Shown here piece after piece: positions 1 to 64,000 of a stretch of 64,000 bases of DNA. A program made the position numbers and the translations under genes. This DNA is from Flavihumibacter profundi (GTDB taxonomy: Bacteria > Bacteroidota > Bacteroidia > Chitinophagales > Chitinophagaceae), in contig NZ_JAIQXE010000002.1 of NCBI RefSeq assembly GCF_020076305.1, positions 372,001 to 436,000 on the forward strand, read 5' to 3'. Under the pieces are notes generated by a model that made no database searches, had not been told where the DNA came from, and saw only the letters and a list, made by a program, of their open reading frames with translations. Positions within the stretch are counted from its first letter, which is position 1, and each line of letters starts with the position of its first letter.

Positions 1-214
1 TTTTTTTGGTGCCTGCAGCAATATAGCCAATGAGTACAACAGTAGCCGAACTGGCAACACTGATCATATTGTGGTGTTCTGCCAGCCAGAATCGGGTGTA
101 GCCATACTCTTCTGCTTTTTGCGCAAGGTGGAGGCTGTTCCTGAAGGTATCTGACGGTGTGCTCCCTTTGGAAACAATGGCCAGCTCCAGTATTGAAAAG
201 GGTATCTGTATCAT
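1..214 (-). CDS. LLM-class flavin-dependent oxidoreductase, N-terminal part (cut by window edge)
   Basis: About 71 codons are visible, starting at the ATG on the complement of 212-214 and running off the window. The translation begins MIQIPFSILELA and contains LAEHHNM followed by an SVASSATVVL segment. These are the typical N-terminal strands of luciferase-like FMN-dependent monooxygenases of the MsnO8 type, where the EHHN segment lies near the flavin. Substrate cannot be told. It is divergent from the metalloprotease at 287 with only 72 bp between the starts, so the two share a promoter region. Confidence 0.75.
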   Translation of the reverse strand, partial: MIQIPFSILELAIVSKGSTPSDTFRNSLHLAQKAEEYGYTRFWLAEHHNMISVASSATVVLIGYIAAGTKK

Positions 215-286
215 TCGGCACAAATTTACTGCCTGCCCGGGTTCCCGTCAACTTGTATTAAGGCGAATAAAAATTTATATTTATCT

Positions 287-3200
287 ATGATCCGGATTGT
301 CCGAAAAACCAAAACCGGCTTTACTGCCAGTTGCATAGCAGTTATATTGCCTTGCTTTTTCCTGTTTCCCCTGCAGTTGTCTGCACAAAAAAAAGTTGGC
401 GCCACACCCGTGGACCGCAAGGAGGCAATCAATCTCTCGAAGGTCTTTAAGCAATATGCCCTGTTCAATATCAATACGACCGGGTTGTCTGGTTTTGCTA
501 AATCCAGCGGGAGCGATCCCATCAATTTTGTCCTGGATTTGCCGAACTATGGCCAGCTGCCCATTACGCTGAAAGAAAAAGATATCCTTACCGGCAATTA
601 CCAGCTGGTGGTGGGCAATGCACAAGGCAGGCAAAAATCAGGACGGCCAGGTTACAAAACCTATGCAGGCCAACTCAGCAACGACACAGCCAGCAGTGTG
701 TACCTTACCATTTCCGACAGGACCATCTACGGGTTTATAAAAGGACAGGGCAAGGAATATTTCATTGAACCATTACGCTATTTCGATAAAAAGGCTAACC
801 CAAATATTTTTGTATTCTACGAAGCCCATGATGTGGTGCCCCAATCCGGGATTACCTGCGGGTTAACCGAAGTGGCGCAAAGAAATTTTACTGCTTCGGT
901 TTCGGTCCACATGCAGACCCTGGCGGGTACAGCCACCGGAACCTGTAAAATGGTGGAACTGGCCATTGCTTCGGATGCCTCCATGGTGGCAAAATACAGT
1001 TCAGCAGCTGATGTGGAAGAACACAATATCAGTGTGATTAATATGATGGTGGGACTCTATGGCAATGCCCAGATCGGCACCCAATACCTGGAGTTTAAGA
1101 TCAGTGGCCAGTACATTTCCACCAATGCAGCAACGGATCCCTTTACACCGGCCTATAGCGGCCCGGATGCCGCAATCCTGCTCAGCAATTTTACCAGCTG
1201 GGGAAATGCCGGCAATTTCGGGTTTTCCTATGATTTGGGAGAAGTATGGACTGCCAGGGATATCGGTACAGAAACTTCACCGGGCTCAGGTATCTATAAC
1301 TATGGCGTCATTGGACTGGCATGGGTTGGAACCCTTTGTTTATTCTACCGGTACCAGTTATTGGAAGATGCGCTTTCTTCCAGCCTTGGACAGGCCGTGA
1401 CCGCTGCCCATGAAACCGGTCACAACCTGAATGCCCAGCACGATGCCACATCCGGATATATCATGTATTCCTCTATCAATGCAACTTCTCCTGCCACCAC
1501 CTTCAGTTCCGCCAGCCTTAGTGCTATGAACACCTATCTTGGTGATCCATCCGTCACCTGTTTAAATAGTTGTAGTGTCAATCAACCCGTTGCACAGTTC
1601 AACATGTCCAGCAAGACTATCTGCACAGGTAATAGTATAACTTTTTCCAATTACAGCGTTGGGGAAGTAAGCTCAATTAGCTGGAACTTCCCTGGCGGCA
1701 GTCCGGCCAGTTCCACGACAGCAAACCCAACAGTAAGCTACAGCACGCCGGGTAGCAAAACGGCGACCCTCACTGTAACCAATGCCAGTGGCACCAGCTC
1801 CGTTTCGAAAGATATCTTTGTGGGAAATCCGCCCACAACTGGCTGCCAGCAATTCATTACAGGAAATAGTGAATATGCCACCATTTTATCTTTTTCTTTA
1901 AAAGGAATCCAGCACAATAATGGCAGCTATTTAATAGGCGGAAATTACCAGGATTTAGCCTGTACTGATAATACCCTGCTGGAACCGGGTACCACTTATA
2001 CCGTTTCAACCACTGCAGGATACCTGGGTGGACCTTTTGATATTAAAAACAAACTGCAGTTATTCATTGATTACAATAATGATGGCGATTTTTTAGATGC
2101 GAATGAAACCATTTATACTTCACCCACTTGCATACAGGGCAAATACAATTTTAGCTTTACCACCCCGGCCACTGTTCCGGTAAAGGGAACATGGCTGCGG
2201 CTTCGGTTCATAGCCATGCCCTGCAGTTTAGCCCCTTCAAATGGCTGTGCCATTCCAACGAATGCACAGGCAGAAGATTACGCGGTCTATTTTGCAGATG
2301 TTTGTCCCGCTTTGATCCTTCCGACTGCAGCAGACCAGGCTAGTGTAGCAGTCAGCGGGGCTGGTACTACAACTATTACCAGTGCCAGTTGCGGGCTCAT
2401 TGCTTCCCTTTTACCCAATGGTGCCAATCCCGTCAGCGGACCCGTGGACGGTAAAGTGTGGATTGAACCTGGTGTGCCTTTTTATGCAGGGCAACCTTAT
2501 GTAGCCAGGCATTACCAAATCACCCCTGCCACCAATTCAAGCACAGCAACCGGAACGGTGACCCTGTATTTTACACAGGCGGAATTTGATGCCTATAATG
2601 TCGCACCGGACAATTATGCCAACTTACCGGCAGGTCCGTCAGATGCTGCGGGCATAGCGAACCTGCGGGTTGAAAAATTTCCCGGCACCAGCAGTGATGG
2701 AAGCGGATTACCGGCAACCTATACCGGCACGCCATTAATGATTGATCCCAATGATGCATCCATTGTTTGGAATAGTACGCAAAGCCGTTGGGAAGTCAGC
2801 ATTGATGTAAGCAGTTTCAGCGGATTTATTGTTCACGGCAGTATATATGCACTACCCTTGCGGCTATTGTCTTTCCATGCAGCCAGGCAGGACAAAAATG
2901 TGCTGCTGGATTGGCTGACAACAGCAGAGTCGGGTGTCAGTCATTTTGAAATAGAGCGCAGTACAGATGGTGTTAAGTACCTGGTGGTGGGCCAGGTGGC
3001 CGCTCAAAATGTGCCAGGAGATCAGTTATATCGCTATACCGATCTGAATGCTGCAGCCATGGGTGCAGGTTCCACAATCTATTACCGGTTGAAGATGGTG
3101 GATATAAGCGGAAAGTTTACCTACAGTGATATAAGGCGTGTTGCACTTGAGGGAACAGCATCCATCAGCATTTATCCCAACCCGGTGCATAGCACCTTGC

Positions 3201-3403
3201 TGGTGCAAATGCCGGTTGCCCCAGCCGGAACATTATCTTTAAGGTTGGTTGACCCGCAGGGCCGCAACATCAAAACCTGGAATTATTCCACTGCGGCGGG
3301 TTTGCTGCAGCTGGATGTGCAGGCGGTTCCTGAAGGTATTTACTACCTGGAAATCAGGCAGGGTAGTAGTGAGCATAGAGTAGTGAAGGTGGTAAAGTTA
3401 TAG
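287..3403 (+). CDS. Secreted metzincin-type zinc metalloprotease with PKD, GEVED and T9SS sorting domains
   Basis: 1038 residues with an N-terminal signal peptide (hydrophobic stretch ending LSAQ). A reprolysin-like catalytic domain carries HETGHNLNAQHD, the HExxHxxGxxHD zinc signature, with a Met-turn (GYIMYSS) shortly after. In the signature the usual Gly at position 8 is Asn. A PKD-type domain follows (around residues 430-510), then a GEVED-like domain with the calcium-loop-like YNNDGDF. The end carries a type IX secretion C-terminal sorting domain (ISIYPNP ... GIYYLEIRQG ... VVKL). The protein is probably exported by T9SS and released or anchored at the surface as an extracellular protease. 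Start chosen because the signal peptide follows directly. Confidence 0.9.
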   Translation: MIRIVRKTKTGFTASCIAVILPCFFLFPLQLSAQKKVGATPVDRKEAINLSKVFKQYALFNINTTGLSGFAKSSGSDPINFVLDLPNYGQLPITLKEKDILTGNYQLVVGNAQGRQKSGRPGYKTYAGQLSNDTASSVYLTISDRTIYGFIKGQGKEYFIEPLRYFDKKANPNIFVFYEAHDVVPQSGITCGLTEVAQRNFTASVSVHMQTLAGTATGTCKMVELAIASDASMVAKYSSAADVEEHNISVINMMVGLYGNAQIGTQYLEFKISGQYISTNAATDPFTPAYSGPDAAILLSNFTSWGNAGNFGFSYDLGEVWTARDIGTETSPGSGIYNYGVIGLAWVGTLCLFYRYQLLEDALSSSLGQAVTAAHETGHNLNAQHDATSGYIMYSSINATSPATTFSSASLSAMNTYLGDPSVTCLNSCSVNQPVAQFNMSSKTICTGNSITFSNYSVGEVSSISWNFPGGSPASSTTANPTVSYSTPGSKTATLTVTNASGTSSVSKDIFVGNPPTTGCQQFITGNSEYATILSFSLKGIQHNNGSYLIGGNYQDLACTDNTLLEPGTTYTVSTTAGYLGGPFDIKNKLQLFIDYNNDGDFLDANETIYTSPTCIQGKYNFSFTTPATVPVKGTWLRLRFIAMPCSLAPSNGCAIPTNAQAEDYAVYFADVCPALILPTAADQASVAVSGAGTTTITSASCGLIASLLPNGANPVSGPVDGKVWIEPGVPFYAGQPYVARHYQITPATNSSTATGTVTLYFTQAEFDAYNVAPDNYANLPAGPSDAAGIANLRVEKFPGTSSDGSGLPATYTGTPLMIDPNDASIVWNSTQSRWEVSIDVSSFSGFIVHGSIYALPLRLLSFHAARQDKNVLLDWLTTAESGVSHFEIERSTDGVKYLVVGQVAAQNVPGDQLYRYTDLNAAAMGAGSTIYYRLKMVDISGKFTYSDIRRVALEGTASISIYPNPVHSTLLVQMPVAPAGTLSLRLVDPQGRNIKTWNYSTAAGLLQLDVQAVPEGIYYLEIRQGSSEHRVVKVVKL

Positions 3404-3414
3404 TGGCCGTTCCT

Positions 3415-3642
3415 TCATTTGATAATATTTTTAACTGAATCACATGGAACGCAGGCAATAGAGGTTACATAGTTTGAGCCATGCGTAAAGCTATTTATTG
3501 CCGCAAAGCAAATCCCTGTCTTGCTATCTTTGAAATAGTATAATTTACTTGAATCAACTTGTTTAGGTATGCTATTATGCTGGCATCCGGCAATTAATAC
3601 CGAAGCCGATAGCAGTAGGACTAAAACTATTGTTGCTTTCAT
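3415..3642 (-). CDS. Small lipoprotein, 75 aa, unknown function
   Basis: A short reading frame with a convincing lipoprotein signal: charged start, hydrophobic core, then LIAGC. The mature part has four further Cys and no family I recognise. It is convergent with the protease, whose stop lies 11 bp away. Real coding is supported mainly by the signal sequence; function is unknown. Confidence 0.6.
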   Translation of the reverse strand: MKATIVLVLLLSASVLIAGCQHNSIPKQVDSSKLYYFKDSKTGICFAAINSFTHGSNYVTSIACVPCDSVKNIIK

Positions 3643-3831
3643 GGCTTCATTACAATTTTAGCAGTACTACACCTTTCGCCATGTTGTAAATTATACAGAT
3701 AATTACCGGCGAAATATGTATTACCAGTAAGGTATAAACTATTATTGGAATTGTACCTGGATGGCTAAAAAGGCAAAGGGTTCCAGTTTCCTGAAACCCT
3801 TTGAAAGCAATTATTTCATGCCAGCCCGGCA

Positions 3832-4557
3832 TCATTTTATTACTTTGTACAAACGGGTTGTGGGCGGGCTGTCTACCCCGGCATCCGTCATGATCTTTTT
3901 TAATTCCGGTGAAGACATCCTGGCTTTTGCTTTTGCCATATCACTCACTTCAAATAAAATAGATACGGTGTTGGAATCATTGAGGTCGCGGGCTATACCC
4001 CGATCGATCAATCCATTGGCACTCCTTGTGGCGGCACCTTCAGCATCAAAGACTTTTAACCAGGCACTATAATCTTTTACATGATGGGTGACAGCTATAC
4101 CGTCGGTGTATTGTAGTGGGGCATCGCTGCTGCGTACCATTTCTGCATAGGTAAATGCGGGCGGACTGCTTACTCCAGCCTTCTTCATCGCTTCTTTAAG
4201 GCCAGGCTGTGCGTAAAAAGCTTTCGCTTTATCCATGTCCTCTATTTTGTCGATTACAAATACGGTGTTGGAATCCTTTGCATTCCGGCTTATCATAAAG
4301 TGCGTGATGCCAAAAGGTTGACGCAGTGAATCCCGTTTAAAATAATCGGCCATTGATTTCTCAAAATCCTTCACCTTTTGCTGGATAATAACGACTTTGA
4401 ATGGCGTAAATACGGGTTTTGCTTCAACCGGCGGTGCGGGGCTGGTTACCGCTACAGTAGTATCTGCTGATTTGGTTTCTTCCTTTGGCGGCTGGTTATT
4501 GCAGGAAAACAACAGTACAACAACTGGGACAGCAAGCATTGCCGGGATTCGTTTCAT
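3832..4557 (-). CDS. Lipoprotein with two dimeric alpha/beta-barrel repeats
   Basis: 241 residues. The N-terminus has a signal ending LLFSC, so the protein is probably a lipoprotein, followed by a Pro/Glu/Thr-rich linker. Two similar halves follow, each with a beta-alpha-beta pattern and a shared block: KDSNTVFVIDKIEDMDKAKA in the first and NDSNTVSILFEVSDMAKAKA in the second, each followed by a V(S/D)SPP motif. This is the layout of ferredoxin-like dimeric barrel proteins (DUF3764/ABM-like), here as a tandem duplication that could form a pseudo-dimer. Ligand unknown. The gene stands alone. A single-repeat relative may be the gene at 31881-32174. Confidence 0.75.
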   Translation of the reverse strand: MKRIPAMLAVPVVVLLFSCNNQPPKEETKSADTTVAVTSPAPPVEAKPVFTPFKVVIIQQKVKDFEKSMADYFKRDSLRQPFGITHFMISRNAKDSNTVFVIDKIEDMDKAKAFYAQPGLKEAMKKAGVSSPPAFTYAEMVRSSDAPLQYTDGIAVTHHVKDYSAWLKVFDAEGAATRSANGLIDRGIARDLNDSNTVSILFEVSDMAKAKARMSSPELKKIMTDAGVDSPPTTRLYKVIK

Positions 4558-4782
4558 TATTTATTATTTTGAATGAGTAAATGCAACTTAAGAATTACCT
4601 GCAGCTAATCTGTTTCAAGGGGCGGGAGTAAGAAGGATGGTATAGTAATTTACTGCATATTTGAGGAAATAAATAATTTCAATTTTAAAAATAAGTTTCA
4701 TTTTGTTTGCCTTTCCAGGTACTGATGTTTTGGTATTCCACAGCCATCATTTATTGCTATAAAAAAAACAATACGTTTTACA

Positions 4783-6495
4783 ATGCCCGACCCCATCTCG
4801 CTCAACCTGAAGTCAGCAGACCAGCATACTTACGACGCTATCGTCATCGGCTCTGGCATAAGCGGGGGCTGGGCTGCCAAGGAACTCTGCGACCATGGAC
4901 TGAAGACCCTGGTGCTGGAGCGCGGAAAGAACGTCGTCCACAAGAAGGATTATCCCACATCGCTTAAGCATCCCTGGGAGTTCGAACACCGCCTGGAACT
5001 GACCAGGAAAATAGTGGAGGAGAACCCCGTCGCCAGTAAATGCTATGCCTTCGATGAGAGCGCCCAACATTTCTTCGTGAAGGACAAGGAGCATCCTTAT
5101 GTCCAGGAAAAGCCCTTCGATTGGATCCGGGGTTACCAGGTGGGAGGGAAATCGCTTATGTGGGGCCGTGAGACGCAGCGCTGGAGTGATTTCGAGTTCG
5201 GGGGTCCGGACCGCGACGGCTTCGCGACCGACTGGCCCATCCGCTATAAAGACCTGGCGCCCTGGTACAGCCACGTCGAAATCTTCGCAGGCATCAGCGG
5301 CAACCGCGATGGTATCGAGAACCTTCCTGACGGGGAATTCCTGCCGCCCTGGGCCTTCAATTGCGTGGAAGAGAGTATGCGCGACCGCTTCAACACGCAC
5401 TACAAAGAGCGCCGCATGATCGTGGGCCGCTGCGCCCACCTGACCGAGCCGAAGGAGATTCACCTGAAACAGGGCCGCGGTAAATGCCAGGCCCGCAATA
5501 TCTGCCATCGGGGTTGCCCTTTCGGCGGTTATTTCAGTTCTAATTCCTCCACACTGCCCTGGGCCATGGCTACAAGCAACCTTACCATACGTCCCGATGC
5601 GGTCGTGCATTCCATCATCTACGATGAAGCGAAGGGGAGGGCTACAGGCGTACGGGTGATCGACGCCCAAACTAAGGAAACAACCGAATATTTTGCCCGG
5701 ATCATCTTCGTCAACGCAGCCTGCCTGAACAGCAACCTTATACTGCTGAATTCCACCTCCCGCCGGTTCCCCAATGGGCTGGGCAACGACTATGGAATCC
5801 TGGGCACTTACCTGGCTTTCCAGAACTATCGCGGTATGATCACCGCAGATATCGATGGACCTTCCGACAAATATTATTTTGGCCGCCGCCCGCTGGAGAT
5901 GCTGATCCCAAGTTTCCGCAACCTGCGCAAACAGGAAATGGATTTCCAGCGGGGCTACATCACTTTCTGGGCAGCCGGCCGCAACCGCGCCGATGCCGAA
6001 GGTTTAGGTGCCGGGTACAAGGATGCTGTTACGGAAGCGGGTAACTGGACTGCCTATATGTCCATGCAGGGCGAGGTCATCCCCACCGCTGCGAATCATG
6101 TCCGCCTCCATCCCGACCTCAAGGATCCCTGGGGCATACCCCAGCTGGTAACAAGTGTAGGTTATACGGAGAACGATGAAAAAATGCTGAAGGACTTCCT
6201 GCAACAAAGCGCCGAGATGCTGGAAGTATCGGGAGCTAAGAACATCAGGCCCACCGACCTTAAATGGTCCCCCGGCCTCGACATCCACGAGATGGGCGGC
6301 TGCCGGATGGGCAGGGACCCGAAGACTTCCATGCTTAACGGCTCCAACCAGCTTCATGCCTGCCGCAACGTCTTCGTCACCGATGGCGCCTGCATGACTT
6401 CGACGGGCAACCAGAATCCTTCACTCACCTACATGGCCCTGACAGCGCGGGCGGCCAGTATTGCCGTGGATCAACTTAAGAAGGGTGAATTGTGA
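4783..6495 (+). CDS. GMC family FAD-dependent oxidoreductase
   Basis: 570 residues. The N-terminal Rossmann motif is IVIGSGISGGWAAKEL with ERG at the end of the second strand. A Cys-rich block (CQARNICHRGCPFGG) and the C-terminal HEMGGCRMG plus NQNPSLTYMALTARAA place it in the bacterial glucose-methanol-choline group related to membrane-linked gluconate/sorbitol dehydrogenases. The C-terminal His and Asn are the expected catalytic pair. No dedicated small subunit or cytochrome lies beside it, so the electron acceptor is unknown. Codon use is visibly GC-rich, like the sox cluster and unlike neighbours. Its last ~140 bp are duplicated at 12980-13137. Confidence 0.85.
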   Translation: MPDPISLNLKSADQHTYDAIVIGSGISGGWAAKELCDHGLKTLVLERGKNVVHKKDYPTSLKHPWEFEHRLELTRKIVEENPVASKCYAFDESAQHFFVKDKEHPYVQEKPFDWIRGYQVGGKSLMWGRETQRWSDFEFGGPDRDGFATDWPIRYKDLAPWYSHVEIFAGISGNRDGIENLPDGEFLPPWAFNCVEESMRDRFNTHYKERRMIVGRCAHLTEPKEIHLKQGRGKCQARNICHRGCPFGGYFSSNSSTLPWAMATSNLTIRPDAVVHSIIYDEAKGRATGVRVIDAQTKETTEYFARIIFVNAACLNSNLILLNSTSRRFPNGLGNDYGILGTYLAFQNYRGMITADIDGPSDKYYFGRRPLEMLIPSFRNLRKQEMDFQRGYITFWAAGRNRADAEGLGAGYKDAVTEAGNWTAYMSMQGEVIPTAANHVRLHPDLKDPWGIPQLVTSVGYTENDEKMLKDFLQQSAEMLEVSGAKNIRPTDLKWSPGLDIHEMGGCRMGRDPKTSMLNGSNQLHACRNVFVTDGACMTSTGNQNPSLTYMALTARAASIAVDQLKKGEL

Positions 6496-6563
6496 CCGGC
6501 CTTGCCCCAAAAGAGTATAAAACAACAATGGTTTTGGTAGAGACAGGAATTCGGTTTGGCCGG

Positions 6564-7187
6564 CTAAATAAGTTTTCTTTCCACGGCAAGCCTGATAAGC
6601 GTTGCCGTATTTTTTACATCCAGCTTGGCGAGCAGGTTTTTCCGGTGGCTATCCACCGTAAATGAACTTAAAAATAATTTCTCCGCTATCTGGGGATTGG
6701 TATAGCCCTCAGCAATAAGTCCTAAAATTTCTTTTTCCCGGCGGGATAGTTCCGGCAATTGGGGACCCGAAGATTTTTGATATTCTTTCAACGCATCTCC
6801 GGCTTCTCCACTAAAATAAATCCCGCCATTGTTTACCGTTTGGATGGCTTTCAGCAGTTCGTCTCTTGAACTGTTTTTTAAGATATATCCGGATGCTCCA
6901 TTCTCCATCATTTTTTTAATATAGATCCCCTGGTTAAACGTGCTTAATCCAAGTATGAAAATGCCGGGGTATTTATTTTTTATAACCGAACAAAGTTCAA
7001 TTCCATCCATCTCCGGCATATTGATATCCATCAATAACACATCGGCAGTATTATTAATAAAAAACCCCAGGCAGGATGATGCATTCATAGCATGGCCTGC
7101 CCATTCGATCCCCTTCTCATTTTGTAACAATGAATGAAGACCTTCAATAACAACCGGATGATCATCCACTATAAATACACGAATCAT
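6564..7187 (-). CDS. LuxR/NarL-family response regulator
   Basis: 207 residues: a receiver domain (DDHPVVIEGL acidic pocket, phospho-acceptor Asp in DVLLMDINMPEMDG, LSTF switch, Lys in GYILKNSS) and a C-terminal LuxR-type helix-turn-helix (LSRREKEILGLIAEGYTNPQIAEKLFLSSFTVDSHRKNLLAKLDVKN region). It is the output partner of the histidine kinase that precedes it with a 2 bp gap, so the two are co-transcribed. Targets are unknown; the divergent lipoprotein/barrel operon at 9397 is a positional candidate. Confidence 0.9.
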   Translation of the reverse strand: MIRVFIVDDHPVVIEGLHSLLQNEKGIEWAGHAMNASSCLGFFINNTADVLLMDINMPEMDGIELCSVIKNKYPGIFILGLSTFNQGIYIKKMMENGASGYILKNSSRDELLKAIQTVNNGGIYFSGEAGDALKEYQKSSGPQLPELSRREKEILGLIAEGYTNPQIAEKLFLSSFTVDSHRKNLLAKLDVKNTATLIRLAVERKLI

Positions 7188-7189
7188 AG

Positions 7190-9178
7190 TTATATATTAA
7201 ATTCAATATTCACTAATGTTCCTTTTCCGGGTGCAGTATGTATATCCAACTGGCCCTTTAAATAATCTACCCTGCTTTTTACATTTACAAGTCCGGCACC
7301 CTGGTTATTTCCCATTGTGGACGAATCAAATCCAATTCCGTTGTCTTCCACTACCACATTTAGCCTTGGTCCTTCTTTTATGAGTTGTACAAAAACTTCC
7401 GATGCCCTTGCATGTTTCATCGCGTTATTCACCAACTCCTGTACAATGCGGTAAATAATAATCTCTGTTGAATTTTCTAGCCGGACATCCATGCCAACAG
7501 ACTGGTACTTTAAGCTAAGGAGTCTGGTGGAATTTATGGTATTGCAATATTCCTTTACTGCTTCATCCAAACCATACTTAGTAAGCATTTCCGGCATCAT
7601 ATTATGGGCCACACGCCGCAGTTCACTGATAGAAGTATCTATCATATCCAATGACCGTTCAAAAACAGCCATATTTTCCGGGGTTATAATCATATTGCTT
7701 TTCATATTGCTTAATGAGAATTTTACACCTGATAACAAACCACCCAGCCCGTCATGCAAATCCTTAGCCAAACGACTCCGTTCGTCTTCCTGCCCCTTCA
7801 ACATGGAGTCAAGGGCAACTAACTGTTTGTCTTTTTCCAATGAAAGGATTTGTTCCTTATGCAGTTCCTCCTGCTGTTTTGCCAAAAGCTGACGATGGTG
7901 AAGATTTCGGTAACCTAAAAATCCGGCCAATAAAAGTGCAGTTAATAAGCCGGTCAAAATATAATTAAGTGTTGACTTCTGCTTCAGGGAAAGAGATTGT
8001 GCCAGCCTGTCTTTTTCCAACAGTTCAATTTCACTTTGCTTTTTCTCATTCTGGTATTGAGCTTCAACCTCTGCTACTTTTTCACTGGTAGAAGCTTTGA
8101 ATAAAGAATCACTCAGGGTAAGGGCTTTCGAAAAATATTCGCTGGCCTGCCTGTAATTCCCTGCACTTTGTTCTATCTCTGCCCTTATACGGTATATTTC
8201 ATTCAAATTTGCCCTTGCCCCCACTTCATTGGCAAGCTTTTCTGCCTGGGAAATAAATTTCAGTGCCTTGTCAGGTTCATTCAGGTTATGGTAAATTGTA
8301 GCAAGCTTGCTTGAAATCTCGCAAAGATGAAACTTGTTTGCAAGTTGAAGTGAATAGCGGTATGATTCCTGGAAATTCGTTAAGGCAGGCTGGTATTCTT
8401 TTTTTTGTAAAAAATACCCGCCGAGGTCATCGTAAGCAGTAGAGACCTGTTCTATATCGCCTCCCCTTTTTGCCATTGGTATTGCCTTCTGTAATGTTTC
8501 ATAGGCTTTATCAAATTGAGCAAGTCCATAATATGCATTTGCCAGGTTCAGCAAAGCATTTGTACCTGAAAAATCATCTCCAATGCGCATCGCAAGTGAA
8601 TACCCCCTGGTGCCATATTCCACAGCTTTTCTATATTCTCCCTGTTCATACAACAGCATTGTAATATTTGCATATAATCCTGCCAGGTTGTTTTTGTCGG
8701 CACAGGTTTCCCAAAGGCGGGCGGATTGCAAATAGTATTCAATTGCCTTTACCCGGTCTTTTTTATGCAGGTAAACATTTCCCATATTCACCAATACTTT
8801 TGCTTCCCTAAGCGGATTTTTTTCAAGCCTTGTGTAAATGATAGCCTGTTCAAAAGCCGTTAAAGCGCTATCCATCTTATTCAGCTCGATATAACATACG
8901 CCCACATCATTCCATGATGAAATCAGGAGACTATTATTTTTTATTTTTTTACTGAGTATTAATGCCTCGTAATAATATCCCAGGCTTTTGTCCGTGTATG
9001 TGGCTTCAATCGTTTCGCCTATATCCAGTAATGTCCTTGCTTTTACTGAATCATTGGGCGCAGTATTGAGTTTATTGAGCAGGCTATCCGGAATATTTTG
9101 CGACCTGGCAAACAAGCAGCAAAACAATGCGATCAACATCCCCGCAGGCAATGCATATGATTTAAGGGATATTGTCAT
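7190..9178 (-). CDS. TPR-containing sensor histidine kinase (HisKA_3 type)
   Basis: 662 residues. A signal peptide (ending ARSQ) is followed by some seven tetratricopeptide repeats, probably periplasmic, a single membrane segment near residue 405 (YILTGLLTALLLAGFLGY), a coiled coil, an H-box (LAKDLHDGLGGLLSGVKFSL) and an HATPase domain (NNAMKHA N-box, DNGIGFD G1 box, GAGLVNVKSR). This is the NarX/LiaS-like kinase class common in Bacteroidota. It forms a two-gene operon with the regulator at 6564. The signal sensed through the TPRs is unknown. Confidence 0.9.
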   Translation of the reverse strand: MTISLKSYALPAGMLIALFCCLFARSQNIPDSLLNKLNTAPNDSVKARTLLDIGETIEATYTDKSLGYYYEALILSKKIKNNSLLISSWNDVGVCYIELNKMDSALTAFEQAIIYTRLEKNPLREAKVLVNMGNVYLHKKDRVKAIEYYLQSARLWETCADKNNLAGLYANITMLLYEQGEYRKAVEYGTRGYSLAMRIGDDFSGTNALLNLANAYYGLAQFDKAYETLQKAIPMAKRGGDIEQVSTAYDDLGGYFLQKKEYQPALTNFQESYRYSLQLANKFHLCEISSKLATIYHNLNEPDKALKFISQAEKLANEVGARANLNEIYRIRAEIEQSAGNYRQASEYFSKALTLSDSLFKASTSEKVAEVEAQYQNEKKQSEIELLEKDRLAQSLSLKQKSTLNYILTGLLTALLLAGFLGYRNLHHRQLLAKQQEELHKEQILSLEKDKQLVALDSMLKGQEDERSRLAKDLHDGLGGLLSGVKFSLSNMKSNMIITPENMAVFERSLDMIDTSISELRRVAHNMMPEMLTKYGLDEAVKEYCNTINSTRLLSLKYQSVGMDVRLENSTEIIIYRIVQELVNNAMKHARASEVFVQLIKEGPRLNVVVEDNGIGFDSSTMGNNQGAGLVNVKSRVDYLKGQLDIHTAPGKGTLVNIEFNI

Positions 9179-9396
9179 CTGTCCGGTTGATAATTGCTAT
9201 AAAGGTTCGCTTTCTCCAGAACAAAATCAAAGATTCCTGAAAAATTCACCCTTTCAGGTGATTCTTCACTCTTCAACCAAAATCACTGTTTCGGGGGATA
9301 GAAGCAAACCCCGGTCGGTTCTACATTTGAATCAGTTCCTTCCCATAAGAAAACATCCTGCCCTGTGTATTTTTTAACAACGTAAAACAGTTTAGT

Positions 9397-10773
9397 ATGA
9401 GAATTGCCATCATTCAATCAGGTAAGGACATCCTCCTATTCCTTTCCCTGTTTGTTCTATTAAATAGTTGTAAAAAATCCTTTATACAGGTCCCTGATCA
9501 GCCGGATGGCACGCCCGCTATAACAGAGGTTGGCGAACCCGTCGGTGATCCCATAACAAAAACCATTGGCATAAATGGTGGCGAAATCGTCTCTGCGGAT
9601 GGAAGGCTGCAACTAAGTATACCAGCTGAGGCACTTTTGGGTGACATGGAAATTTCCGTACAACCCATAATGAATGAAGCGCCGGGGGGAACCGGACTCG
9701 CGTACCAATTGCTTCCAGAGGGCACCAGGTTCGACAAGCCGGTCACCATTACGTATCACTATTCCGATGAGGACGTCAATGGCAGTCATCCTTACTTCCT
9801 TTATATCGCATTCCAGGATAGTACCGGGTTATGGCGCGCTGATCTAAAAAACCGCGACCTGGATACCCTGGCCAAAACAATCAGTATTGCAAGCACTCAT
9901 TTCAGTAGCTGGTCCCTGATTCAAAAAGTAAAGTTATATGCACCTCAAACAAAATTCACACAAAATCAGACTGGCATCATAGAAGTGCAGATAGCACAAA
10001 CTGTTGAAGATGATGATTTGCCTCCTTTACCCAAATTGGTGCCTGCCAAAAATGTTGGCAAGTGGAGTCTTACCTGGTTTGGCAGGCCAACAACCGAACA
10101 TGGTAGGCTCACAGGCAGCGGAAGCAAAGTTACCTACGTTTCACCCGCCCTGATTGAAACGCAAGATTTAGTGCATGTATCGGTTGAAGTGACCGAAAAG
10201 GAAACCATTTATAATAGAGGAAAGGAAGTAACTAAACTAGAAAAATTTACGCTCGGTCTTGATCTGGATCTTTTAACAAATAATCATAAGTATACGCTTA
10301 CTATGGAAATAGAGGATGACCTCGTTAACAACACTGCATACGGGTGGAGCTATACTTATTTTGATCATGCTTCGATGGATATTGAAATAGTAGGGGATAA
10401 ATCAACGATATCCAATATCCGGAATTTTCATCCACAATTTTATTTAAAAGCTTTGGATGATTTTGAGGCAGTTTCATTGGAAGACAGCGCAAGTGTAGGG
10501 GAATTAAATATTACTAAGGTTGAATGTTTTGTAGATGCAAACACAAAGCATGTTTTCAACCTTAAGATACATTCTGAACAGGGTAAATCTCTTGCATATA
10601 AGATTAGAAATATAAAGATGCGCCCGCCTGGTGATTGGGAGATATTTAATGGGGACCCTGTTAACCTGGTTTATTCTACAAAAGATTTCGCATTGGAAAA
10701 CAAAGGCCGTACTATATATGAAGGTTCGGGTATACATTATTTTACCAAATACATACTAAAAACAAAAAATTAA
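9397..10773 (+). CDS. ZU5-domain-like lipoprotein
   Basis: 458 residues. The N-terminus is a lipoprotein signal (LLNSC followed by KK). The block IGINGGEIVSADGRLQLSIP ... GTRFDKPVTITYHYS resembles ZU5-type domains (GG.v....gr..l.iPegAL) found in Bacteroidota surface lipoproteins. The rest is beta-rich and not recognised. It ends 3 bp before the outer-membrane barrel at 10777, so both are probably one operon making surface proteins. Confidence 0.7.
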   Translation: MRIAIIQSGKDILLFLSLFVLLNSCKKSFIQVPDQPDGTPAITEVGEPVGDPITKTIGINGGEIVSADGRLQLSIPAEALLGDMEISVQPIMNEAPGGTGLAYQLLPEGTRFDKPVTITYHYSDEDVNGSHPYFLYIAFQDSTGLWRADLKNRDLDTLAKTISIASTHFSSWSLIQKVKLYAPQTKFTQNQTGIIEVQIAQTVEDDDLPPLPKLVPAKNVGKWSLTWFGRPTTEHGRLTGSGSKVTYVSPALIETQDLVHVSVEVTEKETIYNRGKEVTKLEKFTLGLDLDLLTNNHKYTLTMEIEDDLVNNTAYGWSYTYFDHASMDIEIVGDKSTISNIRNFHPQFYLKALDDFEAVSLEDSASVGELNITKVECFVDANTKHVFNLKIHSEQGKSLAYKIRNIKMRPPGDWEIFNGDPVNLVYSTKDFALENKGRTIYEGSGIHYFTKYILKTKN

Positions 10774-10776
10774 TTT

Positions 10777-11463
10777 ATGAAAAAGATATATTCCCTTTTA
10801 CTGATCCTCTTCCCCGCATTGGTGTTTAGCCAGCAGGATAGCATTGCCAACAATACTTCAAAAAGCAAAAAGGAGAAAAAAGAAGATCGTTCACTGGGAT
10901 TAGGCATTAAAGCCGGTCTCAATTTTACGAATATAACCAGTGCCGCAGAAATCAATAACACAAGTGAGACGGGCTTCCAGGTTGGCATTTTTCTTGATCC
11001 CAGTTCACGTAAGATTTTGGGTTCAAGGACTGAACTCGTTTATTCCAGCCAGGCATATAATTATTCAACCGGCTTAACAACGGGGAATGTCAAGCTGAAC
11101 TATGTCATGCTGAGCCAGTTAATGGCGATTAATATTACCCGTTTTTTTCAAATTCAGTTAGGTGGCCAGATTGCCTACCTCCTCAATGCTCAGGCTGACA
11201 ACAGCAAGATGACAACGGGCATTGCATCTATAGATAATGCGCTTAGTTATTATAACCGGATAGATGCCGGGTTTGGCTTCGGTTTGGAAGTGCGGCCTTT
11301 TAAAGGAATCCTGGTGGGTGCACGCTACAATATCAGTATGACAAATCTATATAAAATGCCAGATACAAGTATGATTCAAGATAATCCTAACTATGTACCC
11401 AGTGGAAGCGGACTGAATTTTAAAAACAACCTGTTACAATTTTACATAGGGTACCGGTTTTAA
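10777..11463 (+). CDS. Outer-membrane beta-barrel protein (PorT/OMP_b-brl_2-like)
   Basis: 228 residues. A signal peptide ending VFSQ is followed by a charged linker (KSKKEKKED), then alternating beta strands beginning LGLGIKAGLNFTNI and ending in an aromatic residue (FYIGYRF), the usual C-terminal signal for insertion by the BAM complex. This is the small eight-strand barrel family very common in Bacteroidota. It is translated right after the lipoprotein upstream, its possible partner. Confidence 0.85.
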   Translation: MKKIYSLLLILFPALVFSQQDSIANNTSKSKKEKKEDRSLGLGIKAGLNFTNITSAAEINNTSETGFQVGIFLDPSSRKILGSRTELVYSSQAYNYSTGLTTGNVKLNYVMLSQLMAINITRFFQIQLGGQIAYLLNAQADNSKMTTGIASIDNALSYYNRIDAGFGFGLEVRPFKGILVGARYNISMTNLYKMPDTSMIQDNPNYVPSGSGLNFKNNLLQFYIGYRF

Positions 11464-11986
11464 TTTTTTGGGCGTCAGATAATGAATTCATTAACCAAAT
11501 TGATATAGTAACATGAATTAATCCTACAGGCTTGCGAATTGAACTCACGGATCAGGAAATTTCGATTGGTTTTTGCCATTTGGATTAGTTTTCATGTCAA
11601 GAATTAGATTAAAAAAACGGCAACCAGGCATCCGGAAAAAACAGGAGGAAAGGAGTAAGTTGGATTATTCAGAACTGCTGTTTATGGACCTAAAAACATG
11701 CATTTCTTGCAGGCACACTGCGTAAAACAGGTGCGTCTCCAGAAAAGTCAAGGCTATTCGCTGGTTGATTGTTTGATCAGCCAGTTCCAATTTCCAGAAA
11801 CGCGATTTCAGGAGCCAAAACGACAAATTTGGGAGCGTTTTGCAACTTATTTTTCCTTCCTTTTGTATCCCAACTGTCCTTTATCACCTGCCTGGCTCTG
11901 CCGGTTGAAAAAGGGTTGATACCGTTGAATCACCGTTTTGTGTATTGGATCTGAATATTTGGAGCGTATGTTAATAATCTACAATT
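11464..11986. other. 523 bp with no supported gene
   Basis: No reading frame here has a recognisable product. A small hairpin (CAAAACG at 11816-11822, CGTTTTG at 11836-11842) is the only structure seen. The stretch leads into a broken LytTR gene, so part of it may be the decayed upstream half of that regulator. Confidence 0.4.
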
Positions 11987-12224
11987 ATGATCCAGGAACA
12001 CATTTTCTTCAACGCTCAAAAATCGATCACTCGTGTCCGAATTGCCGATATAGTGTTCGTAGAGTGCAACCACCCCAACATACGGATTTTTTGTACCGAG
12101 CAAATTACCTGCCCACATGTTTGTGCGCATTCACCGGTCCTGCCTCGTTTCTATTGCCCATATCAGTTTTTATAGGGATGGTATTGTTCACCTGGGCGAT
12201 GTTGAAATCCCTGGATATCTTTAA
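11987..12224 (+). pseudogene. Remnant of a LytTR-type DNA-binding domain, frameshifted
   Basis: The first frame reads IFFNAQKSITRVRIADIVFV with a following IRIFCTEQI, the opening strands of LytTR domains. From about 12105 the similarity moves to another frame, LPAHMFVRIHRSCLVSIAHI, matching the FIRVHRSYIVN segment and final strand, which stops at 12224. About ten residues between the halves are missing. No receiver or sensor domain lies upstream, so this is a decayed fragment, not a working regulator. Confidence 0.6.
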
Positions 12225-12270
12225 CCGGTTCATACCCTAAGCGCCTGCCCGCCCGGCTTACCGGGAGGAG

Positions 12271-12506
12271 CTGCCCCGGTAACCAGCGCTTAATGATTCA
12301 GGTTATGCCAGATTGACGGCTAATGGCCTGGCCGTTTTTCTGGCAAATTGTGGGAGTTTGATGAGTGTATTTAAGGACCACTTAAGGACCACATGAAGAC
12401 CATGTGAAAATTCCGCAAAATGCACTCCCGCTGCCCGCAAATAACAGTAAATCCAATTTTTGTAAAACTGAAAAATGACAAAATGTCTAAAGCAAATGAT
12501 AACGTG
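12271..12506 (+). repeat. Dispersed ~235 bp repeat, copy 1
   Basis: This stretch matches 60098-60346 in the same orientation over nearly its whole length, for example the shared block GGCCTGGCCGTTTTTCTGGC and the tract with repeated TTAAGGACCAC. It contains no convincing gene. Small differences include one fewer 11 bp TTAAGGACCAG unit than copy 2. Nature unknown: possibly a non-autonomous element or an end of a larger mobile segment. Confidence 0.8.
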
Positions 12507-12557
12507 ATCACTCGTAACATGAGTGGCTCGCCACTTTCCGTGGCTTGTATTGGTTTG

Positions 12558-12695
12558 AGGCCTATCTGAAGCCTTCAATAAGCCTTCCATTTGCGTTCCA
12601 TAAGTGAATTTGAAGCCTGCCGGAAGCCCTCTGGAAGCCTGGCGGAAGCCTAATCCAGGCCGCCGGGAAGCCTAAATAAGGCCTAATTAAGGCCG
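12558..12695. repeat. Degenerate AAGCCT/AGGCCT-rich repeat tract
   Basis: The heptamer GAAGCCT and variants (AAGCCTT, AAGCCC, AGGCCT) recur about every 8-20 bp, roughly ten times. It sits between the dispersed repeat and the sox-derived pseudogene mosaic and codes for nothing recognisable. Confidence 0.55.
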
Positions 12696-12701
12696 AAAAA
12701 T

Positions 12702-12800
12702 TTATACCCACTCCGCAGCCGCGTCTACCAGCGCCTTCCACAAGTGCAAAGCGAAAGAGCTTCGGGCCATGACACGGTAACGAAACGGGGCAAAATGCCA
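12702..12800 (-). pseudogene. Duplicate of the 3' end of soxG
   Basis: Nearly identical to 15708-15806, the last ~30 codons of the intact soxG. After AAACGGGGC the match breaks and the sequence continues with soxA-derived bases. It has no start and cannot be expressed as the gamma subunit. Confidence 0.85.
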
Positions 12801-12989
12801 TCCGGTCCAGGCCACCGGCCACCAGTGCCCGGGCAAATGCAAGCCCAAGCATCGGCGAATAGTATGAACTGGTCACAAAACCGGTGTGCGGGGTTTTGCC
12901 CTGCTCATCCGGCCCTGCATTAAGTACTGTGATGTATGCGCCTTCCGGAATCACTTCATCAACGTTCTCTGGCAGCAGGCCAACCAGCT
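12801..12989 (-). pseudogene. Duplicate of part of soxA (C-terminal region)
   Basis: Nearly identical to about 16371-16558 of the intact soxA, same strand. Relative to the parent locus, the ~560 bp between the soxG and soxA pieces are missing. The right boundary falls in CCAACCAGCT, a 10 bp word present in both soxA and the GMC gene, where the mosaic switches to GMC sequence. Confidence 0.85.
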
Positions 12990-13137
12990 TCATGCCTGCC
13001 CCAACGTCTTCGTCACTGATGGGGCCTGTATGACTTCCACGGGCAACCAGAATCCTTCACTCACCTACATGGCCCTTACAGCGCGCGCGGCCAGTATTGC
13101 TGTGGATCAACTTAAGAAGGGTGAATTCATCAATTAA
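12980..13137 (+). pseudogene. Duplicate of the 3' end of the GMC oxidoreductase gene
   Basis: Matches 6346-6493 closely, in plus orientation: it encodes the C-terminal stretch with ACMTSTGNQNPSLTYMALT and AASIAVDQLKKGE, then ends EFIN and a stop at 13137 where the parent ends EL. Several third-position changes show it has diverged since duplication. It lacks the catalytic core and cofactor site. It abuts the 3' end of the convergent lipoprotein gene. Confidence 0.85.
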
Positions 13138-13879
13138 AATCCTGGTTGAAATCCAGAATGAAAGTACCAATATTTGGATCCGCATTGGTGAACAACATTA
13201 CCACTTCAAGATGATTCCATTGGTGGTTTCCCAGTTGTGTGGCAAGGCTGGAGAAATGCGTGTCGTTGCTGTAATTGCCAGATGCATTCAACACCTGGTT
13301 TCCCCGCCAGACGCTGCCAGCCAGTTTTTGTGGGCCGCCCACGGTATACCAGTATGATCGGTCAACAGCAAATTGTTGCCAGGATTGATCCAATTTAAAA
13401 AAGGAAAAATGCGGATCGTCAGGACGCATGCCACAAAAAGCAATCAGGCCCGACTGGTCATTCAGGATAACTCTTGGCAGCCAGTTGTTATCGGAAAAAC
13501 TTACGGGTGCCGAATCTGTGTAACTGTCTGCCAGCTTGAAATTGGCAACAAAAGTTTTGTCCCACTTGATTTTCCTGGCTCCAATCATTACAGACGAAAA
13601 CAGTGTTATGCTATAGGTCGTTTGCTCCTGCGGTAAATGGTTAAGTGAGGTGCGAAGCCTGTTTTCTATCCTGTCAAGTTTTATACTGTCTGTTCCATTT
13701 GCAGATTGCCAGCAAACAAAAGCCGAGTCAATTTTTTCCAGCGGAAAATAACTGTTATTCATTGCTATAGTGAGGTACCTTTCCTGGCTACTGCCTGGTT
13801 TTGTTGTTTCCTTCTTACAGCTTTCGCAATAAAAAACCACCAGCAGAAGCAGTAATAAATAAGTTCTTTGATTGTTCAT
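13130..13879 (-). CDS. Lipoprotein of unknown function, 249 aa
   Basis: N-terminal signal with LLLLLLVVF then CESC, giving a probable lipoprotein, followed by KKETTKPG. The remainder is soluble and beta-rich with many Trp and Asp; I do not recognise a family. The gene's last 8 bp overlap the GMC-derived pseudogene on the opposite strand. Just downstream of an SDR gene (31 bp), but a shared role is not evident. Confidence 0.65.
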   Translation of the reverse strand: MNNQRTYLLLLLLVVFYCESCKKETTKPGSSQERYLTIAMNNSYFPLEKIDSAFVCWQSANGTDSIKLDRIENRLRTSLNHLPQEQTTYSITLFSSVMIGARKIKWDKTFVANFKLADSYTDSAPVSFSDNNWLPRVILNDQSGLIAFCGMRPDDPHFSFFKLDQSWQQFAVDRSYWYTVGGPQKLAGSVWRGNQVLNASGNYSNDTHFSSLATQLGNHQWNHLEVVMLFTNADPNIGTFILDFNQDFN

Positions 13880-13909
13880 GAAGTATAGTTTTTGGTTGTA
13901 GAAATTGTA

Positions 13910-14716
13910 TCAATTGGAAGTTGGTGAAGCCGCAGCTCCGGCCAGGATGCCGCCGTCTATATTGAGTTCTATCCCGGTGATATAACTGGCTTCATTACTG
14001 GCAAGGTATACGGCAGCATAAGCTACATCCCGGGGTGTTCCGAATTGTTTCAGCGGTATCTGTGCTGCCATGCGCTGAAGCTGAACTTCCGGGTCCTCTA
14101 TGGGATTCAGCATCTGCTCCCACATCGGTGTTCGGATAGCTGCGGGATGAATAGAGTTGCAGGTGATAGGATAATTTTTTTCTGCACAGTACAAGGCAAC
14201 AGATTTGGTGTGATTGCGAATAGCCGCTTTACTGGACGCATAGGCTGCTGCATGGGGAATGCCCACGATGCCAGACCGTGACGAGATGTTGATGATGGCT
14301 GAATGTGTCTTGTTTTCTTTCATGGCAGCAATGCCATACTTGCAACCCAGGAAAGTGCCGGTCAGGTTTGTTTGGTGTACCTGGAGCCAACTGTCAAGTG
14401 TTGCCTCTTCAGGGTTTTGTGCGCCCAGTGGCAGGTGATAACCTGTTACGCCGGCGTTGTTGACCAGGATGTCCAATTGACCGGTGGAGCTTTTTATAGC
14501 CGCCAGGGCATTTTCCCAGCAACGCTCCATGCGCACATCGAGCTTAAGATAGTAGCTATTCTTGCCAAGTGTATTAACTGTTTCAACACCACGTTCATGG
14601 TCAATGTCGGATAGAAATACCACCGCACCATTGCAAAGGAGTTCCCTGGCGATTGCTGCACCAATGCCCTGTGCTGCACCCGTAACAAGCGCTACCTTAT
14701 TTTGAAGTCTTTTCAT
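13910..14716 (-). CDS. Short-chain dehydrogenase/reductase (SDR), glucose 1-dehydrogenase-like
   Basis: 268 residues from the Met at 14716, chosen because the cofactor-binding strand (KVALVTGAAQGIGAA) begins a few residues later as in classical SDRs; a longer frame to 14776 would add a non-homologous tail. NNAG, catalytic Ser (INISSRSG) and YASSKAA with Tyr and Lys are present, and the C-terminus has the usual YITGIELNIDGG. NAD(P)-linked alcohol/ketone oxidoreductase; substrate unknown. It follows the AraC gene on the same strand with 63 bp between. Confidence 0.85.
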   Translation of the reverse strand: MKRLQNKVALVTGAAQGIGAAIARELLCNGAVVFLSDIDHERGVETVNTLGKNSYYLKLDVRMERCWENALAAIKSSTGQLDILVNNAGVTGYHLPLGAQNPEEATLDSWLQVHQTNLTGTFLGCKYGIAAMKENKTHSAIINISSRSGIVGIPHAAAYASSKAAIRNHTKSVALYCAEKNYPITCNSIHPAAIRTPMWEQMLNPIEDPEVQLQRMAAQIPLKQFGTPRDVAYAAVYLASNEASYITGIELNIDGGILAGAAASPTSN

Positions 14717-14779
14717 ACCCTGTTTTTTCACAAAATTGATGTATGGCGCTACCTGGAAATTGTACAGGTGCGACAATCG

Positions 14780-15619
14780 TCAATGCTTTTTGATGTTGTA
14801 GTTCCGGAAAAAGCGGAACGGTGCCAGTGGCGAATAAAAGCGAAAGGTTTTGATGAAATGCGCCTGATCGGCAAAGCCGCCGATGTATGAAGCATCGGTT
14901 ACAGAAGTATTGGGACTACGGGCATAATGATCCAGCGCATTAGCAAGCTTTTTCAGACGCAGGTATTCCTGTGGTGTAAGATCAAAGTAGGTATTGAATT
15001 GCCGTTCAAGTTGCCGGATGGTGATATGGGTTCGCTTCGCTAGCCGGGCAACCGAAGTATTGTCAGGGATTGCGCCTTCGATTGTTTGCAGCCATTGAAA
15101 ATTTTCGTCCGGCTTTTTGTTGATCAGCCTGGCCATTGCCTGCTGCGCAATGCTGATATTGTCTTCAAACGATTGTGTTTTATTCAGTTGACTGAAAAGT
15201 GCCCAGCTGTCTTCGCCTGCAATTTCTTGTAACGGGAAGATCCTGTCCTGCCAGTTTGTATAATCGTGCAGGAAGCTTTTGAACAGATGTTGCTTTATTC
15301 GCACAACGAAAATCCTCGCGCCTGGCGAAACCTGGAATTTCCGGGTGATGGAGGGCTGTCCAAACAAATAAGACTTTGATAGGATAGCTTCCTCCGTTTC
15401 ATGGATGGTTGTTTTTGCTTCTCCGTGCAAATAGAAAACCAGTTCGCAGCCAGGAAACGGCAGGATTGCACGGGTAAAAAGGTTTGCCGAATCTGGAGAA
15501 AAAAGCACTTCACAGTAAAAATCCACGAGGACCTTGTCGTCCCCCTGGGGCTGATAGATCTGGTAAGTAAAATCGGTATTTGAAAACCCGAAATGCACTA
15601 TCGATTTATTTATGTGCAT
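14780..15619 (-). CDS. AraC-family transcriptional regulator
   Basis: 279 residues. The C-terminal ~100 residues form the double helix-turn-helix of AraC proteins (VARLAKRTHITIRQLERQFN and the second motif near GGFADQAHFIKTFRFYSP). The N-terminal part is a cupin-like sensor typical of the DUF6597 group. It sits 88 bp downstream of soxG on the same strand and just upstream of the SDR, so it may regulate the SDR or respond to the betaine cluster; neither is shown by the sequence. Confidence 0.85.
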   Translation of the reverse strand: MHINKSIVHFGFSNTDFTYQIYQPQGDDKVLVDFYCEVLFSPDSANLFTRAILPFPGCELVFYLHGEAKTTIHETEEAILSKSYLFGQPSITRKFQVSPGARIFVVRIKQHLFKSFLHDYTNWQDRIFPLQEIAGEDSWALFSQLNKTQSFEDNISIAQQAMARLINKKPDENFQWLQTIEGAIPDNTSVARLAKRTHITIRQLERQFNTYFDLTPQEYLRLKKLANALDHYARSPNTSVTDASYIGGFADQAHFIKTFRFYSPLAPFRFFRNYNIKKH

Positions 15620-15707
15620 AAAAATAAATGCTTTTCCTTAAAGCCAGCCGGCCGCAAAATCAGCCATTTAAAATGCCTGAAATTGAAATGAAGAACATTA
15701 TCCCTGC

Positions 15708-16268
15708 TTATACCCACTCCTCCGCCGCGTCTACCAGCGCCTTCCACAAGTGCAAAGCGAAAGAGCTTCGGACCATCACACGGTAACGAAACGGGGCGAT
15801 ATGCCATACGATCACCGGCGCCTTCGCCATCAGTCCCTGGGAGACAGTTCCAACAGGGAAACTTTTTTCCCGGAGGTCCTGCTCCCAAAGATGGGCGAGC
15901 ACTTCACGGGCGCCTGGTCCTTCAAGTTCAATGGTCGTCCGCTGGCCGCTGACATCTACTGCGCTGAAATGGTGGTCTTGCAACAGGAGTGGTGCCAGCT
16001 GCTGCACAGCTTCGGGGTATTCTACAAGTAGCCACCAGTCCGGCGCAAGGCACAAAGCATACGCATCACCACCAGGTACTTTACCTGCAAAGATTTGGCC
16101 CGGCTTCCCCGGCAGCGCCATATCCAGCGCTTCAGCAACTGCGGCTTGTGCAGGGCTCGCGGGCGCCACACGAAGATCAATGGTGTGCAATCCGGGCAAT
16201 TCACGGATCGCCACGGTTGCGGCGGTTCCTACGTTCATTCCTTTCAGCGGACTGTGTTTCGTGATCAT
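15708..16268 (-). CDS. soxG: Sarcosine oxidase gamma subunit
   Basis: 186 residues from the Met at 16268, four bases after the soxA stop. The sequence shows the YgfZ/GcvT-like fold of SoxG: CLAPDWWLLVEYP, VDVSGQRTTIELEGPGAREVLAHL and a basic end RYRVMVRSSFALHLWKALV. In heterotetrameric sarcosine oxidase the gamma chain is structural and sits with alpha, beta and delta to oxidise sarcosine to glycine. Last gene of a six-gene operon. Its 3' end has been copied to 12702. Confidence 0.9.
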   Translation of the reverse strand: MITKHSPLKGMNVGTAATVAIRELPGLHTIDLRVAPASPAQAAVAEALDMALPGKPGQIFAGKVPGGDAYALCLAPDWWLLVEYPEAVQQLAPLLLQDHHFSAVDVSGQRTTIELEGPGAREVLAHLWEQDLREKSFPVGTVSQGLMAKAPVIVWHIAPFRYRVMVRSSFALHLWKALVDAAEEWV

Positions 16269-16272
16269 ATAA

Positions 16273-18948
16273 TTAGTCTCTTCTAAGGTTCTCCTTGTCA
16301 ATGAATACAGCGTCGCAGATGGTGGCGCGCAGCAGATTTTTTCCAACAGGAACAACAACATCTTCCCCCATCCGGTCCAGGCCACCGGCCACCAGTGCCA
16401 GGGCAAATGCACGCCCAAGCATAGGCGAATAGTATGAACTGGTCACAAAACCGGTGTGCGGGGTTTTGCCCTGCTCATCCGGCCCTGCATTATGTACTGT
16501 GATGTATGCGCCTTCCGGAATCACTTCGTCAACGTTCCCTGGCAGCAGGCCAACCAGCTGCAGCCGCCCCGCTGCCTTAAGGTGGGGCAACTGGAAGGAA
16601 CGCTTTCCGATGAACTCCTTCTTTTTGGAAACAACCCAGGACATGTTCAGGTCATACGGCGTTTGCGTGCCGTCGGTATCCTGCCCGACAATAATGTACC
16701 CCTTTTCCGCCCTCAGCACGTGCATGGTCTCTGTGCCATAGGCAGTGAGCCCATAGCCAGCTCCAAGCGCCCAAAGTCGTTCCCAGATATGGCGGGCATA
16801 GCCCCAGGCAACGTTGATCTCGAAGGCCAGCTCCCCTGAAAAGGAGATGCGGGCAATGCGCACCGGTATATCGTCGATCGTCGCCTCCCTGCTGTGCATG
16901 AAGGGAAAGGCGGCTTTGGAGAGGTCAGTGTCTTTCACCAGTTCCTGCAGGAGCTGCCTGCTTTTAGGACCCACCAGCGCAATCGTCGCAATATGCTCGG
17001 TTACCGAAGTGCAATAGACTTTCAGGTCAGGCCACTCCGTCTGCAGCCACTCTTCCAGCCAGGCCAGCACCCTGGCTGCACCGCCTGTGGTGGTGGTCAT
17101 CAGGAAATGGTTTTTACCCAGCCGGGTGGTGACGCCGTCGTCAAAGACGATGCCGTCTGCCTTGCACATTACGCCGTAACGGCACTGCCCTTCCGGCAAT
17201 GTCGAGAACATATTCGTATAGATCCGGTCGAGGAAAACAGCAGCGTCAGGTCCCTGGATATCAATCTTTCCGAGGGTGGAAGCGTCCATCACGGCCACAC
17301 CCTCCCTGGCTGCCACGCACTCCCGCCGGACGGCAGCTTCCATGCCCTCCCCGGGCTCCGGGAAATACCAGGGTCGCTTCCATTGCCCCACATCCTCGAA
17401 TACGGCCCCGGCTTCCACATGCCATTGGTGCAGCGGGGTGATGCGGATGGGATCGGAAAGCGGTCCGCGTTCCCTTCCGGCCAGTGCAGCAAAGGGCACC
17501 GGCACATAGGGTGGACGGAAAGAAAGGGTACCCACATCACCAGGTGACAGGGCATTTAGCTGGCATAGTGCACCGATAGTGAGCATGCCGCTGGTCTTGC
17601 CCTGGTCGTGGGCAGTACCTATGGTGGTGTATCGTTTGATATGTTCGATGCTGTGCAAGCCTGCCCCAACGGCACGGCGCAGCTCATGGAGGGTGGCATC
17701 GCGCTGCAAATCGATGTAGGCGTGCCTCGACTGCTCCTCATCAAGTGCCGGACCGAAGTATACCGATGGATCGTCGTCGCCACCGAAGTCGCCGGCCAGC
17801 ATGCCGGCGGTGCGGAGCCGGTCAGTTGTGTGGCTGACCAGGAAGGCTGCGTGTTCCGCGCTCCATTTCGGCTTGATGCCGATATGGGTCGCCAGGTCTA
17901 CTATAGGTGTCCAGCCCCCGGATACGGCGAGCAGGTCGGCCGCTATTTGAATGGTTTCGTTTGTATCGAGGTCACGAATGATGACATTATCCAAAGCTCC
18001 TGCTGTATTGGAACCCGTGTCGAGCACCGTAGCGCGGAAACGGACCGGAATCCCCGCCGCCCTTGCTGCATCAACACTGGGCCCTCCGGCCCCGGGCCGC
18101 ACATCATAGATGCCTTGCACCGTTACGCCTGCTTTATGCAGCCTGAGCGCATCGCGATAGCCCTGGTTGTCAACGGTAGCCACCACGGCAGTCCGGAAGC
18201 CCCGCACCCCATGTACCGCAACATAGGTCGCTGCCGCATGGGAGAGCAGGATGCCAGGCCTGTCGTTATTCGCAAAGATCAAGGGGCGCTGGAATGCCCC
18301 GGTTGCCAGCACAACCTGGTCGGCACGGATATGCCAGACCCTTATGCGGGCGCGGTTGGCCGGCGCGGCATTCCCCAGGTGGTCGCTTCGCCGCTCAATG
18401 GCGACAATATAATTCTGGTCATACAGGCCTGTTGCCGTGCACCTGCACAGGTAAGTAAGGTTTTTATGCGCCAGAACCTCCCGCAGGGCAGGGGGTAGTT
18501 CCTGTCCAAGCTGCCGGAGGTGACCGCCGGGCCCTGGCTGGTCGTCGATCAGCATCACCTCGCGACCTGCACGCAAATGCTCCTCCGCTGCCTTTAGTCC
18601 CGCAAGACCTGCCCCGACCACCAGCGTATCCACATAGCGATTGGTTTTGTCGTAGCGGGCTTCTTCGGGGTGGTCTGGCAATGCACCGATGCCGGTAAGG
18701 CTGCGTGCCGCCAGTCCCGCCGCCACTTCTATCACCGTGGCCGGAAGCATCGATTCCATGGTTCCTGATACCAGCTGTACCAGGGCATTGGGTTCCTCAA
18801 CGCCCAATCCGACAACCCCGCGTGGACGGCCATGATAAGTGCTGTTGGTGATGGTCAGCAAGCCACTGCGCAGCAAGGCTGCAGCCATCGGCTCACCGGG
18901 ATGCCCCTTGTAGGACTTGTCATCAAAACTGAATGAAATCTCGCTCAT
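16273..18948 (-). CDS. soxA: Sarcosine oxidase alpha subunit
   Basis: 891 residues, somewhat shorter than the ~965 of characterised alpha chains. N-terminus: ferredoxin-like Fer2_4 region (HPGEPMAAALLRSG), then an NAD-binding Rossmann motif (TLVVGAGLAGLKAAEEHL) and a second dinucleotide region (VVLATGAFQRPLIF). C-terminus: GcvT-like tetrahydrofolate-binding domain (ISFSGELAFEINV, AYGTETMHVLRAEKGYI) that passes the methyl carbon to THF as 5,10-methylene-THF. Start overlaps the soxD stop (ATGA), a sign of translational coupling. Part of it was duplicated into the mosaic at 12801. Confidence 0.93.
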   Translation of the reverse strand: MSEISFSFDDKSYKGHPGEPMAAALLRSGLLTITNSTYHGRPRGVVGLGVEEPNALVQLVSGTMESMLPATVIEVAAGLAARSLTGIGALPDHPEEARYDKTNRYVDTLVVGAGLAGLKAAEEHLRAGREVMLIDDQPGPGGHLRQLGQELPPALREVLAHKNLTYLCRCTATGLYDQNYIVAIERRSDHLGNAAPANRARIRVWHIRADQVVLATGAFQRPLIFANNDRPGILLSHAAATYVAVHGVRGFRTAVVATVDNQGYRDALRLHKAGVTVQGIYDVRPGAGGPSVDAARAAGIPVRFRATVLDTGSNTAGALDNVIIRDLDTNETIQIAADLLAVSGGWTPIVDLATHIGIKPKWSAEHAAFLVSHTTDRLRTAGMLAGDFGGDDDPSVYFGPALDEEQSRHAYIDLQRDATLHELRRAVGAGLHSIEHIKRYTTIGTAHDQGKTSGMLTIGALCQLNALSPGDVGTLSFRPPYVPVPFAALAGRERGPLSDPIRITPLHQWHVEAGAVFEDVGQWKRPWYFPEPGEGMEAAVRRECVAAREGVAVMDASTLGKIDIQGPDAAVFLDRIYTNMFSTLPEGQCRYGVMCKADGIVFDDGVTTRLGKNHFLMTTTTGGAARVLAWLEEWLQTEWPDLKVYCTSVTEHIATIALVGPKSRQLLQELVKDTDLSKAAFPFMHSREATIDDIPVRIARISFSGELAFEINVAWGYARHIWERLWALGAGYGLTAYGTETMHVLRAEKGYIIVGQDTDGTQTPYDLNMSWVVSKKKEFIGKRSFQLPHLKAAGRLQLVGLLPGNVDEVIPEGAYITVHNAGPDEQGKTPHTGFVTSSYYSPMLGRAFALALVAGGLDRMGEDVVVPVGKNLLRATICDAVFIDKENLRRD

Positions 18949-19250
18949 ACCCTTGGGCCCTCCTGCCCGATGTTACCGGGTGCTTTTGGTTTTGTGGTGA
19001 AGGGAAGCCATGCCGGCCCGATCTCATGGGTGATGGTGTTGCGCCACAGGTTGAACCAGCGGCCACAGCCGGCATAATGCACCCAGCGCTCGGCAAGCCA
19101 GCCCTTGGGATTGGCACGGATATGAAGGTACTTCGCCCATTCGCTGTCGGTCAGCGTATTGGGTTCGGGGTAGGCTACCCCGGCCTCAGCGCCATAATGA
19201 AACTCGGTTTCATTGCGCAGGCCACAGTGGGGACAAGGTATATACAGCAT
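18945..19250 (-). CDS. soxD: Sarcosine oxidase delta subunit
   Basis: 101 residues, start at MLYIPCPHCG, ten bases after the soxB stop. The zinc-site motif CPHCG at the N-terminus, the downstream His and GCGRWFNLWRNT, and the length match SoxD, the small zinc-binding structural chain. Overlaps soxA by 4 bp. A longer upstream extension exists in frame but overlaps soxB and has no delta-like sequence. Confidence 0.92.
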   Translation of the reverse strand: MLYIPCPHCGLRNETEFHYGAEAGVAYPEPNTLTDSEWAKYLHIRANPKGWLAERWVHYAGCGRWFNLWRNTITHEIGPAWLPFTTKPKAPGNIGQEGPRV

Positions 19251-19260
19251 AAATGTAGTT

Positions 19261-20520
19261 TTAATGGGCAACTCCGGCTGCTCCATGTTCGTCGATGAGA
19301 TGCCCCGTTTCAAAGCGGTCGAGCGCAAAGGGGCGGTTCAATTCATGTGGACGGCCATTTGCCATCGTATGGGCCATCACCCAGCCCGAACCGGGCGTGG
19401 CTTTGAAACCGCCTGTTCCCCAGCCGGTATTGATAAACAGGTTCTCCACCGGCGTGAGGCCGATAATGGGCGAGGCGTCGGGAGCGATATCAACGATCCC
19501 GCCCCAGGTCCTTAGCACCTGCGCGCGGGCGAAGATGGGGAACAATTCCAGCGCAGCCGCCATCTGGTGTTCAATCACATGGAAGCCACCGCGCTGGGAG
19601 TAGGAGTTGAAGGCATCGGTTCCTGCTCCCATCACCAGCTCACCTTTGTGGGCCTGGCTCACATAAACATGTACGGCGCCGCTCATGACCACAGTATTCA
19701 GCACCTGTTCTAAGAGCGGACTCACCAGCGCCTGCAAGGGCCGGCTCTGGATGGGAATGGAAAATCCGGCGAGTTCGGCCAGCAGCGAGGAATGACCCGC
19801 TGCTACGAGTCCCACTTTACCGGCAGCGATAGTGCCCTGGCTTGTATGTACACCCTGGACCCTGTTGTTGCGGATGTCAAAGCCGGTTACTTCGGTGCCC
19901 TGGATGATATCCACCCCAAGGTCGCTGGCCGCCTTCGCATAGCCCCAGGCCACCCAGTCGTGCTTGGCGATGCCGCCCCGTGGCTGGTAAGTAGCACCAT
20001 GTACCGGGTACCGGACATCCTCGCTGATATTGATGATGGGCACCAGCTTCTTCACCTCTGCCGGCGTTAGCCATTCACTGTCGATGCCGTTGAGGGCATT
20101 TGCATATAAATTCCGCTTTTTCGATCGCACATCACTGACGGAATGGGCCAGGGTCAGCACCCCACGCTGGCTGAAGAACATTTCATAGCCGAGGTCTTCT
20201 TCCAGCGTTTCCCATAATTTCAGGGAATGCTCGTAAATGGCCGCCGATTCATCCCACAGGTAATTCGAGCGGATGATGGTGGTGTTGCGGGCGGTGTTGC
20301 CGCCTGCAAGCCAGCCTTTCTCCACAACGGCGATATTGGTCAGGCCATGGTTCTTAGCCAGGTAATAGGCGGTTGACAGTCCATGACCACCACCGCCGAC
20401 AATCACCGCATCGTAGGCTTTCTTCGGCTTCACCGATTTCCACAGCTGCGGCGGCTGCTCCGGCAGGGCGGCTGCCTGCCTTCGCCCGATCGTGCCGGGG
20501 GATAATGTATCGTTCATCAT
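19261..20520 (-). CDS. soxB: Sarcosine oxidase beta subunit (flavoprotein)
   Basis: 419 residues. The start ATG at 20520 overlaps the stop of the dimethylglycine oxidase gene (ATGA). DAO-type FAD domain: [18 protein letters not shown] and [12 protein letters not shown] near the N-terminus. [15 protein letters not shown] contains the His that carries covalent FMN in SoxB enzymes. C-terminus: [17 protein letters not shown]. Oxidises sarcosine to the imine, producing glycine and, through soxA, methylene-THF. A longer frame extending to 20772 reads antisense-like noise inside the upstream gene. Confidence 0.95.
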
Positions 20521-22940
20521 GATTTTAATCTTGTCATTTGTGGATCGTACTGTGGATCCTGTCCAACAATGGCCGGGTAATCCTGGTCGAAATACCGGAT
20601 AGTGAGGCCTGTGCCCTGCGTACTCAATGCTGCGGGCACCCAGGCATAAGCGAGTGGCTTGCCAATGGTATAGCCGAAGTAGGCACTGGTCAAATAACCC
20701 ACCACCTTGCCCTGGTGCATTACGGGCTCCTTGCCCATGACCACCTGCTGCGGGTTTTCCAACACCAGGCATACCAATCGCCTGCTGAGTGCAGCCGGAT
20801 CAATTGCCTGGAAGGCCTCGGCGCCTATATATCCGCCACCCTTGCGTACCGCAAAGGACAATCCCGCCTCATGGGGGTTGTGCTCACTGTTCATGTCCGT
20901 TCCGTAACTGCGATAGCCTTTTTCCAGGCGCATGGAGTTGAATGCTCCGCGGCCGGCTGCTATAAGTCCATATTGCTGCCCTGCCTGCCATAACGTGTCC
21001 CAGAGTTTCAGCGCAAGGTCAGCTGTAGTATAGATTTCATAGCCCAGCTCACCTACGTAGGAAAGCCTGCACAACATCACCGGTACATGGCCGAGATAGG
21101 TGCTCTTTAGCCTGAAGTAGCCGAGCGCCTCGTTGCCCAGGTCATCCGGGGTCAGGCGCTGGGCGACTTCCCTTGCCTTGGGTCCGAAGAGCCCCAGTCC
21201 AACGGTGCCGGCCGTGATGTCGCGTACCTGCACGGTGTCTGGTGCCGCCTGCCTCAGGTAATGGATATCGATATTGCTGTTTACGCCGATGAAAAAATCG
21301 CGCTCGCCACGGCGCATGACCGTGATGTCGCTCAGGATGCCGCCACTTTCATTCAGCAGCAGGCAATAGGTGATAGCACCCGGCTTCTTGTGCAGGTTAC
21401 CGGTTGTCATTCGCTCAAGGAATTCCAGGGCACCCTTGCCGGTGACCTCGATGCGTTTCAGGGTCGTGATATCAAACAGGCCAACGCCTTCCCGCACTGC
21501 ACGGGCTTCTGCGCCAATAATGGGCGACCAGAATTTTGAACTCCAGGCATCACGCGGCGGACAATCGTACCGGGCAAGGAGGCCGGCATTGGCTTCATAC
21601 CATTGCGGCCGCTCATAGCCGGCCGCTTCGAGGAAGAAGCCACCGAGTTCCTGCTGGCGCGGGTAGAAACCAGTGGTGCGGATCGGTCGTGGCGACTCCA
21701 TGGGCTGCAACGGGTGCAGCAGGTCGTACACCTCAACGAAATTCTGTGCACCACGCTCTTCAATATGCAGTGCACCCAACTGGTGGGTTTCAAATCGGTT
21801 GACATCGCATTCATGTACGGCCAGTGTTGGATGGCCATTCACGATCCACTCGGCCATCGCGCGGGCTACTCCACAGCCATGGGTGACCCAGACTGCCTCA
21901 GCCACCCAAAATCCCTTCAACCCCGCCCATTCACCCATCAGGGGGAAATTGTCTACGGTGAAGGAAAACAAACCATTCATCGATTCTACGATTTCGGCCT
22001 GTTTCAGTGCAGGGATGACCTCCGCTGAAAGCTCCATGGCCCCTTTCCAATGTTCTGGCGTGAAGGGTACCTGGCTCGGCATGAGTCCAGCGGGCTCGCC
22101 GGGCAGGATGTTCTCCGCCTTAACAGGAAGTGGCTTATGGCCATACCAGCCTACCGCGAGGCTCTGTCCCCGCTGCTTAAAATAAAGGTCAGAACCCTGG
22201 TGACGGAGCACGGGCAATTCTGCTTCAGTAGTATAAGTGGCCAGTTCAGGCATAGGCGCCGTGTAGCAGAGCTGGTGCGCCAGGGGCTGTAAAGCCTTCG
22301 ACATGCCCACCATCGCGCCGATCTTCGGTCCCCAGATGCCGGCGCAGGATACAATAATATCTGCCGGGAATGATCCTTGTGTGGTCTGAACACCGGTAAC
22401 GCGGCCCTCGCTCTGGTCGATGGCCAGCACTTCACAGTCGGAAACAAATCGCGCACCACGGCTGATCGCCCGCTCACCCATCACTTCATCTGCCAGTATA
22501 GCCCGGGCGATCCCGTCATCGGGCACGTATAGTGCACCGAGTAATTTATCGGGAACCAATAACGGATGCAATTTCAACGCTTCATCAGGTGGTATCACAC
22601 GTGCATTAATCCCGGCGGACTGGGCCAGTCCGGCCCTGCGGTGAAGCTCAGCCAGGCGCTCCGGCGTGGTGGCGATCTCCAGGCTGCCCACCTTCAGGAA
22701 ACAGGGCTCGCCGTTATGCTGAATACTATATAATTTTTCAACGGTCTGGCGGGCGAACTGCGCCATGGTACGTGACCCATTGGCCTGGAATACAACGCCA
22801 GGCGCGTGTGAGGTGGAGCCGCCAGGCTTCCAGAGCGGGCCTTTTTCAAGGACCACTACATCACAATATCCGCGTTCGGTGAGCTCGTCGGCTAAGGAAC
22901 AGCCAACGATACCGGCTCCTATTATTACAATCTTTGGCAT
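20517..22940 (-). CDS. Dimethylglycine oxidase/dehydrogenase (FAD + GcvT domains)
   Basis: 807 residues. N-terminal DAO domain ([21 protein letters not shown]) with [14 protein letters not shown], where the His corresponds to the covalent FAD-His of Arthrobacter dimethylglycine oxidase. Further shared marks: [46 protein letters not shown] and the C-terminal YDPQMTRL. The C-terminal GcvT half binds THF and captures formaldehyde. Converts dimethylglycine to sarcosine. Whether O2 (oxidase) or an electron-transfer protein is the acceptor cannot be decided. Start shares a base with the gbcA stop (TAATG). Strong likeness to actinobacterial enzymes and high GC hint at horizontal origin. Confidence 0.93.
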
Positions 22941-24160
22941 TAGTGCGCCGGTGTTAGGGTGAGTTGATCTTTATACCAGGAGAGGAACTGCTTCACGAGG
23001 TATTCCTCGTCGGCCAGCGGACCGGGCATGTAGCCACCAGAGCAAATGCCGCGGTAAGCGCCTTCTGCCAGTCGTTGGTCCTGGGCATTGGTCTGGGTCC
23101 AGACCATGGTCAGGTCGTCAACATTATAGTCAACGCCTTCTACCGCATCAGCGGCAACGAGCCATTTGGTCCGTACGAGTGTCCGGTCTACCGATAGCGG
23201 GAAGACCGAGAAGGTCACAATATGGTCGCTCAAAAAGTGGTTCCAGGAATTAGGATGGGTCCATAGGGAAAGTCCGCTTCCTTCCGGCCGTTGTAATTTG
23301 CCCAGCAGTTTTTTGCAGGCATGTTCCGGCTTCAGGGTATGCGAGATGCACTGGTTGGCCAGCGGCAGCCGCACGGTGCGGAACCAGAGGCCATCCGGGA
23401 ACTCCTGCAATTCATAGGGCAGGTCGAGGCTTTCCCACTCCCTTTCCTTTTCCTGCAGCGCCTCCTGGAAGCGTCGCTCATCGGCCTGTATATTATCTTT
23501 ATCGAGTCCCTTGCCAAATCCGGAGCTGTACAGCGGCACCAGCAGTTCGGGGTGATTGCTGTTGCAATGCAGGCACTCCCGGTTATTTTCAATCACCAGC
23601 TTCCAGTTGGTGGCTTCTATGATATCTTTCTGGCAGGCTATTTTGGTGGATGGCAAATCGTACGGCGCGAGATAGGGTGTAAGCCTGCTACGCACTTCTT
23701 CAATATCGGCGGGTGCGGGTGAGTTCAGGCAAACATAGATCAGGCCACCAATCACCGCAACGTTTATGGGAACCAGTCCGTAATCTTCTTTGTTAAACCC
23801 GGGATCCATGCCGCGGGCATGCTTCAGCTTTCCGTCAAGCTCATACGCCCAGTTGTGGTAGGGACAGATGAGCCGCTTACAATTCCCTTTCTCGCCGGCA
23901 ACCAGTTCATGGCCGCGGTGCCGGCATACATTGTAAAATCCATGCACTTCACCAGTTTCGTTGCGCTGCAGGAAAAAGGACTTTGTGCCGATTTGTAAAG
24001 CCACATAATCGCCTGTTTTCGGAAGGTCCGCTTCACAAGCCACATAGATCCATTTGCTGTAAAAAATCCGCTCAAGCTCTTCATTGAATATTTCCGGGCT
24101 TGTATAGTAGCGCGCAGGTAGCGTAAGGTTCTCGTCAATTCGGGCTATGGACATAGTCAC
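22940..24160 (-). CDS. gbcA: Rieske non-haem iron oxygenase, glycine betaine demethylase (GbcA-like)
   Basis: 406 residues. Rieske [2Fe-2S] motif with Cys79-x-His81 (CRHRGHE) and Cys99-x2-His102 (CPYHNW), then the mononuclear iron site in NNRECLHCNSNHPELL. This matches the GbcA/stachydrine demethylase/choline monooxygenase group. Given dimethylglycine and sarcosine oxidases directly downstream, N-demethylation of glycine betaine is the likely reaction. The ferredoxin reductase partner (GbcB) is not in this window, so electrons must come from elsewhere. First gene of the minus-strand catabolic operon. Confidence 0.88.
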   Translation of the reverse strand: MTMSIARIDENLTLPARYYTSPEIFNEELERIFYSKWIYVACEADLPKTGDYVALQIGTKSFFLQRNETGEVHGFYNVCRHRGHELVAGEKGNCKRLICPYHNWAYELDGKLKHARGMDPGFNKEDYGLVPINVAVIGGLIYVCLNSPAPADIEEVRSRLTPYLAPYDLPSTKIACQKDIIEATNWKLVIENNRECLHCNSNHPELLVPLYSSGFGKGLDKDNIQADERRFQEALQEKEREWESLDLPYELQEFPDGLWFRTVRLPLANQCISHTLKPEHACKKLLGKLQRPEGSGLSLWTHPNSWNHFLSDHIVTFSVFPLSVDRTLVRTKWLVAADAVEGVDYNVDDLTMVWTQTNAQDQRLAEGAYRGICSGGYMPGPLADEEYLVKQFLSWYKDQLTLTPAH

Positions 24161-24185
24161 ATATTTTATAATTGCCTTTCAATAT

Positions 24186-24207
24186 ATTCAATATATTGAA
24201 TATTCAA
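24186..24207. promoter_or_regulatory. Overlapping palindromes in the divergent gbcA/permease intergenic region
   Basis: The 54 bp between the two divergent starts contains a perfect 16 bp palindrome ATTCAATATATTGAAT (24186-24201) overlapping a second one, TTGAATATTCAA (24196-24207), with a further TTCAATA half upstream. Repeated TTCAA/TTGAA halves suggest an operator for a dimeric regulator controlling both operons. The regulator is not identified. Confidence 0.55.
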
Positions 24208-24214
24208 TTCAAAT

Positions 24215-25708
24215 ATGAAGGAATCGCCGGTTACGGATAATAAGGATCTCGCCAGGTTTGGTTACCGCCAGGAATTGCAACGTTCCATGGGTAGCTTCTC
24301 CAGTTTTGCTGCAGGGTTTTCTTACATCTCAATTCTTACAGGTCTTTTCCAGATGTTTCATTTAGGGTATGGTGTTGCAGGGCCCGGCTTTTTCTGGACC
24401 TGGCCATTTGTATTGGTTGGTCAATTTCTGGTGGCGCTCTGCTTTGCAGAACTGGCTTCCAGGTTTCCCTTATCCGGCGGGGTGTACCAATGGGCAAAGT
24501 ATACCGGGAACCCTTTCCTGGGATGGATGACAGGCTGGATTTACCTGGCTTGCCTTGTTACCACTATTGCGGCTGTTGCCATGGCACTCCAGGTGAGCCT
24601 GCCCCAAATCTCCAATTCCTTCCAGGTCATTGGAACCTTACATGACCCAAAATCGGTTGCCATCAATGCCATAGTTCTGGGTTCTGTTCTGATTGTGATA
24701 AGCACTATCGTCAATGCCAGGGGTATTAAGCTACTGGCGCTGATTAATAATATTGGTGTCTTTGCCGAACTGATTGGCATTGTATTGCTGATCGTTTTGC
24801 TTTTTTTAAACAGGGTGAGGTCCCCGATCGAAGCGGTCGTTCACGTTAAAAATATGGGACCTGCTTTAACCTCTTTTCCTGACCTTAAAACCTTACTGGC
24901 AGCCACCGCCTTGACAGCCTCGTATGTTTTGTACGGATTCGATACTGCCGGGACACTTGCTGAAGAAACGCATGATCCCCGTAAAAAGGCGCCCCGTGCT
25001 ATTTTGCAGGCCCTGCTTGCCGCTGGGTTTGCGGGATTACTGGTCTTGCTTTTTGCCTTGATGGCTGTGCCTGATTTGGGTATGCCGGATTTGGGTGATA
25101 TCAGCGGTGGATTACCGATGTTGGTGAAAACAGTTTTGGGTGAAACTGCAGGCAGCCTCTTTTTGTGCGTTGTTATTTTTGCCATCATTGTGTGCACCCT
25201 TGCCGTGCACTCCGGAGCAGTAAGATTATTGTTCGCCATGGGGCGTGATGGGTGCCTGCCCTATAGTAAATCCTTATCGCATGTTTCGCCGGGAACCCAT
25301 ACGCCTGTTTTAGCTACCTTACTTTGCGGATTGGGTGCCATCATTATTTTGGCGATCAATCTCCAGTTTCCAAAAGTATTCGAGTTGGTTACCTCTATTG
25401 CCATACTTTGGGCTAACCTGGCCTACTGGATAGTGGTCGCACTCCTGCTGAAAAACAGGTTTACATTGGCCGGGAACGGTGCTGATACCGAAGCAAAATT
25501 TAGTTTAGGCAAATGGGGTTTGCCGGTTAATATCCTGGCGCTCATCTGGAGCAGTTTTATGGTGATCAATGTGTCATGGCCCCGCACGGCAACCTATGGT
25601 TTCGAATGGTACCAACAGTATGCAGCATGGATTTATACTGCTGGCTTGATTGCCCTTGGTGTGATCATTTATTATTACCGGTTAAATAAAAGACAAAGAA
25701 TTTTGTAA
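24215..25708 (+). CDS. APC-superfamily permease, probable choline/betaine or related amine importer
   Basis: 497 residues with about twelve membrane segments. The N-terminus has the APC signature (SFAAGFSYISILTGLFQMF, GGVYQWAKY) seen in amino acid/choline permeases of the GabP/HNM1 group, and AEETHDPRKKAPRAI in the mid loop. It ends six bases before betB, so is transcribed with betB and betA; the context supports choline or betaine as cargo, but the sequence alone does not fix it. Confidence 0.85.
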   Translation: MKESPVTDNKDLARFGYRQELQRSMGSFSSFAAGFSYISILTGLFQMFHLGYGVAGPGFFWTWPFVLVGQFLVALCFAELASRFPLSGGVYQWAKYTGNPFLGWMTGWIYLACLVTTIAAVAMALQVSLPQISNSFQVIGTLHDPKSVAINAIVLGSVLIVISTIVNARGIKLLALINNIGVFAELIGIVLLIVLLFLNRVRSPIEAVVHVKNMGPALTSFPDLKTLLAATALTASYVLYGFDTAGTLAEETHDPRKKAPRAILQALLAAGFAGLLVLLFALMAVPDLGMPDLGDISGGLPMLVKTVLGETAGSLFLCVVIFAIIVCTLAVHSGAVRLLFAMGRDGCLPYSKSLSHVSPGTHTPVLATLLCGLGAIIILAINLQFPKVFELVTSIAILWANLAYWIVVALLLKNRFTLAGNGADTEAKFSLGKWGLPVNILALIWSSFMVINVSWPRTATYGFEWYQQYAAWIYTAGLIALGVIIYYYRLNKRQRIL

Positions 25709-25714
25709 AAAAAT

Positions 25715-27178
25715 ATGGCGTACACCCAATTTATAGATGGCGAATTAACTGCAGGTGCAAACAGGGAATCCTGGATAAACTATAACCCGGCGAATAATAC
25801 GCCCTTGGGAGAGGTTTTCCAGGCAAATGCGCAGGATATTGAAGCAGCCGTTGGTTCAGCAGAAAAAGCATTTCATGACTGGCGTACCAAAACCGGGGCA
25901 GAACGTGGCCGTGTTTTGGTGAAAGCAGCTGAGATATTAAGATCCAGGCTGGAACAAATTGCGTTGTTGGAAACGCAGGATGTGGGAAAGCCTATTTCGG
26001 AATCCCTGGCTGTGGACATTAGTTCGGCGGCGGATGCCCTGGAATATTTTGGCGGTATTGCTGCTGGCATTCATGGCGAGTATGTTGATTTAAAAAACGC
26101 TTTTGGTTATACGCGTCCGGAGCCACTGGGTGTATGTGCAGGCATTGGTGCATGGAACTACCCGATCCAGATCGCTGCGTGGAAAGCTGCGCCAGCCCTG
26201 GCTTGCGGCAATGCCATGATTTTTAAACCATCCGAACTTACACCGGTTACGGCACTTGAATTAGCTAAGGCATTTATGGAAGCCGGCGCCCCGCGGGGTT
26301 TGTTTAATGTTGTGCAGGGCGATGGCAGGGTAGGAGCCATGTTAACAGATCATCCGCGCATAGCAAAAATATCCTTGACAGGTTCTGTTGCAACGGGTAA
26401 AAAAATCTTTGCCGGTGCTGCCAGCCAACTGAAACGGGTCACGCTTGAATTGGGTGGAAAATCTCCCTTGATTATTTTCGAAGATGCAGATCTACAGAAT
26501 GCGGTATCAGCAGCCTTGCTGGCCAATTTTTATACGCAGGGTGAAGTTTGTTCGAATGGTACACGGGTATTTGTGCAGCGTAAAATTTATGATGCTTTTT
26601 TAATGCAGCTAAAGGAACGGACGGAAAAGATCAGGGTGGGCGACCCGACAGATCCCGATACACATATGGGCGCAGTAATCAGTACCGCGCACCTGGAAAA
26701 AATCATCCGCTTTATTGATGCGGGAAAAGCGGCAGGGGCTACCTTATTGACCGGCGGCTCCAGGCCTGGAAAAGATTTCAAAGGAAGGGATATCAGTTCC
26801 GGCAATTTCCTAACGCCGGCTATTTTTACGGATTGCGATGATGCCATGGAAATTTGCAAAGAAGAGATCTTCGGTCCGGTGCTTTCCATACTCTGCTTTG
26901 ATACTGAAGAAGAAGTGATTGAAAGGGCTAATAATTCCGCCTACGGACTGGCGGCTGGCGTGTTTACAAATGATATCAAAAGAGGCCACCGGGTCATTCA
27001 TCAATTACAGGCAGGTACCTGCTGGATCAATAATTATAATATCACCCCTATTGAACTTCCTTTTGGTGGATATAAACAATCGGGCCTGGGCCGGGAGAAT
27101 AGCCTTGCTGCTATTCAGTATTATACCCAGCTGAAAAGTGTTTATGTGGAATTGGGTAATGTCGAATCTCCTTATTAA
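25715..27178 (+). CDS. betB: Betaine aldehyde dehydrogenase
   Basis: 487 residues, full ALDH length. NAD-binding and catalytic features: [33 protein letters not shown], the Glu of [12 protein letters not shown], the nucleophilic Cys of [11 protein letters not shown], and [10 protein letters not shown]. These agree with BetB-type enzymes, which oxidise betaine aldehyde to glycine betaine using NAD(P)+. Between the permease (6 bp) and betA (8 bp). Confidence 0.92.
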
Positions 27179-27186
27179 AAAGTAAG

Positions 27187-28833
27187 ATGGATAAAATTTT
27201 TGACACAATCATTATTGGCGGCGGGTCTGCCGGCTGTGTGCTGGCCAACCGGCTGAGTGAAAATCCTGACCATAAAGTGCTGGTGCTTGAAGCGGGAAGA
27301 AAAGATGCCTGGTGGGATATTTTTATTCATATGCCCGCTGCGCTGACTTACCCGATCGGTAGCCGGTTTTATGATTGGCAATACCAGTCGGAGCCTGAGC
27401 CCTTCATGAATAACCGCCGGGTGTACCATGCCCGTGGAAAAATATTAGGGGGTTCCAGTTCCATCAACGGCATGATTTTCATTCGGGGTAATCCATTGGA
27501 CTATGAAAAGTGGGCAAAGGATCCGGGCATGGAAACCTGGGATTATGCGCACTGCCTTCCTTATTTTAAAAAATCGGAGAACAGGACCGCCGGAGCAAAC
27601 GCCTGGCGTGGCGGAACAGGTCCGCTTTACCTCGAAACCGGTCCGGCCACCAACCCCTTGTTTACAGCATTTTTTAATTCGGCCAAACAAGCTGGCTATC
27701 CGCTGACTAATGATGTGAATGGCTACCAGCAGGAAGGTTTTGGCATGTTCGACCGCAACATCAAAGACGGGCGGCGTTGGTCTGCATCAACAGCCTACCT
27801 GCATCCTGTTTTAGGGGAAAGAAAAAACCTGGAAGTCATCTGTGGTGCGCTCACCACCAAAATCTTGTTCTCAGGAAAGCGCGCTGTTGGTGTAGAATAT
27901 GAAATGGGAAATAATTTGCACAGGGTGAAAGCCAGTGAAGTGATTTGTTGTGGCGGTGCCATTAATACGCCCCAGGTCCTCCAGTTGTCGGGAATAGGAA
28001 ATCCTGAAGTTTTGAAAGCAGCAGGGGTTGAGGTGCTGCACGAACTTCCTGGTGTGGGAGAGAATTTGCAAGATCACCTGGAGGTATATGTGCAGTTCGC
28101 CTGCAAGAAACCGGTAAGCGTTTATCCAGCCTTGAAATGGTATAACAAACCCTGGGTTGGACTGCAATGGATGCTGTTTAAAAAAGGCCCGGCGTCTACG
28201 AATCATTTTGAGGGCGGCGGATTTATCAGGAGTAATGAAACGGTGGCTTACCCTAACCTGCAGTTTCATTTTTTGCCGGTGGCGATACGATATGATGGCA
28301 GTTCGCCATCTGGTGGGCATGGCTACCAGGTGCATGTAGGCCCAATGAATTCTGATGCCCGTGGATCTATCCATATTAAGTCATCGGATCCAAAAGAAAA
28401 ACCAGCCATACGGTTTAATTATTTGTCCACGGACCAGGATCGGAAGGAATGGGTGGAAGCCATCCGCTGTGCGCGTAAAATCCTGAACCAGCCGGCGATG
28501 GCTGAATTTAATGGCGGGGAACTGTCACCCGGACCGGCTGTTGAAACCGATCAGCAAATACTGGATTGGGTCAGGCGTGATGCAGAAACTGCCTTGCATC
28601 CATCCTGCACCTGTCGCATGGGTACGGATAACAGGTCTGTGGTAGATCCGCTCACGATGCGGGTGCATGGCCTGGAGGGTTTAAGGGTAGTTGATGGAAG
28701 TGTAATGCCGTATATCACGAACGGTAACCTGTATGCGCCAATTATGATGATTGCAGAAAAAGCGGCCGATATCATTTTAGGCAAACAACCACTCACCCCC
28801 GAAAAAGCTGATTTTTACAGAAAGCCGGACTAA
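27187..28833 (+). CDS. betA: Choline dehydrogenase (GMC flavoprotein)
   Basis: 548 residues. FAD motif [21 protein letters not shown] signatures [20 protein letters not shown] and the second one near [14 protein letters not shown], and the C-terminal catalytic His in HPSCTCRMG with Asn in [16 protein letters not shown]. Best match by motif is choline dehydrogenase, which oxidises choline to betaine aldehyde. Last gene of the permease-betB-betA operon. Confidence 0.92.
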
Positions 28834-28860
28834 ACCTGCCGCACGGCTTTTGTTCTTTTA
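28821..28860 (+). terminator. Possible rho-independent terminator after betA
   Basis: AAAGCCG (28821-28827) can pair with CGGCTTT (28844-28850), followed by a T-rich run TGTTCTTTTA. The left arm includes the end of betA. The 16-base loop makes it a weak candidate. Confidence 0.4.
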
Positions 28861-28956
28861 AACCTAATGATTATTTAATTTGTGAATCCCAAATACAATA
28901 TTTTTTTCCCGGATTTTGCATATAGTTAATTCCGCATTACAGTAAACCATTCCGTT

Positions 28957-30378
28957 ATGATGAAATCATTAGTTTCAACATTAGCTGTAAGTGTTTTCTT
29001 TTTCTATGGCTGTAACAATTCAGGCAGGACTGCTGATTCGAATGCTGGCAAAGATTCGACAAAAGCCGCAGGTCAATACACACCAGCGGCGATCGAAAAA
29101 CTAGTGCAGGAAGCCTATTTCCATTGTTTTCCCATTGTAGAGAATTACAAAGCCATATATGCGTATGCTGTGAACAAAAGCTCCCCCAAATACCTTCCAT
29201 TCAATATAGCCTACAAATCTACAGCCCTGTACTCGCCGGCAGACAAATTTGTGGTCAGTCCCAACAATGACACATACTATACAACAGCCAATCTTGATTT
29301 GCGCGCTGAACCAATTATCATAAAAGTGCCGGAAGTAAAGGACAGGTATTATTCATTCCAGCTCATCAGTATGGTAACTGATAATTTCGGCTATATCGGC
29401 ACGAATTCAACCGGCTCGAAAGCAAATGTTTATGCCGTTACCTCGCCCAACTTTTCAGGCAAGCTTCCGGAAGGCGTGATAGAAATAAAATCTCCCAGCG
29501 AGTTGGTGGGCTTGATCGGCAGGACGGCCGTAAACGCAGATGATCCCAATGATGTAAAGAAGGCAAAGCAACTGCTCGAAAAATACCAGGTTGGCGTGAT
29601 GAGCAAATTCTTTCCGGGCTTCCCACCGAAACCGGCAGAGCCGATCAATTTCCCGTCTTTTGATGAAGCGGATAAAACCAATGAAAGATTTTTTTCGCTG
29701 CTTAATTTTTTGTTGCCCTATACAAAACTTAGTGCCGGCGAGCAGGGGATCATTAACAACTACAAAGCCATTGGCATTGAAGCGGGTAAACCCTATACTT
29801 TTTATAATGATAACCCCGATTTACAACCAGCCATTAGTAACGGTATTAAGCGGGCTATTGCGCAAATAGATTCCTCCTCGAAACACCTGGGGAAAATAGT
29901 GAACGGCTGGTCCATGTTCCCCCTGGGTGATTATTTTGGGAACAACTATACAGACCGTACCAACATTGCTAAAATCGGCATATATGCCAACTCACCCAAA
30001 GAAGCCTATTACCCATTGGCTTTTACAGATTCCCAGGGTGAAATATTAGATGGTAAGCATAATTACAGCATCACTTTCCCGGCCGGCAACCTGCCACCGG
30101 CAAAATTTTTCTGGTCTTTAACAATGTATGAAAATAGCACACAACTTTTAGTTGAGAACCCTATCAAGCGGTATTCCATTGGTGACCGCACCAAAAGTAT
30201 GAAACCCAATGCCGATGGGTCGCTGACTATTTATCTTGGTCATGCAGAACCAAAGCAGGGCCGGGGAAACTGGTTGCCCGCGCCGGCTGCCGGCTTCAAT
30301 GTGATGATGCGGATCTATGGCCCTAAAGAAAATGTATTGGATGGCTCCTGGACGCCACCTGGTATCATCAGGCTGTAA
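28957..30378 (+). CDS. DUF1254/DUF1214 lipoprotein, first of two
   Basis: 473 residues with a lipoprotein signal (FFYGC). DUF1254 in the N-terminal half (PNNDTYYTTANLDLRAEPII) and DUF1214 at the C-terminus (FWSLTMYENSTQLLVENPIKRYSI, GNWLPAPAAGFNVMMRIY). Function of these secreted proteins is unsettled. A paralogue with the same architecture begins 28 bp downstream, so this is a tandem duplication. Confidence 0.85.
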   Translation: MMKSLVSTLAVSVFFFYGCNNSGRTADSNAGKDSTKAAGQYTPAAIEKLVQEAYFHCFPIVENYKAIYAYAVNKSSPKYLPFNIAYKSTALYSPADKFVVSPNNDTYYTTANLDLRAEPIIIKVPEVKDRYYSFQLISMVTDNFGYIGTNSTGSKANVYAVTSPNFSGKLPEGVIEIKSPSELVGLIGRTAVNADDPNDVKKAKQLLEKYQVGVMSKFFPGFPPKPAEPINFPSFDEADKTNERFFSLLNFLLPYTKLSAGEQGIINNYKAIGIEAGKPYTFYNDNPDLQPAISNGIKRAIAQIDSSSKHLGKIVNGWSMFPLGDYFGNNYTDRTNIAKIGIYANSPKEAYYPLAFTDSQGEILDGKHNYSITFPAGNLPPAKFFWSLTMYENSTQLLVENPIKRYSIGDRTKSMKPNADGSLTIYLGHAEPKQGRGNWLPAPAAGFNVMMRIYGPKENVLDGSWTPPGIIRL

Positions 30379-30406
30379 TGGAATTCACCAACACTATATT
30401 GTAATT

Positions 30407-31846
30407 ATGGAAACAATGAATTTATTGCGTAAAACAAGGATCAGTACAATTTTCCTGCTTACACTTTTCATATTTTCTGCCTGCAAAACAAAAGGCAAAA
30501 CCGAAGCGACATCACCGGTTGCCCTGACACCAGCAGAAGCGAGGGAGATCACGCGAATAGCCTACACTTATGCTTTCCCGGTAGTAGATAACCTGCGGGT
30601 CCAGTATGCTTTTTTTGTAGATAAAACGAATCCCGAATATAAGGCGCCGTATAATCGGATATTTAATATTCCCCGTGTTTTTACACCAGACGATAAGGTA
30701 ATTCAAACGCCTAATTCTGATACACCCTATTCCTGGGTGGGGTTGGATTTGCGGGCGGAGCCACTTGTTTTCATCATTCCACCAATTGAAAAAGAAAGGT
30801 ATTGGAGTCTTCAATTGATTGACCTGTACACGCACAATTTTGATTACCTGGGTAGCCGCGCCACAGGAAACGGCGGCGGTAATTTTATGATTGCAGGCCC
30901 TGGCTGGAATGGCGTTACACCACCGGGCATTACAAAAGTGATCAGGTGTGAAACTGAGATTGCTTCCGCGCAATTCAGGACACAATTGTTTAATGCATCC
31001 GACCTCGAAAATGTAAAGAAAATTCAGAACCAGTACGTCGTTAAACCGCTCTCTGCTTTTCTTGGGCAAGCCGCTCCAGCGCCTGCGCCTGCAATCAATT
31101 TTATGACGCCGCTTTCGAAAGAAGCACAGCGGAGTTCATTGGATATTTTTAAGCACCTGAATTTTGCCCTTCAGTTCTGCCCAACGCATCCTTCAGAAAA
31201 AGAACTCATGGCAAATTTTAAAAAGTTAGGCATAGGTAGCGGCGAGGTTTTCGATACCACCAAATTTTCACCAGAAATAGTAAAAGCCATGCATGAAGGG
31301 ATTGCAGATTCCTGGCAGGATTTTGCCAAAGTCATGCAGGAAACCAATGAAGGGAAAATATCTCCTGCTGATGCTTTTGGAACAAGGGAATACCTGAATG
31401 GCAATTACACATACCGGATGGCAGCTGCGGTGGCAGGAATTTATGGTAACAGTAAGGAAGAAGCCATCTATCCGAATTACTACCTCGATTCAGCCGGCAA
31501 TAAGTTGAATGGTTCCAACCGGTACATAATGCATTTTGCACCCGGTCAGCTTCCACCAGCAAATTCATTCTGGTCTTTGACCATGTATGACTCTTCGGAC
31601 CTGCTCGTGGCCAACCCAATCAATCGTTACCTGCTTAATTCTACAATGTTGTCGCAATTTAAACGTGATAAGGATGGCGGACTAACCCTGTATATTCAGC
31701 AAGGCGCTCCGGATAAGGCAAAAACAGCCAACTGGCTCCCTGCGCCGAAGGGTGTATTCAGGGTTGTGCTAAGGCTATATTGGCCCAGGAAAGAAGCACT
31801 GGACGGAACATGGAAGCAACCGAAAGTGCAAAAAGTTGCGGGTTGA
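30407..31846 (+). CDS. DUF1254/DUF1214 lipoprotein, second of two
   Basis: 479 residues from the Met at 30407, chosen because a signal peptide with FIFSACK follows; an upstream in-frame start overlaps the previous gene. Same two domains: PNSDTPYSWVGLDLRAEPL and FWSLTMYDSSDLLVANPINR. Clearly related to the preceding gene but well diverged, so an old duplication. Confidence 0.85.
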   Translation: METMNLLRKTRISTIFLLTLFIFSACKTKGKTEATSPVALTPAEAREITRIAYTYAFPVVDNLRVQYAFFVDKTNPEYKAPYNRIFNIPRVFTPDDKVIQTPNSDTPYSWVGLDLRAEPLVFIIPPIEKERYWSLQLIDLYTHNFDYLGSRATGNGGGNFMIAGPGWNGVTPPGITKVIRCETEIASAQFRTQLFNASDLENVKKIQNQYVVKPLSAFLGQAAPAPAPAINFMTPLSKEAQRSSLDIFKHLNFALQFCPTHPSEKELMANFKKLGIGSGEVFDTTKFSPEIVKAMHEGIADSWQDFAKVMQETNEGKISPADAFGTREYLNGNYTYRMAAAVAGIYGNSKEEAIYPNYYLDSAGNKLNGSNRYIMHFAPGQLPPANSFWSLTMYDSSDLLVANPINRYLLNSTMLSQFKRDKDGGLTLYIQQGAPDKAKTANWLPAPKGVFRVVLRLYWPRKEALDGTWKQPKVQKVAG

Positions 31847-31880
31847 AATGTATAACATGATGGAAATAAGTTGGAATGTT

Positions 31881-32174
31881 TTACCAAAGCTTGAAAATCT
31901 CGCGGCTGCCGGAAACATACATTTCATTCATGTCTTTGAACTTTTCCATTACCTTCTTTTCTTCCTCACTTTGTCCCATCGTTTTCATGGCTTCCTCGTA
32001 AGCTGTAAGGCTCTCGAAACGGGAAGCAATAATAACCCGGTGAAACTGGCCGGTCATATCCGTCATTACGGAAACATTCTTTTGTGGTACAACCTCAGCC
32101 CATTCCTTAAAAAGTTTTGCAATCTTGGAAGCATTGCCTGGCTTGCAATTAAAAATGTCATGCACTACAATCAT
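31881..32174 (-). CDS. Small dimeric alpha/beta-barrel protein
   Basis: 97 residues: IVVHDIFNCKPGNASKIAKL, a central strand with FHRVIIASRF and a C-terminal helix then strand. The pattern is that of NIPSNAP/ABM-type ferredoxin-like barrels, often small oxygenase-like or stress proteins. No catalytic residues can be assigned. Convergent with the DUF1254 gene. Confidence 0.7.
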   Translation of the reverse strand: MIVVHDIFNCKPGNASKIAKLFKEWAEVVPQKNVSVMTDMTGQFHRVIIASRFESLTAYEEAMKTMGQSEEEKKVMEKFKDMNEMYVSGSREIFKLW

Positions 32175-32348
32175 AACGAAAATTTTAGGTTGACATAAAT
32201 GGGTATTAAATATAACATTTTTAACGCAAGGGATACCCGGTGGCGGACATAAAGAAAACAGGTTCTTATTTGAGTATTAAAAGCGCAATTCAATCTCTTT
32301 GCCTTGCAAACTGTATAGCAGGGCTTACCATTGATTATAATCTTCTTT

Positions 32349-34130
32349 ATGTATCAAAATAACCGATTTGTAAAATCACTGAATCTCATTGTTGTTTGCG
32401 GATTTTTGGCGACCCAGTTTTCCTGCAAGACCCCGGACAATCGTTCGGTGAAACAGGTGATGGACAACAAAATAACCGAATTGTACGCCTCAAAAACTGA
32501 GTCAGAACTTGCAGCACTGGACTACCAGCAGGCTAAAGCGCTGTTCTCTCCAGCCGATTTGAAAATCCTGGGTTCCCGCCACTGGATGTTTGAAGCGAAT
32601 GTTCCGGTAACCGTTTCGGTTTTCAGGAGCAAAAAACAGGAGATTGTTCCGTGGTGGCTGGCGGAAAATGGATTCACAAAAACCCGGCTATCGGTTAAGA
32701 ATGAGCATACCGAATACGAAATCTGGCAGAAAGCATTTCCCGCAGGTCATGTCGGGCTGGGTATCGATGGATTTGAAAATAATGGACTGCACTACTTTGT
32801 GGCAGTTCAACCGCAGCAAAAAGGAGACCAGCTCACCCTGGACAAGTTTTTCCCGGAAAACCAATATGTAGGTGTTTTGCAGGATAGCGCATTTACCTAT
32901 CACGACTGGGACGAACTGGTACTAATCGGTGTTCCGGAAGAACTGAAAGGCGCACAATTGCTGACAACTATCCGTGGCCGTGGAACCGAATCGCATTTGG
33001 TGGGCGCATTCCGGAAAACTGACCACCCGTCTTCAAAGGATCCCGACCAGGTGATGCTGACATGGAGTGGCGACCCTTCTACCTCCGTTGATATTCAGTG
33101 GAGAACCAATACAACCATACCGGACGGGAAAATTAATTACCGCAAAAAAAGTGACGGGGTGGTCCACTCAGCCGACGCAGGCAAATTCAGGCTGGAAGAC
33201 CGTTTGCTGATGAATGACCGCTTTATCAACCGCTTTACCGCAAAAATCACAGGTCTCGAACCCGGCACTGTTTATGAATACCAGGTTTTGCCTGACACTA
33301 CCTGGAAGCCGGATTATACTTTCACAACTGCTGCAGCGGATAATGATTTTTCGTTTACCTGGTTTGGCGACACACACTATTCCCCGGTATTTGGAAAAAT
33401 GTTTAACCGGGCAGATTCAAGTCACCCCGATGCTGCATTTTATACTATTTCTGGTGACCTGGTGAGCGATGGACTTTACAGCGATCAGTGGGACAAGCTG
33501 ATTTCTTTTGCACCGCAGGTGATTGCTAAAAAGCCGCTGATGTGTGTACCCGGAAATCATGACAACAGGTATGGTTTGGGCGCCGCAACCTATAGGGCCA
33601 TGTTCAGCTATCCTGAAAATGCACCTGCCGGCGTGCCCAAAGAACAAACCTATTCCTTTACCTACAAAAACACGCTCTTCCTGATGCTTGACTGCACTTC
33701 ACCCATCGAGGCCCAGACAAGCTGGATTGAAGAACAATTGAAAAACAGCAAAGCCACCTGGAAAATTGCCATGTTTCACTTTCCACCGTACAATTTCGAA
33801 GAACCTTACCCCAATATCCAGAAAGCCTGGATACCGGTTTTTGACAAGTACCATGTGGATATGGTTTTAAGTGGGCATACCCATAATTACATGCGTTCTA
33901 AACCGATGAGCGGTGGCCTTGTGACGGATTCCTATAAAAAGGGAACAGTTTACCTTATTTCTATTGCAATCCCTTCGCATCACGAGAATATGACAGCAGA
34001 ACCTTATGCAGCCGTTCGCTTTGCCGATGGACAATATTACCAGTACCTGAAAGTGGAAGGGAACAAATTCACCTATACAGCGCTTAATGCTGATAATAAA
34101 GTAGTCGATTCGTTTACCATCAAAAAATAA
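32349..34130 (+). CDS. Purple acid phosphatase-like metallophosphoesterase, lipoprotein
   Basis: 593 residues from the ATG at 32349 (an earlier TTG start at 32331 is possible). Lipoprotein signal near TQFSCK, an unassigned N-terminal domain of ~200 residues, a fibronectin-III-like purple acid phosphatase N domain (DQVMLTWSGDPSTSVDIQW), and a calcineurin-like catalytic domain with GDTHYS, SGDLVSDG, GNHDN, FHFPPYN and GHTHNYM, the full set of metal ligands. Probably a surface or periplasmic phosphatase; substrate unknown. Last gene before the cassette array. Confidence 0.85.
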   Translation: MYQNNRFVKSLNLIVVCGFLATQFSCKTPDNRSVKQVMDNKITELYASKTESELAALDYQQAKALFSPADLKILGSRHWMFEANVPVTVSVFRSKKQEIVPWWLAENGFTKTRLSVKNEHTEYEIWQKAFPAGHVGLGIDGFENNGLHYFVAVQPQQKGDQLTLDKFFPENQYVGVLQDSAFTYHDWDELVLIGVPEELKGAQLLTTIRGRGTESHLVGAFRKTDHPSSKDPDQVMLTWSGDPSTSVDIQWRTNTTIPDGKINYRKKSDGVVHSADAGKFRLEDRLLMNDRFINRFTAKITGLEPGTVYEYQVLPDTTWKPDYTFTTAAADNDFSFTWFGDTHYSPVFGKMFNRADSSHPDAAFYTISGDLVSDGLYSDQWDKLISFAPQVIAKKPLMCVPGNHDNRYGLGAATYRAMFSYPENAPAGVPKEQTYSFTYKNTLFLMLDCTSPIEAQTSWIEEQLKNSKATWKIAMFHFPPYNFEEPYPNIQKAWIPVFDKYHVDMVLSGHTHNYMRSKPMSGGLVTDSYKKGTVYLISIAIPSHHENMTAEPYAAVRFADGQYYQYLKVEGNKFTYTALNADNKVVDSFTIKK

Positions 34131-34225
34131 AACCGTTACAATACACCGCCACGGTGGATTGTTTTCAGATCGATGCTGAATTTGAAGATTTGTCCAGGAA
34201 GAAAGGGAGATGAGTGAATGGTGAA

Positions 34226-34963
34226 TTAGTGGTTATTTTTCTTCTTTAGTTCTTCTGCCATAGATAAAGTGTGTTCCAATGACATTGGGTTTGTCCAGTC
34301 ACCATGTCCTGGAATAACAAACTTTGGCGCTTTACATTTTTTCCGGACATTTTTCACAGTTCCCGCGTAGGCTTGCAGGTTTGCGTCTCCTAAGTTACCC
34401 AGGTCATCATCTTCTGTGCTCTTTATAAGGCAGCCTCCATAGAGTATTTTCTCTTTTTCAAACCACAGCACAATATTGTCGGGGGTATGTCCGTGCCCGG
34501 GGAAATAAGTTTGAAACGAATATTGTCCAATTTTGAAAGTAGTGTCTTTATCAACCAGGAACTCAGCCCTTTTTTTACTATTGGCTTTGCTGAGTTCATC
34601 TGTTTGTTTGCTGGTATAAGTTTTAATGCCCAGGTTTCTAAAATATTCCAGTCCGGCAGTTCTGTCGTCGTGAAAATGAGTTGCGATACAAAAAATGACG
34701 CTTTTGTTATGCCTGGTTTTTATGCTATCAAGTAAAGGTTGAAATTGACTGGTATCCCAGGGCGTGTCAAAAATAACGGCACCTTCATTGGTTATAAAAT
34801 ATAATCCGTTTGCCGGGACAGGGGTGCCCTTGTATAAGTTATAGGTCGTATAAATATAAAAGTCACCAGTAAGATGAGTGATTTTCAAACTACCTGCCGG
34901 GGGTTGTCCGAAACTGCTTAGTAAGTAGAAAAGGGAAATTATTGTCGTAATTATTTTCCGCAT
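34226..34963 (-). CDS. Subclass B1 metallo-beta-lactamase (terminal cassette)
   Basis: 245 residues with a signal peptide (LSSFGQ), so periplasmic. Zinc ligands of subclass B1 are all present: HxHxD in THFHDDRTAG, the His of GHGHTPDN, Cys and Lys of YGGCLIKS, Asn of NLGDANL and His of PGHGDW. The family hydrolyses penicillins, cephalosporins and usually carbapenems; activity here is inferred. It is the last minus-strand gene of the array. A short attC-like site lies upstream (35031-35062) but none is seen downstream. A decayed copy of its 3' end lies at 59949-60024. Confidence 0.92.
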   Translation of the reverse strand: MRKIITTIISLFYLLSSFGQPPAGSLKITHLTGDFYIYTTYNLYKGTPVPANGLYFITNEGAVIFDTPWDTSQFQPLLDSIKTRHNKSVIFCIATHFHDDRTAGLEYFRNLGIKTYTSKQTDELSKANSKKRAEFLVDKDTTFKIGQYSFQTYFPGHGHTPDNIVLWFEKEKILYGGCLIKSTEDDDLGNLGDANLQAYAGTVKNVRKKCKAPKFVIPGHGDWTNPMSLEHTLSMAEELKKKNNH

Positions 34964-35030
34964 GGTGTTGTTCGTAAAGTGTAAATCTTCAGCGTAAAGT
35001 GCACTGGTAATTTAGTAAATTAAGTGATTT

Positions 35031-35062
35031 CGCCGCTAACGGGCAATACCGATGTTAGTGGC
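35031..35062 (-). repeat. Compact attC-like site
   Basis: Ends GCCGCTAAC and GTTAGTGGC are complementary and enclose only about 14 bases (GGGCAATACCGAT). It looks like a full attC stripped of its central region. Lies between the beta-lactamase start and the TrpF-like stop. Confidence 0.75.
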
Positions 35063-35069
35063 AGTTTTG

Positions 35070-35720
35070 TTAGTCCATCGCTCTGAAAAAATCTTCAAGT
35101 TTCTGTTCGTCAAGTCGTCCGTTTGTTCTTACGCTGCTACATAGGTCAAGTCCAAACGGCTGCACATATTCAATTGCTTGTTTTACGTTGTCCTTGTTTA
35201 GTCCGCCTGCAAGAAACAGGGGGATTTTTATACTTTCTCTTATTTGTTTACTTAAATCCCAATTGTGAATTCTTCCTGTTCCGCCAAGTTCTTTAACTGA
35301 TAAATTTGGATTTCCACTGTCAAGTAAAATTGCGTCAACAAAAGCAGATATTTCAATTGCCTCTGTTACAGAATTGTTGTCGATAACGTGAATAACCTGA
35401 ACTAGTTTTACATTAGGAAGTTCGTCTCTTAACTTTTGGTATTGCCTATTTTCTAATTCATCAACTATTTGAATAGTCGAGGTGTTAACCCTTTTGTAAT
35501 GGGAAATTATTTCATCAACGTTTGTTTCACTTGTTAGTAAAAAAGTTGAAATTGGTGGTGGAACAACTTTAGCAATTTCATTTATTAATTTGTCCTCAAT
35601 TACACCTGGTCCACTTGGCATTTTGCCAACCAAACCCAATGCAGACGCTCCATATGTTACGGCTGTAAATGCTTCATTTACACTACTTATACAGCAAATC
35701 TTTACTCTTGGTCTCGTCAT
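35070..35720 (-). CDS. Phosphoribosylanthranilate isomerase-like protein (TrpF family)
   Basis: 216 residues. TIM-barrel features of TrpF: Cys in VKICCISS near the N-terminus (general base position), Asp in AILLDSG, phosphate-binding loop FLAGGLNKDNV and the final GLDLCSSVRTNGRLDEQKLEDFF. It is outside any trp operon and overlaps a Nudix gene by 4 bp, so it may act on another phosphorylated sugar or anthranilate-like compound. The two genes appear to form a two-gene cassette. Confidence 0.8.
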   Translation of the reverse strand: MTRPRVKICCISSVNEAFTAVTYGASALGLVGKMPSGPGVIEDKLINEIAKVVPPPISTFLLTSETNVDEIISHYKRVNTSTIQIVDELENRQYQKLRDELPNVKLVQVIHVIDNNSVTEAIEISAFVDAILLDSGNPNLSVKELGGTGRIHNWDLSKQIRESIKIPLFLAGGLNKDNVKQAIEYVQPFGLDLCSSVRTNGRLDEQKLEDFFRAMD

Positions 35721-36205
35721 ATTACTTTTATGTTTTCGATTTCCTCTTCCATTGATAAGAGGTTTAATTTATCATCATATTCTGCACTAAATGCAAAGGG
35801 TTTGTTGTCAAGAATATATTTATAAATGTACCAATCAGTTTTTGGTGTCGGTACATTTAACAAGTTGTCAAATGAAATCCACATTAAAGACCCTTCATTA
35901 CAATTTGGGGGTTCAATAAAGTCAATGTCTGCGATATAAACATAGCCTGTCCAATTATATTCTGTTGGTGAGGTTTCCGTCAAAATACCGCAATATTTCA
36001 TTGAGTCCACTTTTATTCCTGTTTCTTCAAAAGTTTCCCTGATTGCAGATTTTAATGGGCTTTCAAAGGGGTCAAGTTTACCACCAACTGGTGTAAAATT
36101 GTCTTTGTTTGGTTCTTTAAGTCTTTTAAGTAACAAAAATTTGTCCTGGTGTCGCAAAATGCAAAGTGTCGCTGTTCTTTTAAGTCCTATCGGTATTTTG
36201 TTCAT
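35717..36205 (-). CDS. Nudix hydrolase
   Basis: 162 residues with a complete Nudix box GGKLDPFESPLKSAIRETFEETGI (Gx5Ex7REUxEExGU). Hydrolyses nucleoside diphosphate-X compounds; substrate unknown. Its stop overlaps the TrpF-like start (ATGA-type), implying coupled translation and possibly a shared pathway. Confidence 0.88.
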   Translation of the reverse strand: MNKIPIGLKRTATLCILRHQDKFLLLKRLKEPNKDNFTPVGGKLDPFESPLKSAIRETFEETGIKVDSMKYCGILTETSPTEYNWTGYVYIADIDFIEPPNCNEGSLMWISFDNLLNVPTPKTDWYIYKYILDNKPFAFSAEYDDKLNLLSMEEEIENIKVI

Positions 36206-36400
36206 TGTGAATTATCTTTTAGGGTGAGGCAAAACCGCATGTTGTACGAAGGCTTTCTATTTATTCCTGTAATGTCAGATATTTTAAATTATTACATCCA
36301 CAAAGAATTTCTTTATCGTATATCTCACGAAACATTTTATTGGACTCCAGTAACTTCAGGAACAAAACATATACGTGTGCGTATTTGATAATTTATTTAC

Positions 36401-36940
36401 TCAGCAACCCCCTTTGCGAGGCACACGTTTATAAATTATTATACTATCCCGTTCTACATAGTCGCCCGATACTATTGGATATGAATACTTGGGCGCGTGC
36501 GATACGTTACGGCTTCTTATAATTATCTTGTCGTTAACTTTCAGGCTATGCAATTGCTCAAGTTGAGACTTTTCCGGCTCAAATTTTAAAATATAATCGT
36601 CGCCATTAATGCTGACCATCACGCCGAAACCTAATCTTGAGCCTGGCGGAAGAGAAAGAGAGGTTATAACAGCCTCCATATTGGTAGAATCACGTATATG
36701 CTTCATTATTTTAGCTGCACTGCCAAGCACTTTTTTACCTTCGGGGGACGCTACCCAGTTTTTGTACTGTATACCACCAGGGGTAGCATACCATTTTTTC
36801 AATTCGGCTTTCCTTTCTTCATCAGAGAGTGGCTTTGGGATTGATTTTTTAGACGTTTCATTTTTGATTGCGCGATTAGCAAATACTAGTCCGCTTACCA
36901 CAACCAGCGATAAGATCAGCACATAAATTACTTTTTTCAT
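36401..36940 (-). CDS. Hypothetical exported or membrane-anchored protein
   Basis: 179 residues. One N-terminal hydrophobic helix (VLILSLVVVSGLVFA), then a charged linker and a soluble domain with WYATPGGIQYKNWVASPEGK and a beta-rich C-terminal half ending in a Cys. Family not recognised. No attC-like site separates it from the divergent regulator at 37107; the two may belong to one larger non-standard unit. Confidence 0.65.
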   Translation of the reverse strand: MKKVIYVLILSLVVVSGLVFANRAIKNETSKKSIPKPLSDEERKAELKKWYATPGGIQYKNWVASPEGKKVLGSAAKIMKHIRDSTNMEAVITSLSLPPGSRLGFGVMVSINGDDYILKFEPEKSQLEQLHSLKVNDKIIIRSRNVSHAPKYSYPIVSGDYVERDSIIIYKRVPRKGGC

Positions 36941-37106
36941 AACTGTATAGGTTTAATTGTCATAGTTCTATCTCCATATAAACCAGGTCTGTGTAGGGCA
37001 TTTCTTTTATTTTTCATATCCTTTAAACCTGGTGCAACAAAACTACTTTGATCCTTTACAGCCTGGGCATTTGGATTGTAAATAAAGATGTAACCTTTGT
37101 AAATAA

Positions 37107-38009
37107 ATGGTAAACAGTATATTTCATAGCCGAAATCTTCTATCCGGGAAACGTAAGTACCTGCCCGGATTGTTACTACTCCTGTTTATCTCTATAATCT
37201 TCCTGGCTTTCAGTATGGCTGGCAATGACGACTTTGATATTGCCAGGAGGGAAGTTTTACTCCGCAGGATCGGGCATGAAATACTACTGCAGTCGGGCGA
37301 TAGTACATCACGGGTGCTTCCAGTAAAAAAGATCGCCGAAAATGAATACCAGATCAGGTTTGAGAATGATCTTACTTTTCAACCCGACTCCCTCGTAAAT
37401 ACTACTCAGCGTTTGTTGGCCAAAGACCCGCTGGCACGTGATTATGTTGTTAACGTACTGAACTGTTCCAATGCCAGTGTAGCGTATGGGTATGCCATAT
37501 CAAAAAATAAGAAAGATGATATTGTATCCTGTATAGGAAGAAGGCAACCCAAAGCCTGTTATATGATTAACATTAAATTTAAACCAACGGGTATAATAAC
37601 AGTAAGGAATGAATATTTTTTGGGCGGTCTGTTATTTTTAGGATTTGTTGGATTTATTTTTTTGAGACCTGTTAAGCCGCGGCGGATCTTACCTGAAAGT
37701 CGGCATGCAGGTCTGTTCACTTTGGGATCAATGTCGTTAGACACGGAGAATCGAAAGCTCATGATAAAAGGAAATACAGTAGACTTGACCAAAACTGAAA
37801 CACGTGTGCTGGGTATTTTCGCGTTATCTCCCAACGAGACTATCGAGCGGAGCCGGCTGCAAAAAGAGATATGGGAGGATGAAGGTGTTATAGTGGGCCG
37901 TAGTCTTGATATGTTCATATCAAAACTTAGAAAAAAGCTTGAAATTGATCCTAACATTAAGATTGTAGTTATACGCGGCAAAGGGTATAAGCTTGAAATT
38001 AGCGCTTAA
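37107..38009 (+). CDS. Membrane-anchored winged-helix regulator with periplasmic N-terminus
   Basis: 300 residues. An N-terminal hydrophobic helix (LLLLFISIIFLAFSMAG), a ~120-residue presumably periplasmic part with three Cys, a second membrane helix (FLGGLLFLGFVGFIFL) and a C-terminal OmpR/PhoB winged helix (DLTKTETRVLGIFALSPNETIERSRLQKEIW ... MFISKLRKKL ... IRGKGYKLEI). It is like ToxR/CadC but inverted: DNA binding at the C-terminus. Only convincing plus-strand gene within the array, so it probably did not arrive as an ordinary cassette. Confidence 0.85.
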   Translation: MVNSIFHSRNLLSGKRKYLPGLLLLLFISIIFLAFSMAGNDDFDIARREVLLRRIGHEILLQSGDSTSRVLPVKKIAENEYQIRFENDLTFQPDSLVNTTQRLLAKDPLARDYVVNVLNCSNASVAYGYAISKNKKDDIVSCIGRRQPKACYMINIKFKPTGIITVRNEYFLGGLLFLGFVGFIFLRPVKPRRILPESRHAGLFTLGSMSLDTENRKLMIKGNTVDLTKTETRVLGIFALSPNETIERSRLQKEIWEDEGVIVGRSLDMFISKLRKKLEIDPNIKIVVIRGKGYKLEISA

Positions 38010-38121
38010 GAAAATCTTCCAGCTGCGAATCTATAACCGGACTTACTTTTTTTGCGGTAAACTTGCTCAATAATAAAAGATAATTAAGCGGACAGTACAG
38101 ACGGTTCGTTTTTTACAGCTT

Positions 38122-38321
38122 GCGTACAACGACCATGCATTGGTGTAGGAATGGCATTTATTCTCTGCTGCCTGGTCCCAAAGCCGGCGCTTAATAAAAA
38201 GTTGATTGTATAATTCATATTTTCAGTAGCACCACTGCCGCCGAAACAACTGCTGATCAGTGAAAATATCGATGAAGCGTATCGCTTCCGCCGTGCTTAT
38301 ACCAATGCAACAGTTGTGCGT
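38122..38321 (-). repeat. attC-like site, long class
   Basis: About 200 bp from GCGTACAACGACCATGCATT to ACCAATGCAACAGTTGTGCG. The outer arms are complementary, as are ACCATGCATTGGTGTAG and CTTATACCAATGC. Belongs to the GACCATGCATTGG subgroup. Confidence 0.85.
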
Positions 38322-38350
38322 TCCTGCTTTTTCTCAATATTGATTACAAA

Positions 38351-38770
38351 TCAAATAGATTGCTTTTTAAGTTCTGCAATAACAGTCTGTAAAGTATTTA
38401 GTCCCCAATGTTCAAAATACTTTCCATCACGCAGTCGAACAATGTCTATAACATCTATTCTGATTTTTTTGAAAGTCGGAGGTATATCCATAAGTACGCC
38501 CTGATGCGTCCCAATGATTGCTTTTCTGGTTGTCACTTTGTCGTCTTCTGCAATTTGGTCATATATCTCTACTGTTAAGTCTGGAAATGCAGGTTTTAAA
38601 ATATTCTTAAAAGTATGCCACATCCCATCTGCTCTATTATTGGTTGATGGTGCGGTTCTGTTAATAAATTCATCGTGCATTAGTGCTTGGAATGTGTCTA
38701 AATTACATTCCTCAATTACTTCTTTATTAAATCTTCTTATTACAGATTTGTTTTCTTCTAAAATGTTCAT
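38351..38770 (-). CDS. SnoaL-like ester cyclase-family protein
   Basis: 139 residues with the SnoaL fold pattern: NKEVIEECNLDTFQALMHDEFINRTAP, PAFPDLTVEIYDQIAEDDKV and IVRLRDGKYFEHWG. Such proteins isomerise or cyclise polyketide-like esters or just bind small ligands; substrate unknown. Single-gene cassette. Confidence 0.8.
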   Translation of the reverse strand: MNILEENKSVIRRFNKEVIEECNLDTFQALMHDEFINRTAPSTNNRADGMWHTFKNILKPAFPDLTVEIYDQIAEDDKVTTRKAIIGTHQGVLMDIPPTFKKIRIDVIDIVRLRDGKYFEHWGLNTLQTVIAELKKQSI

Positions 38771-38820
38771 TTCAAATTGTTTTGTAAAATATATGTTGCC
38801 TTAGTGTTGCGGTTAGTATG

Positions 38821-38954
38821 ACGCACAACGACCAGGTATTGTCGAAGTACAGGAATTTGTTGCTTGTCCTGCCCAAACCACTGCTGCACAGCTTACAAAT
38901 GGTGCGACACAGCTTCCGTCTGCCTGTATTTTGCCTATGCTCGTGTTGTGTGCT
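38821..38954 (-). repeat. attC-like site, medium class
   Basis: About 134 bp, from ACGCACAACGACCAGG to CGTGTTGTGTGC, outer arms complementary. Confidence 0.8.
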
Positions 38955-38968
38955 GTTTTTATTACTTG

Positions 38969-39766
38969 TCAAGCTACAAACTTACCTTCAAATATTATGA
39001 CCGCTTCTCCATATATATATACTTTGTCATTGATTAGTTCAGTTGTCATCATACCTGTTCGTGAAGAAGATTGAAAAGCCTGGAACTTATTTTTGCCAAG
39101 TTTTTTTGCCCAATACTTTGTAAGAAATGTTTGTATGCCGCCCGTTACAGGATCTTCATTCGTTCCTGCCCACGGCCAAAAGTATCTATAATGAAAGTCG
39201 AAGCTGGGATCATTAGATTTTGCTGTAACCAAAATACCATTTATGCCACTGTATGAATTTATTAATGCCAGAAAATCAGGCTTTAGATCGGATAGTTTAT
39301 TTGAGTCATTTATTTCAATAAGAATGATCTTGTTATTGGGGCTAAACCTCGTATCTAAGGCCTTGCTTATTCCTAAGGCAGTGAATACGGATTCGGGAAC
39401 AGAGATTTCTGTGGTCTCATATACTGGAAATTGCATTACAATTTTGCCTTCGGCCTTCTCAATTTTCAATTCGATGTTTTCGCAGTTTACGAAATGTATG
39501 TCTTCCAGAGTAGAAGTTTCAAATATAATTTTTGCGGCTGCCAATGTTGCATGGCCACATAAAGGAATTTCCTTTTTGGGTGTGTAAAATCTGATACTAT
39601 AAGTCTTGTCGGAAATCTGTTCTATAAATGCAGTTTCAGAAAAGCCAATTTCTGTTGCAATGCCTTGCATGGTTATACTGTCCAAATTGCTTTCGACAAT
39701 ACAAACTGCAGCTGGATTTCCTTTGAATTTTTGATTGGTAAAAGAGTCTACAAAATAAGTTTTCAT
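38969..39766 (-). CDS. PhzF-family isomerase
   Basis: 265 residues from the Met at 39766 (KTYFVDSFTNQKFKGNPAAV is the typical PhzF start). The catalytic Glu is in GFSETAFI, and CGHATLAAAKIIF and RYFWPWAGTNEDPVTGG are family marks. Diaminopimelate-epimerase-like fold; role outside phenazine synthesis is unknown. Single-gene cassette. Confidence 0.9.
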   Translation of the reverse strand: MKTYFVDSFTNQKFKGNPAAVCIVESNLDSITMQGIATEIGFSETAFIEQISDKTYSIRFYTPKKEIPLCGHATLAAAKIIFETSTLEDIHFVNCENIELKIEKAEGKIVMQFPVYETTEISVPESVFTALGISKALDTRFSPNNKIILIEINDSNKLSDLKPDFLALINSYSGINGILVTAKSNDPSFDFHYRYFWPWAGTNEDPVTGGIQTFLTKYWAKKLGKNKFQAFQSSSRTGMMTTELINDKVYIYGEAVIIFEGKFVA

Positions 39767-39793
39767 TTTAATAGTGTCTATGAATAAAGAAGT

Positions 39794-39831
39794 GCCGCAA
39801 AATAGCATAAAGCCCAATGTTGTATGTTAGC
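39794..39831 (-). repeat. Reduced attC-like site
   Basis: GCCGC then AATAGCATAAAGCCCAATGTTGTATGTTAGC. The right half resembles the right half of the site at 40401; the left arm is mostly missing, so this may be a decayed or deleted site. Confidence 0.5.
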
Positions 39832-39861
39832 TTTTCTTTTGTGACAACTGTAACAAAGATT

Positions 39862-40359
39862 TTATTTTGCAGCTGGCATACTTGTACTCCCTATGTCACG
39901 ATACAATTTCCAATCACCATTTCGCTTTTCCCAAACGACAACATATTTACCTCTGTCGATTAATGATTTTTTTTCATCTTTCATTTCATAGTTACCCGTT
40001 TCGATTATAAGCGCTGGGCTTCCGGTGATATCTGTGGTTAAAAACGTCATTTCTTTGATTCCCATCCGAATGGCAGAACCCCAAGCATTGAGAATATCAT
40101 TACCCTTCACAACTTCGCTATTGTCGAGCAATAATTCGGCATCTGGCCAATAATGAGACGCTAACGCAGAAGAATCACCGGCTTCAATTTGTTCTGAAAA
40201 TTTCATATTGATACTGTCTATAAATGACTTCGCCCATTGTTTGTCTAAAGCCTGAATTTCAGCTTCCGGATTTGGCAATTTTTCAGAATTATTCGATTTG
40301 CAAGACGAAATATAAAAGCAAATTATTGATGCTGCGATAAAAAAATATGACTTTGTCAT
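39862..40359 (-). CDS. NTF2-like (DUF4440-type) lipoprotein
   Basis: 165 residues. Lipoprotein signal (FYISSCK), then an NTF2-like fold: IQALDKQWAKSFIDSINMKF, ASHYWPDAELLLDN and a final strand WKLYRDIGST. Ligand unknown. Single-gene cassette. Confidence 0.8.
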   Translation of the reverse strand: MTKSYFFIAASIICFYISSCKSNNSEKLPNPEAEIQALDKQWAKSFIDSINMKFSEQIEAGDSSALASHYWPDAELLLDNSEVVKGNDILNAWGSAIRMGIKEMTFLTTDITGSPALIIETGNYEMKDEKKSLIDRGKYVVVWEKRNGDWKLYRDIGSTSMPAAK

Positions 40360-40400
40360 AAAAATAAAATTTTAATAAAACGAAATGTCTTTTTAAAGTG

Positions 40401-40468
40401 ACGTACGACGTCCAGGGCTTTATGCTATTGGGGCTTAGCCAACAATAGCATAAAGCCCCATGTTAGAT
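40401..40468 (-). repeat. Short attC-like hairpin with 16 bp perfect stem
   Basis: GGGCTTTATGCTATTG and CAATAGCATAAAGCCC are perfect inverted repeats around a 13-base loop, framed by GTACGACG and TGTTAGATAC. The stop codon of the upstream cassette gene (40463-40465) lies inside the right end. Confidence 0.8.
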
Positions 40469-40930
40469 ACGGTGCCGTCTCTTAATCACGTTGCGTTTAG
40501 AATAATTTTCTTTCCAGATTTTTATAAAATATTTATCTCCTGGATTTTCCTGATAAGCTTTATCAAGATTTGAAGAACTTACTCTTACTTTATACCAATC
40601 AGGTTCTATATTTAATTCGAGCTCAACTTTAAAATTTGGACAATCTAAAATCTGTAATTTTCCTGATTTGATTAATAAGCTGCCTTCTACAATATGATCA
40701 AATTTACTCAAATCCTTTTCATCTATTTTTGAGTCCAATAATTCTATTTCAATATTTGCCTGTGCTTCGTCGTTCTCAATTGAAACTCCGAGTATCCCAT
40801 CATCTATTGCAAGTCTATCATTAAATGCTTCGCTATTCCAAAAGTCTTGACTTCCGGTATCCCCACTTGCATATTTATCTGCGATGTAGAATTGTCCATA
40901 TTGGGTGAAGATTGAAAGTTTGTAAGTCAT
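40463..40930 (-). CDS. Hypothetical protein, possibly ComJ/Nin-like
   Basis: 155 residues, no signal or membrane segment. KLSIFTQYGQFYIADKYA ... DGILGVSIENDEAQANIEIELL and a late WYKVRV strand weakly resemble the ComJ nuclease-inhibitor fold. I would not assign a function. The TAA stop is supplied by the attC-like site. Confidence 0.6.
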   Translation of the reverse strand: MTYKLSIFTQYGQFYIADKYASGDTGSQDFWNSEAFNDRLAIDDGILGVSIENDEAQANIEIELLDSKIDEKDLSKFDHIVEGSLLIKSGKLQILDCPNFKVELELNIEPDWYKVRVSSSNLDKAYQENPGDKYFIKIWKENYSKRNVIKRRHRI

Positions 40931-40947
40931 TGCACTTTTTTAGGTAT

Positions 40948-40978
40948 TGCAGCTAACTGCTCTGTTGCGCGTTGTACA
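40948..40978 (-). repeat. Compact attC-like site
   Basis: TGCAGCTAAC followed directly by TGCTCTGTTGCGCGTTGTAC. The words CTGCTCTGTTG also occur at the right end of the site at 53212, so this looks like two ends joined by an internal deletion. Confidence 0.6.
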
Positions 40979-41284
40979 TTACTCACTCAATAATTCCATT
41001 ACCTCCTTCTGAAGCACAGGTAAATACTCAGTAACTATACCCCATATGATTTCATCTGAAACATGGTCATAGCCGTGAATTATTCTATTCCGTGTAGAAA
41101 TAATTTGTCGGGCAAAGGACAATTGAATTGAATCATTCTTATGTAGAATCCTGTTTGTCGCCTCTCCGATAATTTCTAAATTCCTTTCAACTGCCCTGCG
41201 CGTCCGGGTATCATTCTTATATGCAACAAACTCTTTGGGAACTTCTTCAAAAAAGCCATCGATCTAATTGATGGCATTTAACAT
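40979..41284 (-). pseudogene. hepT: HepT-like toxin with in-frame TAG
   Basis: The frame from 41284 encodes MLNAIN, a TAG at 41264-41266, then IDGFFEEVP ... TRTRRAVERNLEIIGEATNRI and RNRIIHGYD, the RX4HXY motif of HepT RNases/HEPN toxins. Upstream in-frame codons (KTWLYD) also look HepT-like but run into a stop, so the N-terminus is damaged too. The HEPN core would only be made by readthrough or an internal start. Directly follows the MntA antitoxin gene. Confidence 0.8.
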
Positions 41285-41285
41285 A

Positions 41286-41609
41286 TCATATAACCATGTC
41301 TTTATCTAAATTTCCATAAACTAATTGCCTGGAATTTGAAATAGACTCCTTAAAATAGGGATTCTTCAATGCACTCTCTTCAACTAAGTCTACAGTCCTT
41401 TCAAACAAGTCCTCTAATGAAAATTTAAAATTGAAGTAATTATTCGTGTAAATTGCCAAGTTCATTGGGTCGAAATTGACTAATAAATCAATATCACTTG
41501 TATCGTTAAATTCTCCTCCAAGTACTGAACCAAATGCATATAACTCCCTTATCTTGTATTTTGCACAAAGCACCTTGATTGGATCTGAATATTTGTCCAG
41601 CAAATTCAT
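41286..41609 (-). CDS. mntA: MntA-type minimal nucleotidyltransferase antitoxin
   Basis: 107 residues with GSVLGGEFNDTSDIDLLVNF, the GSx10DxD motif of minimal nucleotidyltransferases. In the MntA/HepT system it AMPylates a Tyr near the HepT RNase motif to neutralise it. It overlaps the start region of hepT. It may now be orphaned because hepT carries a nonsense codon. Confidence 0.88.
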   Translation of the reverse strand: MNLLDKYSDPIKVLCAKYKIRELYAFGSVLGGEFNDTSDIDLLVNFDPMNLAIYTNNYFNFKFSLEDLFERTVDLVEESALKNPYFKESISNSRQLVYGNLDKDMVI

Positions 41610-41668
41610 AAGGCTAAATTAATCAATTTTCGCAATTAATAGGAGGCTCCGAATATGGGGTCCGGGTA

Positions 41669-41876
41669 TAACGCGCAACGGCCAGGGTTTTCTGTTGTGC
41701 TGATATTCTGTGATTCTTCAGCCCGAACCGAAGCTGAGTAAAGTTAATGCAGTTGATGTTATATTCTGTTGCTCGGTTTTATTCGTCCAAGCCTGGACTG
41801 CAGCTGACAAGCGAATGGGACGATCAGTATATATTCTACAGCCAGCATAGCAGAAAACCCCCTGTTGGCGGTAGTG
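41669..41876 (-). repeat. attC-like site, long class
   Basis: From AACGCGCAACGGCCAGGGTT to AACCCCCTGTTGGCGGTAG; TTTTCTGTTGTGCTG and CAGCATAGCAGAAAA are complementary inner arms. Confidence 0.8.
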
Positions 41877-41881
41877 CTTTT

Positions 41882-42481
41882 TTAATATAGTTCGTTTTCC
41901 ATAGGTACTACGTCTTGTAATTTTGGCAATGGTCTTATCAATATCTTTTTTCTTTTGTTACTTAATACCTTGTCTGTATCGTATCGTTCTGTTTTTTCAA
42001 CTCTAATTCCTGTTGAAAGATTAAAGTCCGTTGTTGTCATTTTACCGTGCCCGTCAGAATAAATCATTGAAAAACCAATCAACTCAAAATTCCCGTTTTG
42101 AAATATAAATTTATGTTCATAATGTCCGCGTAATAACTCAAAGTTTACACTTAAAACGCCTTTTTCTATTGTTACATCCGAAAATCTATTTCCCATCATG
42201 TAGCCATCTCTGCCATTAGGATATTGAGGCTCTATGATTTTCGTTGAGGAAGTAATTAATTTTGATTGTCCATTTTGGTCTTTGAAAAAGATTTGAAGTC
42301 TATATGGGGCAGTCTCACTTAAGGTGTCTTGTGTTACAACAATTTTGTCCGCTATATTGTCTTTATTCAAATCACCTTCGACCTCTATTACCTTGTTATT
42401 AAAGTTGTAATGCGGTGTATCATTCTGTGCAAAACCAGCCAGATGAATTACCATTAAAATTGTCAGGAAAAATTGTTTCAT
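41882..42481 (-). CDS. Exported hypothetical protein
   Basis: 199 residues from the Met at 42481, which gives a clean signal peptide (KQFFLTILMVIHLAGFAQ); the longer frame overlaps the next attC-like site. IEVEGDLNKDNIADKIVVTQD resembles VCBS/FG-GAP-type or periplasmic calcium-loop segments. Function unknown. Single-gene cassette. Confidence 0.7.
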   Translation of the reverse strand: MKQFFLTILMVIHLAGFAQNDTPHYNFNNKVIEVEGDLNKDNIADKIVVTQDTLSETAPYRLQIFFKDQNGQSKLITSSTKIIEPQYPNGRDGYMMGNRFSDVTIEKGVLSVNFELLRGHYEHKFIFQNGNFELIGFSMIYSDGHGKMTTTDFNLSTGIRVEKTERYDTDKVLSNKRKKILIRPLPKLQDVVPMENELY

Positions 42482-42498
42482 GCTGTTTTTTGTAGCAT

Positions 42499-42700
42499 TA
42501 CCGCCAACGTTTTGGATTGCCGAAGGTGGGGGTATTGAAAACCGTCTGCCCGGTGCCAATGCTGAAAAGAAATATGATACTTAAAATTATCTAATTTTTT
42601 ATTAGAAAGAGTCAAGCCCCAAACCAAAGCTGATATTGAGTTGTAGCTGAAGTGACAACGTCCTGCCCCCGCTTTTGGCAATGCATTGTTGGGCGCTGGC
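42499..42700 (-). repeat. attC-like site, long class
   Basis: From TACCGCCAACGTTTTGGATTGCC to GGCAATGCATTGTTGGGCGC, with inner TCTGCCCGG and GTCCTGCCCCC blocks. The outer arms are complementary. Confidence 0.8.
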
Positions 42701-42752
42701 CTTTCATGCCTACCGTAACGGGTTACCAATATAAATTTGTCAACCACTTGTT

Positions 42753-43199
42753 TTAGCGAGCAGACTTTATCTCAGTCAATAGTATCGTGACTGTTGTTTT
42801 ACCAATATTCTTAACGAAATGTTTGCCTCTTCTTTCTGACCACTCAGCCTTACCTTTTACTTCCTCAGTGTCAAAAGGCTTTTCATTTTCTGGATAAACT
42901 CTTAGTGTGCCGCCAGAGATAACATAGGACGTTTTTGGAGGGTGCGTATGTGTGCTATCCTTTTCTCCAGGTTTGAGAGAATATTCTATAACTCTGACAT
43001 ATTCATTTTCTAATAAAATTTTGGTTTTATCTGGTGAACTCTTAATAAAATCAATTTCTGTCTCATCAATTTTAGTTGAGTTTCCATTTTGTAAGGTGTC
43101 AATCGATGAAGTCAGCTCTTTGGCTTCTGTTGGCTTAGAATTTTGATTACACGAAATAGTCAGAGAGTTGATTGCGATAATTAAAATAGTTCTAGTCAT
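42753..43199 (-). CDS. Cupin-domain lipoprotein
   Basis: 148 residues. Signal with ISC, then a cupin: VRVIEYSLKPGEKDSTHTHP (motif 1 His) and GTLRVYPENEKPF, ending with VKNIGKTTVTILLTE. Metal-binding beta barrel; ligand unknown. Single-gene cassette. Confidence 0.75.
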   Translation of the reverse strand: MTRTILIIAINSLTISCNQNSKPTEAKELTSSIDTLQNGNSTKIDETEIDFIKSSPDKTKILLENEYVRVIEYSLKPGEKDSTHTHPPKTSYVISGGTLRVYPENEKPFDTEEVKGKAEWSERRGKHFVKNIGKTTVTILLTEIKSAR

Positions 43200-43300
43200 T
43201 CCTCGTAAAATTTAATTTGTATTGATCGTCCTTGATTAGCCAGTGGAACTAGTCATTTAATAATTATTCGAACTCTCCGCGTGAACTGTTGGCCTAGGCT

Positions 43301-43503
43301 TGCGCCCAACGACCAGGCATTAGTGTAGGCAGGGAATTTATTCTCTGCTGCTTGGCGCTGAGGTTGATCGTTGATGAATTATTGATATTTTATTATAAAT
43401 GTTCAATAGGACCACAATCGCCGAATATCATTGCTGATTAATGAACATATGACAATGCGTATTGCGGTCCGGCCCTGCTTGCACTAATGCAATGTTACCT
43501 GCC
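43301..43503 (-). repeat. attC-like site, long class
   Basis: TGCGCCCAACGACCAGGCATTAG to GCACTAATGCAATGTTACCTGCC. The left end is a perfect RYYYAAC (GCCCAAC). The TAA stop of the upstream gene falls in the right end at 43495-43497. Confidence 0.85.
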
Positions 43504-44139
43504 GTTATTTGCTCTAGAAATGACCCATATTGAAAATAAGAAGCCTATAAATATTACAATAATCTCACTCGAGGAAGTCCAAATACTTGCAAAATAATTT
43601 TTGGTTTTCATAATCCAGGATTCTCTAGGCTTATAATTAAAAATGTCATCATCGAGAAGCAAATCAATATTGAAAGGCGTTTTAGTAGTATCCGATGATA
43701 AATAGTAAAAATATATGTCATCTTCCAAATGCACAAATGTTCTAGCATTCTCAGCTTTCAGGATGTCAATGCAACTTACAAAACTCCAATACTTGGAATT
43801 TTTACCAAACCTGAATCTCAACCCATTAATTGTATCATTCTTTGCAAGTATTTCTCTTATCCGAAATTTAGAATAATTAAGATTTGCAATAACTAGCTTG
43901 TCATTACCTTCCATACCAACATTAACATAATTCCGATTTGGCGGAAAGACACCATTATAATCATCAAACAATGCTTGATACTTTAGCGGCAAATCTCGAG
44001 TACTCAAATAAAGTGGTAAAGTATAAATAGTCCTCTCACGAATCTCCATTCTTGAAAAATAAATAAACAATAATGGAAGTATCAATAAACTAATCAAACC
44101 CGGAACATAATAAATTTTATCTCTCATAGTCATGTCCAA
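43495..44139 (-). CDS. Membrane protein of unknown function with two terminal helices
   Basis: 214 residues: an N-terminal helix (YVPGLISLLILPLLFIYF), a ~130-residue soluble part with a WSFVSCIDILKAENARTFV segment, and a C-terminal helix (SEIIVIFIGFLFSIWVI). The pattern is familiar from Bacteroidota membrane proteins of no known role. Stop codon lies within the attC-like site. Single-gene cassette. Confidence 0.7.
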   Translation of the reverse strand: MDMTMRDKIYYVPGLISLLILPLLFIYFSRMEIRERTIYTLPLYLSTRDLPLKYQALFDDYNGVFPPNRNYVNVGMEGNDKLVIANLNYSKFRIREILAKNDTINGLRFRFGKNSKYWSFVSCIDILKAENARTFVHLEDDIYFYYLSSDTTKTPFNIDLLLDDDIFNYKPRESWIMKTKNYFASIWTSSSEIIVIFIGFLFSIWVISRANNGR

Positions 44140-44190
44140 AATTATATGTCAAACAAGACTTATGATGCAAACATTAAGGGTTTCCATAAT

Positions 44191-44324
44191 GGCAGGTAAC
44201 GGGCAGGGCTTGCTGCAGGGCTGGAATAGATGCTAGTCCAGCCCAGATGAATCACAACAGCGATAAAATGACCATTGCTCCAATGTCCAGCCAGCCTTGC
44301 TGCAAACCGGATGTTAGCGGTAGT
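44191..44324 (-). repeat. attC-like site, medium class
   Basis: GGCAGGTAACGGGCAGGGCTTGCTGCAGG to CCTTGCTGCAAACCGGATGTTAGCGG; GGGCTTGCTGCAGGGCTGG and CCAGCCTTGCTGC form inner arms. Confidence 0.8.
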
Positions 44325-44341
44325 AATATTTCTCGCCAAGC

Positions 44342-45262
44342 CTATTGACTAATCATTTTCATTGAGATGTTCCATAGTCGGTCTGCGTTGTCTTTGTCAA
44401 GTGCATACATTGCAACTCCCTCATAATTGTCAGGTCGTTTTGTTACAGTTTCAACCTCGTTGCAGTTTTCAAAATAGCGTCCACCGATATTGTGAAGCAA
44501 CGGTGAAGTTGCTAATAAGATTGAAGTTGCTGCTCCTTGCTGTGGCGTTTTATGAAGCTCTGGCGCAGAACGAAGTTTTCCTCCAACGTGTTTTTGAAGG
44601 TTTGTTAATATGGCTCCTGGATTCAAAGCATTTACAGTAATTCCGTCTTTTAGCCAACGTTCAGTTGCACCAACTGCAAATAAAATGCAAGCAGTTTTTG
44701 CCTGTCCATAAGAAAGCAAAGCGTCATAAGGTCTGAACAAAAAGTTGATGTCGTCAAAAACAACTGGTGAAAATAAATGTCCACTTGATGCAACAACTAC
44801 TATTCTTGCAGAACCTGAACTTTTCAAAGCATTGTGTAACCCAACAGAGAGTGCAAAGTGTCCAAGATGATTTGTCATAAATTGCATTTCAATACCGTCT
44901 GACGTTTTTTGTAAATCTGGTATTGCCATTACACCTGCATTGTTAATCAATATTTCCAAAGCTCCTTTCCAATTGTAAACAAAATTATTAATTGATCTAA
45001 GATTGTCTAAGTCAAGTTGAGCAACGAATACTTTACTATTTCCTGTGATTGCAATAATTTCATCTGCAACTTTTTTTCCTGCCTCAACATTTCTTGCGGC
45101 AATTGTTACTTCTGCACCTGCCTTTGCCAAAGTCTTTACTGTTTCTATTCCAATGCCAGAAGCTCCGCCTGTTACAATGGCTCGTTTGCCTGTCAAGTCT
45201 ATTCCACTGATAACTTCATCGGCTGTCGAATGGAAACAAAAATTTGTTTTTATTAATGCCAT
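44342..45262 (-). CDS. Short-chain dehydrogenase/reductase, retinol-dehydrogenase-like
   Basis: 306 residues. TGxxxGIG in IVTGGASGIGIETV, NNAGVMA, catalytic Ser in VVASSGH and YGQAKTACILFA with Tyr and Lys. Length and the extended C-terminus fit the oxidoreductase/retinol dehydrogenase-like SDRs. NAD(P)-dependent; substrate unknown. Largest single gene of the array. Confidence 0.88.
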   Translation of the reverse strand: MALIKTNFCFHSTADEVISGIDLTGKRAIVTGGASGIGIETVKTLAKAGAEVTIAARNVEAGKKVADEIIAITGNSKVFVAQLDLDNLRSINNFVYNWKGALEILINNAGVMAIPDLQKTSDGIEMQFMTNHLGHFALSVGLHNALKSSGSARIVVVASSGHLFSPVVFDDINFLFRPYDALLSYGQAKTACILFAVGATERWLKDGITVNALNPGAILTNLQKHVGGKLRSAPELHKTPQQGAATSILLATSPLLHNIGGRYFENCNEVETVTKRPDNYEGVAMYALDKDNADRLWNISMKMISQ

Positions 45263-45304
45263 AAAAATGATTGTTTAAATTTTGAAGGGTATCTCCAAAT
45301 TATT

Positions 45305-45505
45305 ACCGCCAACGAGCAAGTATTTACCAAATCTGGGACTGCGACTTGTGTCTGCCCGTACTGCTATTGATTGAAATTATTAGTTGAAGTTAAGAATTAA
45401 AGTTTTTTGATGTTTGTCCAGCCCGGAACCAAAGCAGAGCAAAGAAAAAAAGATGATTGTTATTCCGTCCGCCCAGCTTTTGCTAATACTTTTGTTGTCG
45501 GCAGC
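45305..45505 (-). repeat. attC-like site, long class
   Basis: ACCGCCAACGAGCAAGTATT to GCTAATACTTTTGTTGTCGGCAG, with inner GTCTGCCCGTA and CCGTCCGCCCA blocks. Confidence 0.8.
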
Positions 45506-45526
45506 CTTTCTGGTAAAAGTCTTTGC

Positions 45527-46060
45527 CTATTGGTTATATGTTTTCTGTCCTTCTAAAAGAGTGGATAAAAACTCCTTTGATTTTTTGCTTTCACTTTTAA
45601 ATCCAAAAAGTATTAGGAGCCAACCGAATAAAAACATTATAAACGGAATCAGTAATCCAAAAGAAAAGCCATTTTGGGTAATCTGTTTAGCTTGTAAAAG
45701 TCCGCCGATTAAAATAAATAGGCAAATGAGACCAACCAAACCTAGCCATAAACTCATAAATACTATTATAACAATTGAAGGCCGCATTTTAATCCTGATT
45801 TGTGTTTTGCCGAGGAAGCCGTTAATATTTCCGGAAATTGTTGGCAAAAATGAATTTCTATAATTTATAATCCTGATAATCTCAAAACTGTCATTTGAAA
45901 TATTTCCTCGGTATGGTTTAGTTGATTCATTTCTGACAAAAGAAAATTGTGGTGTTTTTTTGGGATCAAGATTTTCTGAAATTCTTCTTTTTATCTCTTC
46001 AACACTTAATTTGGATTCCAATGTATAACTTTCAAAAGGGAAAATATTTTTTAGGGTCAT
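45527..46060 (-). CDS. Two-helix membrane protein, family shared with 48675-49121
   Basis: 177 residues from the Met at 46060. An N-terminal soluble domain (FESYTLESKLSVEEIKRRI, IIRIINYRNSFLPTISGNI, GKTQIRIKMRP) precedes two membrane helices. The same order of features is found in the cassette at 48675, so these are paralogues. Function unknown. Confidence 0.7.
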   Translation of the reverse strand: MTLKNIFPFESYTLESKLSVEEIKRRISENLDPKKTPQFSFVRNESTKPYRGNISNDSFEIIRIINYRNSFLPTISGNINGFLGKTQIRIKMRPSIVIIVFMSLWLGLVGLICLFILIGGLLQAKQITQNGFSFGLLIPFIMFLFGWLLILFGFKSESKKSKEFLSTLLEGQKTYNQ

Positions 46061-46098
46061 TGTTAATAACGATTTTTGATATATAGAGTGCTTAAGGT

Positions 46099-46301
46099 TG
46101 CCTACAACTAACATGGCTTTATGCAGGTTGGGAATTGACCAACTGTCAGCCCGGAACCGCTGCTAATTTTATAATTTAAAGTTCATTGATTAGACTTAAG
46201 TTCAAAGATGCTTGTCCTGCTGAAACTAAAAACTGGCTTTGCTTTTAGTGAAAATAGTTTGTCCAGCCCCATTAGCATAAAACCCCCTGTAGGCTGTAGT
46301 C
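46099..46301 (-). repeat. attC-like site, long class
   Basis: GCCTACAACTAACATGGCTTTATGC to GCATAAAACCCCCTGTAGGCTG, containing the subgroup block GGGAATTGACCAACTGTCAG. Confidence 0.8.
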
Positions 46302-46315
46302 TTTCTATGTCGGCA

Positions 46316-47053
46316 TTAATGATTTTGCATATTTACAAGTCCCGTCAACTTAAAAATCATAACTACAATAACAGATACTAAAACTAATAAAACCCACCAA
46401 ACACTTCTTTTAGTTTTACTGTCCACGTTTTTGTTAGAGCGAATTTTTACAAAACTCGAAATCATCAAAGCGACTAGAGCACTTCCTGTCAACCCAACAA
46501 TTATGTTGTTATTTACAGTATAAACACAAAGCATTAGTCCAACTGTTACCAGTCCTGTAAAACTTTGATATTTCTTTAGAAGGGAAACATTGTCTTTTAT
46601 AACAATAGGTTGTATTTGCTGTAATGCTGTTTCAAGTTTAAAATAATCGTCAATTTGGGCAGGTATTCCAATTAAGTTAACTGTGCCTTTTCCTTTGATG
46701 ATGAAGCTACCATTTTTGTGTTTGGCAATTTCTTTAACATCGTTGAAATAAATGGAAATTGTCGGTGTATTAAGTTGCTCTCTTGTTATAAGGTTATTGG
46801 TAATTGTCAATGTATAACTTTCAAATAAAAGTCTTTGTCTGTTAACTCCACGATAGAGGCCAAAGCCTAACGCCAAAACAGCCATTGGAATTACAATCGG
46901 GAGAACATTTACGTCATTCTCTTTTTGTTTTGAATTCATAGTGCTTATTGTAATTCCAACGGTTCCTGCAATTAAGAGGATAGGAATTGAGCGTAAAAGC
47001 ATTTTCTTTCTAATTTCTTTAAATCCGTCTTGTCTGATTTTGAATACTTGCAT
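46316..47053 (-). CDS. Multi-pass membrane protein with central PH-like segment
   Basis: 245 residues. Two N-terminal helices, a central soluble stretch (LTITNNLITREQLNTPTISI, IYFNDVKEIAKHKNGSFIIKG) that reads like a bacterial PH domain, then about three C-terminal helices. No catalytic motif. Single-gene cassette; function unknown. Confidence 0.7.
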   Translation of the reverse strand: MQVFKIRQDGFKEIRKKMLLRSIPILLIAGTVGITISTMNSKQKENDVNVLPIVIPMAVLALGFGLYRGVNRQRLLFESYTLTITNNLITREQLNTPTISIYFNDVKEIAKHKNGSFIIKGKGTVNLIGIPAQIDDYFKLETALQQIQPIVIKDNVSLLKKYQSFTGLVTVGLMLCVYTVNNNIIVGLTGSALVALMISSFVKIRSNKNVDSKTKRSVWWVLLVLVSVIVVMIFKLTGLVNMQNH

Positions 47054-47088
47054 GGTTTCGTTAAATTATAAGAGGGCTTTTAAGATTA

Positions 47089-47221
47089 CAGCCAACGGTG
47101 GGCATTAGCGCTGTGCGGCCCCGCGCAACGTCCAGCCCGTATGATGTTAAAAGGTGTTTTTATCTTCGAACTTGCGGATTCGTCCCGCCCGCATATTAGC
47201 AATACGATTGTTGGGTGTAGT
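47089..47221 (-). repeat. attC-like site, medium class (twin of 57764-57902)
   Basis: CAGCCAACGGTGGGCATTAG to AATACGATTGTTGGGTGTAG. The core GTGCGGCCCCGCGCAACGTCC ... TGATGTTAAAAGGTGTTTTT ... GTCCCGCCCGCATATTAG recurs almost unchanged at 57764. Confidence 0.85.
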
Positions 47222-47232
47222 GCCTCCTTTGT

Positions 47233-47748
47233 TTAATCGTATTTGAACTCCCAATTTCCTAATGCAATTGATGTAATTATGTCCGGCCAGGTTTCAAATG
47301 CTGATAACTTCGCAGTAACAGGATATACATTTGTATCAACCCAGCGATTTTGTTTTAATAGAAAAATCTTTGATTTATAAATTAAGTCTACTGGAAAAGG
47401 GTTTACAATTTTCAGCATCGTCATTTCGTGAACTTTCTTTTTTGATGTCTGTGAAAAACTGATTACAATTGTCTTTTCAGGATTTTCAACTTTGTCCACT
47501 GCTGTTACAGTGGTAATAACACCGTCTTTCTGTTCAATTTCGACATAGATGGTCTCTCCAGGATAAAGTTGAATAGCTTTATTTGGTAAAACGTAAGGAG
47601 TAGCTTTAATGTCCTCCTCGTAAATTGTCTTTTTGTCAACAGCAACCGCCAATTTATAAGGCGTCCTTTTAAGTTGATTGGAATCTTGCCCAACTGCTAA
47701 CAAAGTCCAGGTAAAGGTTAGTGCTGTAACAATTAATTTTAGTTTCAT
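47233..47748 (-). CDS. Exported hypothetical protein
   Basis: 171 residues with signal peptide (LTFTWTLLAVGQ). Beta-rich: YKLAVAVDKKTIYEEDIK, AIQLYPGETIYVEIEQKDG and a Trp-rich end. Family not recognised. Single-gene cassette. Confidence 0.65.
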   Translation of the reverse strand: MKLKLIVTALTFTWTLLAVGQDSNQLKRTPYKLAVAVDKKTIYEEDIKATPYVLPNKAIQLYPGETIYVEIEQKDGVITTVTAVDKVENPEKTIVISFSQTSKKKVHEMTMLKIVNPFPVDLIYKSKIFLLKQNRWVDTNVYPVTAKLSAFETWPDIITSIALGNWEFKYD

Positions 47749-47769
47749 AGTTTGAGGTTCTTGTGTATT

Positions 47770-47973
47770 ACGACCAACGTTGACGCATTGGTGTAGGCAG
47801 GGTAATTCATATTCACTCGCCCGGCTTCAATACTGACTTAATAAACTATTGTTCATTGGTATTTCTAAAGCACAATGAATTTCTTGACTCCCCTAATTGA
47901 TGCCCATCTGTAATTAACAGCTGATTGCCGATCCGTCCCACCCTAATTATGCCAATACGGGTGTTGTGCGCTA
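47770..47973 (-). repeat. attC-like site, long class
   Basis: ACGACCAACGTTGACGCATTGGTGTAGG to GCCAATACGGGTGTTGTGCGC; GACCATGCATTGG-type subgroup with substitutions. Confidence 0.8.
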
Positions 47974-47977
47974 CCAG

Positions 47978-48457
47978 TCAATCAGGGGGAAGCCAGCCAA
48001 AGTTAAATTTTTCTATTAATTCGATGATTCTATTTGAATAGTCATGCTGTGTGAGATTTGCAACTAAGACTCTTTTAATAATTATAGTTGGATGTGCAGC
48101 CACAAATGTTGCAAACCAAAATCCCTCATCAAAATCCGAATGAAAAGTTGTCATTGCCGTATCCTCAAATGCATCGCTATTATTTGGCCATTCACCAATA
48201 TCTATCATCCGATTAACAATAGCGCTATCGAATTCCGTGTCAATCTCAGACGCCAACTCACCTGCACCACAGACATAAAGAACATTACTGTCAAGGCATA
48301 TTTCAGCAAATTTGTTTAGAATAGGCATTTGTTCCTTGTCAGCTATTGCAAATAGCACCCAATTATTCAGCACAATTGAAGTCAAATTGGACATATCATC
48401 ATTTATGTCCAAATATTCTATTGCCCTATTATTAATATGTCCAAGTTTGAGAGTCAT
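47978..48457 (-). CDS. Hypothetical soluble protein
   Basis: 159 residues from the Met at 48457; the longer frame would start inside the attC-like site. No signal or membrane helix. Mixed alpha/beta with VLYVCGAGELASEIDTEFD and a WFATFVAAH segment. Not recognised. Start is only 7 bp from the attC end, so its translation signals must come from the site itself. Confidence 0.65.
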   Translation of the reverse strand: MTLKLGHINNRAIEYLDINDDMSNLTSIVLNNWVLFAIADKEQMPILNKFAEICLDSNVLYVCGAGELASEIDTEFDSAIVNRMIDIGEWPNNSDAFEDTAMTTFHSDFDEGFWFATFVAAHPTIIIKRVLVANLTQHDYSNRIIELIEKFNFGWLPPD

Positions 48458-48463
48458 GTAGGT

Positions 48464-48665
48464 AGCGTACAACGACCATGCATTGGCGTAGGCACGGCAT
48501 TTATTCTATGCTGCCTGACCTTAAAGCTGATCCTTTATAAATAGCTGATTGAAAAATTCATATTTTCAGTAGAAGCACTGCCGCCGAAATTATTGCTGAT
48601 TAGTGAATATATCGCTCAAGCGTATTGCGTCCGCCGTGCTTATACCAATGCAATTGTTGGGCGCT
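48464..48665 (-). repeat. attC-like site, long class
   Basis: AGCGTACAACGACCATGCATTGG to TACCAATGCAATTGTTGGGCGCT. Very close to the sites at 38122, 54656 and 56877, including the inner CGTCCGCCGTGCTTATACCA. Confidence 0.88.
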
Positions 48666-48674
48666 GTTAACCAA

Positions 48675-49121
48675 TTAAATGTATCGCTCAAGTAAAGAAA
48701 GCAACACTTTCTTATTAAGTCTATCTAAAGCAATAATTCCTAATATACACATAAAGCAGATTCCGGAATATACTATTACATTACCTGTCCGGGTAAATGA
48801 AATTAATAATAGAACTATAAATACTAATAACATGAGCCAAAAAGCCGGATTTGTTGTAACCTTAACTGATATTTTTGTTTGTCCAGATATTGAAAAATAT
48901 GTGACTACAATTTTTGCGCCCATACCGTTGCCAAAATAAGGTCTCCAATTACCATGCTTTGCATAAAAGATATATTCATCATTCTGTTTTGAATAAAACC
49001 CGTAAATGCTATACTTGATTGAATTATACTTTGCATTTATTATTTCCAATAGTAATTGTCTGGTTTGATTAATGTCCAGTTTTGTATTATACTGTTTACT
49101 TATCGAAAAGAAAGGTATCAA
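48675..49121 (-). CDS. Two-helix membrane protein, paralogue of 45527-46060
   Basis: 148 residues: N-terminal domain with FYSKQNDEYIFYAKHGNWRPYFGNGMGAKIVV region, GQTKISVKVTTNPAF and two membrane helices (FWLMLLVFIVLLLISF, VIVYSGICFMCILGIIAL). Same architecture as the cassette at 45527. Function unknown. Confidence 0.65.
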   Translation of the reverse strand: MIPFFSISKQYNTKLDINQTRQLLLEIINAKYNSIKYSIYGFYSKQNDEYIFYAKHGNWRPYFGNGMGAKIVVTYFSISGQTKISVKVTTNPAFWLMLLVFIVLLLISFTRTGNVIVYSGICFMCILGIIALDRLNKKVLLSLLERYI

Positions 49122-49170
49122 CTTGAGTCTATTTTAATTATAAGAGCTTCGGCAATCAGGGATTCTTAAT

Positions 49171-49372
49171 AGCGCCCAACGAGCAGGGCTTTGTGCAGGT
49201 GTGGTATTAGTATTCCGTCCGCCCACAGCCGCTGCTGATTGAAATATGAAGTTGAAGTTACGGCCCAAAGTTCAAAGTTGTTTGTCCTGCCAGAACCACT
49301 GCCTGGCTTTGCACTTGGCTGATGTTTGTTTGTCAAGCCACCCTTGCACAAAACCCAATGTTGGTTGCCGTA
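49171..49372 (-). repeat. attC-like site, long class
   Basis: AGCGCCCAACGAGCAGGGCTTTG to CAAAACCCAATGTTGGTTGCC. The left end is a canonical RYYYAAC. Confidence 0.85.
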
Positions 49373-49380
49373 GATTTCTG

Positions 49381-49818
49381 TCAACCGAAAGCTGATTGAT
49401 ATTTTTGATGGACAACCTTAAAAGCTAAAATTAAAGAAGCAATAAAAAAGGGAAGTCCAGTAAAAAAACCAATTTGAGATAACTCGTCATTAAAAATGTT
49501 ATGTGTCAAATAATAAAAGCTTGTCCATAAAAATAGAAGTCCAATGATTTGTATCCATAAGAGTTGTTTATTATTTTTTGTCAGAATTGATATGATAAGA
49601 AGTATATGTCCGACTAAAGCAAAAAGTGCTACAACCGAAAGTGATTTGTCATACGATGCTGTGATAGAAAATGAAAAGTCTTCTGTCCCAATATTGAACT
49701 TGTGAAATAAGCCAACAATTTCTAAAAGTCCAACGCAAGCAATTCCGTGTCCAGCTCCAATAATTATAAGGAAGCTAAGTACAATTGTCCAAATGGTTAG
49801 TCGTTTAAAATTTGTCAT
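49381..49818 (-). CDS. Four-helix integral membrane protein
   Basis: 145 residues, nearly all in four hydrophobic segments (first: TIWTIVLSFLIIIGAGHGIA). HGIAC follows the first helix. Family unknown. Single-gene cassette. Confidence 0.65.
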   Translation of the reverse strand: MTNFKRLTIWTIVLSFLIIIGAGHGIACVGLLEIVGLFHKFNIGTEDFSFSITASYDKSLSVVALFALVGHILLIISILTKNNKQLLWIQIIGLLFLWTSFYYLTHNIFNDELSQIGFFTGLPFFIASLILAFKVVHQKYQSAFG

Positions 49819-49892
49819 TCAATGTCGGATATTATTTGATTGTGGAATTGTAAAACATAAATGTCTTTTCGAATTGAGGTCTGTCACTCTAT

Positions 49893-50101
49893 GGCAATCA
49901 ACGGCGACAGCTTGGCGCTGGTGGGGAATTTGAATTCCATACGATTGCAACTGCTGCTGATTAATGATTATTAGTTGATATTAATTTACCGAAGATCAAT
50001 TAAATGAATATGTTGAAACCAATGCTTGTATATATTCAATCACTGAATATTTATCCATCCGCTCCAATAGCGCCAAACTTCTCTGTTTTACGCCGTATAG
50101 G
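49893..50101 (-). repeat. attC-like site, long class
   Basis: GGCAATCAACGGCGACAGCTTGGCGCTGG to CCAATAGCGCCAAACTTCTC then CGCCGTATAG; related to the site at 53212. Right end diverged. Confidence 0.65.
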
Positions 50102-50109
50102 GCAAATAG

Positions 50110-50670
50110 TTACTTAACTCGTTTTAAACAGTATCGAATGTCCTGACGTAGGATAAACTCCGCAACTTTCTTAGAAACGGGAAATAGGTCACCGTCGCTA
50201 TTGAATTGATACCAATAGCATGACTCATACAAAAAGAAAGTATTCAATGGATACTTAGTTATTGTTGAATATTCAACCTTTCCGTCCAGGCTCTTGGTGA
50301 CCTGATTAATATTTTTGTTAGAATACCGATAAAAAGCTCTTCGATCGCTCTCTCTAATTGGGATACCATGTCCACTTTCATATATAAACCCAAACTTCTT
50401 CTCCCGATCATATGAAACTGTAATAACAAATTTACCCTCAGATCCATTGTCTATAAGTTCTCCAATATTAATAAAAGCGTATGAATAGCCAGCTTTTATA
50501 ACTTCATCAATAATTATTGGTACTGCATCACTTTCTCTAAGCCAGTCAGTACTTCCTCTATCTTCTAGAAATTTGTAATAGTTACTAGAATCAATTTTTT
50601 GACTTGTCTCTTTCTGGCCAAAGCAAATATGATTAATCAATAAAAATAGTAGTATAACTTTTGTTCTCAT
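50110..50670 (-). CDS. Exported hypothetical protein
   Basis: 186 residues from the Met at 50670, giving a signal peptide (VILLFLLINHICFGQ); longer frames run into the attC-like site. Contains YSYAFINIGELIDNGSEGK and VTKSLDGKVEYSTITKYP. Not recognised. Single-gene cassette. Confidence 0.65.
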   Translation of the reverse strand: MRTKVILLFLLINHICFGQKETSQKIDSSNYYKFLEDRGSTDWLRESDAVPIIIDEVIKAGYSYAFINIGELIDNGSEGKFVITVSYDREKKFGFIYESGHGIPIRESDRRAFYRYSNKNINQVTKSLDGKVEYSTITKYPLNTFFLYESCYWYQFNSDGDLFPVSKKVAEFILRQDIRYCLKRVK

Positions 50671-50699
50671 ATTAGGGTGATTATTATTGGGGTTTATAT

Positions 50700-50906
50700 G
50701 GCGTACAACGTTCGCAGCTTTGCGTAGTGGCGGTAGTAGCATTCCGTCCGCCGAACCAGCCGCTGATTATTGATTCAAATGCTCATTGTGATTATGTCCA
50801 GTTGCTAGTAACAATTCACGCTGAGGCTGATGTTGAACAGTGTTACCTCCGACCATTGGCATTGACGTCCGCCGCCATTATGCTAAACTGGCTTGTTGGC
50901 TGTAGG
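50700..50906 (-). repeat. attC-like site, long class
   Basis: GGCGTACAACGTTCGCAGCTTTGCG to GCTAAACTGGCTTGTTGGCTG with paired CCGTCCGCCGA and CGTCCGCCGCC inner blocks. Confidence 0.8.
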
Positions 50907-50917
50907 TTTTCTTCCTG

Positions 50918-51547
50918 TCAATAAGGGCTCTTCATTGTCTTTGCGTCTGCTGGCAAATCAAAAATTGTCTTATCAAGTTTCATTTCCTTTACTTCTGTTG
51001 CTACGCTCTCCAAAGTAAATTGTCCATTGTCCACGATCGATTTTAGCGATAGTGAATTTGACTTTGAAAGAAAGTCATACCAATTTCCAAACTTGTGATT
51101 GACAAATAATTTTGTGTCTACCGCAAGCTTTGTGTTGAAGTAGTATTTTTGTGTCCCACTTTTACAAGTTAAAACAAGTTCGTCACACTTAAAGCCCAAA
51201 ACTTCTGTAACGTCTTTATTAACTTCTGCTTTTAGAATTTCGTCTGGATTTGTTGCACCGTCGTTCCAAAGCAAAGTTTCAGAGTTTGCCAATTTAGTAT
51301 AAAGCTTGTTGTCTTTATTTACATATAGTTGCCACTGAAATAATGAACCATTTGCAACTGATTTATAGTCGCCATTTTTTATAAAATAATCTTGTGTCGA
51401 ACCCATCATTGTAGTGAATTGTTCGTCTGTCACATTTGGCATTTTACTTTTGTAAGAGTTTTTGTAAACTATTTTTCCTTCAAAATTTTGTCCAAAAGAA
51501 TTAAATGCTAAAAGTGTCGCAAGTAAAAATGTAATAGCTTTTGCCAT
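50918..51547 (-). CDS. Exported DUF4412/GLPGLI-like protein
   Basis: 209 residues. Signal ending NSFGQ, then NFEGKIVYKNSY, a MMGSTQDYFIKNGDYKS block, and C-terminal FDLPADAKTMKSPY. These are features of secreted Bacteroidota proteins of the DUF4412 group, of unknown role. Single-gene cassette. Confidence 0.75.
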   Translation of the reverse strand: MAKAITFLLATLLAFNSFGQNFEGKIVYKNSYKSKMPNVTDEQFTTMMGSTQDYFIKNGDYKSVANGSLFQWQLYVNKDNKLYTKLANSETLLWNDGATNPDEILKAEVNKDVTEVLGFKCDELVLTCKSGTQKYYFNTKLAVDTKLFVNHKFGNWYDFLSKSNSLSLKSIVDNGQFTLESVATEVKEMKLDKTIFDLPADAKTMKSPY

Positions 51548-51581
51548 ATTGTTGTTTTATGATTATTGGGGTCTGTCTAAA

Positions 51582-51613
51582 CTTACAACCAATGCCTCTG
51601 ATGTGCGTTGCTT
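51582..51613 (-). repeat. Compact attC-like site
   Basis: CTTACAACCAATGCCTCTGATGTGCGTTGC: two ends with almost no middle. Weaker than other sites but in the expected position between two cassette genes. Confidence 0.5.
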
Positions 51614-51628
51614 TAGTCCAGTTAAAGC

Positions 51629-52189
51629 TTAAAACTCAACTTTGTCCCGATCACAATACTTAGTGGCAAGCTTATAATAATTCCGATCGTCAGTAAAGTC
51701 TTTATTTACAGCTATTGATTGCATTATAGCTCCTGCCGAGTTTAAATAATTCTTTGTTATTGGTTGGTGATCGCTATAACTTATTGAATATATTTTGTCA
51801 CTTTTATTACATTTTAAGCATACTACTTGGCCAGCTGTATTCTTTTTCGTCCGGGCTGGTAAATAAAATGTAACATCAGGTGTGTCACTAACAAATGATG
51901 TTACAGATGCTATCATTATAGTATCTACTCCAATACCAACACAATAAAAGTCAAATGAAACCTCCGTCCTTGGTGTGAATGACATTTCAAATTTCCCACT
52001 CTTCAAGATTTTTGTCTTTGCCAACACTTTTTTGTCTCCTTTTACAACTAAATAAAGTTTCTCCAGGTGAATAGCAGTGTCTATATGATTGCTTTTCAAA
52101 TGTCCTGTTATATATATTGGATTTGTCCAAGGTTTGAGACTTGAAATTGTTATAAATATTAGGAACACTATTGTCAGGTTGGGTCTCAT
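51629..52189 (-). CDS. Exported hypothetical protein
   Basis: 186 residues from the Met at 52189, five bases from the attC-like site; signal-like start (LTIVFLIFITISSL). YITGHLKSNHIDTAIHLEKLYLVVKGDKKV then KSGKFEMSFTPR resemble carboxypeptidase-regulatory or DUF4369-like beta sandwich segments. Contains CLKC. Single-gene cassette. Confidence 0.6.
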   Translation of the reverse strand: MRPNLTIVFLIFITISSLKPWTNPIYITGHLKSNHIDTAIHLEKLYLVVKGDKKVLAKTKILKSGKFEMSFTPRTEVSFDFYCVGIGVDTIMIASVTSFVSDTPDVTFYLPARTKKNTAGQVVCLKCNKSDKIYSISYSDHQPITKNYLNSAGAIMQSIAVNKDFTDDRNYYKLATKYCDRDKVEF

Positions 52190-52193
52190 AAAG

Positions 52194-52402
52194 TAACGCA
52201 CAACGTTCTAGTATTGCTGCAGTTGGGGGAATTGACCAACTGTCTGCCCGGAATTGAAGCTAAATTAATAAACAAAGGTTGATGTTAACCTACAAATGCC
52301 CAACAGAATTCAGTCCGCCGAAACCAAACTTTGGATATGCACTGATGCTAATTGTTCTTCCGTCCAGCCCCAATTGCAGCAATACTTTTGTTGTGCGTTT
52401 GC
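52194..52402 (-). repeat. attC-like site, long class
   Basis: TAACGCACAACGTTCTAGTATTGCTGCAG to CTTGCAGCAATACTTTTGTTGTGCGTT; inner GGGAATTGACCAACTGTCTG like 46099. Strong arm complementarity (ATTGCTGCA/TGCAGCAAT). Confidence 0.85.
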
Positions 52403-52415
52403 TTTTCTCTATCTT

Positions 52416-53165
52416 TTATTTTGATATTTCGTAAACAATTGTAATCTTTTCTTCCAACTCGACATCTTCAACTTCAAATTTGTCAAACGGAGTGTTATAG
52501 CTAATTTGTGTGTCTCCAACAATTTTTGGCGGTGTAAATTTAACTTGATGGATATCTTGCGGCGGTCCTAAAATTCCGTCTTTATATTTCAACACTTGCT
52601 TGACTCTAATGAATTTTATGTCCAACGCTTTAGCAATATTTACAGCGTTAGTTTTTGCATCTACGATTGCTTCTTGCACAAGTTTTAGTCTTGTAATTTT
52701 TTCAAGACTGTCCGAAACTTTAGTGTCAAATGAAATATCCAAATCTTTAAGTCCTGCCTCTTGGATTTCTTTGTATAAAGCATCAATAAGTTTTGTTTCA
52801 AGCCCGAATTCAAGTTTTAAAACATTAGAAGCTGTATATCTTTTTTTCTCATCGTCATTTTGTGAGCTTGAAATGTCGTAGTCGGAAATTTTTATTATCT
52901 TGTTAGTAAAGCCAATTTTGTAAAGACTTTTTACTAATTCATCAATTTCGAGGTTAAGCAATTTGATTGCATTTTTCTCAACAGTATCCCTTTTTTCAAC
53001 TGTCAATGTGAAAATAGCTAAGTCTGGTCTAACTTTTATTTTAGAACCTCCTTCTGCAATTATTTCATAGTCATTTTTGGTTTGCGAAAAAACAGTTGAA
53101 AATATAAATGTCAAGCTTAAAAGCATTGTCATTTTTAGCATTGTCCTTGAGTTTAATATTGTCAT
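52416..53165 (-). CDS. SIMPL-domain (DUF541) exported protein
   Basis: 249 residues from the Met at 53165, giving a signal (MLLSLTFIFSTVFSQ). SIMPL features: GGSKIKVRPDLAIFTLTVEK, a long helix with IVDAKTNAVNIAKALDIK and a C-terminal VEDVELEEKITIVYEI. Periplasmic or surface protein of unclear function, related to BP26/OMP28. Single-gene cassette. Confidence 0.85.
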   Translation of the reverse strand: MTILNSRTMLKMTMLLSLTFIFSTVFSQTKNDYEIIAEGGSKIKVRPDLAIFTLTVEKRDTVEKNAIKLLNLEIDELVKSLYKIGFTNKIIKISDYDISSSQNDDEKKRYTASNVLKLEFGLETKLIDALYKEIQEAGLKDLDISFDTKVSDSLEKITRLKLVQEAIVDAKTNAVNIAKALDIKFIRVKQVLKYKDGILGPPQDIHQVKFTPPKIVGDTQISYNTPFDKFEVEDVELEEKITIVYEISK

Positions 53166-53211
53166 AGTAAGTTTTGTAAGGGAGATGCAAATTTTAGGGT
53201 GTTCCATAAAG

Positions 53212-53416
53212 TGACGCACAACGGCGGCAGGTTGGCGCTGGTGGGGAATTATTATTCTCCCTGTCCGGAACTACCGCTGATTAATGATTTGTTGTTGAAA
53301 TTAATTACAAATGATCCATTTAATTGATCAGCAGAAACTGATGCCTGGTTATATTCAATTGAACCCTATTCCTTTCTATCGCCCCGCTAGCGCGAAACTG
53401 CTCTGTTGGGCGCAGG
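53212..53416 (-). repeat. attC-like site, long class
   Basis: TGACGCACAACGGCGGCAGGTTGGCGCTGG to GCTAGCGCGAAACTGCTCTGTTGGGCGCAG. The right end is a canonical GTTRRRY (GTTGGGC). Confidence 0.85.
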
Positions 53417-53429
53417 TCAGGAAATTTAA

Positions 53430-53882
53430 TTACTCTAATCTTACCCGATCGTTTCTGTCAATGTTTGTCCGCCTGTCAAATACAAAGTCCAGGTATTTTG
53501 TTTGTCCTGAGTCTGCAACAATGTCCGCCGATGCCCTTCCAAACTCTAGCCCGTTCTTATCAAATGCCTTTGCAGTCAGCTTACCATTAAAACCTTTATC
53601 AAATATCAAATAGGCGGAAACTATATTGTCGGTTGTACTATCAGTGCCGACAACTTTTACTCGTCCAATTTTTATTCCTTTTCGCTCCACTTCTGGAGAA
53701 ACTTCAATTAAACTGGAAAACGACTCTTCTACACCAGACTTAACACCATCTACAACTTCAGATCCAACTTTACCAACAATTTCGCCTCCCTTATGCAAAG
53801 TATCCTTCGCCTTATCCTTTGCCCAATCGCAAGAAATTAAAGTAAAACAGAAAAATATGCGTATGATTAAAATTGATTTCAT
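53430..53882 (-). CDS. Lipoprotein of unknown function
   Basis: 150 residues. Signal with TLISC, a helical stretch (HKGGEIVGKVGSEVVDGVKSG) and a beta-rich C-terminal part, VSAYLIFDKGFNGKLTAKAF, ending in NDRVRLE. No family assigned. Single-gene cassette. Confidence 0.65.
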   Translation of the reverse strand: MKSILIIRIFFCFTLISCDWAKDKAKDTLHKGGEIVGKVGSEVVDGVKSGVEESFSSLIEVSPEVERKGIKIGRVKVVGTDSTTDNIVSAYLIFDKGFNGKLTAKAFDKNGLEFGRASADIVADSGQTKYLDFVFDRRTNIDRNDRVRLE

Positions 53883-53913
53883 AATAGTTTTGCTCGCTTT
53901 TTATGGGTTTGAC

Positions 53914-54119
53914 TTGCGCCCAACGGTCAGGTATTGCTTTGCAGGTGGGGAAATAGAATTCCGTCTGCCCATAACCGATGCCGATTGAAATTATTTTGAT
54001 GAAGTTAAGTACTAAAGTTGGGCGTTTCTTGTCAAGCCCGAACTGAAGTTTGGAATTGCAAAACTGCCGATTGTTGTTCCGTCCGCCCCACTTGCAGCAA
54101 TACCCCTGTTGGCTGCTGG
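53914..54119 (-). repeat. attC-like site, long class
   Basis: TTGCGCCCAACGGTCAGGTATTGC to GCAGCAATACCCCTGTTGGCTGC. Canonical left end; GGTATTGC/GCAATACC arms. Confidence 0.85.
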
Positions 54120-54133
54120 GCTTGTCGAGTTGT

Positions 54134-54595
54134 TTATGCGCACTCGTAACTTAAAAGTTCTTCGAATTTATTATCAGCGTATTTATAAACAATAACCCAA
54201 CTAAAATAGTCTTGTTCATACTTTGAAGTACCGTCTTCTAAATACTCTGCCTCGCCGCCGCTATACTGAAATGCAATTATTATTTCTGTTCCACTAATTA
54301 AGTCAATACCTTTTTTAGAGCTTAAATCTTCTTCTTCGTTTATTTCCATAACGCCATTGTAACCATTCTTGAACTGGTCGAATATTATCGTCTGATTATT
54401 CGATTTGTCAACGCCCCAAATAGTCCCTCCATATTCGTCATATTCCTTAATCCAAGTCTGAATCAAACTTGTGAAACTGGTATTGAATTTAAAAGCTGTT
54501 GTATATTTGCCATATTGCTTATGAATTTCCAAAAGTGTTGCTTCACTTACTTCTGTTACAAGTCCTGTCAAATATGAAGGTGCGGGGAAAATCAT
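54134..54595 (-). CDS. Hypothetical soluble protein
   Basis: 153 residues from the Met at 54595 (longer frames read through the attC-like site). Acidic, mixed alpha/beta: FNTSFTSLIQTWIKEYDEYG, IWGVDKSNNQTIIFDQF, YFSWVIVYKYADNKFEELL. No recognised family; the general look is of small immunity-type proteins but this is only an impression. Confidence 0.6.
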   Translation of the reverse strand: MIFPAPSYLTGLVTEVSEATLLEIHKQYGKYTTAFKFNTSFTSLIQTWIKEYDEYGGTIWGVDKSNNQTIIFDQFKNGYNGVMEINEEEDLSSKKGIDLISGTEIIIAFQYSGGEAEYLEDGTSKYEQDYFSWVIVYKYADNKFEELLSYECA

Positions 54596-54655
54596 AATGA
54601 TAATATTTATAGTGTCCACTATTGTTCTTTCGAATTGAGATGTTCTTTTAGCCTT

Positions 54656-54856
54656 GCAGCCAACGATCATGCATTGGTGTAGGCAGGGCATTTATTCGCT
54701 GCTGCCTAGCACCAAAGCTGATCCTTTATAAATAGTTGATTGTATAGTTCTTATTTTAAGTAGCACCACTATCGCAGAAACTACTGCTGATCAGTGAAAA
54801 TATCGATGAATCGTATTGCGTCCGCCGTGCTTATACCAATGCAATTGTTAGCTGCT
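54656..54856 (-). repeat. attC-like site, long class
   Basis: TGCAGCCAACGATCATGCATTGGTG to TATACCAATGCAATTGTTAGCTGC; close relative of 38122 and 48464. Confidence 0.87.
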
Positions 54857-54864
54857 TTACTTCT

Positions 54865-55404
54865 TCATTTTTGTAAGAACTCAAGCAATCCATCAGTCCA
54901 ACCTGGTGACAAGTTATATTGGGTATAACCGTTTTCTGTTACATTATAAATGTATTCACCAACATATTTAGGAAGGTCGACTGGATAATTAACATTTGAC
55001 TTGTCAAGTGATTTTGTCTCATAAGTATACTTACCTTCAATAATCCTTATTAATGCGATTCCATGTTGCTCAGCATATTCAATAGAACCAGATTGAAATT
55101 TTGCGGTTGAAAAAATAATTCCTTTCTGTGCTCCCAACGATTGCAACTTATCTCTCAAGATTTGTACAACTTCTCTCTTTATTGGTGAATTGTGTTTCTT
55201 GCATTCTATTAGAACTTTAATATTACTGCCTAAAGCTTCAAAATTTGCCTTTATATCTATTTGATATGCCCCGTCGTGTGAGGTTTCAATTGAATTATGA
55301 ACTATTTCGAATTTGTCCAATTTTGAACCAACATCTTTTAGGAATTCAAAAACCGTTAGCTCAAATTCTTCGGGTGTTAAGTTTAAATAATCGGGCGGCG
55401 TCAT
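54865..55404 (-). CDS. Mrr-like restriction endonuclease domain protein
   Basis: 179 residues. PD-(D/E)XK core of the Mrr_cat type: QIDIKANFEALGSNIKVLIE with ECKKHNSPI, then LQSLGAQKGIIFSTAKFQSG and IALIRI. No separate DNA-recognition domain is visible. Possibly a defence nuclease against modified DNA or a partner in a conflict system. It shares a cassette with the gene at 55417 (12 bp between, no attC-like site). Confidence 0.82.
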   Translation of the reverse strand: MTPPDYLNLTPEEFELTVFEFLKDVGSKLDKFEIVHNSIETSHDGAYQIDIKANFEALGSNIKVLIECKKHNSPIKREVVQILRDKLQSLGAQKGIIFSTAKFQSGSIEYAEQHGIALIRIIEGKYTYETKSLDKSNVNYPVDLPKYVGEYIYNVTENGYTQYNLSPGWTDGLLEFLQK

Positions 55405-55416
55405 AGTATCATTTTT

Positions 55417-55941
55417 TTATGTGGCAATGTTTTCAAGTATGGTCCTAGCCTTTTGAGCCGCCGTCCTATAGTAATCTGCGTCACTTTCAATTTCACTAAA
55501 GTGCTTTCCAACTATATCTCTGCGATTTGTTGCGTCATATAAGTCGCTTTCGTAGATGATTATTTTCAAACGTTCTTTTTCAATTTCAGTCAAGTTAGAA
55601 GTGTCAACTTGTAGTAACCGTTTAATTAGCCTGTCTCGGAAATCTTCTTTCTTATACTTTTCTCTTTCCGAAAGTTCAAGTGATGCTCCGATAATGTCGT
55701 TTGTGTCAGTCGAAGTTATTGCAATGTTTATGAGTTCTTCAATTGTCGGTTCAGGAAGTCGTTTGAGTACTGGAATACCACCGCCATGATATTCGGAGTC
55801 ATACCTCGTCAAATGCCATTCTTCATATGAATTTTTGTCAATATAGTAATTTGTCCAACCGTCGGTAGAAGTACCTGTTTGAGTGAGGGTCTTAAGTTTG
55901 GTTTCAACTTCGTCTTGATTACAAATGAAGAATTGATGCAT
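55417..55941 (-). CDS. Hypothetical protein co-cassetted with the Mrr-like nuclease
   Basis: 174 residues. An N-terminal part with TDGWTNYYIDKNSYEEWHLT and YHGGGIPVLKRLP has the feel of Imm27-type immunity proteins; the C-terminal part is helical. Precedes the nuclease gene with 12 bp spacing on the same strand, so the pair is probably co-expressed. A protective role is conceivable but not shown. Confidence 0.6.
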   Translation of the reverse strand: MHQFFICNQDEVETKLKTLTQTGTSTDGWTNYYIDKNSYEEWHLTRYDSEYHGGGIPVLKRLPEPTIEELINIAITSTDTNDIIGASLELSEREKYKKEDFRDRLIKRLLQVDTSNLTEIEKERLKIIIYESDLYDATNRRDIVGKHFSEIESDADYYRTAAQKARTILENIAT

Positions 55942-55954
55942 GTCGCAATAGTAT

Positions 55955-56160
55955 TGCAGCTAACGGCATGGGCTTGGCGAAGTGGGGGAGTGTTCCTCTG
56001 TCCGCCTGGCAAACCGAAGCCCAATTTAAAAATTAATGTTGATGATCTGCATTTAGCTATATTAATAATGTCCAGCCCGATATCAAGCACAACTGAAATA
56101 CTACTGCTTAAACACAGCTTCCGTCCGCCTCCATTTTGCCAAACCCGATGTTAGCGGCTG
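55955..56160 (-). repeat. attC-like site, long class
   Basis: TTGCAGCTAACGGCATGGGCTTGGC to GCCAAACCCGATGTTAGCGGCTG. The TAA stop of the upstream gene lies in the right end (56151-56153). Confidence 0.85.
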
Positions 56161-56870
56161 CCTTGCTTGTTTTTGCAATGTTTGTATAATGAGTCTTTTG
56201 CTTCAGGAATCACATCTGCAATTTCTGCCCAGTCTTTGCAAGCATTAATTTCGTCTTTCATTTGAAAATTTGCAATTCCTCTGTAGTAATAATCATAAGC
56301 TGAATATTCAGATATGTCTGTCAGCATATTGTAGTCGTCCCAAGCTTTTTTGAATTCCTTAAGGACAACAAATATTTTGGCTCTCCCAAGTCTAGCTGGT
56401 GTGTGTTTGTCAAAAATTGAAAGGGCTTTTGAGTAGTCGTTAAGTGCTAATTCAAACTTGTTGAGATTGTATAAGTAATTAGCTCTGTCAACGTAAAAGT
56501 ATCTTTCGTCTGGATTTAATTTGATAGCCTCATTCATATCGTTCACAGCTCCCATGTCGTTACATAAGTTGCTTTTGCAATTAGCTCTGTCACGATATGG
56601 GAAGCCAAGATTATAAGCAGAATCGAGATGAATAGCAATAGTCAAAATCTCTAAAGCTTTTTCATAATTTCTTTCTGCTATGTAAACAGTCCCCAAGGTC
56701 CAATATGCACCTACATTTTTGGGATTGGCTTTAATAGCTCTTTCTAAACACTCTTTTGATCTGCATGTGTCAAACTCATTTATAACAGCAGGATGATACC
56801 TCATAGCTTTTCTATTCTTACAAGAAGAGATGAGTATGCAGGTCAATATGACTATTAGGAAGTGTCGCAT
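56151..56870 (-). CDS. Tetratricopeptide-repeat lipoprotein
   Basis: 239 residues. Lipoprotein signal (ILISSCK), then about five TPR units, e.g. GAYWTLGTVYIAERNYEKAL, NPDERYFYVDRANYLYNLNKFE and TPARLGRAKIFVVLKEFKKAW. Protein-interaction scaffold at the membrane; partners unknown. Its stop is provided by the attC-like site. Single-gene cassette. Confidence 0.82.
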   Translation of the reverse strand: MRHFLIVILTCILISSCKNRKAMRYHPAVINEFDTCRSKECLERAIKANPKNVGAYWTLGTVYIAERNYEKALEILTIAIHLDSAYNLGFPYRDRANCKSNLCNDMGAVNDMNEAIKLNPDERYFYVDRANYLYNLNKFELALNDYSKALSIFDKHTPARLGRAKIFVVLKEFKKAWDDYNMLTDISEYSAYDYYYRGIANFQMKDEINACKDWAEIADVIPEAKDSLYKHCKNKQGSR

Positions 56871-56876
56871 TAAGGT

Positions 56877-57081
56877 TGCCGCTAACGACCATGCATTGGC
56901 GAAGGCACGGCATTTTTTCTATGCTGCCTAGTACCAAAGCTGATCATAGTTAAGTTGATGATTGATTAATTCAAATTTTCAGCAGCACCAATGTCGCCGA
57001 AACAACCGCTGATCAGTAAAATAATAGCCGATGCGTATTGCGTCCGCCGTGCTTTAGCTAATGCAATTGTTGTGTGCAGCA
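56877..57081 (-). repeat. attC-like site, long class
   Basis: TGCCGCTAACGACCATGCATTGGCG to TTAGCTAATGCAATTGTTGTGTGC; GACCATGCATTGG subgroup. Confidence 0.87.
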
Positions 57082-57083
57082 TA

Positions 57084-57743
57084 TTATCCGTTTACAATTT
57101 GTTCAAGTGTTTGGAGTTGTTTGTCTGTTGTGTTGACCAGTCCAGCCGTTTTATGTCTACCGAATTGCGGCTCTGTAATTTTAGAAATTTCAATTGCCGC
57201 CTTCGCATATTCTTTTGCTTCATCTTTTTTGCTCATCTGATTACACAATCTTGCTAAAAGAATAGCATAATAAAACTTGTCACTGTTAAATGTGAGTCCA
57301 TTTATTGGATAGTTTTTACAAAGCCTATATGCTTCTTCAAATTTGCCTGAGTTATTGCTAGACAATATGGTATCAGCGAGTTTCAATTCTGCCATTCCAC
57401 TTGTCCCACTTCTTGATTGTCTGAGTTTGTAATGATTGGTTACTACACGAAAATGTGTTTCGGCTTTTTCAAAGTCTTTATTTTCAAAATAATAGTCACC
57501 AAGTTGTTCATGCCCAAACACAGTACTGAAATCTTCTGTCGAAAAATCATTTATGAGTCGTTCCATTAAATGAAGCCCGATGGATTGTATGTTTTTGTCC
57601 CGACTGCCGAGAAGACAACTTGCTTGAATTCTTAAATATTGGGCTTTATTATAAGCTCCCCTTGAACGTTTGAGCCGAGTTTCAAAGTCTGTCTCGATCT
57701 CCCTTGTCCATGTTGTATTTCTATACCAGTCGTCAGTACTCAT
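57084..57743 (-). CDS. TPR-like soluble protein
   Basis: 219 residues, helical throughout, no signal. EQLGDYYFENKDFEKAETHF and FYYAILLARLCNQMSKKDEAK are TPR-like units. Possibly an adaptor. Single-gene cassette starting near its attC-like site. Confidence 0.7.
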   Translation of the reverse strand: MSTDDWYRNTTWTREIETDFETRLKRSRGAYNKAQYLRIQASCLLGSRDKNIQSIGLHLMERLINDFSTEDFSTVFGHEQLGDYYFENKDFEKAETHFRVVTNHYKLRQSRSGTSGMAELKLADTILSSNNSGKFEEAYRLCKNYPINGLTFNSDKFYYAILLARLCNQMSKKDEAKEYAKAAIEISKITEPQFGRHKTAGLVNTTDKQLQTLEQIVNG

Positions 57744-57763
57744 TTAATAATTGTCGATTAAAG

Positions 57764-57902
57764 TTGCACACAACGGGCAGGTATTTCTGATGTGCGGCCC
57801 CGCACGATCGTCCAACCCGTATGAAGTTAAAAGGCGTTTTGATCTTAGAACTTGCGGATCTGTCCCGCCCGCATATTAGAAATACCATTGTTGGCTGCAG
57901 CC
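57764..57902 (-). repeat. attC-like site, medium class (twin of 47089-47221)
   Basis: TTGCACACAACGGGCAGGTATTTC to GAAATACCATTGTTGGCTGC, with GTGCGGCCCCGCACGATCGTCC and GTCCCGCCCGCATATTAG as in 47089. Confidence 0.87.
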
Positions 57903-57915
57903 GTTCAAAAACAAT

Positions 57916-58269
57916 TCACTTTCTCCATTCCTTTATCTCCACTTTTTGCACCGTCAAGTTAGTATTAAATGATACAGTCATTGTTTTAATGTAAACTGGA
58001 TCTATGTCAGTCCCATATTTTTTATCAATATCATATTGAATCACACTCCCATTTTCTTGAACATACTGTGGCTGTCCAAGCAACCTAATGACTTGACTAT
58101 AGCTCATAGTTTTAAGATTATAATTGTCCGTCAAATCACTTAACATTGAATTTCTATTTGGAAAAGTCATTAAATCACCAACCTCATTCCATTTAGCTTT
58201 ATCAAACTCCTGAATGGACTGGCAAGCAACGCTAAATGAAATAAAGAATAACGCAACGTAAAACTTCAT
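57916..58269 (-). CDS. Small lipoprotein of unknown function
   Basis: 117 residues. Signal with SFSVAC, then a compact domain including YSQVIRLLGQPQYVQENGSV and a repeating VSFNTNLTVQKVEIKEW end, similar in outline to SmpA/BamE-like folds (ligand unknown). Single-gene cassette. Confidence 0.6.
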   Translation of the reverse strand: MKFYVALFFISFSVACQSIQEFDKAKWNEVGDLMTFPNRNSMLSDLTDNYNLKTMSYSQVIRLLGQPQYVQENGSVIQYDIDKKYGTDIDPVYIKTMTVSFNTNLTVQKVEIKEWRK

Positions 58270-58416
58270 AAATATTTATCTGTTATGAAAATATTATTTG
58301 TTTACTTAATAGTACTTTTTAGCCTATCATTTCCAGACGAATTACCCAAAAACGTTGGTCTATCAATCGGAAGCCTGCATTATATTTCGGCTGATACTTC
58401 CACGGAGTCCAAACGT
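58270..58416 (+). other. Possible truncated plus-strand gene start next to an attC-like site
   Basis: From the ATG at 58285 the plus strand encodes MKILFVYLIVLFSLSFPDEL, a signal-peptide-like start, and stays open into the attC-like site, where any gene would be cut. It may be a 5' fragment of a gene interrupted by cassette insertion, or chance. Confidence 0.3.
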
Positions 58417-58618
58417 TTGCAGCCAATGGCCGGGCATTGGCGTAGGCAGGATATTTTATATTCTACTGCCTGTTCCTTTGCCGATTTTTAATTAATTGTT
58501 CATTGTTAATTCTACTGTTCAATTTAACCACCTCCGCCCGTACCTCTGTTCATTATGATATTCAGCTGATAATGCCTTTCTTCCGCCCTGCTTATGCCAA
58601 TGCCTTTGTTGTGCGTTC
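58417..58618 (-). repeat. attC-like site, long class
   Basis: TTTGCAGCCAATGGCCGGGCATTGG to TGCCAATGCCTTTGTTGTGCGTT. The left core has CAAT in place of CAAC, so may be partly decayed. Confidence 0.78.
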
Positions 58619-58621
58619 ATA

Positions 58622-59230
58622 CTATTCTCCGAACAGCCTGTACCAACCGTCTTTTAGTTTCCAATTATATTTTGGCTTGGTGGCAACTCTCTCGTCAAAT
58701 GCTGCAATGTCTTCTTTGTCGTCCGTGAATACAAAGGTAGTTGAAGGAGCACTGAAGAAATTTCTATAAACCCAAAATGTCACGGTTACAGAATTTGTCT
58801 CCTTATTTCGAGAAATGCCAATGTCGTTGCCACCATTTGAAATAATTGGAAATTCATATGGTAGTTCACAAACCCAATTATTCCAGCTAACGTTGGGATT
58901 TAATTGTCCGCTTTTAACCTGCTGAACTATTGCCACCCTTTTATGATAAAATAAGTTCCAGTCTATTTTCTCAATCATTTCATGAACAATCCAAGGCTTG
59001 AATGTCAAATAGAACAATATGAGAAAAGTAGCAAGAGAAAGCCATCTGCGTCTTGTCGGTCTTTTGCGCTCCTTGATAAGTTTCAAAAGTTGGACAATTG
59101 TCATTATGAGTAAGGTCGCCGAAACAACTAACCACAAAAGTGTAACAACAAAATAGGGAAGCAAGTAATATTCAACAATTGTCAAGATGACCCACCCTAT
59201 GACTATATACAGCAATCCTCGTCCTGTCAC
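58622..59230 (-). CDS. Multi-pass membrane protein, first cassette
   Basis: 202 residues. Two adjacent N-terminal helices (LLYIVIGWVILTIVEYYLL, FVVTLLWLVVSATLLIMTIV), a basic loop (KERKRPTRRR), a third helix and a C-terminal soluble part. Function unknown. Closest cassette to the integrase remnant, so it would be the most recently inserted under classic integron behaviour. Confidence 0.65.
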   Translation of the reverse strand: MTGRGLLYIVIGWVILTIVEYYLLPYFVVTLLWLVVSATLLIMTIVQLLKLIKERKRPTRRRWLSLATFLILFYLTFKPWIVHEMIEKIDWNLFYHKRVAIVQQVKSGQLNPNVSWNNWVCELPYEFPIISNGGNDIGISRNKETNSVTVTFWVYRNFFSAPSTTFVFTDDKEDIAAFDERVATKPKYNWKLKDGWYRLFGE

Positions 59231-59280
59231 TAATATAAATTTAAGCTGTTCCGATTGTTAGTTTAAGGTGTCAAGAAGTA

Positions 59281-59390
59281 TGACGCACAACGCTTATATT
59301 GACGATATAAGACGAATATATTTTTTAATTGAAGATTGATTTTCAACCTTTCCCTTATATACTTTTCAGATTTTCGTTAGGGCAATCTGA
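59281..59390 (-). other. Putative attI-like site between integrase remnant and first cassette
   Basis: The cassette-side core reads GTTGTGCGTCA on the minus strand (complement of 59281-59291), the same end word as in attC-like sites. Beyond it the sequence is AT-rich and lacks the long palindromic arms of the other sites, and has GTTAGGGC at 59376-59383. This asymmetry, and the position next to the integrase, fit an attI site. Confidence 0.5.
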
Positions 59391-59412
59391 TTTTGAAGGC
59401 CAAAATATTGAC

Positions 59413-59688
59413 TCACCATTCCACACCGCCACCCTTCATCAGATCATCAAACGGACTAACAATATTCACTAACTTCTTTTTACTTACATGCAGGTACCGC
59501 TCCGTGGGCTTGATATTGAAATGCCCCAGGATGTCTTTGATATACCGGATCTCTACCCCTTTGTCAAGCAAATGAGTGGCAAAACTATGCCGCAAACTAT
59601 GAACCCCCACATCCTTTGGAAAATAAATGCCTACACACCGTCGACCCCTATGGTTCATACCGGTTAAGCCTACCAACCTCGCTCCCAT
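59413..59688 (-). pseudogene. IntI-like tyrosine recombinase, C-terminal fragment
   Basis: 91 codons. The catalytic C-terminus is present: VHSLRHSFATHLLDKG (box II HxLRH), DILGHFNIKPTERYLHV (LGH then the nucleophilic Tyr) and the IntI-style tail IVSPFDDL. The N-terminal domain, box I Arg and the IntI-specific insert are absent, and the first ~25 codons (MGARLVGLTGMNHRGRRC) do not look like a recombinase. So the gene is truncated and fused to unrelated sequence. It points in the same direction as the cassettes. Confidence 0.8.
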
Positions 59689-59794
59689 ATCACCATCCTC
59701 TTTTCTTTAAATGGTCTATCCTTTCCCGTTCTGTTCCCCCAAGTCAATTCTCCTCCGCATAGCTTCGCCTCCTGGGTCACATTGGCCAAGCCCG

Positions 59795-59850
59795 ACGCTA
59801 ACCGCCGCTATACGTCCGGTTATGCCGTTTGCTCACCACCGTTAGTTGAC
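59795..59850. repeat. Possible attC-like site beyond the integrase remnant
   Basis: ACGCTAACCGCCGC ... CACCACCGTTAGTTGAC, with CGCTAAC and GTTAG ends as in other sites, lying between the integrase fragment and the beta-lactamase fragment. Arms are short. Confidence 0.35.
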
Positions 59851-59948
59851 AAATATAATGGCTAATGGCTCTTGTTCAAACCGTGAAAACACTAATCATC
59901 ACTAACTTTTCTGTGAATCATTAATGCCCGGCATATCATTACACTATT

Positions 59949-60024
59949 CTTTAGTTCTTCCGCCATAGTTAAAGTATGCTCCAATAACTTCGCGTTTGCC
60001 CAAATCACCCTGTCCCGTTATAAC
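59949..60024 (-). pseudogene. Decayed 3' fragment of a B1 metallo-beta-lactamase gene
   Basis: Aligns with the complement of 34247-34323, the codons for VIPGHGDWTNPMSLEHTLSM and following, with roughly two thirds identity: GTTATAACGGGACAGGGTGA versus GTTATTCCAGGACATGGTGA. A one-base insertion shifts the frame, the zinc-binding His is lost (CAT to CAG) and a premature stop follows. Confidence 0.75.
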
Positions 60025-60097
60025 CGTCCACTCGTTTGCCAGGGGAAATTTTTTTTGCTCAGTGGTAATTGTATATTCGACAAATTCGATAAAAAAT

Positions 60098-60346
60098 GCC
60101 CTCCTGGTAGCCAGTGCTTATTGCTTTCGGTTATGGCAGGTTGGCAGCTAAAGGCCTGGCCGTTTTTCTGGCAAATTGCGGGAGTTTTATGAGTGTATTT
60201 AAGGACCACTTAAGGACCAGTTAAGGACCACATGAAGACCATTCGAAAATTCCGCAAAATACACTCCCTCCACCCGCAAATAACAGTAAATCCACTTTTT
60301 GAAAAAATGAAAAAATGCCAAAATGTCAAAAGCAAATGATAAAGTG
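60098..60346 (+). repeat. Dispersed ~235 bp repeat, copy 2
   Basis: Same orientation as copy 1 at 12271. It has three iterations of TTAAGGACCA(C/G) in a row where copy 1 has two, followed by ATGAAGACC. It lies between the array and the tRNA-Asn fragment. Confidence 0.8.
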
Positions 60347-60381
60347 TTTTCCGACTTTCCCGGCAAATTGACTCCCTGGTG

Positions 60382-60424
60382 CAAATAAAAAAGCACCTAG
60401 CCGTGTTACCGTACTAAGTGCTTG
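60382..60424 (-). terminator. Rho-independent terminator after the tRNA-Asn fragment
   Basis: On the minus strand AAGCACTTAGTACGG pairs with the CGGCTAGGTGC part, then TTTTTTA. A classic stem and T-run a few bases past the tRNA 3' end, as expected for a tRNA gene. Confidence 0.75.
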
Positions 60425-60432
60425 ATTTTGTG

Positions 60433-60477
60433 CTCCCCCTGCTGGACTTGAACCAGCGACCCTCTGATTAACAGTCA
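60433..60477 (-). tRNA. 3' half of tRNA-Asn (GTT), probable att site
   Basis: The complement reads GACTGTTAATCAGAGG (anticodon arm, anticodon GTT), GTCGC, then the T-arm TGGTTCAAGTCCAGC and acceptor strand AGGGGGA with discriminator G. The 5' half is absent: bases beyond 60477 do not form a D-arm or 5' acceptor strand. This is the usual leftover when an integrative element inserts in a tRNA gene; the element should lie on the 60.5-64 kb side. Confidence 0.85.
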
Positions 60478-60545
60478 AAATGAATTACATATATTAAAAA
60501 AATTATGGTAACCTTTTTGGTAACCTTGTATTTATTTAAGCAAAT

Positions 60546-61853
60546 CTAATTAGTTAAGGTATCAAACATTGCCCTTCCTGCTTTTTTGGCACCATTTGCG
60601 TTATTTGTCAGAAGTGAGTTGTAAAATAGTTGATTATTTTTTGGGAGACCTGTAAAACTAATTAAGCTATTGTTGATAAGAAATTGGTGAAATCTTACGA
60701 TTTGGTTGGGATTAGTCTTTAATAGAATTACTTCATCAGTTTGGATTATTTTTCTAAAATAGTAGCTCCATCTATCCTCGGTTATTTTTGAAAGTTCTTT
60801 CTCCGCAACTACAGCTGCTGTGTGTGAAACCCCATAAATATTTCCTAAATAAACAGCTAAATAAGCCTGCATGCAATGTGCCAAAGCTGGTGCTGGTATA
60901 CTAGTCCCTAAATTCTTTAATTTTTCTACTACAGCAGGCTCATTATAAAAATTATTGAATGAATTGTGGACTTCAATAATTTGTTTTGCAGTATTAATGA
61001 AAGTAACTGATCTCAAATTTTCAGGAACATAGTCAAATCCTGAAACTTTCAGTAAAGCTGATTTCAATCCAGTAGCAGCAATTGTATTTCCAGCGGCAGT
61101 AACATCTCGATAGGTGCTGCCAATATTCCACTTATCATTCTCGCTAATTTTGGGCCATATTGGAGAGATTAAAGTATTCAAATTCGCTAATGAATGTTCA
61201 AGTTTTGCCCCAACTTCTGATTTAATGGAAGTTAATAATATCGTTAATACAGTCCTTAAATAGAATAATGGTGATTCTACAAGTTGTTCAACTTGTGGAT
61301 CATCTATCTTTAATGCTTCAGAGAACAATCTGTTTCTAAACTTAGAGAATTCAATAGCAATTGAAATATCGTGTTCCCCTAGCACATATTGAACACTAGT
61401 TCTTACGATATTGAAGGCAGTACCAAAATCTAATTCGTCTTCTGCATTTTTTGAAAAATAATGCCCTATCATTTCATTGCAATGCCGCAATTTTATCGAT
61501 GCGGTAGGTCCAATAACCCCTAATTGTTCAGCCAACTGAATTGCAGAGTAATCTGAGATTTCACTTTCTATTGAAGTGGTTTCATCAAAATCAGGGCGCC
61601 CAATTAGTTCACCAACAAACTTCATACCTAAGGTTGCAATTGTCTCTTTTAATCTTACCATAGCTTTTTTCCAAGCATATTCGGCTGCCATGTCATATGC
61701 TTCGATATTAAATGCAGCAATTATTTGATGTTTTTGCTTTGGAGTTAATCCATTTGCATAGGGAATAACTCCATTTGCATCCCTTATTGATGTTGGTAAA
61801 TCAATACCATTTGGGCCTTGCCATAATTTTACTTCTTTCATTATATTTTCCAA
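60546..61853 (-). CDS. Hypothetical helical protein, DisA-like partner
   Basis: 435 residues, no signal or clear membrane helices, mainly helical (YDMAAEYAWKKAMVRLKETI, HSLANLNTLISPIWPKI, TAKQIIEVHNSFNNFYN). No catalytic motif I recognise. Overlaps the gene at 61841 by 13 bp, so translation is coupled and the two proteins likely work together. First complete gene next to the tRNA att site. Confidence 0.7.
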   Translation of the reverse strand: MENIMKEVKLWQGPNGIDLPTSIRDANGVIPYANGLTPKQKHQIIAAFNIEAYDMAAEYAWKKAMVRLKETIATLGMKFVGELIGRPDFDETTSIESEISDYSAIQLAEQLGVIGPTASIKLRHCNEMIGHYFSKNAEDELDFGTAFNIVRTSVQYVLGEHDISIAIEFSKFRNRLFSEALKIDDPQVEQLVESPLFYLRTVLTILLTSIKSEVGAKLEHSLANLNTLISPIWPKISENDKWNIGSTYRDVTAAGNTIAATGLKSALLKVSGFDYVPENLRSVTFINTAKQIIEVHNSFNNFYNEPAVVEKLKNLGTSIPAPALAHCMQAYLAVYLGNIYGVSHTAAVVAEKELSKITEDRWSYYFRKIIQTDEVILLKTNPNQIVRFHQFLINNSLISFTGLPKNNQLFYNSLLTNNANGAKKAGRAMFDTLTN

Positions 61854-62893
61854 AATTTGATATTACCATCTTGTGATTTACAGAAACCAGCAATAAATTT
61901 TCGGCAATTTTCCATTGATTTAAATGCTTTGCTTCGCGCTCCTCCACTTATTGAATCACCATCGTTTATAAATTCACCAATTAAAATATGGTAAGCAATA
62001 AGTTTTCCTGTTGTAGTAAATATCGTTATTCCATCATGATTAAGCATGGATTTTGCAACAGAGGCATAAGATTTTAAGTTGATTGATGTTTCATTCGTTT
62101 TGTTATCTTCTGCCTCCTTAATTAAGAATTCAAAATCAATTGGCTCAATCAAATAAATCCCGCCTTCCGAGGTTATTAATTCCTTTAACTCTTGAATACT
62201 ATGTGATTGATAATCAACTACACCTATTAAATTTCCATGACCATCTTTTAGAGCCTCATCAATTACTTTTTCAAAAAATGCCTGTAAATTGACTTGAATC
62301 TTTGGGTCGCAATGTTGAGTAATTTGCGACACAACTGATTTTACTTCATTTTGTGAAACATCTGGTGCTTCATCTAGTGTCAAATAAATTATCATTCGTT
62401 TTTTAAGACCAACTAATTCTACTGTTTTTTGCCCTATATTTTTGATATATGCGATTTTTCCTTCTTTATAGGTATCTCCTAGACCTAGCTCACCTACTGT
62501 TTGCTTATATAGGCTTGGACTTGTTTCACTCATTTCTGCACTTGTAATTCCATACTTCATATTATCTCCGCTCACTTCTATAAATATTACCCAACTATCT
62601 TTAGCTAAAGGGGCGCAAAGTTTTAAAGCATTCCTGAACTCATCTTTGCTTAATTTTGTTACTTTAATTGTCAACTCTCGATTTGGTATAGATTCGAAAT
62701 ATTTCAAATTGTCGGTAATAATGATTTCAGGAAAAAGAGTACGACCCTCTTCTTGGTAATCTGAAATGGAATTGATTATTTCTAAAATTCCATATTTCAG
62801 ATGTTCCGAGGTTGCAAATTGCTCCTCGTAAAGAAAATCACCAATTGAAGATAGAATATTACTTCTTAAAGAGGCTTTCGTTAGTTCCTGCAT
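61841..62893 (-). CDS. Protein with C-terminal DisA_N-like (DACN-type) sensor domain
   Basis: 350 residues. The C-terminal ~120 residues have SMLNHDGITIFTTTGKLIAY and GDSISGGARSKAFKSM, resembling the DGA and GTRHRAA motifs of diadenylate cyclase (DisA_N) domains. The RHR triad is RSK here, so synthesis of c-di-AMP is doubtful and nucleotide sensing more likely, as proposed for DACNV/DACNG-type domains in conflict systems. N-terminal half not recognised. Confidence 0.6.
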   Translation of the reverse strand: MQELTKASLRSNILSSIGDFLYEEQFATSEHLKYGILEIINSISDYQEEGRTLFPEIIITDNLKYFESIPNRELTIKVTKLSKDEFRNALKLCAPLAKDSWVIFIEVSGDNMKYGITSAEMSETSPSLYKQTVGELGLGDTYKEGKIAYIKNIGQKTVELVGLKKRMIIYLTLDEAPDVSQNEVKSVVSQITQHCDPKIQVNLQAFFEKVIDEALKDGHGNLIGVVDYQSHSIQELKELITSEGGIYLIEPIDFEFLIKEAEDNKTNETSINLKSYASVAKSMLNHDGITIFTTTGKLIAYHILIGEFINDGDSISGGARSKAFKSMENCRKFIAGFCKSQDGNIKFWKI

Positions 62894-62970
62894 ACTTTGA
62901 AAATGGAGACATTTTTATTTATGATAGTCTTAAATGTAGTGAAAAAACTGCAAGACATATATAGTTATTT

Positions 62971-64000
62971 CTATATCCCAAGTCTTTCAAAAAGAATTCT
63001 ATTTCGCTTTTTGGCATCAAATAAAACTTTTTCAAAAGGCAAGACTTCTATGTAGGCGTTATAATATGCCGTTTTGAATTTATAATATCCTAGGCCGTCT
63101 GGAGTTTTTAAAAATTCTCTCTTTTTCAAAATATTTTCTAAGGATGGTGTTATATCACATACTATGTAAACATAGAATGGGGTATTTACAGTTACTGTTA
63201 TAGTTCTGCCTGTTCTGCTTTTTACTTTACCATTTAGTAATTCATCAATATATTTTTCAACCTGATCCAATGGGTTTTTTTTGGGATCATTATCTTGGTA
63301 ATCGGTGCGTTGCGGTTTTTTAAATTCGACAATAGTGAAAGATTGATGTGGATGAAGCTGTTCCTCTGAAAAAGCTAATGCGTCATTGTAAATAAGTAAA
63401 TCTACTCTGTCCTGATTTTGTGATTGCAATTGTTTTATTTGATCAAATCTTTTATCGGAGGCCAAAAATGAGTGATATGTTAATCTTTCATCTAATAGCC
63501 AAAGATTTTGCTTATCAGGCGGTATTTCATCTGTACTACTTCTAATTGGAAAAAATATACTATGAATTATATCTTCATCGGAAAATTTATTTTCATTATT
63601 AAGCTGTAATAAGTTTTCTAGCAACTCAATGACTGATTTTCGATGAACGACATATCTAGCTAAATCCGATTTGCCTAACTCGTTAAATTCTGTTAAAAAT
63701 CTTTTATATCGTTCTTTGTATCCTTCAAGATTTTGAATATCCTTCGACTCCTCCAATAACTCACTGCGGGTTTCCTTTATCTCAATTTTCCAATCCGCTT
63801 CAATTTTGTACAAAGCTATATCTAACTTGTCTACCGTTAAATTAGGCGGCAACCTTCTTATTTCCTCTGGTTTATGATGCCAGACTGCTCGATATTGGGG
63901 CATTTCGTCATGAACGGTTGGCATATATTTAGTTACTTTCTTTTCCCTGACATCATTTAAGTAGTCTTCTAGTAGAACTTCAATACAATTAATTGCTTTC
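62971..64000 (-). CDS. C-terminal part of a large protein with PD-(D/E)XK nuclease domain (cut by window edge)
   Basis: The frame is open through the window end: codons before the Met at 63924 encode INCIEVLLEDYLNDVREKKV and continue, so the real start lies outside. The visible part has YMPTVHDEMPQYRAVWHHKP, a helical region and a nuclease core VDLLIYNDALAF ... FTIVEFKKPQ, giving Asp and ExK. This C-terminus is familiar from GHKL/Hsp90-like ATPases fused to a nuclease; the ATPase part cannot be seen here. Confidence 0.65.
   Translation of the reverse strand, partial: KAINCIEVLLEDYLNDVREKKVTKYMPTVHDEMPQYRAVWHHKPEEIRRLPPNLTVDKLDIALYKIEADWKIEIKETRSELLEESKDIQNLEGYKERYKRFLTEFNELGKSDLARYVVHRKSVIELLENLLQLNNENKFSDEDIIHSIFFPIRSSTDEIPPDKQNLWLLDERLTYHSFLASDKRFDQIKQLQSQNQDRVDLLIYNDALAFSEEQLHPHQSFTIVEFKKPQRTDYQDNDPKKNPLDQVEKYIDELLNGKVKSRTGRTITVTVNTPFYVYIVCDITPSLENILKKREFLKTPDGLGYYKFKTAYYNAYIEVLPFEKVLFDAKKRNRILFERLGI

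Follow-up and report, generated by a model that had tools for sequence, protein, structure and literature searches.

An integron-like gene cassette array in Flavihumibacter profundi and an associated recombinase family without the IntI-specific insert

Genes and sites of the array

The window, i.e. the whole stretch of 64,000 nucleotides that was analysed (contig NZ_JAIQXE010000002.1 of Flavihumibacter profundi, positions 372,001 to 436,000), had been predicted from its letters to hold a one-strand array of cassettes in a Bacteroidota host, and the genus Flavihumibacter agrees with that host. Between 34,226 and 59,230, 31 of the 32 open reading frames (ORFs) taken as genes lie on the minus strand, the sole exception being 37107-38009(+). 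The 28 site positions between 35,030 and 59,291 comprise 23 sites of at least 58 nt (58-191 nt, most of them 185-191 nt long) and five remnants (at 35038, 36234, about 39797, 40955 and 51587), and an attI-like junction closes the array. For the 27 cassettes, the median gap from the stop codon to the cassette's own site is 22 nt (range -2 to 319) and that from the start codon to the cassette 5' end is 39 nt (range -54 to 1187). No tRNA anchor was found within the window, and an Rfam scan of it gave nothing at gathering scores. Two of the ten proteins submitted to PADLOC matched its candidate-system models. The gene 34226-34963, beyond the last site remnant, may not belong to a cassette. The other minus-strand genes follow, from the recombinase outwards; entries are cassette genes unless described otherwise, and "no match" refers to Pfam:

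59413..59688 (-), recombinase remnant, 91 aa; Pfam Phage_integrase; 77-93% identity to five same-genus relatives
58622..59230 (-), first after attI; no match
57916..58269 (-), no match; the cassette has a counterpart of 93% identity in another array of the same genome
57084..57743 (-), weak TPR matches
56151..56870 (-), TPR protein (Pfam)
55417..55941 (-), two-gene cassette, upstream gene; Imm27 match, weak and below cut-off
54865..55404 (-), the same two-gene cassette, downstream gene; Mrr_cat domain; the cassette has a counterpart of 98% identity in genome G013
54134..54691 (-), no match
53430..53882 (-), no match
52416..53219 (-), SIMPL domain
51629..52201 (-), no match
50918..51547 (-), no match
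50110..50742 (-), no match
49381..49818 (-), DUF6064 match, weak and below cut-off
48675..49121 (-), no match
47978..48472 (-), DUF7684; a protein of 41% identity is encoded in an array of genome G007
47233..47748 (-), no match
46316..47053 (-), no match
45527..46114 (-), DUF3792 match, weak and below cut-off
44342..45262 (-), short-chain dehydrogenase
43495..44139 (-), no match
42753..43199 (-), no match; the cassette has a counterpart of 94% identity in G013
41882..42559 (-), no match
41286..41609 (-), nucleotidyltransferase; the cassette has a counterpart of 80% identity in genome G005
40463..40930 (-), no match
39862..40359 (-), DUF4440
38969..39817 (-), PhzF family
38351..38770 (-), SnoaL-like
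36401..36940 (-), gene without a match, in a region with few sites
35070..36205 (-), PRA isomerase-like and NUDIX genes, probably the distal cassette; closure only 3/10

Closure denotes the match, scored out of 10, of a cassette's 5' end to the outer arm of its own site, compared with the arm that it adjoins. Our own covariance model, built from 22 window sites and searched at E<=1, marked 24 places on the plus strand of the window, two of them in addition to the training sites, and gave four weak matches in mirror position on its other strand. In the following list, entries that name no evidence of their own are attC-like sites supported by closure, arm alignment and covariance model:

59289..59314 (-), attI-like junction before the first cassette; closure 6/10 with that cassette
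58425..58610 (-), left core AAT
57772..57892 (-), attC-like site, short class; closure, fold and covariance model
56884..57071 (-)
55962..56152 (-)
54662..54849 (-), attC-like site; closure, fold and covariance model
53922..54110 (-)
53220..53407 (-)
52202..52392 (-), attC-like site; closure, fold (z -5.0) and covariance model
51587..51602 (-), site remnant; right end closes 9/10
50707..50897 (-), attC-like site; closes only 3/10, against the remnant; arm alignment and covariance model
49900..50087 (-)
49178..49362 (-)
48471..48658 (-)
47776..47965 (-)
47094..47212 (-), short class
46106..46291 (-), right core GTA
45311..45496 (-)
44198..44315 (-), attC-like site, short class; closure, fold and covariance model
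43308..43496 (-)
42506..42690 (-)
41677..41866 (-)
40955..40966 (-), site remnant; right end closes 9/10
40407..40464 (-), short 58-nt site, left core GAC; inverted-repeat search, closure, fold (z -6.4) and covariance model
39797..39821 (-), site remnant, left core not found; closure
38827..38947 (-), short class
38128..38315 (-)
36234..36243 (-), site remnant consisting of a right end; closure 8/10, scored with the left flank of 38128
35038..35056 (-), site remnant at the distal array end; closes 3/10; covariance model

The remnants are concentrated distally (four of seven distal positions against one of the 21 others, a split picked afterwards). The original prediction had defined the sites by ends fitting RYYYAAC...GTTRRRY. 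Its first named example, GCCCAAC at 43301, is found at 43304-43310, and GTTRRRY was rejected as a stand-alone signal, being less frequent in the window than expected (98 against 130). It is on arm pairing and closure that the evidence for the sites rests. A generic inverted-repeat search proved a poor site finder: few of its 16 pairs were sites, because the arms are interrupted.

The cassette ends matched their own sites with a mean closure of 7.4/10 (n=27), compared with 4.3/10 for the arm now adjoined. The closure sum of 201 was reached by none of 20,000 permutations (mean 111.5, sd 8.1, largest 145); 19 of the 27 cassettes scored 8-9, and two scored 3. In other arrays, 95 adjacent pairs gave a mean of 7.94/10 against 4.12 within sites, and a sum of 754 against 440 for the largest of 5,000 permutations. 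Four blocks common to other arrays are single cassettes, gene plus site, whose edges fall no more than about ten bases from the AAC core. They are shared in differing surroundings, so gene order is not fixed. Together with the 28 site positions and the strand of 31 of the 32 genes, closure beyond chance confirms the one-strand array. The proposed attI-like junction holds as well, with its AAC at 59289 and a closure of 6/10 with the first cassette. Judged by its sequence, the stretch is a row of exchangeable gene cassettes, as predicted; closure and the single cassettes common to other arrays both bear this out. As in integrons, the cassettes stand in tandem and every one has an attC-like site of its own, in the window and in other arrays.

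Many like palindromes occur across the genome and the family, as they would if palindromic intergenic repeats of the REP or MITE kind were spreading without cassette exchange. Such repeats, however, predict ends that pair within each repeat, whereas here the ends belong to the cassettes (0/20,000 permutations) and the shared blocks consist of gene plus site, which makes this explanation extremely improbable.

Arm pairing and folding of the sites

The sites have the anatomy of attC (outer arm, unpaired spacer, inner arm and loop), with whole-site folds of varying strength; arm alignments and covariation uphold the predicted pairing arms and unpaired spacer. The inner arms covary across 147 sites. 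In an alignment that had been fitted to the structure, 92.5% of 3,634 cells paired, compared with 73.3% after shuffling, the covariation score was 0.496 against at most 0.093 when slid, and 13 of 18 inner-arm pairs showed changes on both sides. Two of five covariation measures were not above shuffles: 15 pairs were changed on both sides, against 15.1 in shuffles, and there were 58 pair types against 55.2, with 43 of 500 shuffles as high. A G.T pair at a fixed place was present in 113 of 135 sites, this position and the mismatch positions coming from an ungapped reading that is blind to bulges. Gapped alignments placed gaps inside the arm in some of the 23 window sites, and an extra base was seen by eye in the arms of sites from loci L114 and L125. 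The measured sites were mostly of 185-199 nt (98 of 131). In the excerpts of PMC8352920, attC models are given for 11 taxa, none of Bacteroidota.

Folding was not uniformly strong: two of three short sites were only moderately above shuffles (z -1.5 and -2.1, plus-strand folds), and for 54662 the whole-site fold of the opposite strand was the more stable (-35.7 compared with -32.1). The plus-strand arms were more stable in 16 of 23 window sites (p=0.07), a weak strand preference, and in 109 of 147 sites of a wider set of related sequences. The weak strand bias, reversed in that one whole-site fold, is what would be expected if cassette exchange were real and the recombinase acted on duplex DNA, the hairpin having another role. 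Arm covariation and the fixed G.T position, however, tie the site to its fold, and we consider duplex action unlikely.

A recombinase family without the IntI-specific insert

The recombinase of the window is an in-frame internal-deletion remnant of 91 aa that retains a short N-terminal stretch and the C-terminal catalytic part. Searches of the genome found neither an intact member of its family in the assembly nor a canonical IntI over the cut-off. The assembly is split into six contigs, with two other arrays close to the start of a contig, so that an intact copy could be missing from it. With a remnant and no intact member in the assembly, the array at present is a cluster of sites without an intact integrase nearby, as in a CALIN, and the arrays of this Flavihumibacter genome are probably frozen.

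Integron integrases are recognised by the IntI-specific additional domain, according to the excerpts of PMC9668308 and PMC2426708. This insert was absent from all 25 family rows, which have 62-66 residues between two boxes compared with 104 in 12 of 12 IntI rows, and four of four relatives scored below the cut-off of the integron-integrase model TIGR02249 (171-188 against 265 bits). Judged by the intact relatives beside arrays, the recombinase is not IntI, contrary to the prediction. The best NCBIfam match was a XerA-type model (196-215 bits, under its cut-off of 220). Many of the family members seen have about 350-450 aa, and the intact relatives carry an extra N-terminal domain or stretch without Pfam match, for which profile matches to solved structures start only at position 112 or later. 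In a midpoint-rooted tree, 11 IntI rows formed a single clade whose long branch joined six insert-less family rows (IntI/family fork 90/82, not firm). Among 385 plasmid records matched by the recombinase only two, both from Chryseobacterium, were covered to at least 80%, two phage records matched in the core only, and a blastn search of plasmids with one window site found nothing.

Insert-less recombinases stand beside arrays in L107, L109, L110, L114, L115, L116, L118 and L125. At 8 of 24 named loci, R1, a covariance model of our own, placed sites 3' of the recombinase in the orientation that fits cassettes on the recombinase strand. In 20 further recombinase loci chosen irrespective of arrays, closed cassettes lay downstream in 12 and were not seen in eight, compared with 0/31 controls (0/14 random, 0/17 upstream); none were detected near the host's own tyrosine-recombinase genes (0/4 loci, 3-4 kb each). 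The longest ORF was on the recombinase strand in 29 of 32 called cassettes. As with attI next to an integrase, six loci have similar attI-like junctions with closure of 8-9/10, located 92-286 nt past the recombinase stop in L107, L109, L110, L114 and L115 and at +523 in L121. Junctions of other sequence occur in L123, L125 and L184, other pairs in L116 and L118, and none in L124.

These loci bear on two further explanations. The housekeeping XerC/XerD could move the cassettes, as they do pdif modules: genomes G000 and G007 are site-rich, yet only Xer-type or other tyrosine recombinases were found in them besides the remnant. But the sites, with 58-191 nt and long arms, are not short duplex sites, and it is 3' of a dedicated recombinase that closed cassettes occur (0/17 upstream, 0/4 own loci), so this is very unlikely. 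A canonical sedentary integron whose IntI is merely missing from the window would account for the integron-type site anatomy, closure and attI-like junction, and for the presence of the integron-integrase model among the best NCBIfam matches (171-188 bits); Bacteroidota are listed among integron carriers in the excerpts of PMC8618304 and PMC9668308. Canonical IntI, however, passes 265 bits in one of 295 class genomes and not in the host's own, and the insert is missing in 25/25 family rows, array-adjacent loci included, which leaves this reading quite unlikely.

Such arrays had been called rarely described in the lineage. They are not rare in it: of 147 genomes of the host's taxonomic family, 95 have sites of our model (own genome included), and of 295 genomes of the class Bacteroidia, 146 matched the recombinase family. 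Among the open-access matches listed, titles and abstract openings held no description of such arrays in Bacteroidia; in the excerpt of PMC9024848, a large survey, the complete integron given for Bacteroidetes proper is that of Salinibacter ruber.

Proposed capture system and comparison with known systems

We propose, with a probability of roughly 80%, that the array belongs to an integron-like capture system found in class Bacteroidia and driven by the insert-less recombinase. A cassette would consist of one or two genes and their own recombination site with long pairing arms, and the tyrosine recombinase would be encoded beside the arrays on the cassette strand. From the cassette units, closure, covarying arms, attI-like junctions, shared single cassettes and recombinase-array association read in the sequence, we infer that this recombinase is the agent and the folded single strand its substrate: it would join the folded site of a free cassette to the conserved attI-like site just 3' of its gene, the crossover falling within or next to the AAC/GTT core. 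New cassettes would be added at the recombinase end, with decay of the old ones at the opposite end.

The array resembles an integron and, by its traces, has worked like one, but the domain by which integron integrases are recognised is absent from the recombinase beside such arrays in relatives. This suggests that gene capture of this kind can be run in a second way. As the IntI clade joins insert-less rows in the tree, the family may represent the state before the insert. More tentatively, and in our view somewhat less likely than not, folded-site cassette capture could dispense with the IntI-specific insert, and the family could be a Bacteroidia-wide platform from or beside which IntI arose. 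If the recombinase is active, cassette recombination as such does not require the insert. A large pool of cassettes would then become readable, and it would be testable by what route some resistance genes left Bacteroidota (tet(X3) context).

The system shares with IntI integrons (sedentary chromosomal, CALIN) the one-strand cassettes with their own pairing-arm sites, AAC/GTT cores, an attI-like entry point and single cassettes shared between arrays. It differs in a recombinase that lacks the insert, carries the extra N-terminal stretch and lies on the cassette strand, and in sites mostly of 185-199 nt with fixed G.T positions and frequent mismatch, whereas canonical attC sites are shorter and have bulged bases. 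The reverse-orientation integrases of Treponema and others are likewise encoded on the cassettes' strand, but they are IntI with the insert. XerA, XerC and XerD have the same box spacing, and the best NCBIfam match is XerA-type, although under cut-off; unlike them, the family carries the extra N-terminal stretch and stands beside cassette arrays. Finally, the xerD/TnpF beside tet(X3) is 50% identical over query residues 180-418, but it is shorter (221 aa as annotated) and lies between insertion sequences on Acinetobacter plasmids.

Cassettes as units of the array

In the window (C2:372001-436000, from a genome of 4.87 Mb in six contigs), 28 site positions plus one attI-like core (59289) could be placed across positions 35,030-59,291; 23 of the sites measure 58-191 nt, and the remaining five are remnants. 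The original prediction had recognized the cassettes by site ends fitting RYYYAAC...GTTRRRY. GTTRRRY alone occurs 98 times in the window versus 130 expected; since it is not enriched, the motif by itself is insufficient to carry the claim of an array. The claim is carried by the pairing of the arms and by closure, i.e. the match (of 10) between the two ends of one cassette, read at the outer arms of neighbouring sites. Recombination in an integron-like array takes place within the core, so the bases flanking a site on its two sides belong to different cassettes, and a cassette's own two ends are expected to match. Closure averaged 7.4 over the 27 cassettes of the window (8 or 9 in 19 cassettes, 6 in five, 5 in one and 3 in two), compared with 4.3 within the 27 sites and 4.0 over 730 other pairs, and the observed sum was reached in 0 of 20,000 permutations. 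The cassette array proposed from the sequence is thus real.

The same test was applied to 17 stretches from relatives and from other arrays of the same genome, taking in 145 of 166 matches. The 95 adjacent pairs, which come from 14 of these stretches, averaged 7.94, compared with 4.12 within sites, and their closure sum was 754, whereas the largest among 5,000 permutations was 440. The sites might alternatively be passive palindromes, but closure in the window and elsewhere argues strongly against this reading.

Single cassettes are common to different arrays. When 12 stretches were compared and blocks of more than 600 bases were counted, the window array had four of them in common with other stretches, and in all four the high identity is bounded by the AAC cores of adjacent sites, within about 10 bases.

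Blocks of more than 600 bases common to the window array and other stretches (window position; where found; identity)
54662-55962; genome G013; 98%
42506-43308; genome G013; 94%
57772-58425; another array of the same genome; 93%
40955-41677; genome G005; 80%

In the 54662-55962 block, the site's left arm diverges in its outer portion, and the rest is alike in G013. In the second array of the own genome, the cassette common with 57772-58425 is followed by attI-like sequence and not by another site. A fifth shared block is 410 bases long (36535-36941 versus genome G001, 73%), lies in a site-poor stretch and runs to the end of the fetched piece; the other matches in the 12 stretches were to sites alone, to part of the recombinase and to one piece of the right flank. 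With tblastn, 11 of 32 window genes were matched in the fetched stretches (own window copies excluded), the majority not being shared.

The array has a G+C content of 0.365, against flanks of 0.487 (left) and 0.330 (right). Pfam gave no hit at E ≤ 0.001 for 15 of the 31 minus-strand genes, and the remaining ones have ordinary accessory functions according to Pfam (SDR, PhzF, NUDIX, PRA isomerase-like, SnoaL, DUF4440, nucleotidyltransferase, SIMPL, Mrr, TPR and others). Further features of the window are as follows.

Features at the edges of the array and in a site-free stretch
34226-34963; ORF at the array's distal end, past the final site remnant; 255 bits versus a curated cut-off of 200 for subclass B1 metallo-beta-lactamase
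34242-34318 and 59947-60024; copies of a 78-bp repeat, 81% identical
37107-38009, plus strand; gene with an OmpR-type DNA-binding domain, in a 1.9-kb stretch free of sites; the sole plus-strand gene of the array
60546-63924, minus strand; three genes without Pfam match, to the right of the remnant recombinase; G+C 0.33

The left copy of the repeat is the 3' end of the 34226-34963 gene, and the two copies flank the array and the recombinase remnant as though these sat between them. The stretch at 60546-63924 is possibly another island.

Structure of the sites

For 22 aligned window sites, 25 consensus pairs were predicted, 14 of them with changes on both sides. In an alignment of 147 sites to the covariance model, an alignment that was fitted to the structure and is biased towards it, standard pairs filled 92.5% of 3,634 cells versus 73.3% after shuffling, and the covariation score was 0.496, whereas sliding the partners gave 0.093 at most. 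Of the five measures, two did not stand out from the shuffles (pairs with both sides changed, 15 versus 15.1; pair types, 58 versus 55.2). Canonical attC sites carry bulged bases. The arms were also read directly for the 135 sites (of 147) that have both cores, an ungapped reading to which bulged bases are invisible. This revealed a G.T pair 8 positions past the conserved TT (113/135 sites), a second one 5 positions past it (48/135) and a mismatch immediately ahead of it (68/133), with departures at other arm positions in no more than 27/125.

By arm energy, the bottom strand was preferred at 16 of the 23 window sites (p = 0.07) and, in the wider set of related sequences, at 109 of 147 sites. 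Folded whole, the site at 52202 had a z of -5.0 and the site at 54662 a z of -3.2 on the plus and -4.1 on the minus strand; one of three short sites folded strongly (z -6.4) and two moderately. The lengths of sites concentrate around 59, 124 and 187 nt, spaced by about 64 nt, and further lengths are found near 81-84, 116 and 171 nt.

Recombinases and arrays in other genomes

The window recombinase is a 91-aa remnant on the same strand as the cassettes, in which a short N-terminal piece is fused, in frame, with the catalytic C-terminal part; no further recombinase piece was seen in three frames just upstream. In relatives, an intact recombinase (401-447 aa in four examples) adjoins the arrays, and the records of Flavihumibacter cheonanensis and F. 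fluminis (L110) carry the same recombinase. By the array of G013, the genome with the two window-shared cassettes of 94-98% identity, the recombinase (locus L091, ~3820-4580) is a 252-aa frame that seems to be without an internal stretch of the catalytic part.

Among 24 named loci fetched by recombinase alone, sites of R1, the covariance model of this analysis, lay downstream in the orientation fitting cassettes on the recombinase's strand in eight; several of the remaining loci have little sequence downstream. An arm scan pointed to more arrays, but was noisy in shuffles and upstream flanks, and closure was required for the following loci.

Closed cassettes with closure required
L118, Flavobacterium cellulosilyticum, 116-nt sites; 3
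L125, Bacteroidetes MAG, 59-nt sites; 3
L114; 4

Of 20 further recombinase loci, taken in rank order, 12 had at least one closed cassette (three or more in 8, one in 4) and 8 had none. No closed cassettes were found in 14 random regions of the same genomes, 17 upstream flanks and 4 window pieces left of the array, and Markov shuffles gave a call in 1 of 20. The longest ORF was on the recombinase's strand in 29 of the 32 cassettes called from the 20 loci, one cassette being called twice. A Chryseobacterium plasmid also carries the recombinase, followed by sites with closing flanks.

The attI-like junction of the window is cgtcttatatcgtcaatataagcGTT. The first cassette is joined to a sequence of the type cgtctaattgcgta...GTT in L107, L109, L110 and L114, and to atgcgtatatttatgaGTT in L115 and L121, with a closure with the first site of 8-9/10 at these junctions. 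Those of L123, L125 and L184 differ in sequence, and an automatic junction search returned other pairs for L116 and L118 and none for L124. R1 sites were present in 36 of the 59 genomes that make up the relatives set and 95 of the 147 in the family set (own genome counted in both). The own genome has 44 R1 matches at E ≤ 1, including more arrays on C1, C2 and C3.

A short recombinase whose core is 50% identical to that of the family is encoded on the Acinetobacter indicus plasmid p80-1-2-tetX3 (locus L183, NZ_CP041297.1; features at 4052-4717, ~4855-4880 and 6096-6129), immediately upstream of tet(X3) and on the same strand. Downstream of tet(X3) is a half site like the arrays' sites, with a score of 23.8 versus 17.6 for the next-best place in the stretch, 19.6 for the best of 40 shuffles and 14.3 for the best of 14 control regions; by eye, the sequence ahead of tet(X3) looks like the attI-like junctions. 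tet(X3) may have been exported from Bacteroidota as a cassette. PMC8635130 names the recombinase beside tet(X3) xerD.

Relation to integron integrases

In two intact relatives, Pfam identified a SAM-like core-binding domain and a catalytic domain, with no match within the first 117-144 residues. The lysine box and the H-x-L-R-H box are 62-66 residues apart in 25 of 25 rows of the insert-less family (array presence being checked for part of these rows), 62-70 in five Xer-type or unclassified recombinases and 104 in 12 of 12 canonical IntI. The intact recombinases scored 171-188 bits, in two matched stretches, with the integron-integrase model (cut-off 265) and 196-215 bits with the XerA-type model (cut-off 220), and the match to the solved IntI4 (2a3v) leaves out chain residues 187-246. 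Because of the box spacing, the model scores and the skipped residues, we conclude that the family recombinase is without the IntI-defining domain. According to PMC8138268, this insertion is essential to integron function, although its conservation within the integron-like subgroup of that paper is incomplete.

In the tree, whose midpoint root and long branches allow no firm statement on the older state, the IntI rows form one clade (support 100/100), and the insert-less family is not a single clade: 16 rows including Flavihumibacter form a firm one (100/99), a further six branch together with IntI at a node whose support is not firm (90/82), and two more are placed elsewhere. Canonical IntI was above the cut-off in 84 of 296 genomes sampled from the phylum and in 1 of 295 genomes of the class; the insert-less family was matched at E ≤ 1e-70 in 146 of 295 class genomes and 90 of 156 genera, a count that may include some Xer-like proteins whose frames are about 300 aa long.

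To summarize, the proposal of a chromosomal integron holds for the predicted behaviour and fails for IntI family membership: judged by its sequence, the array would work like an integron, and by its defining domain the system is outside the IntI family.
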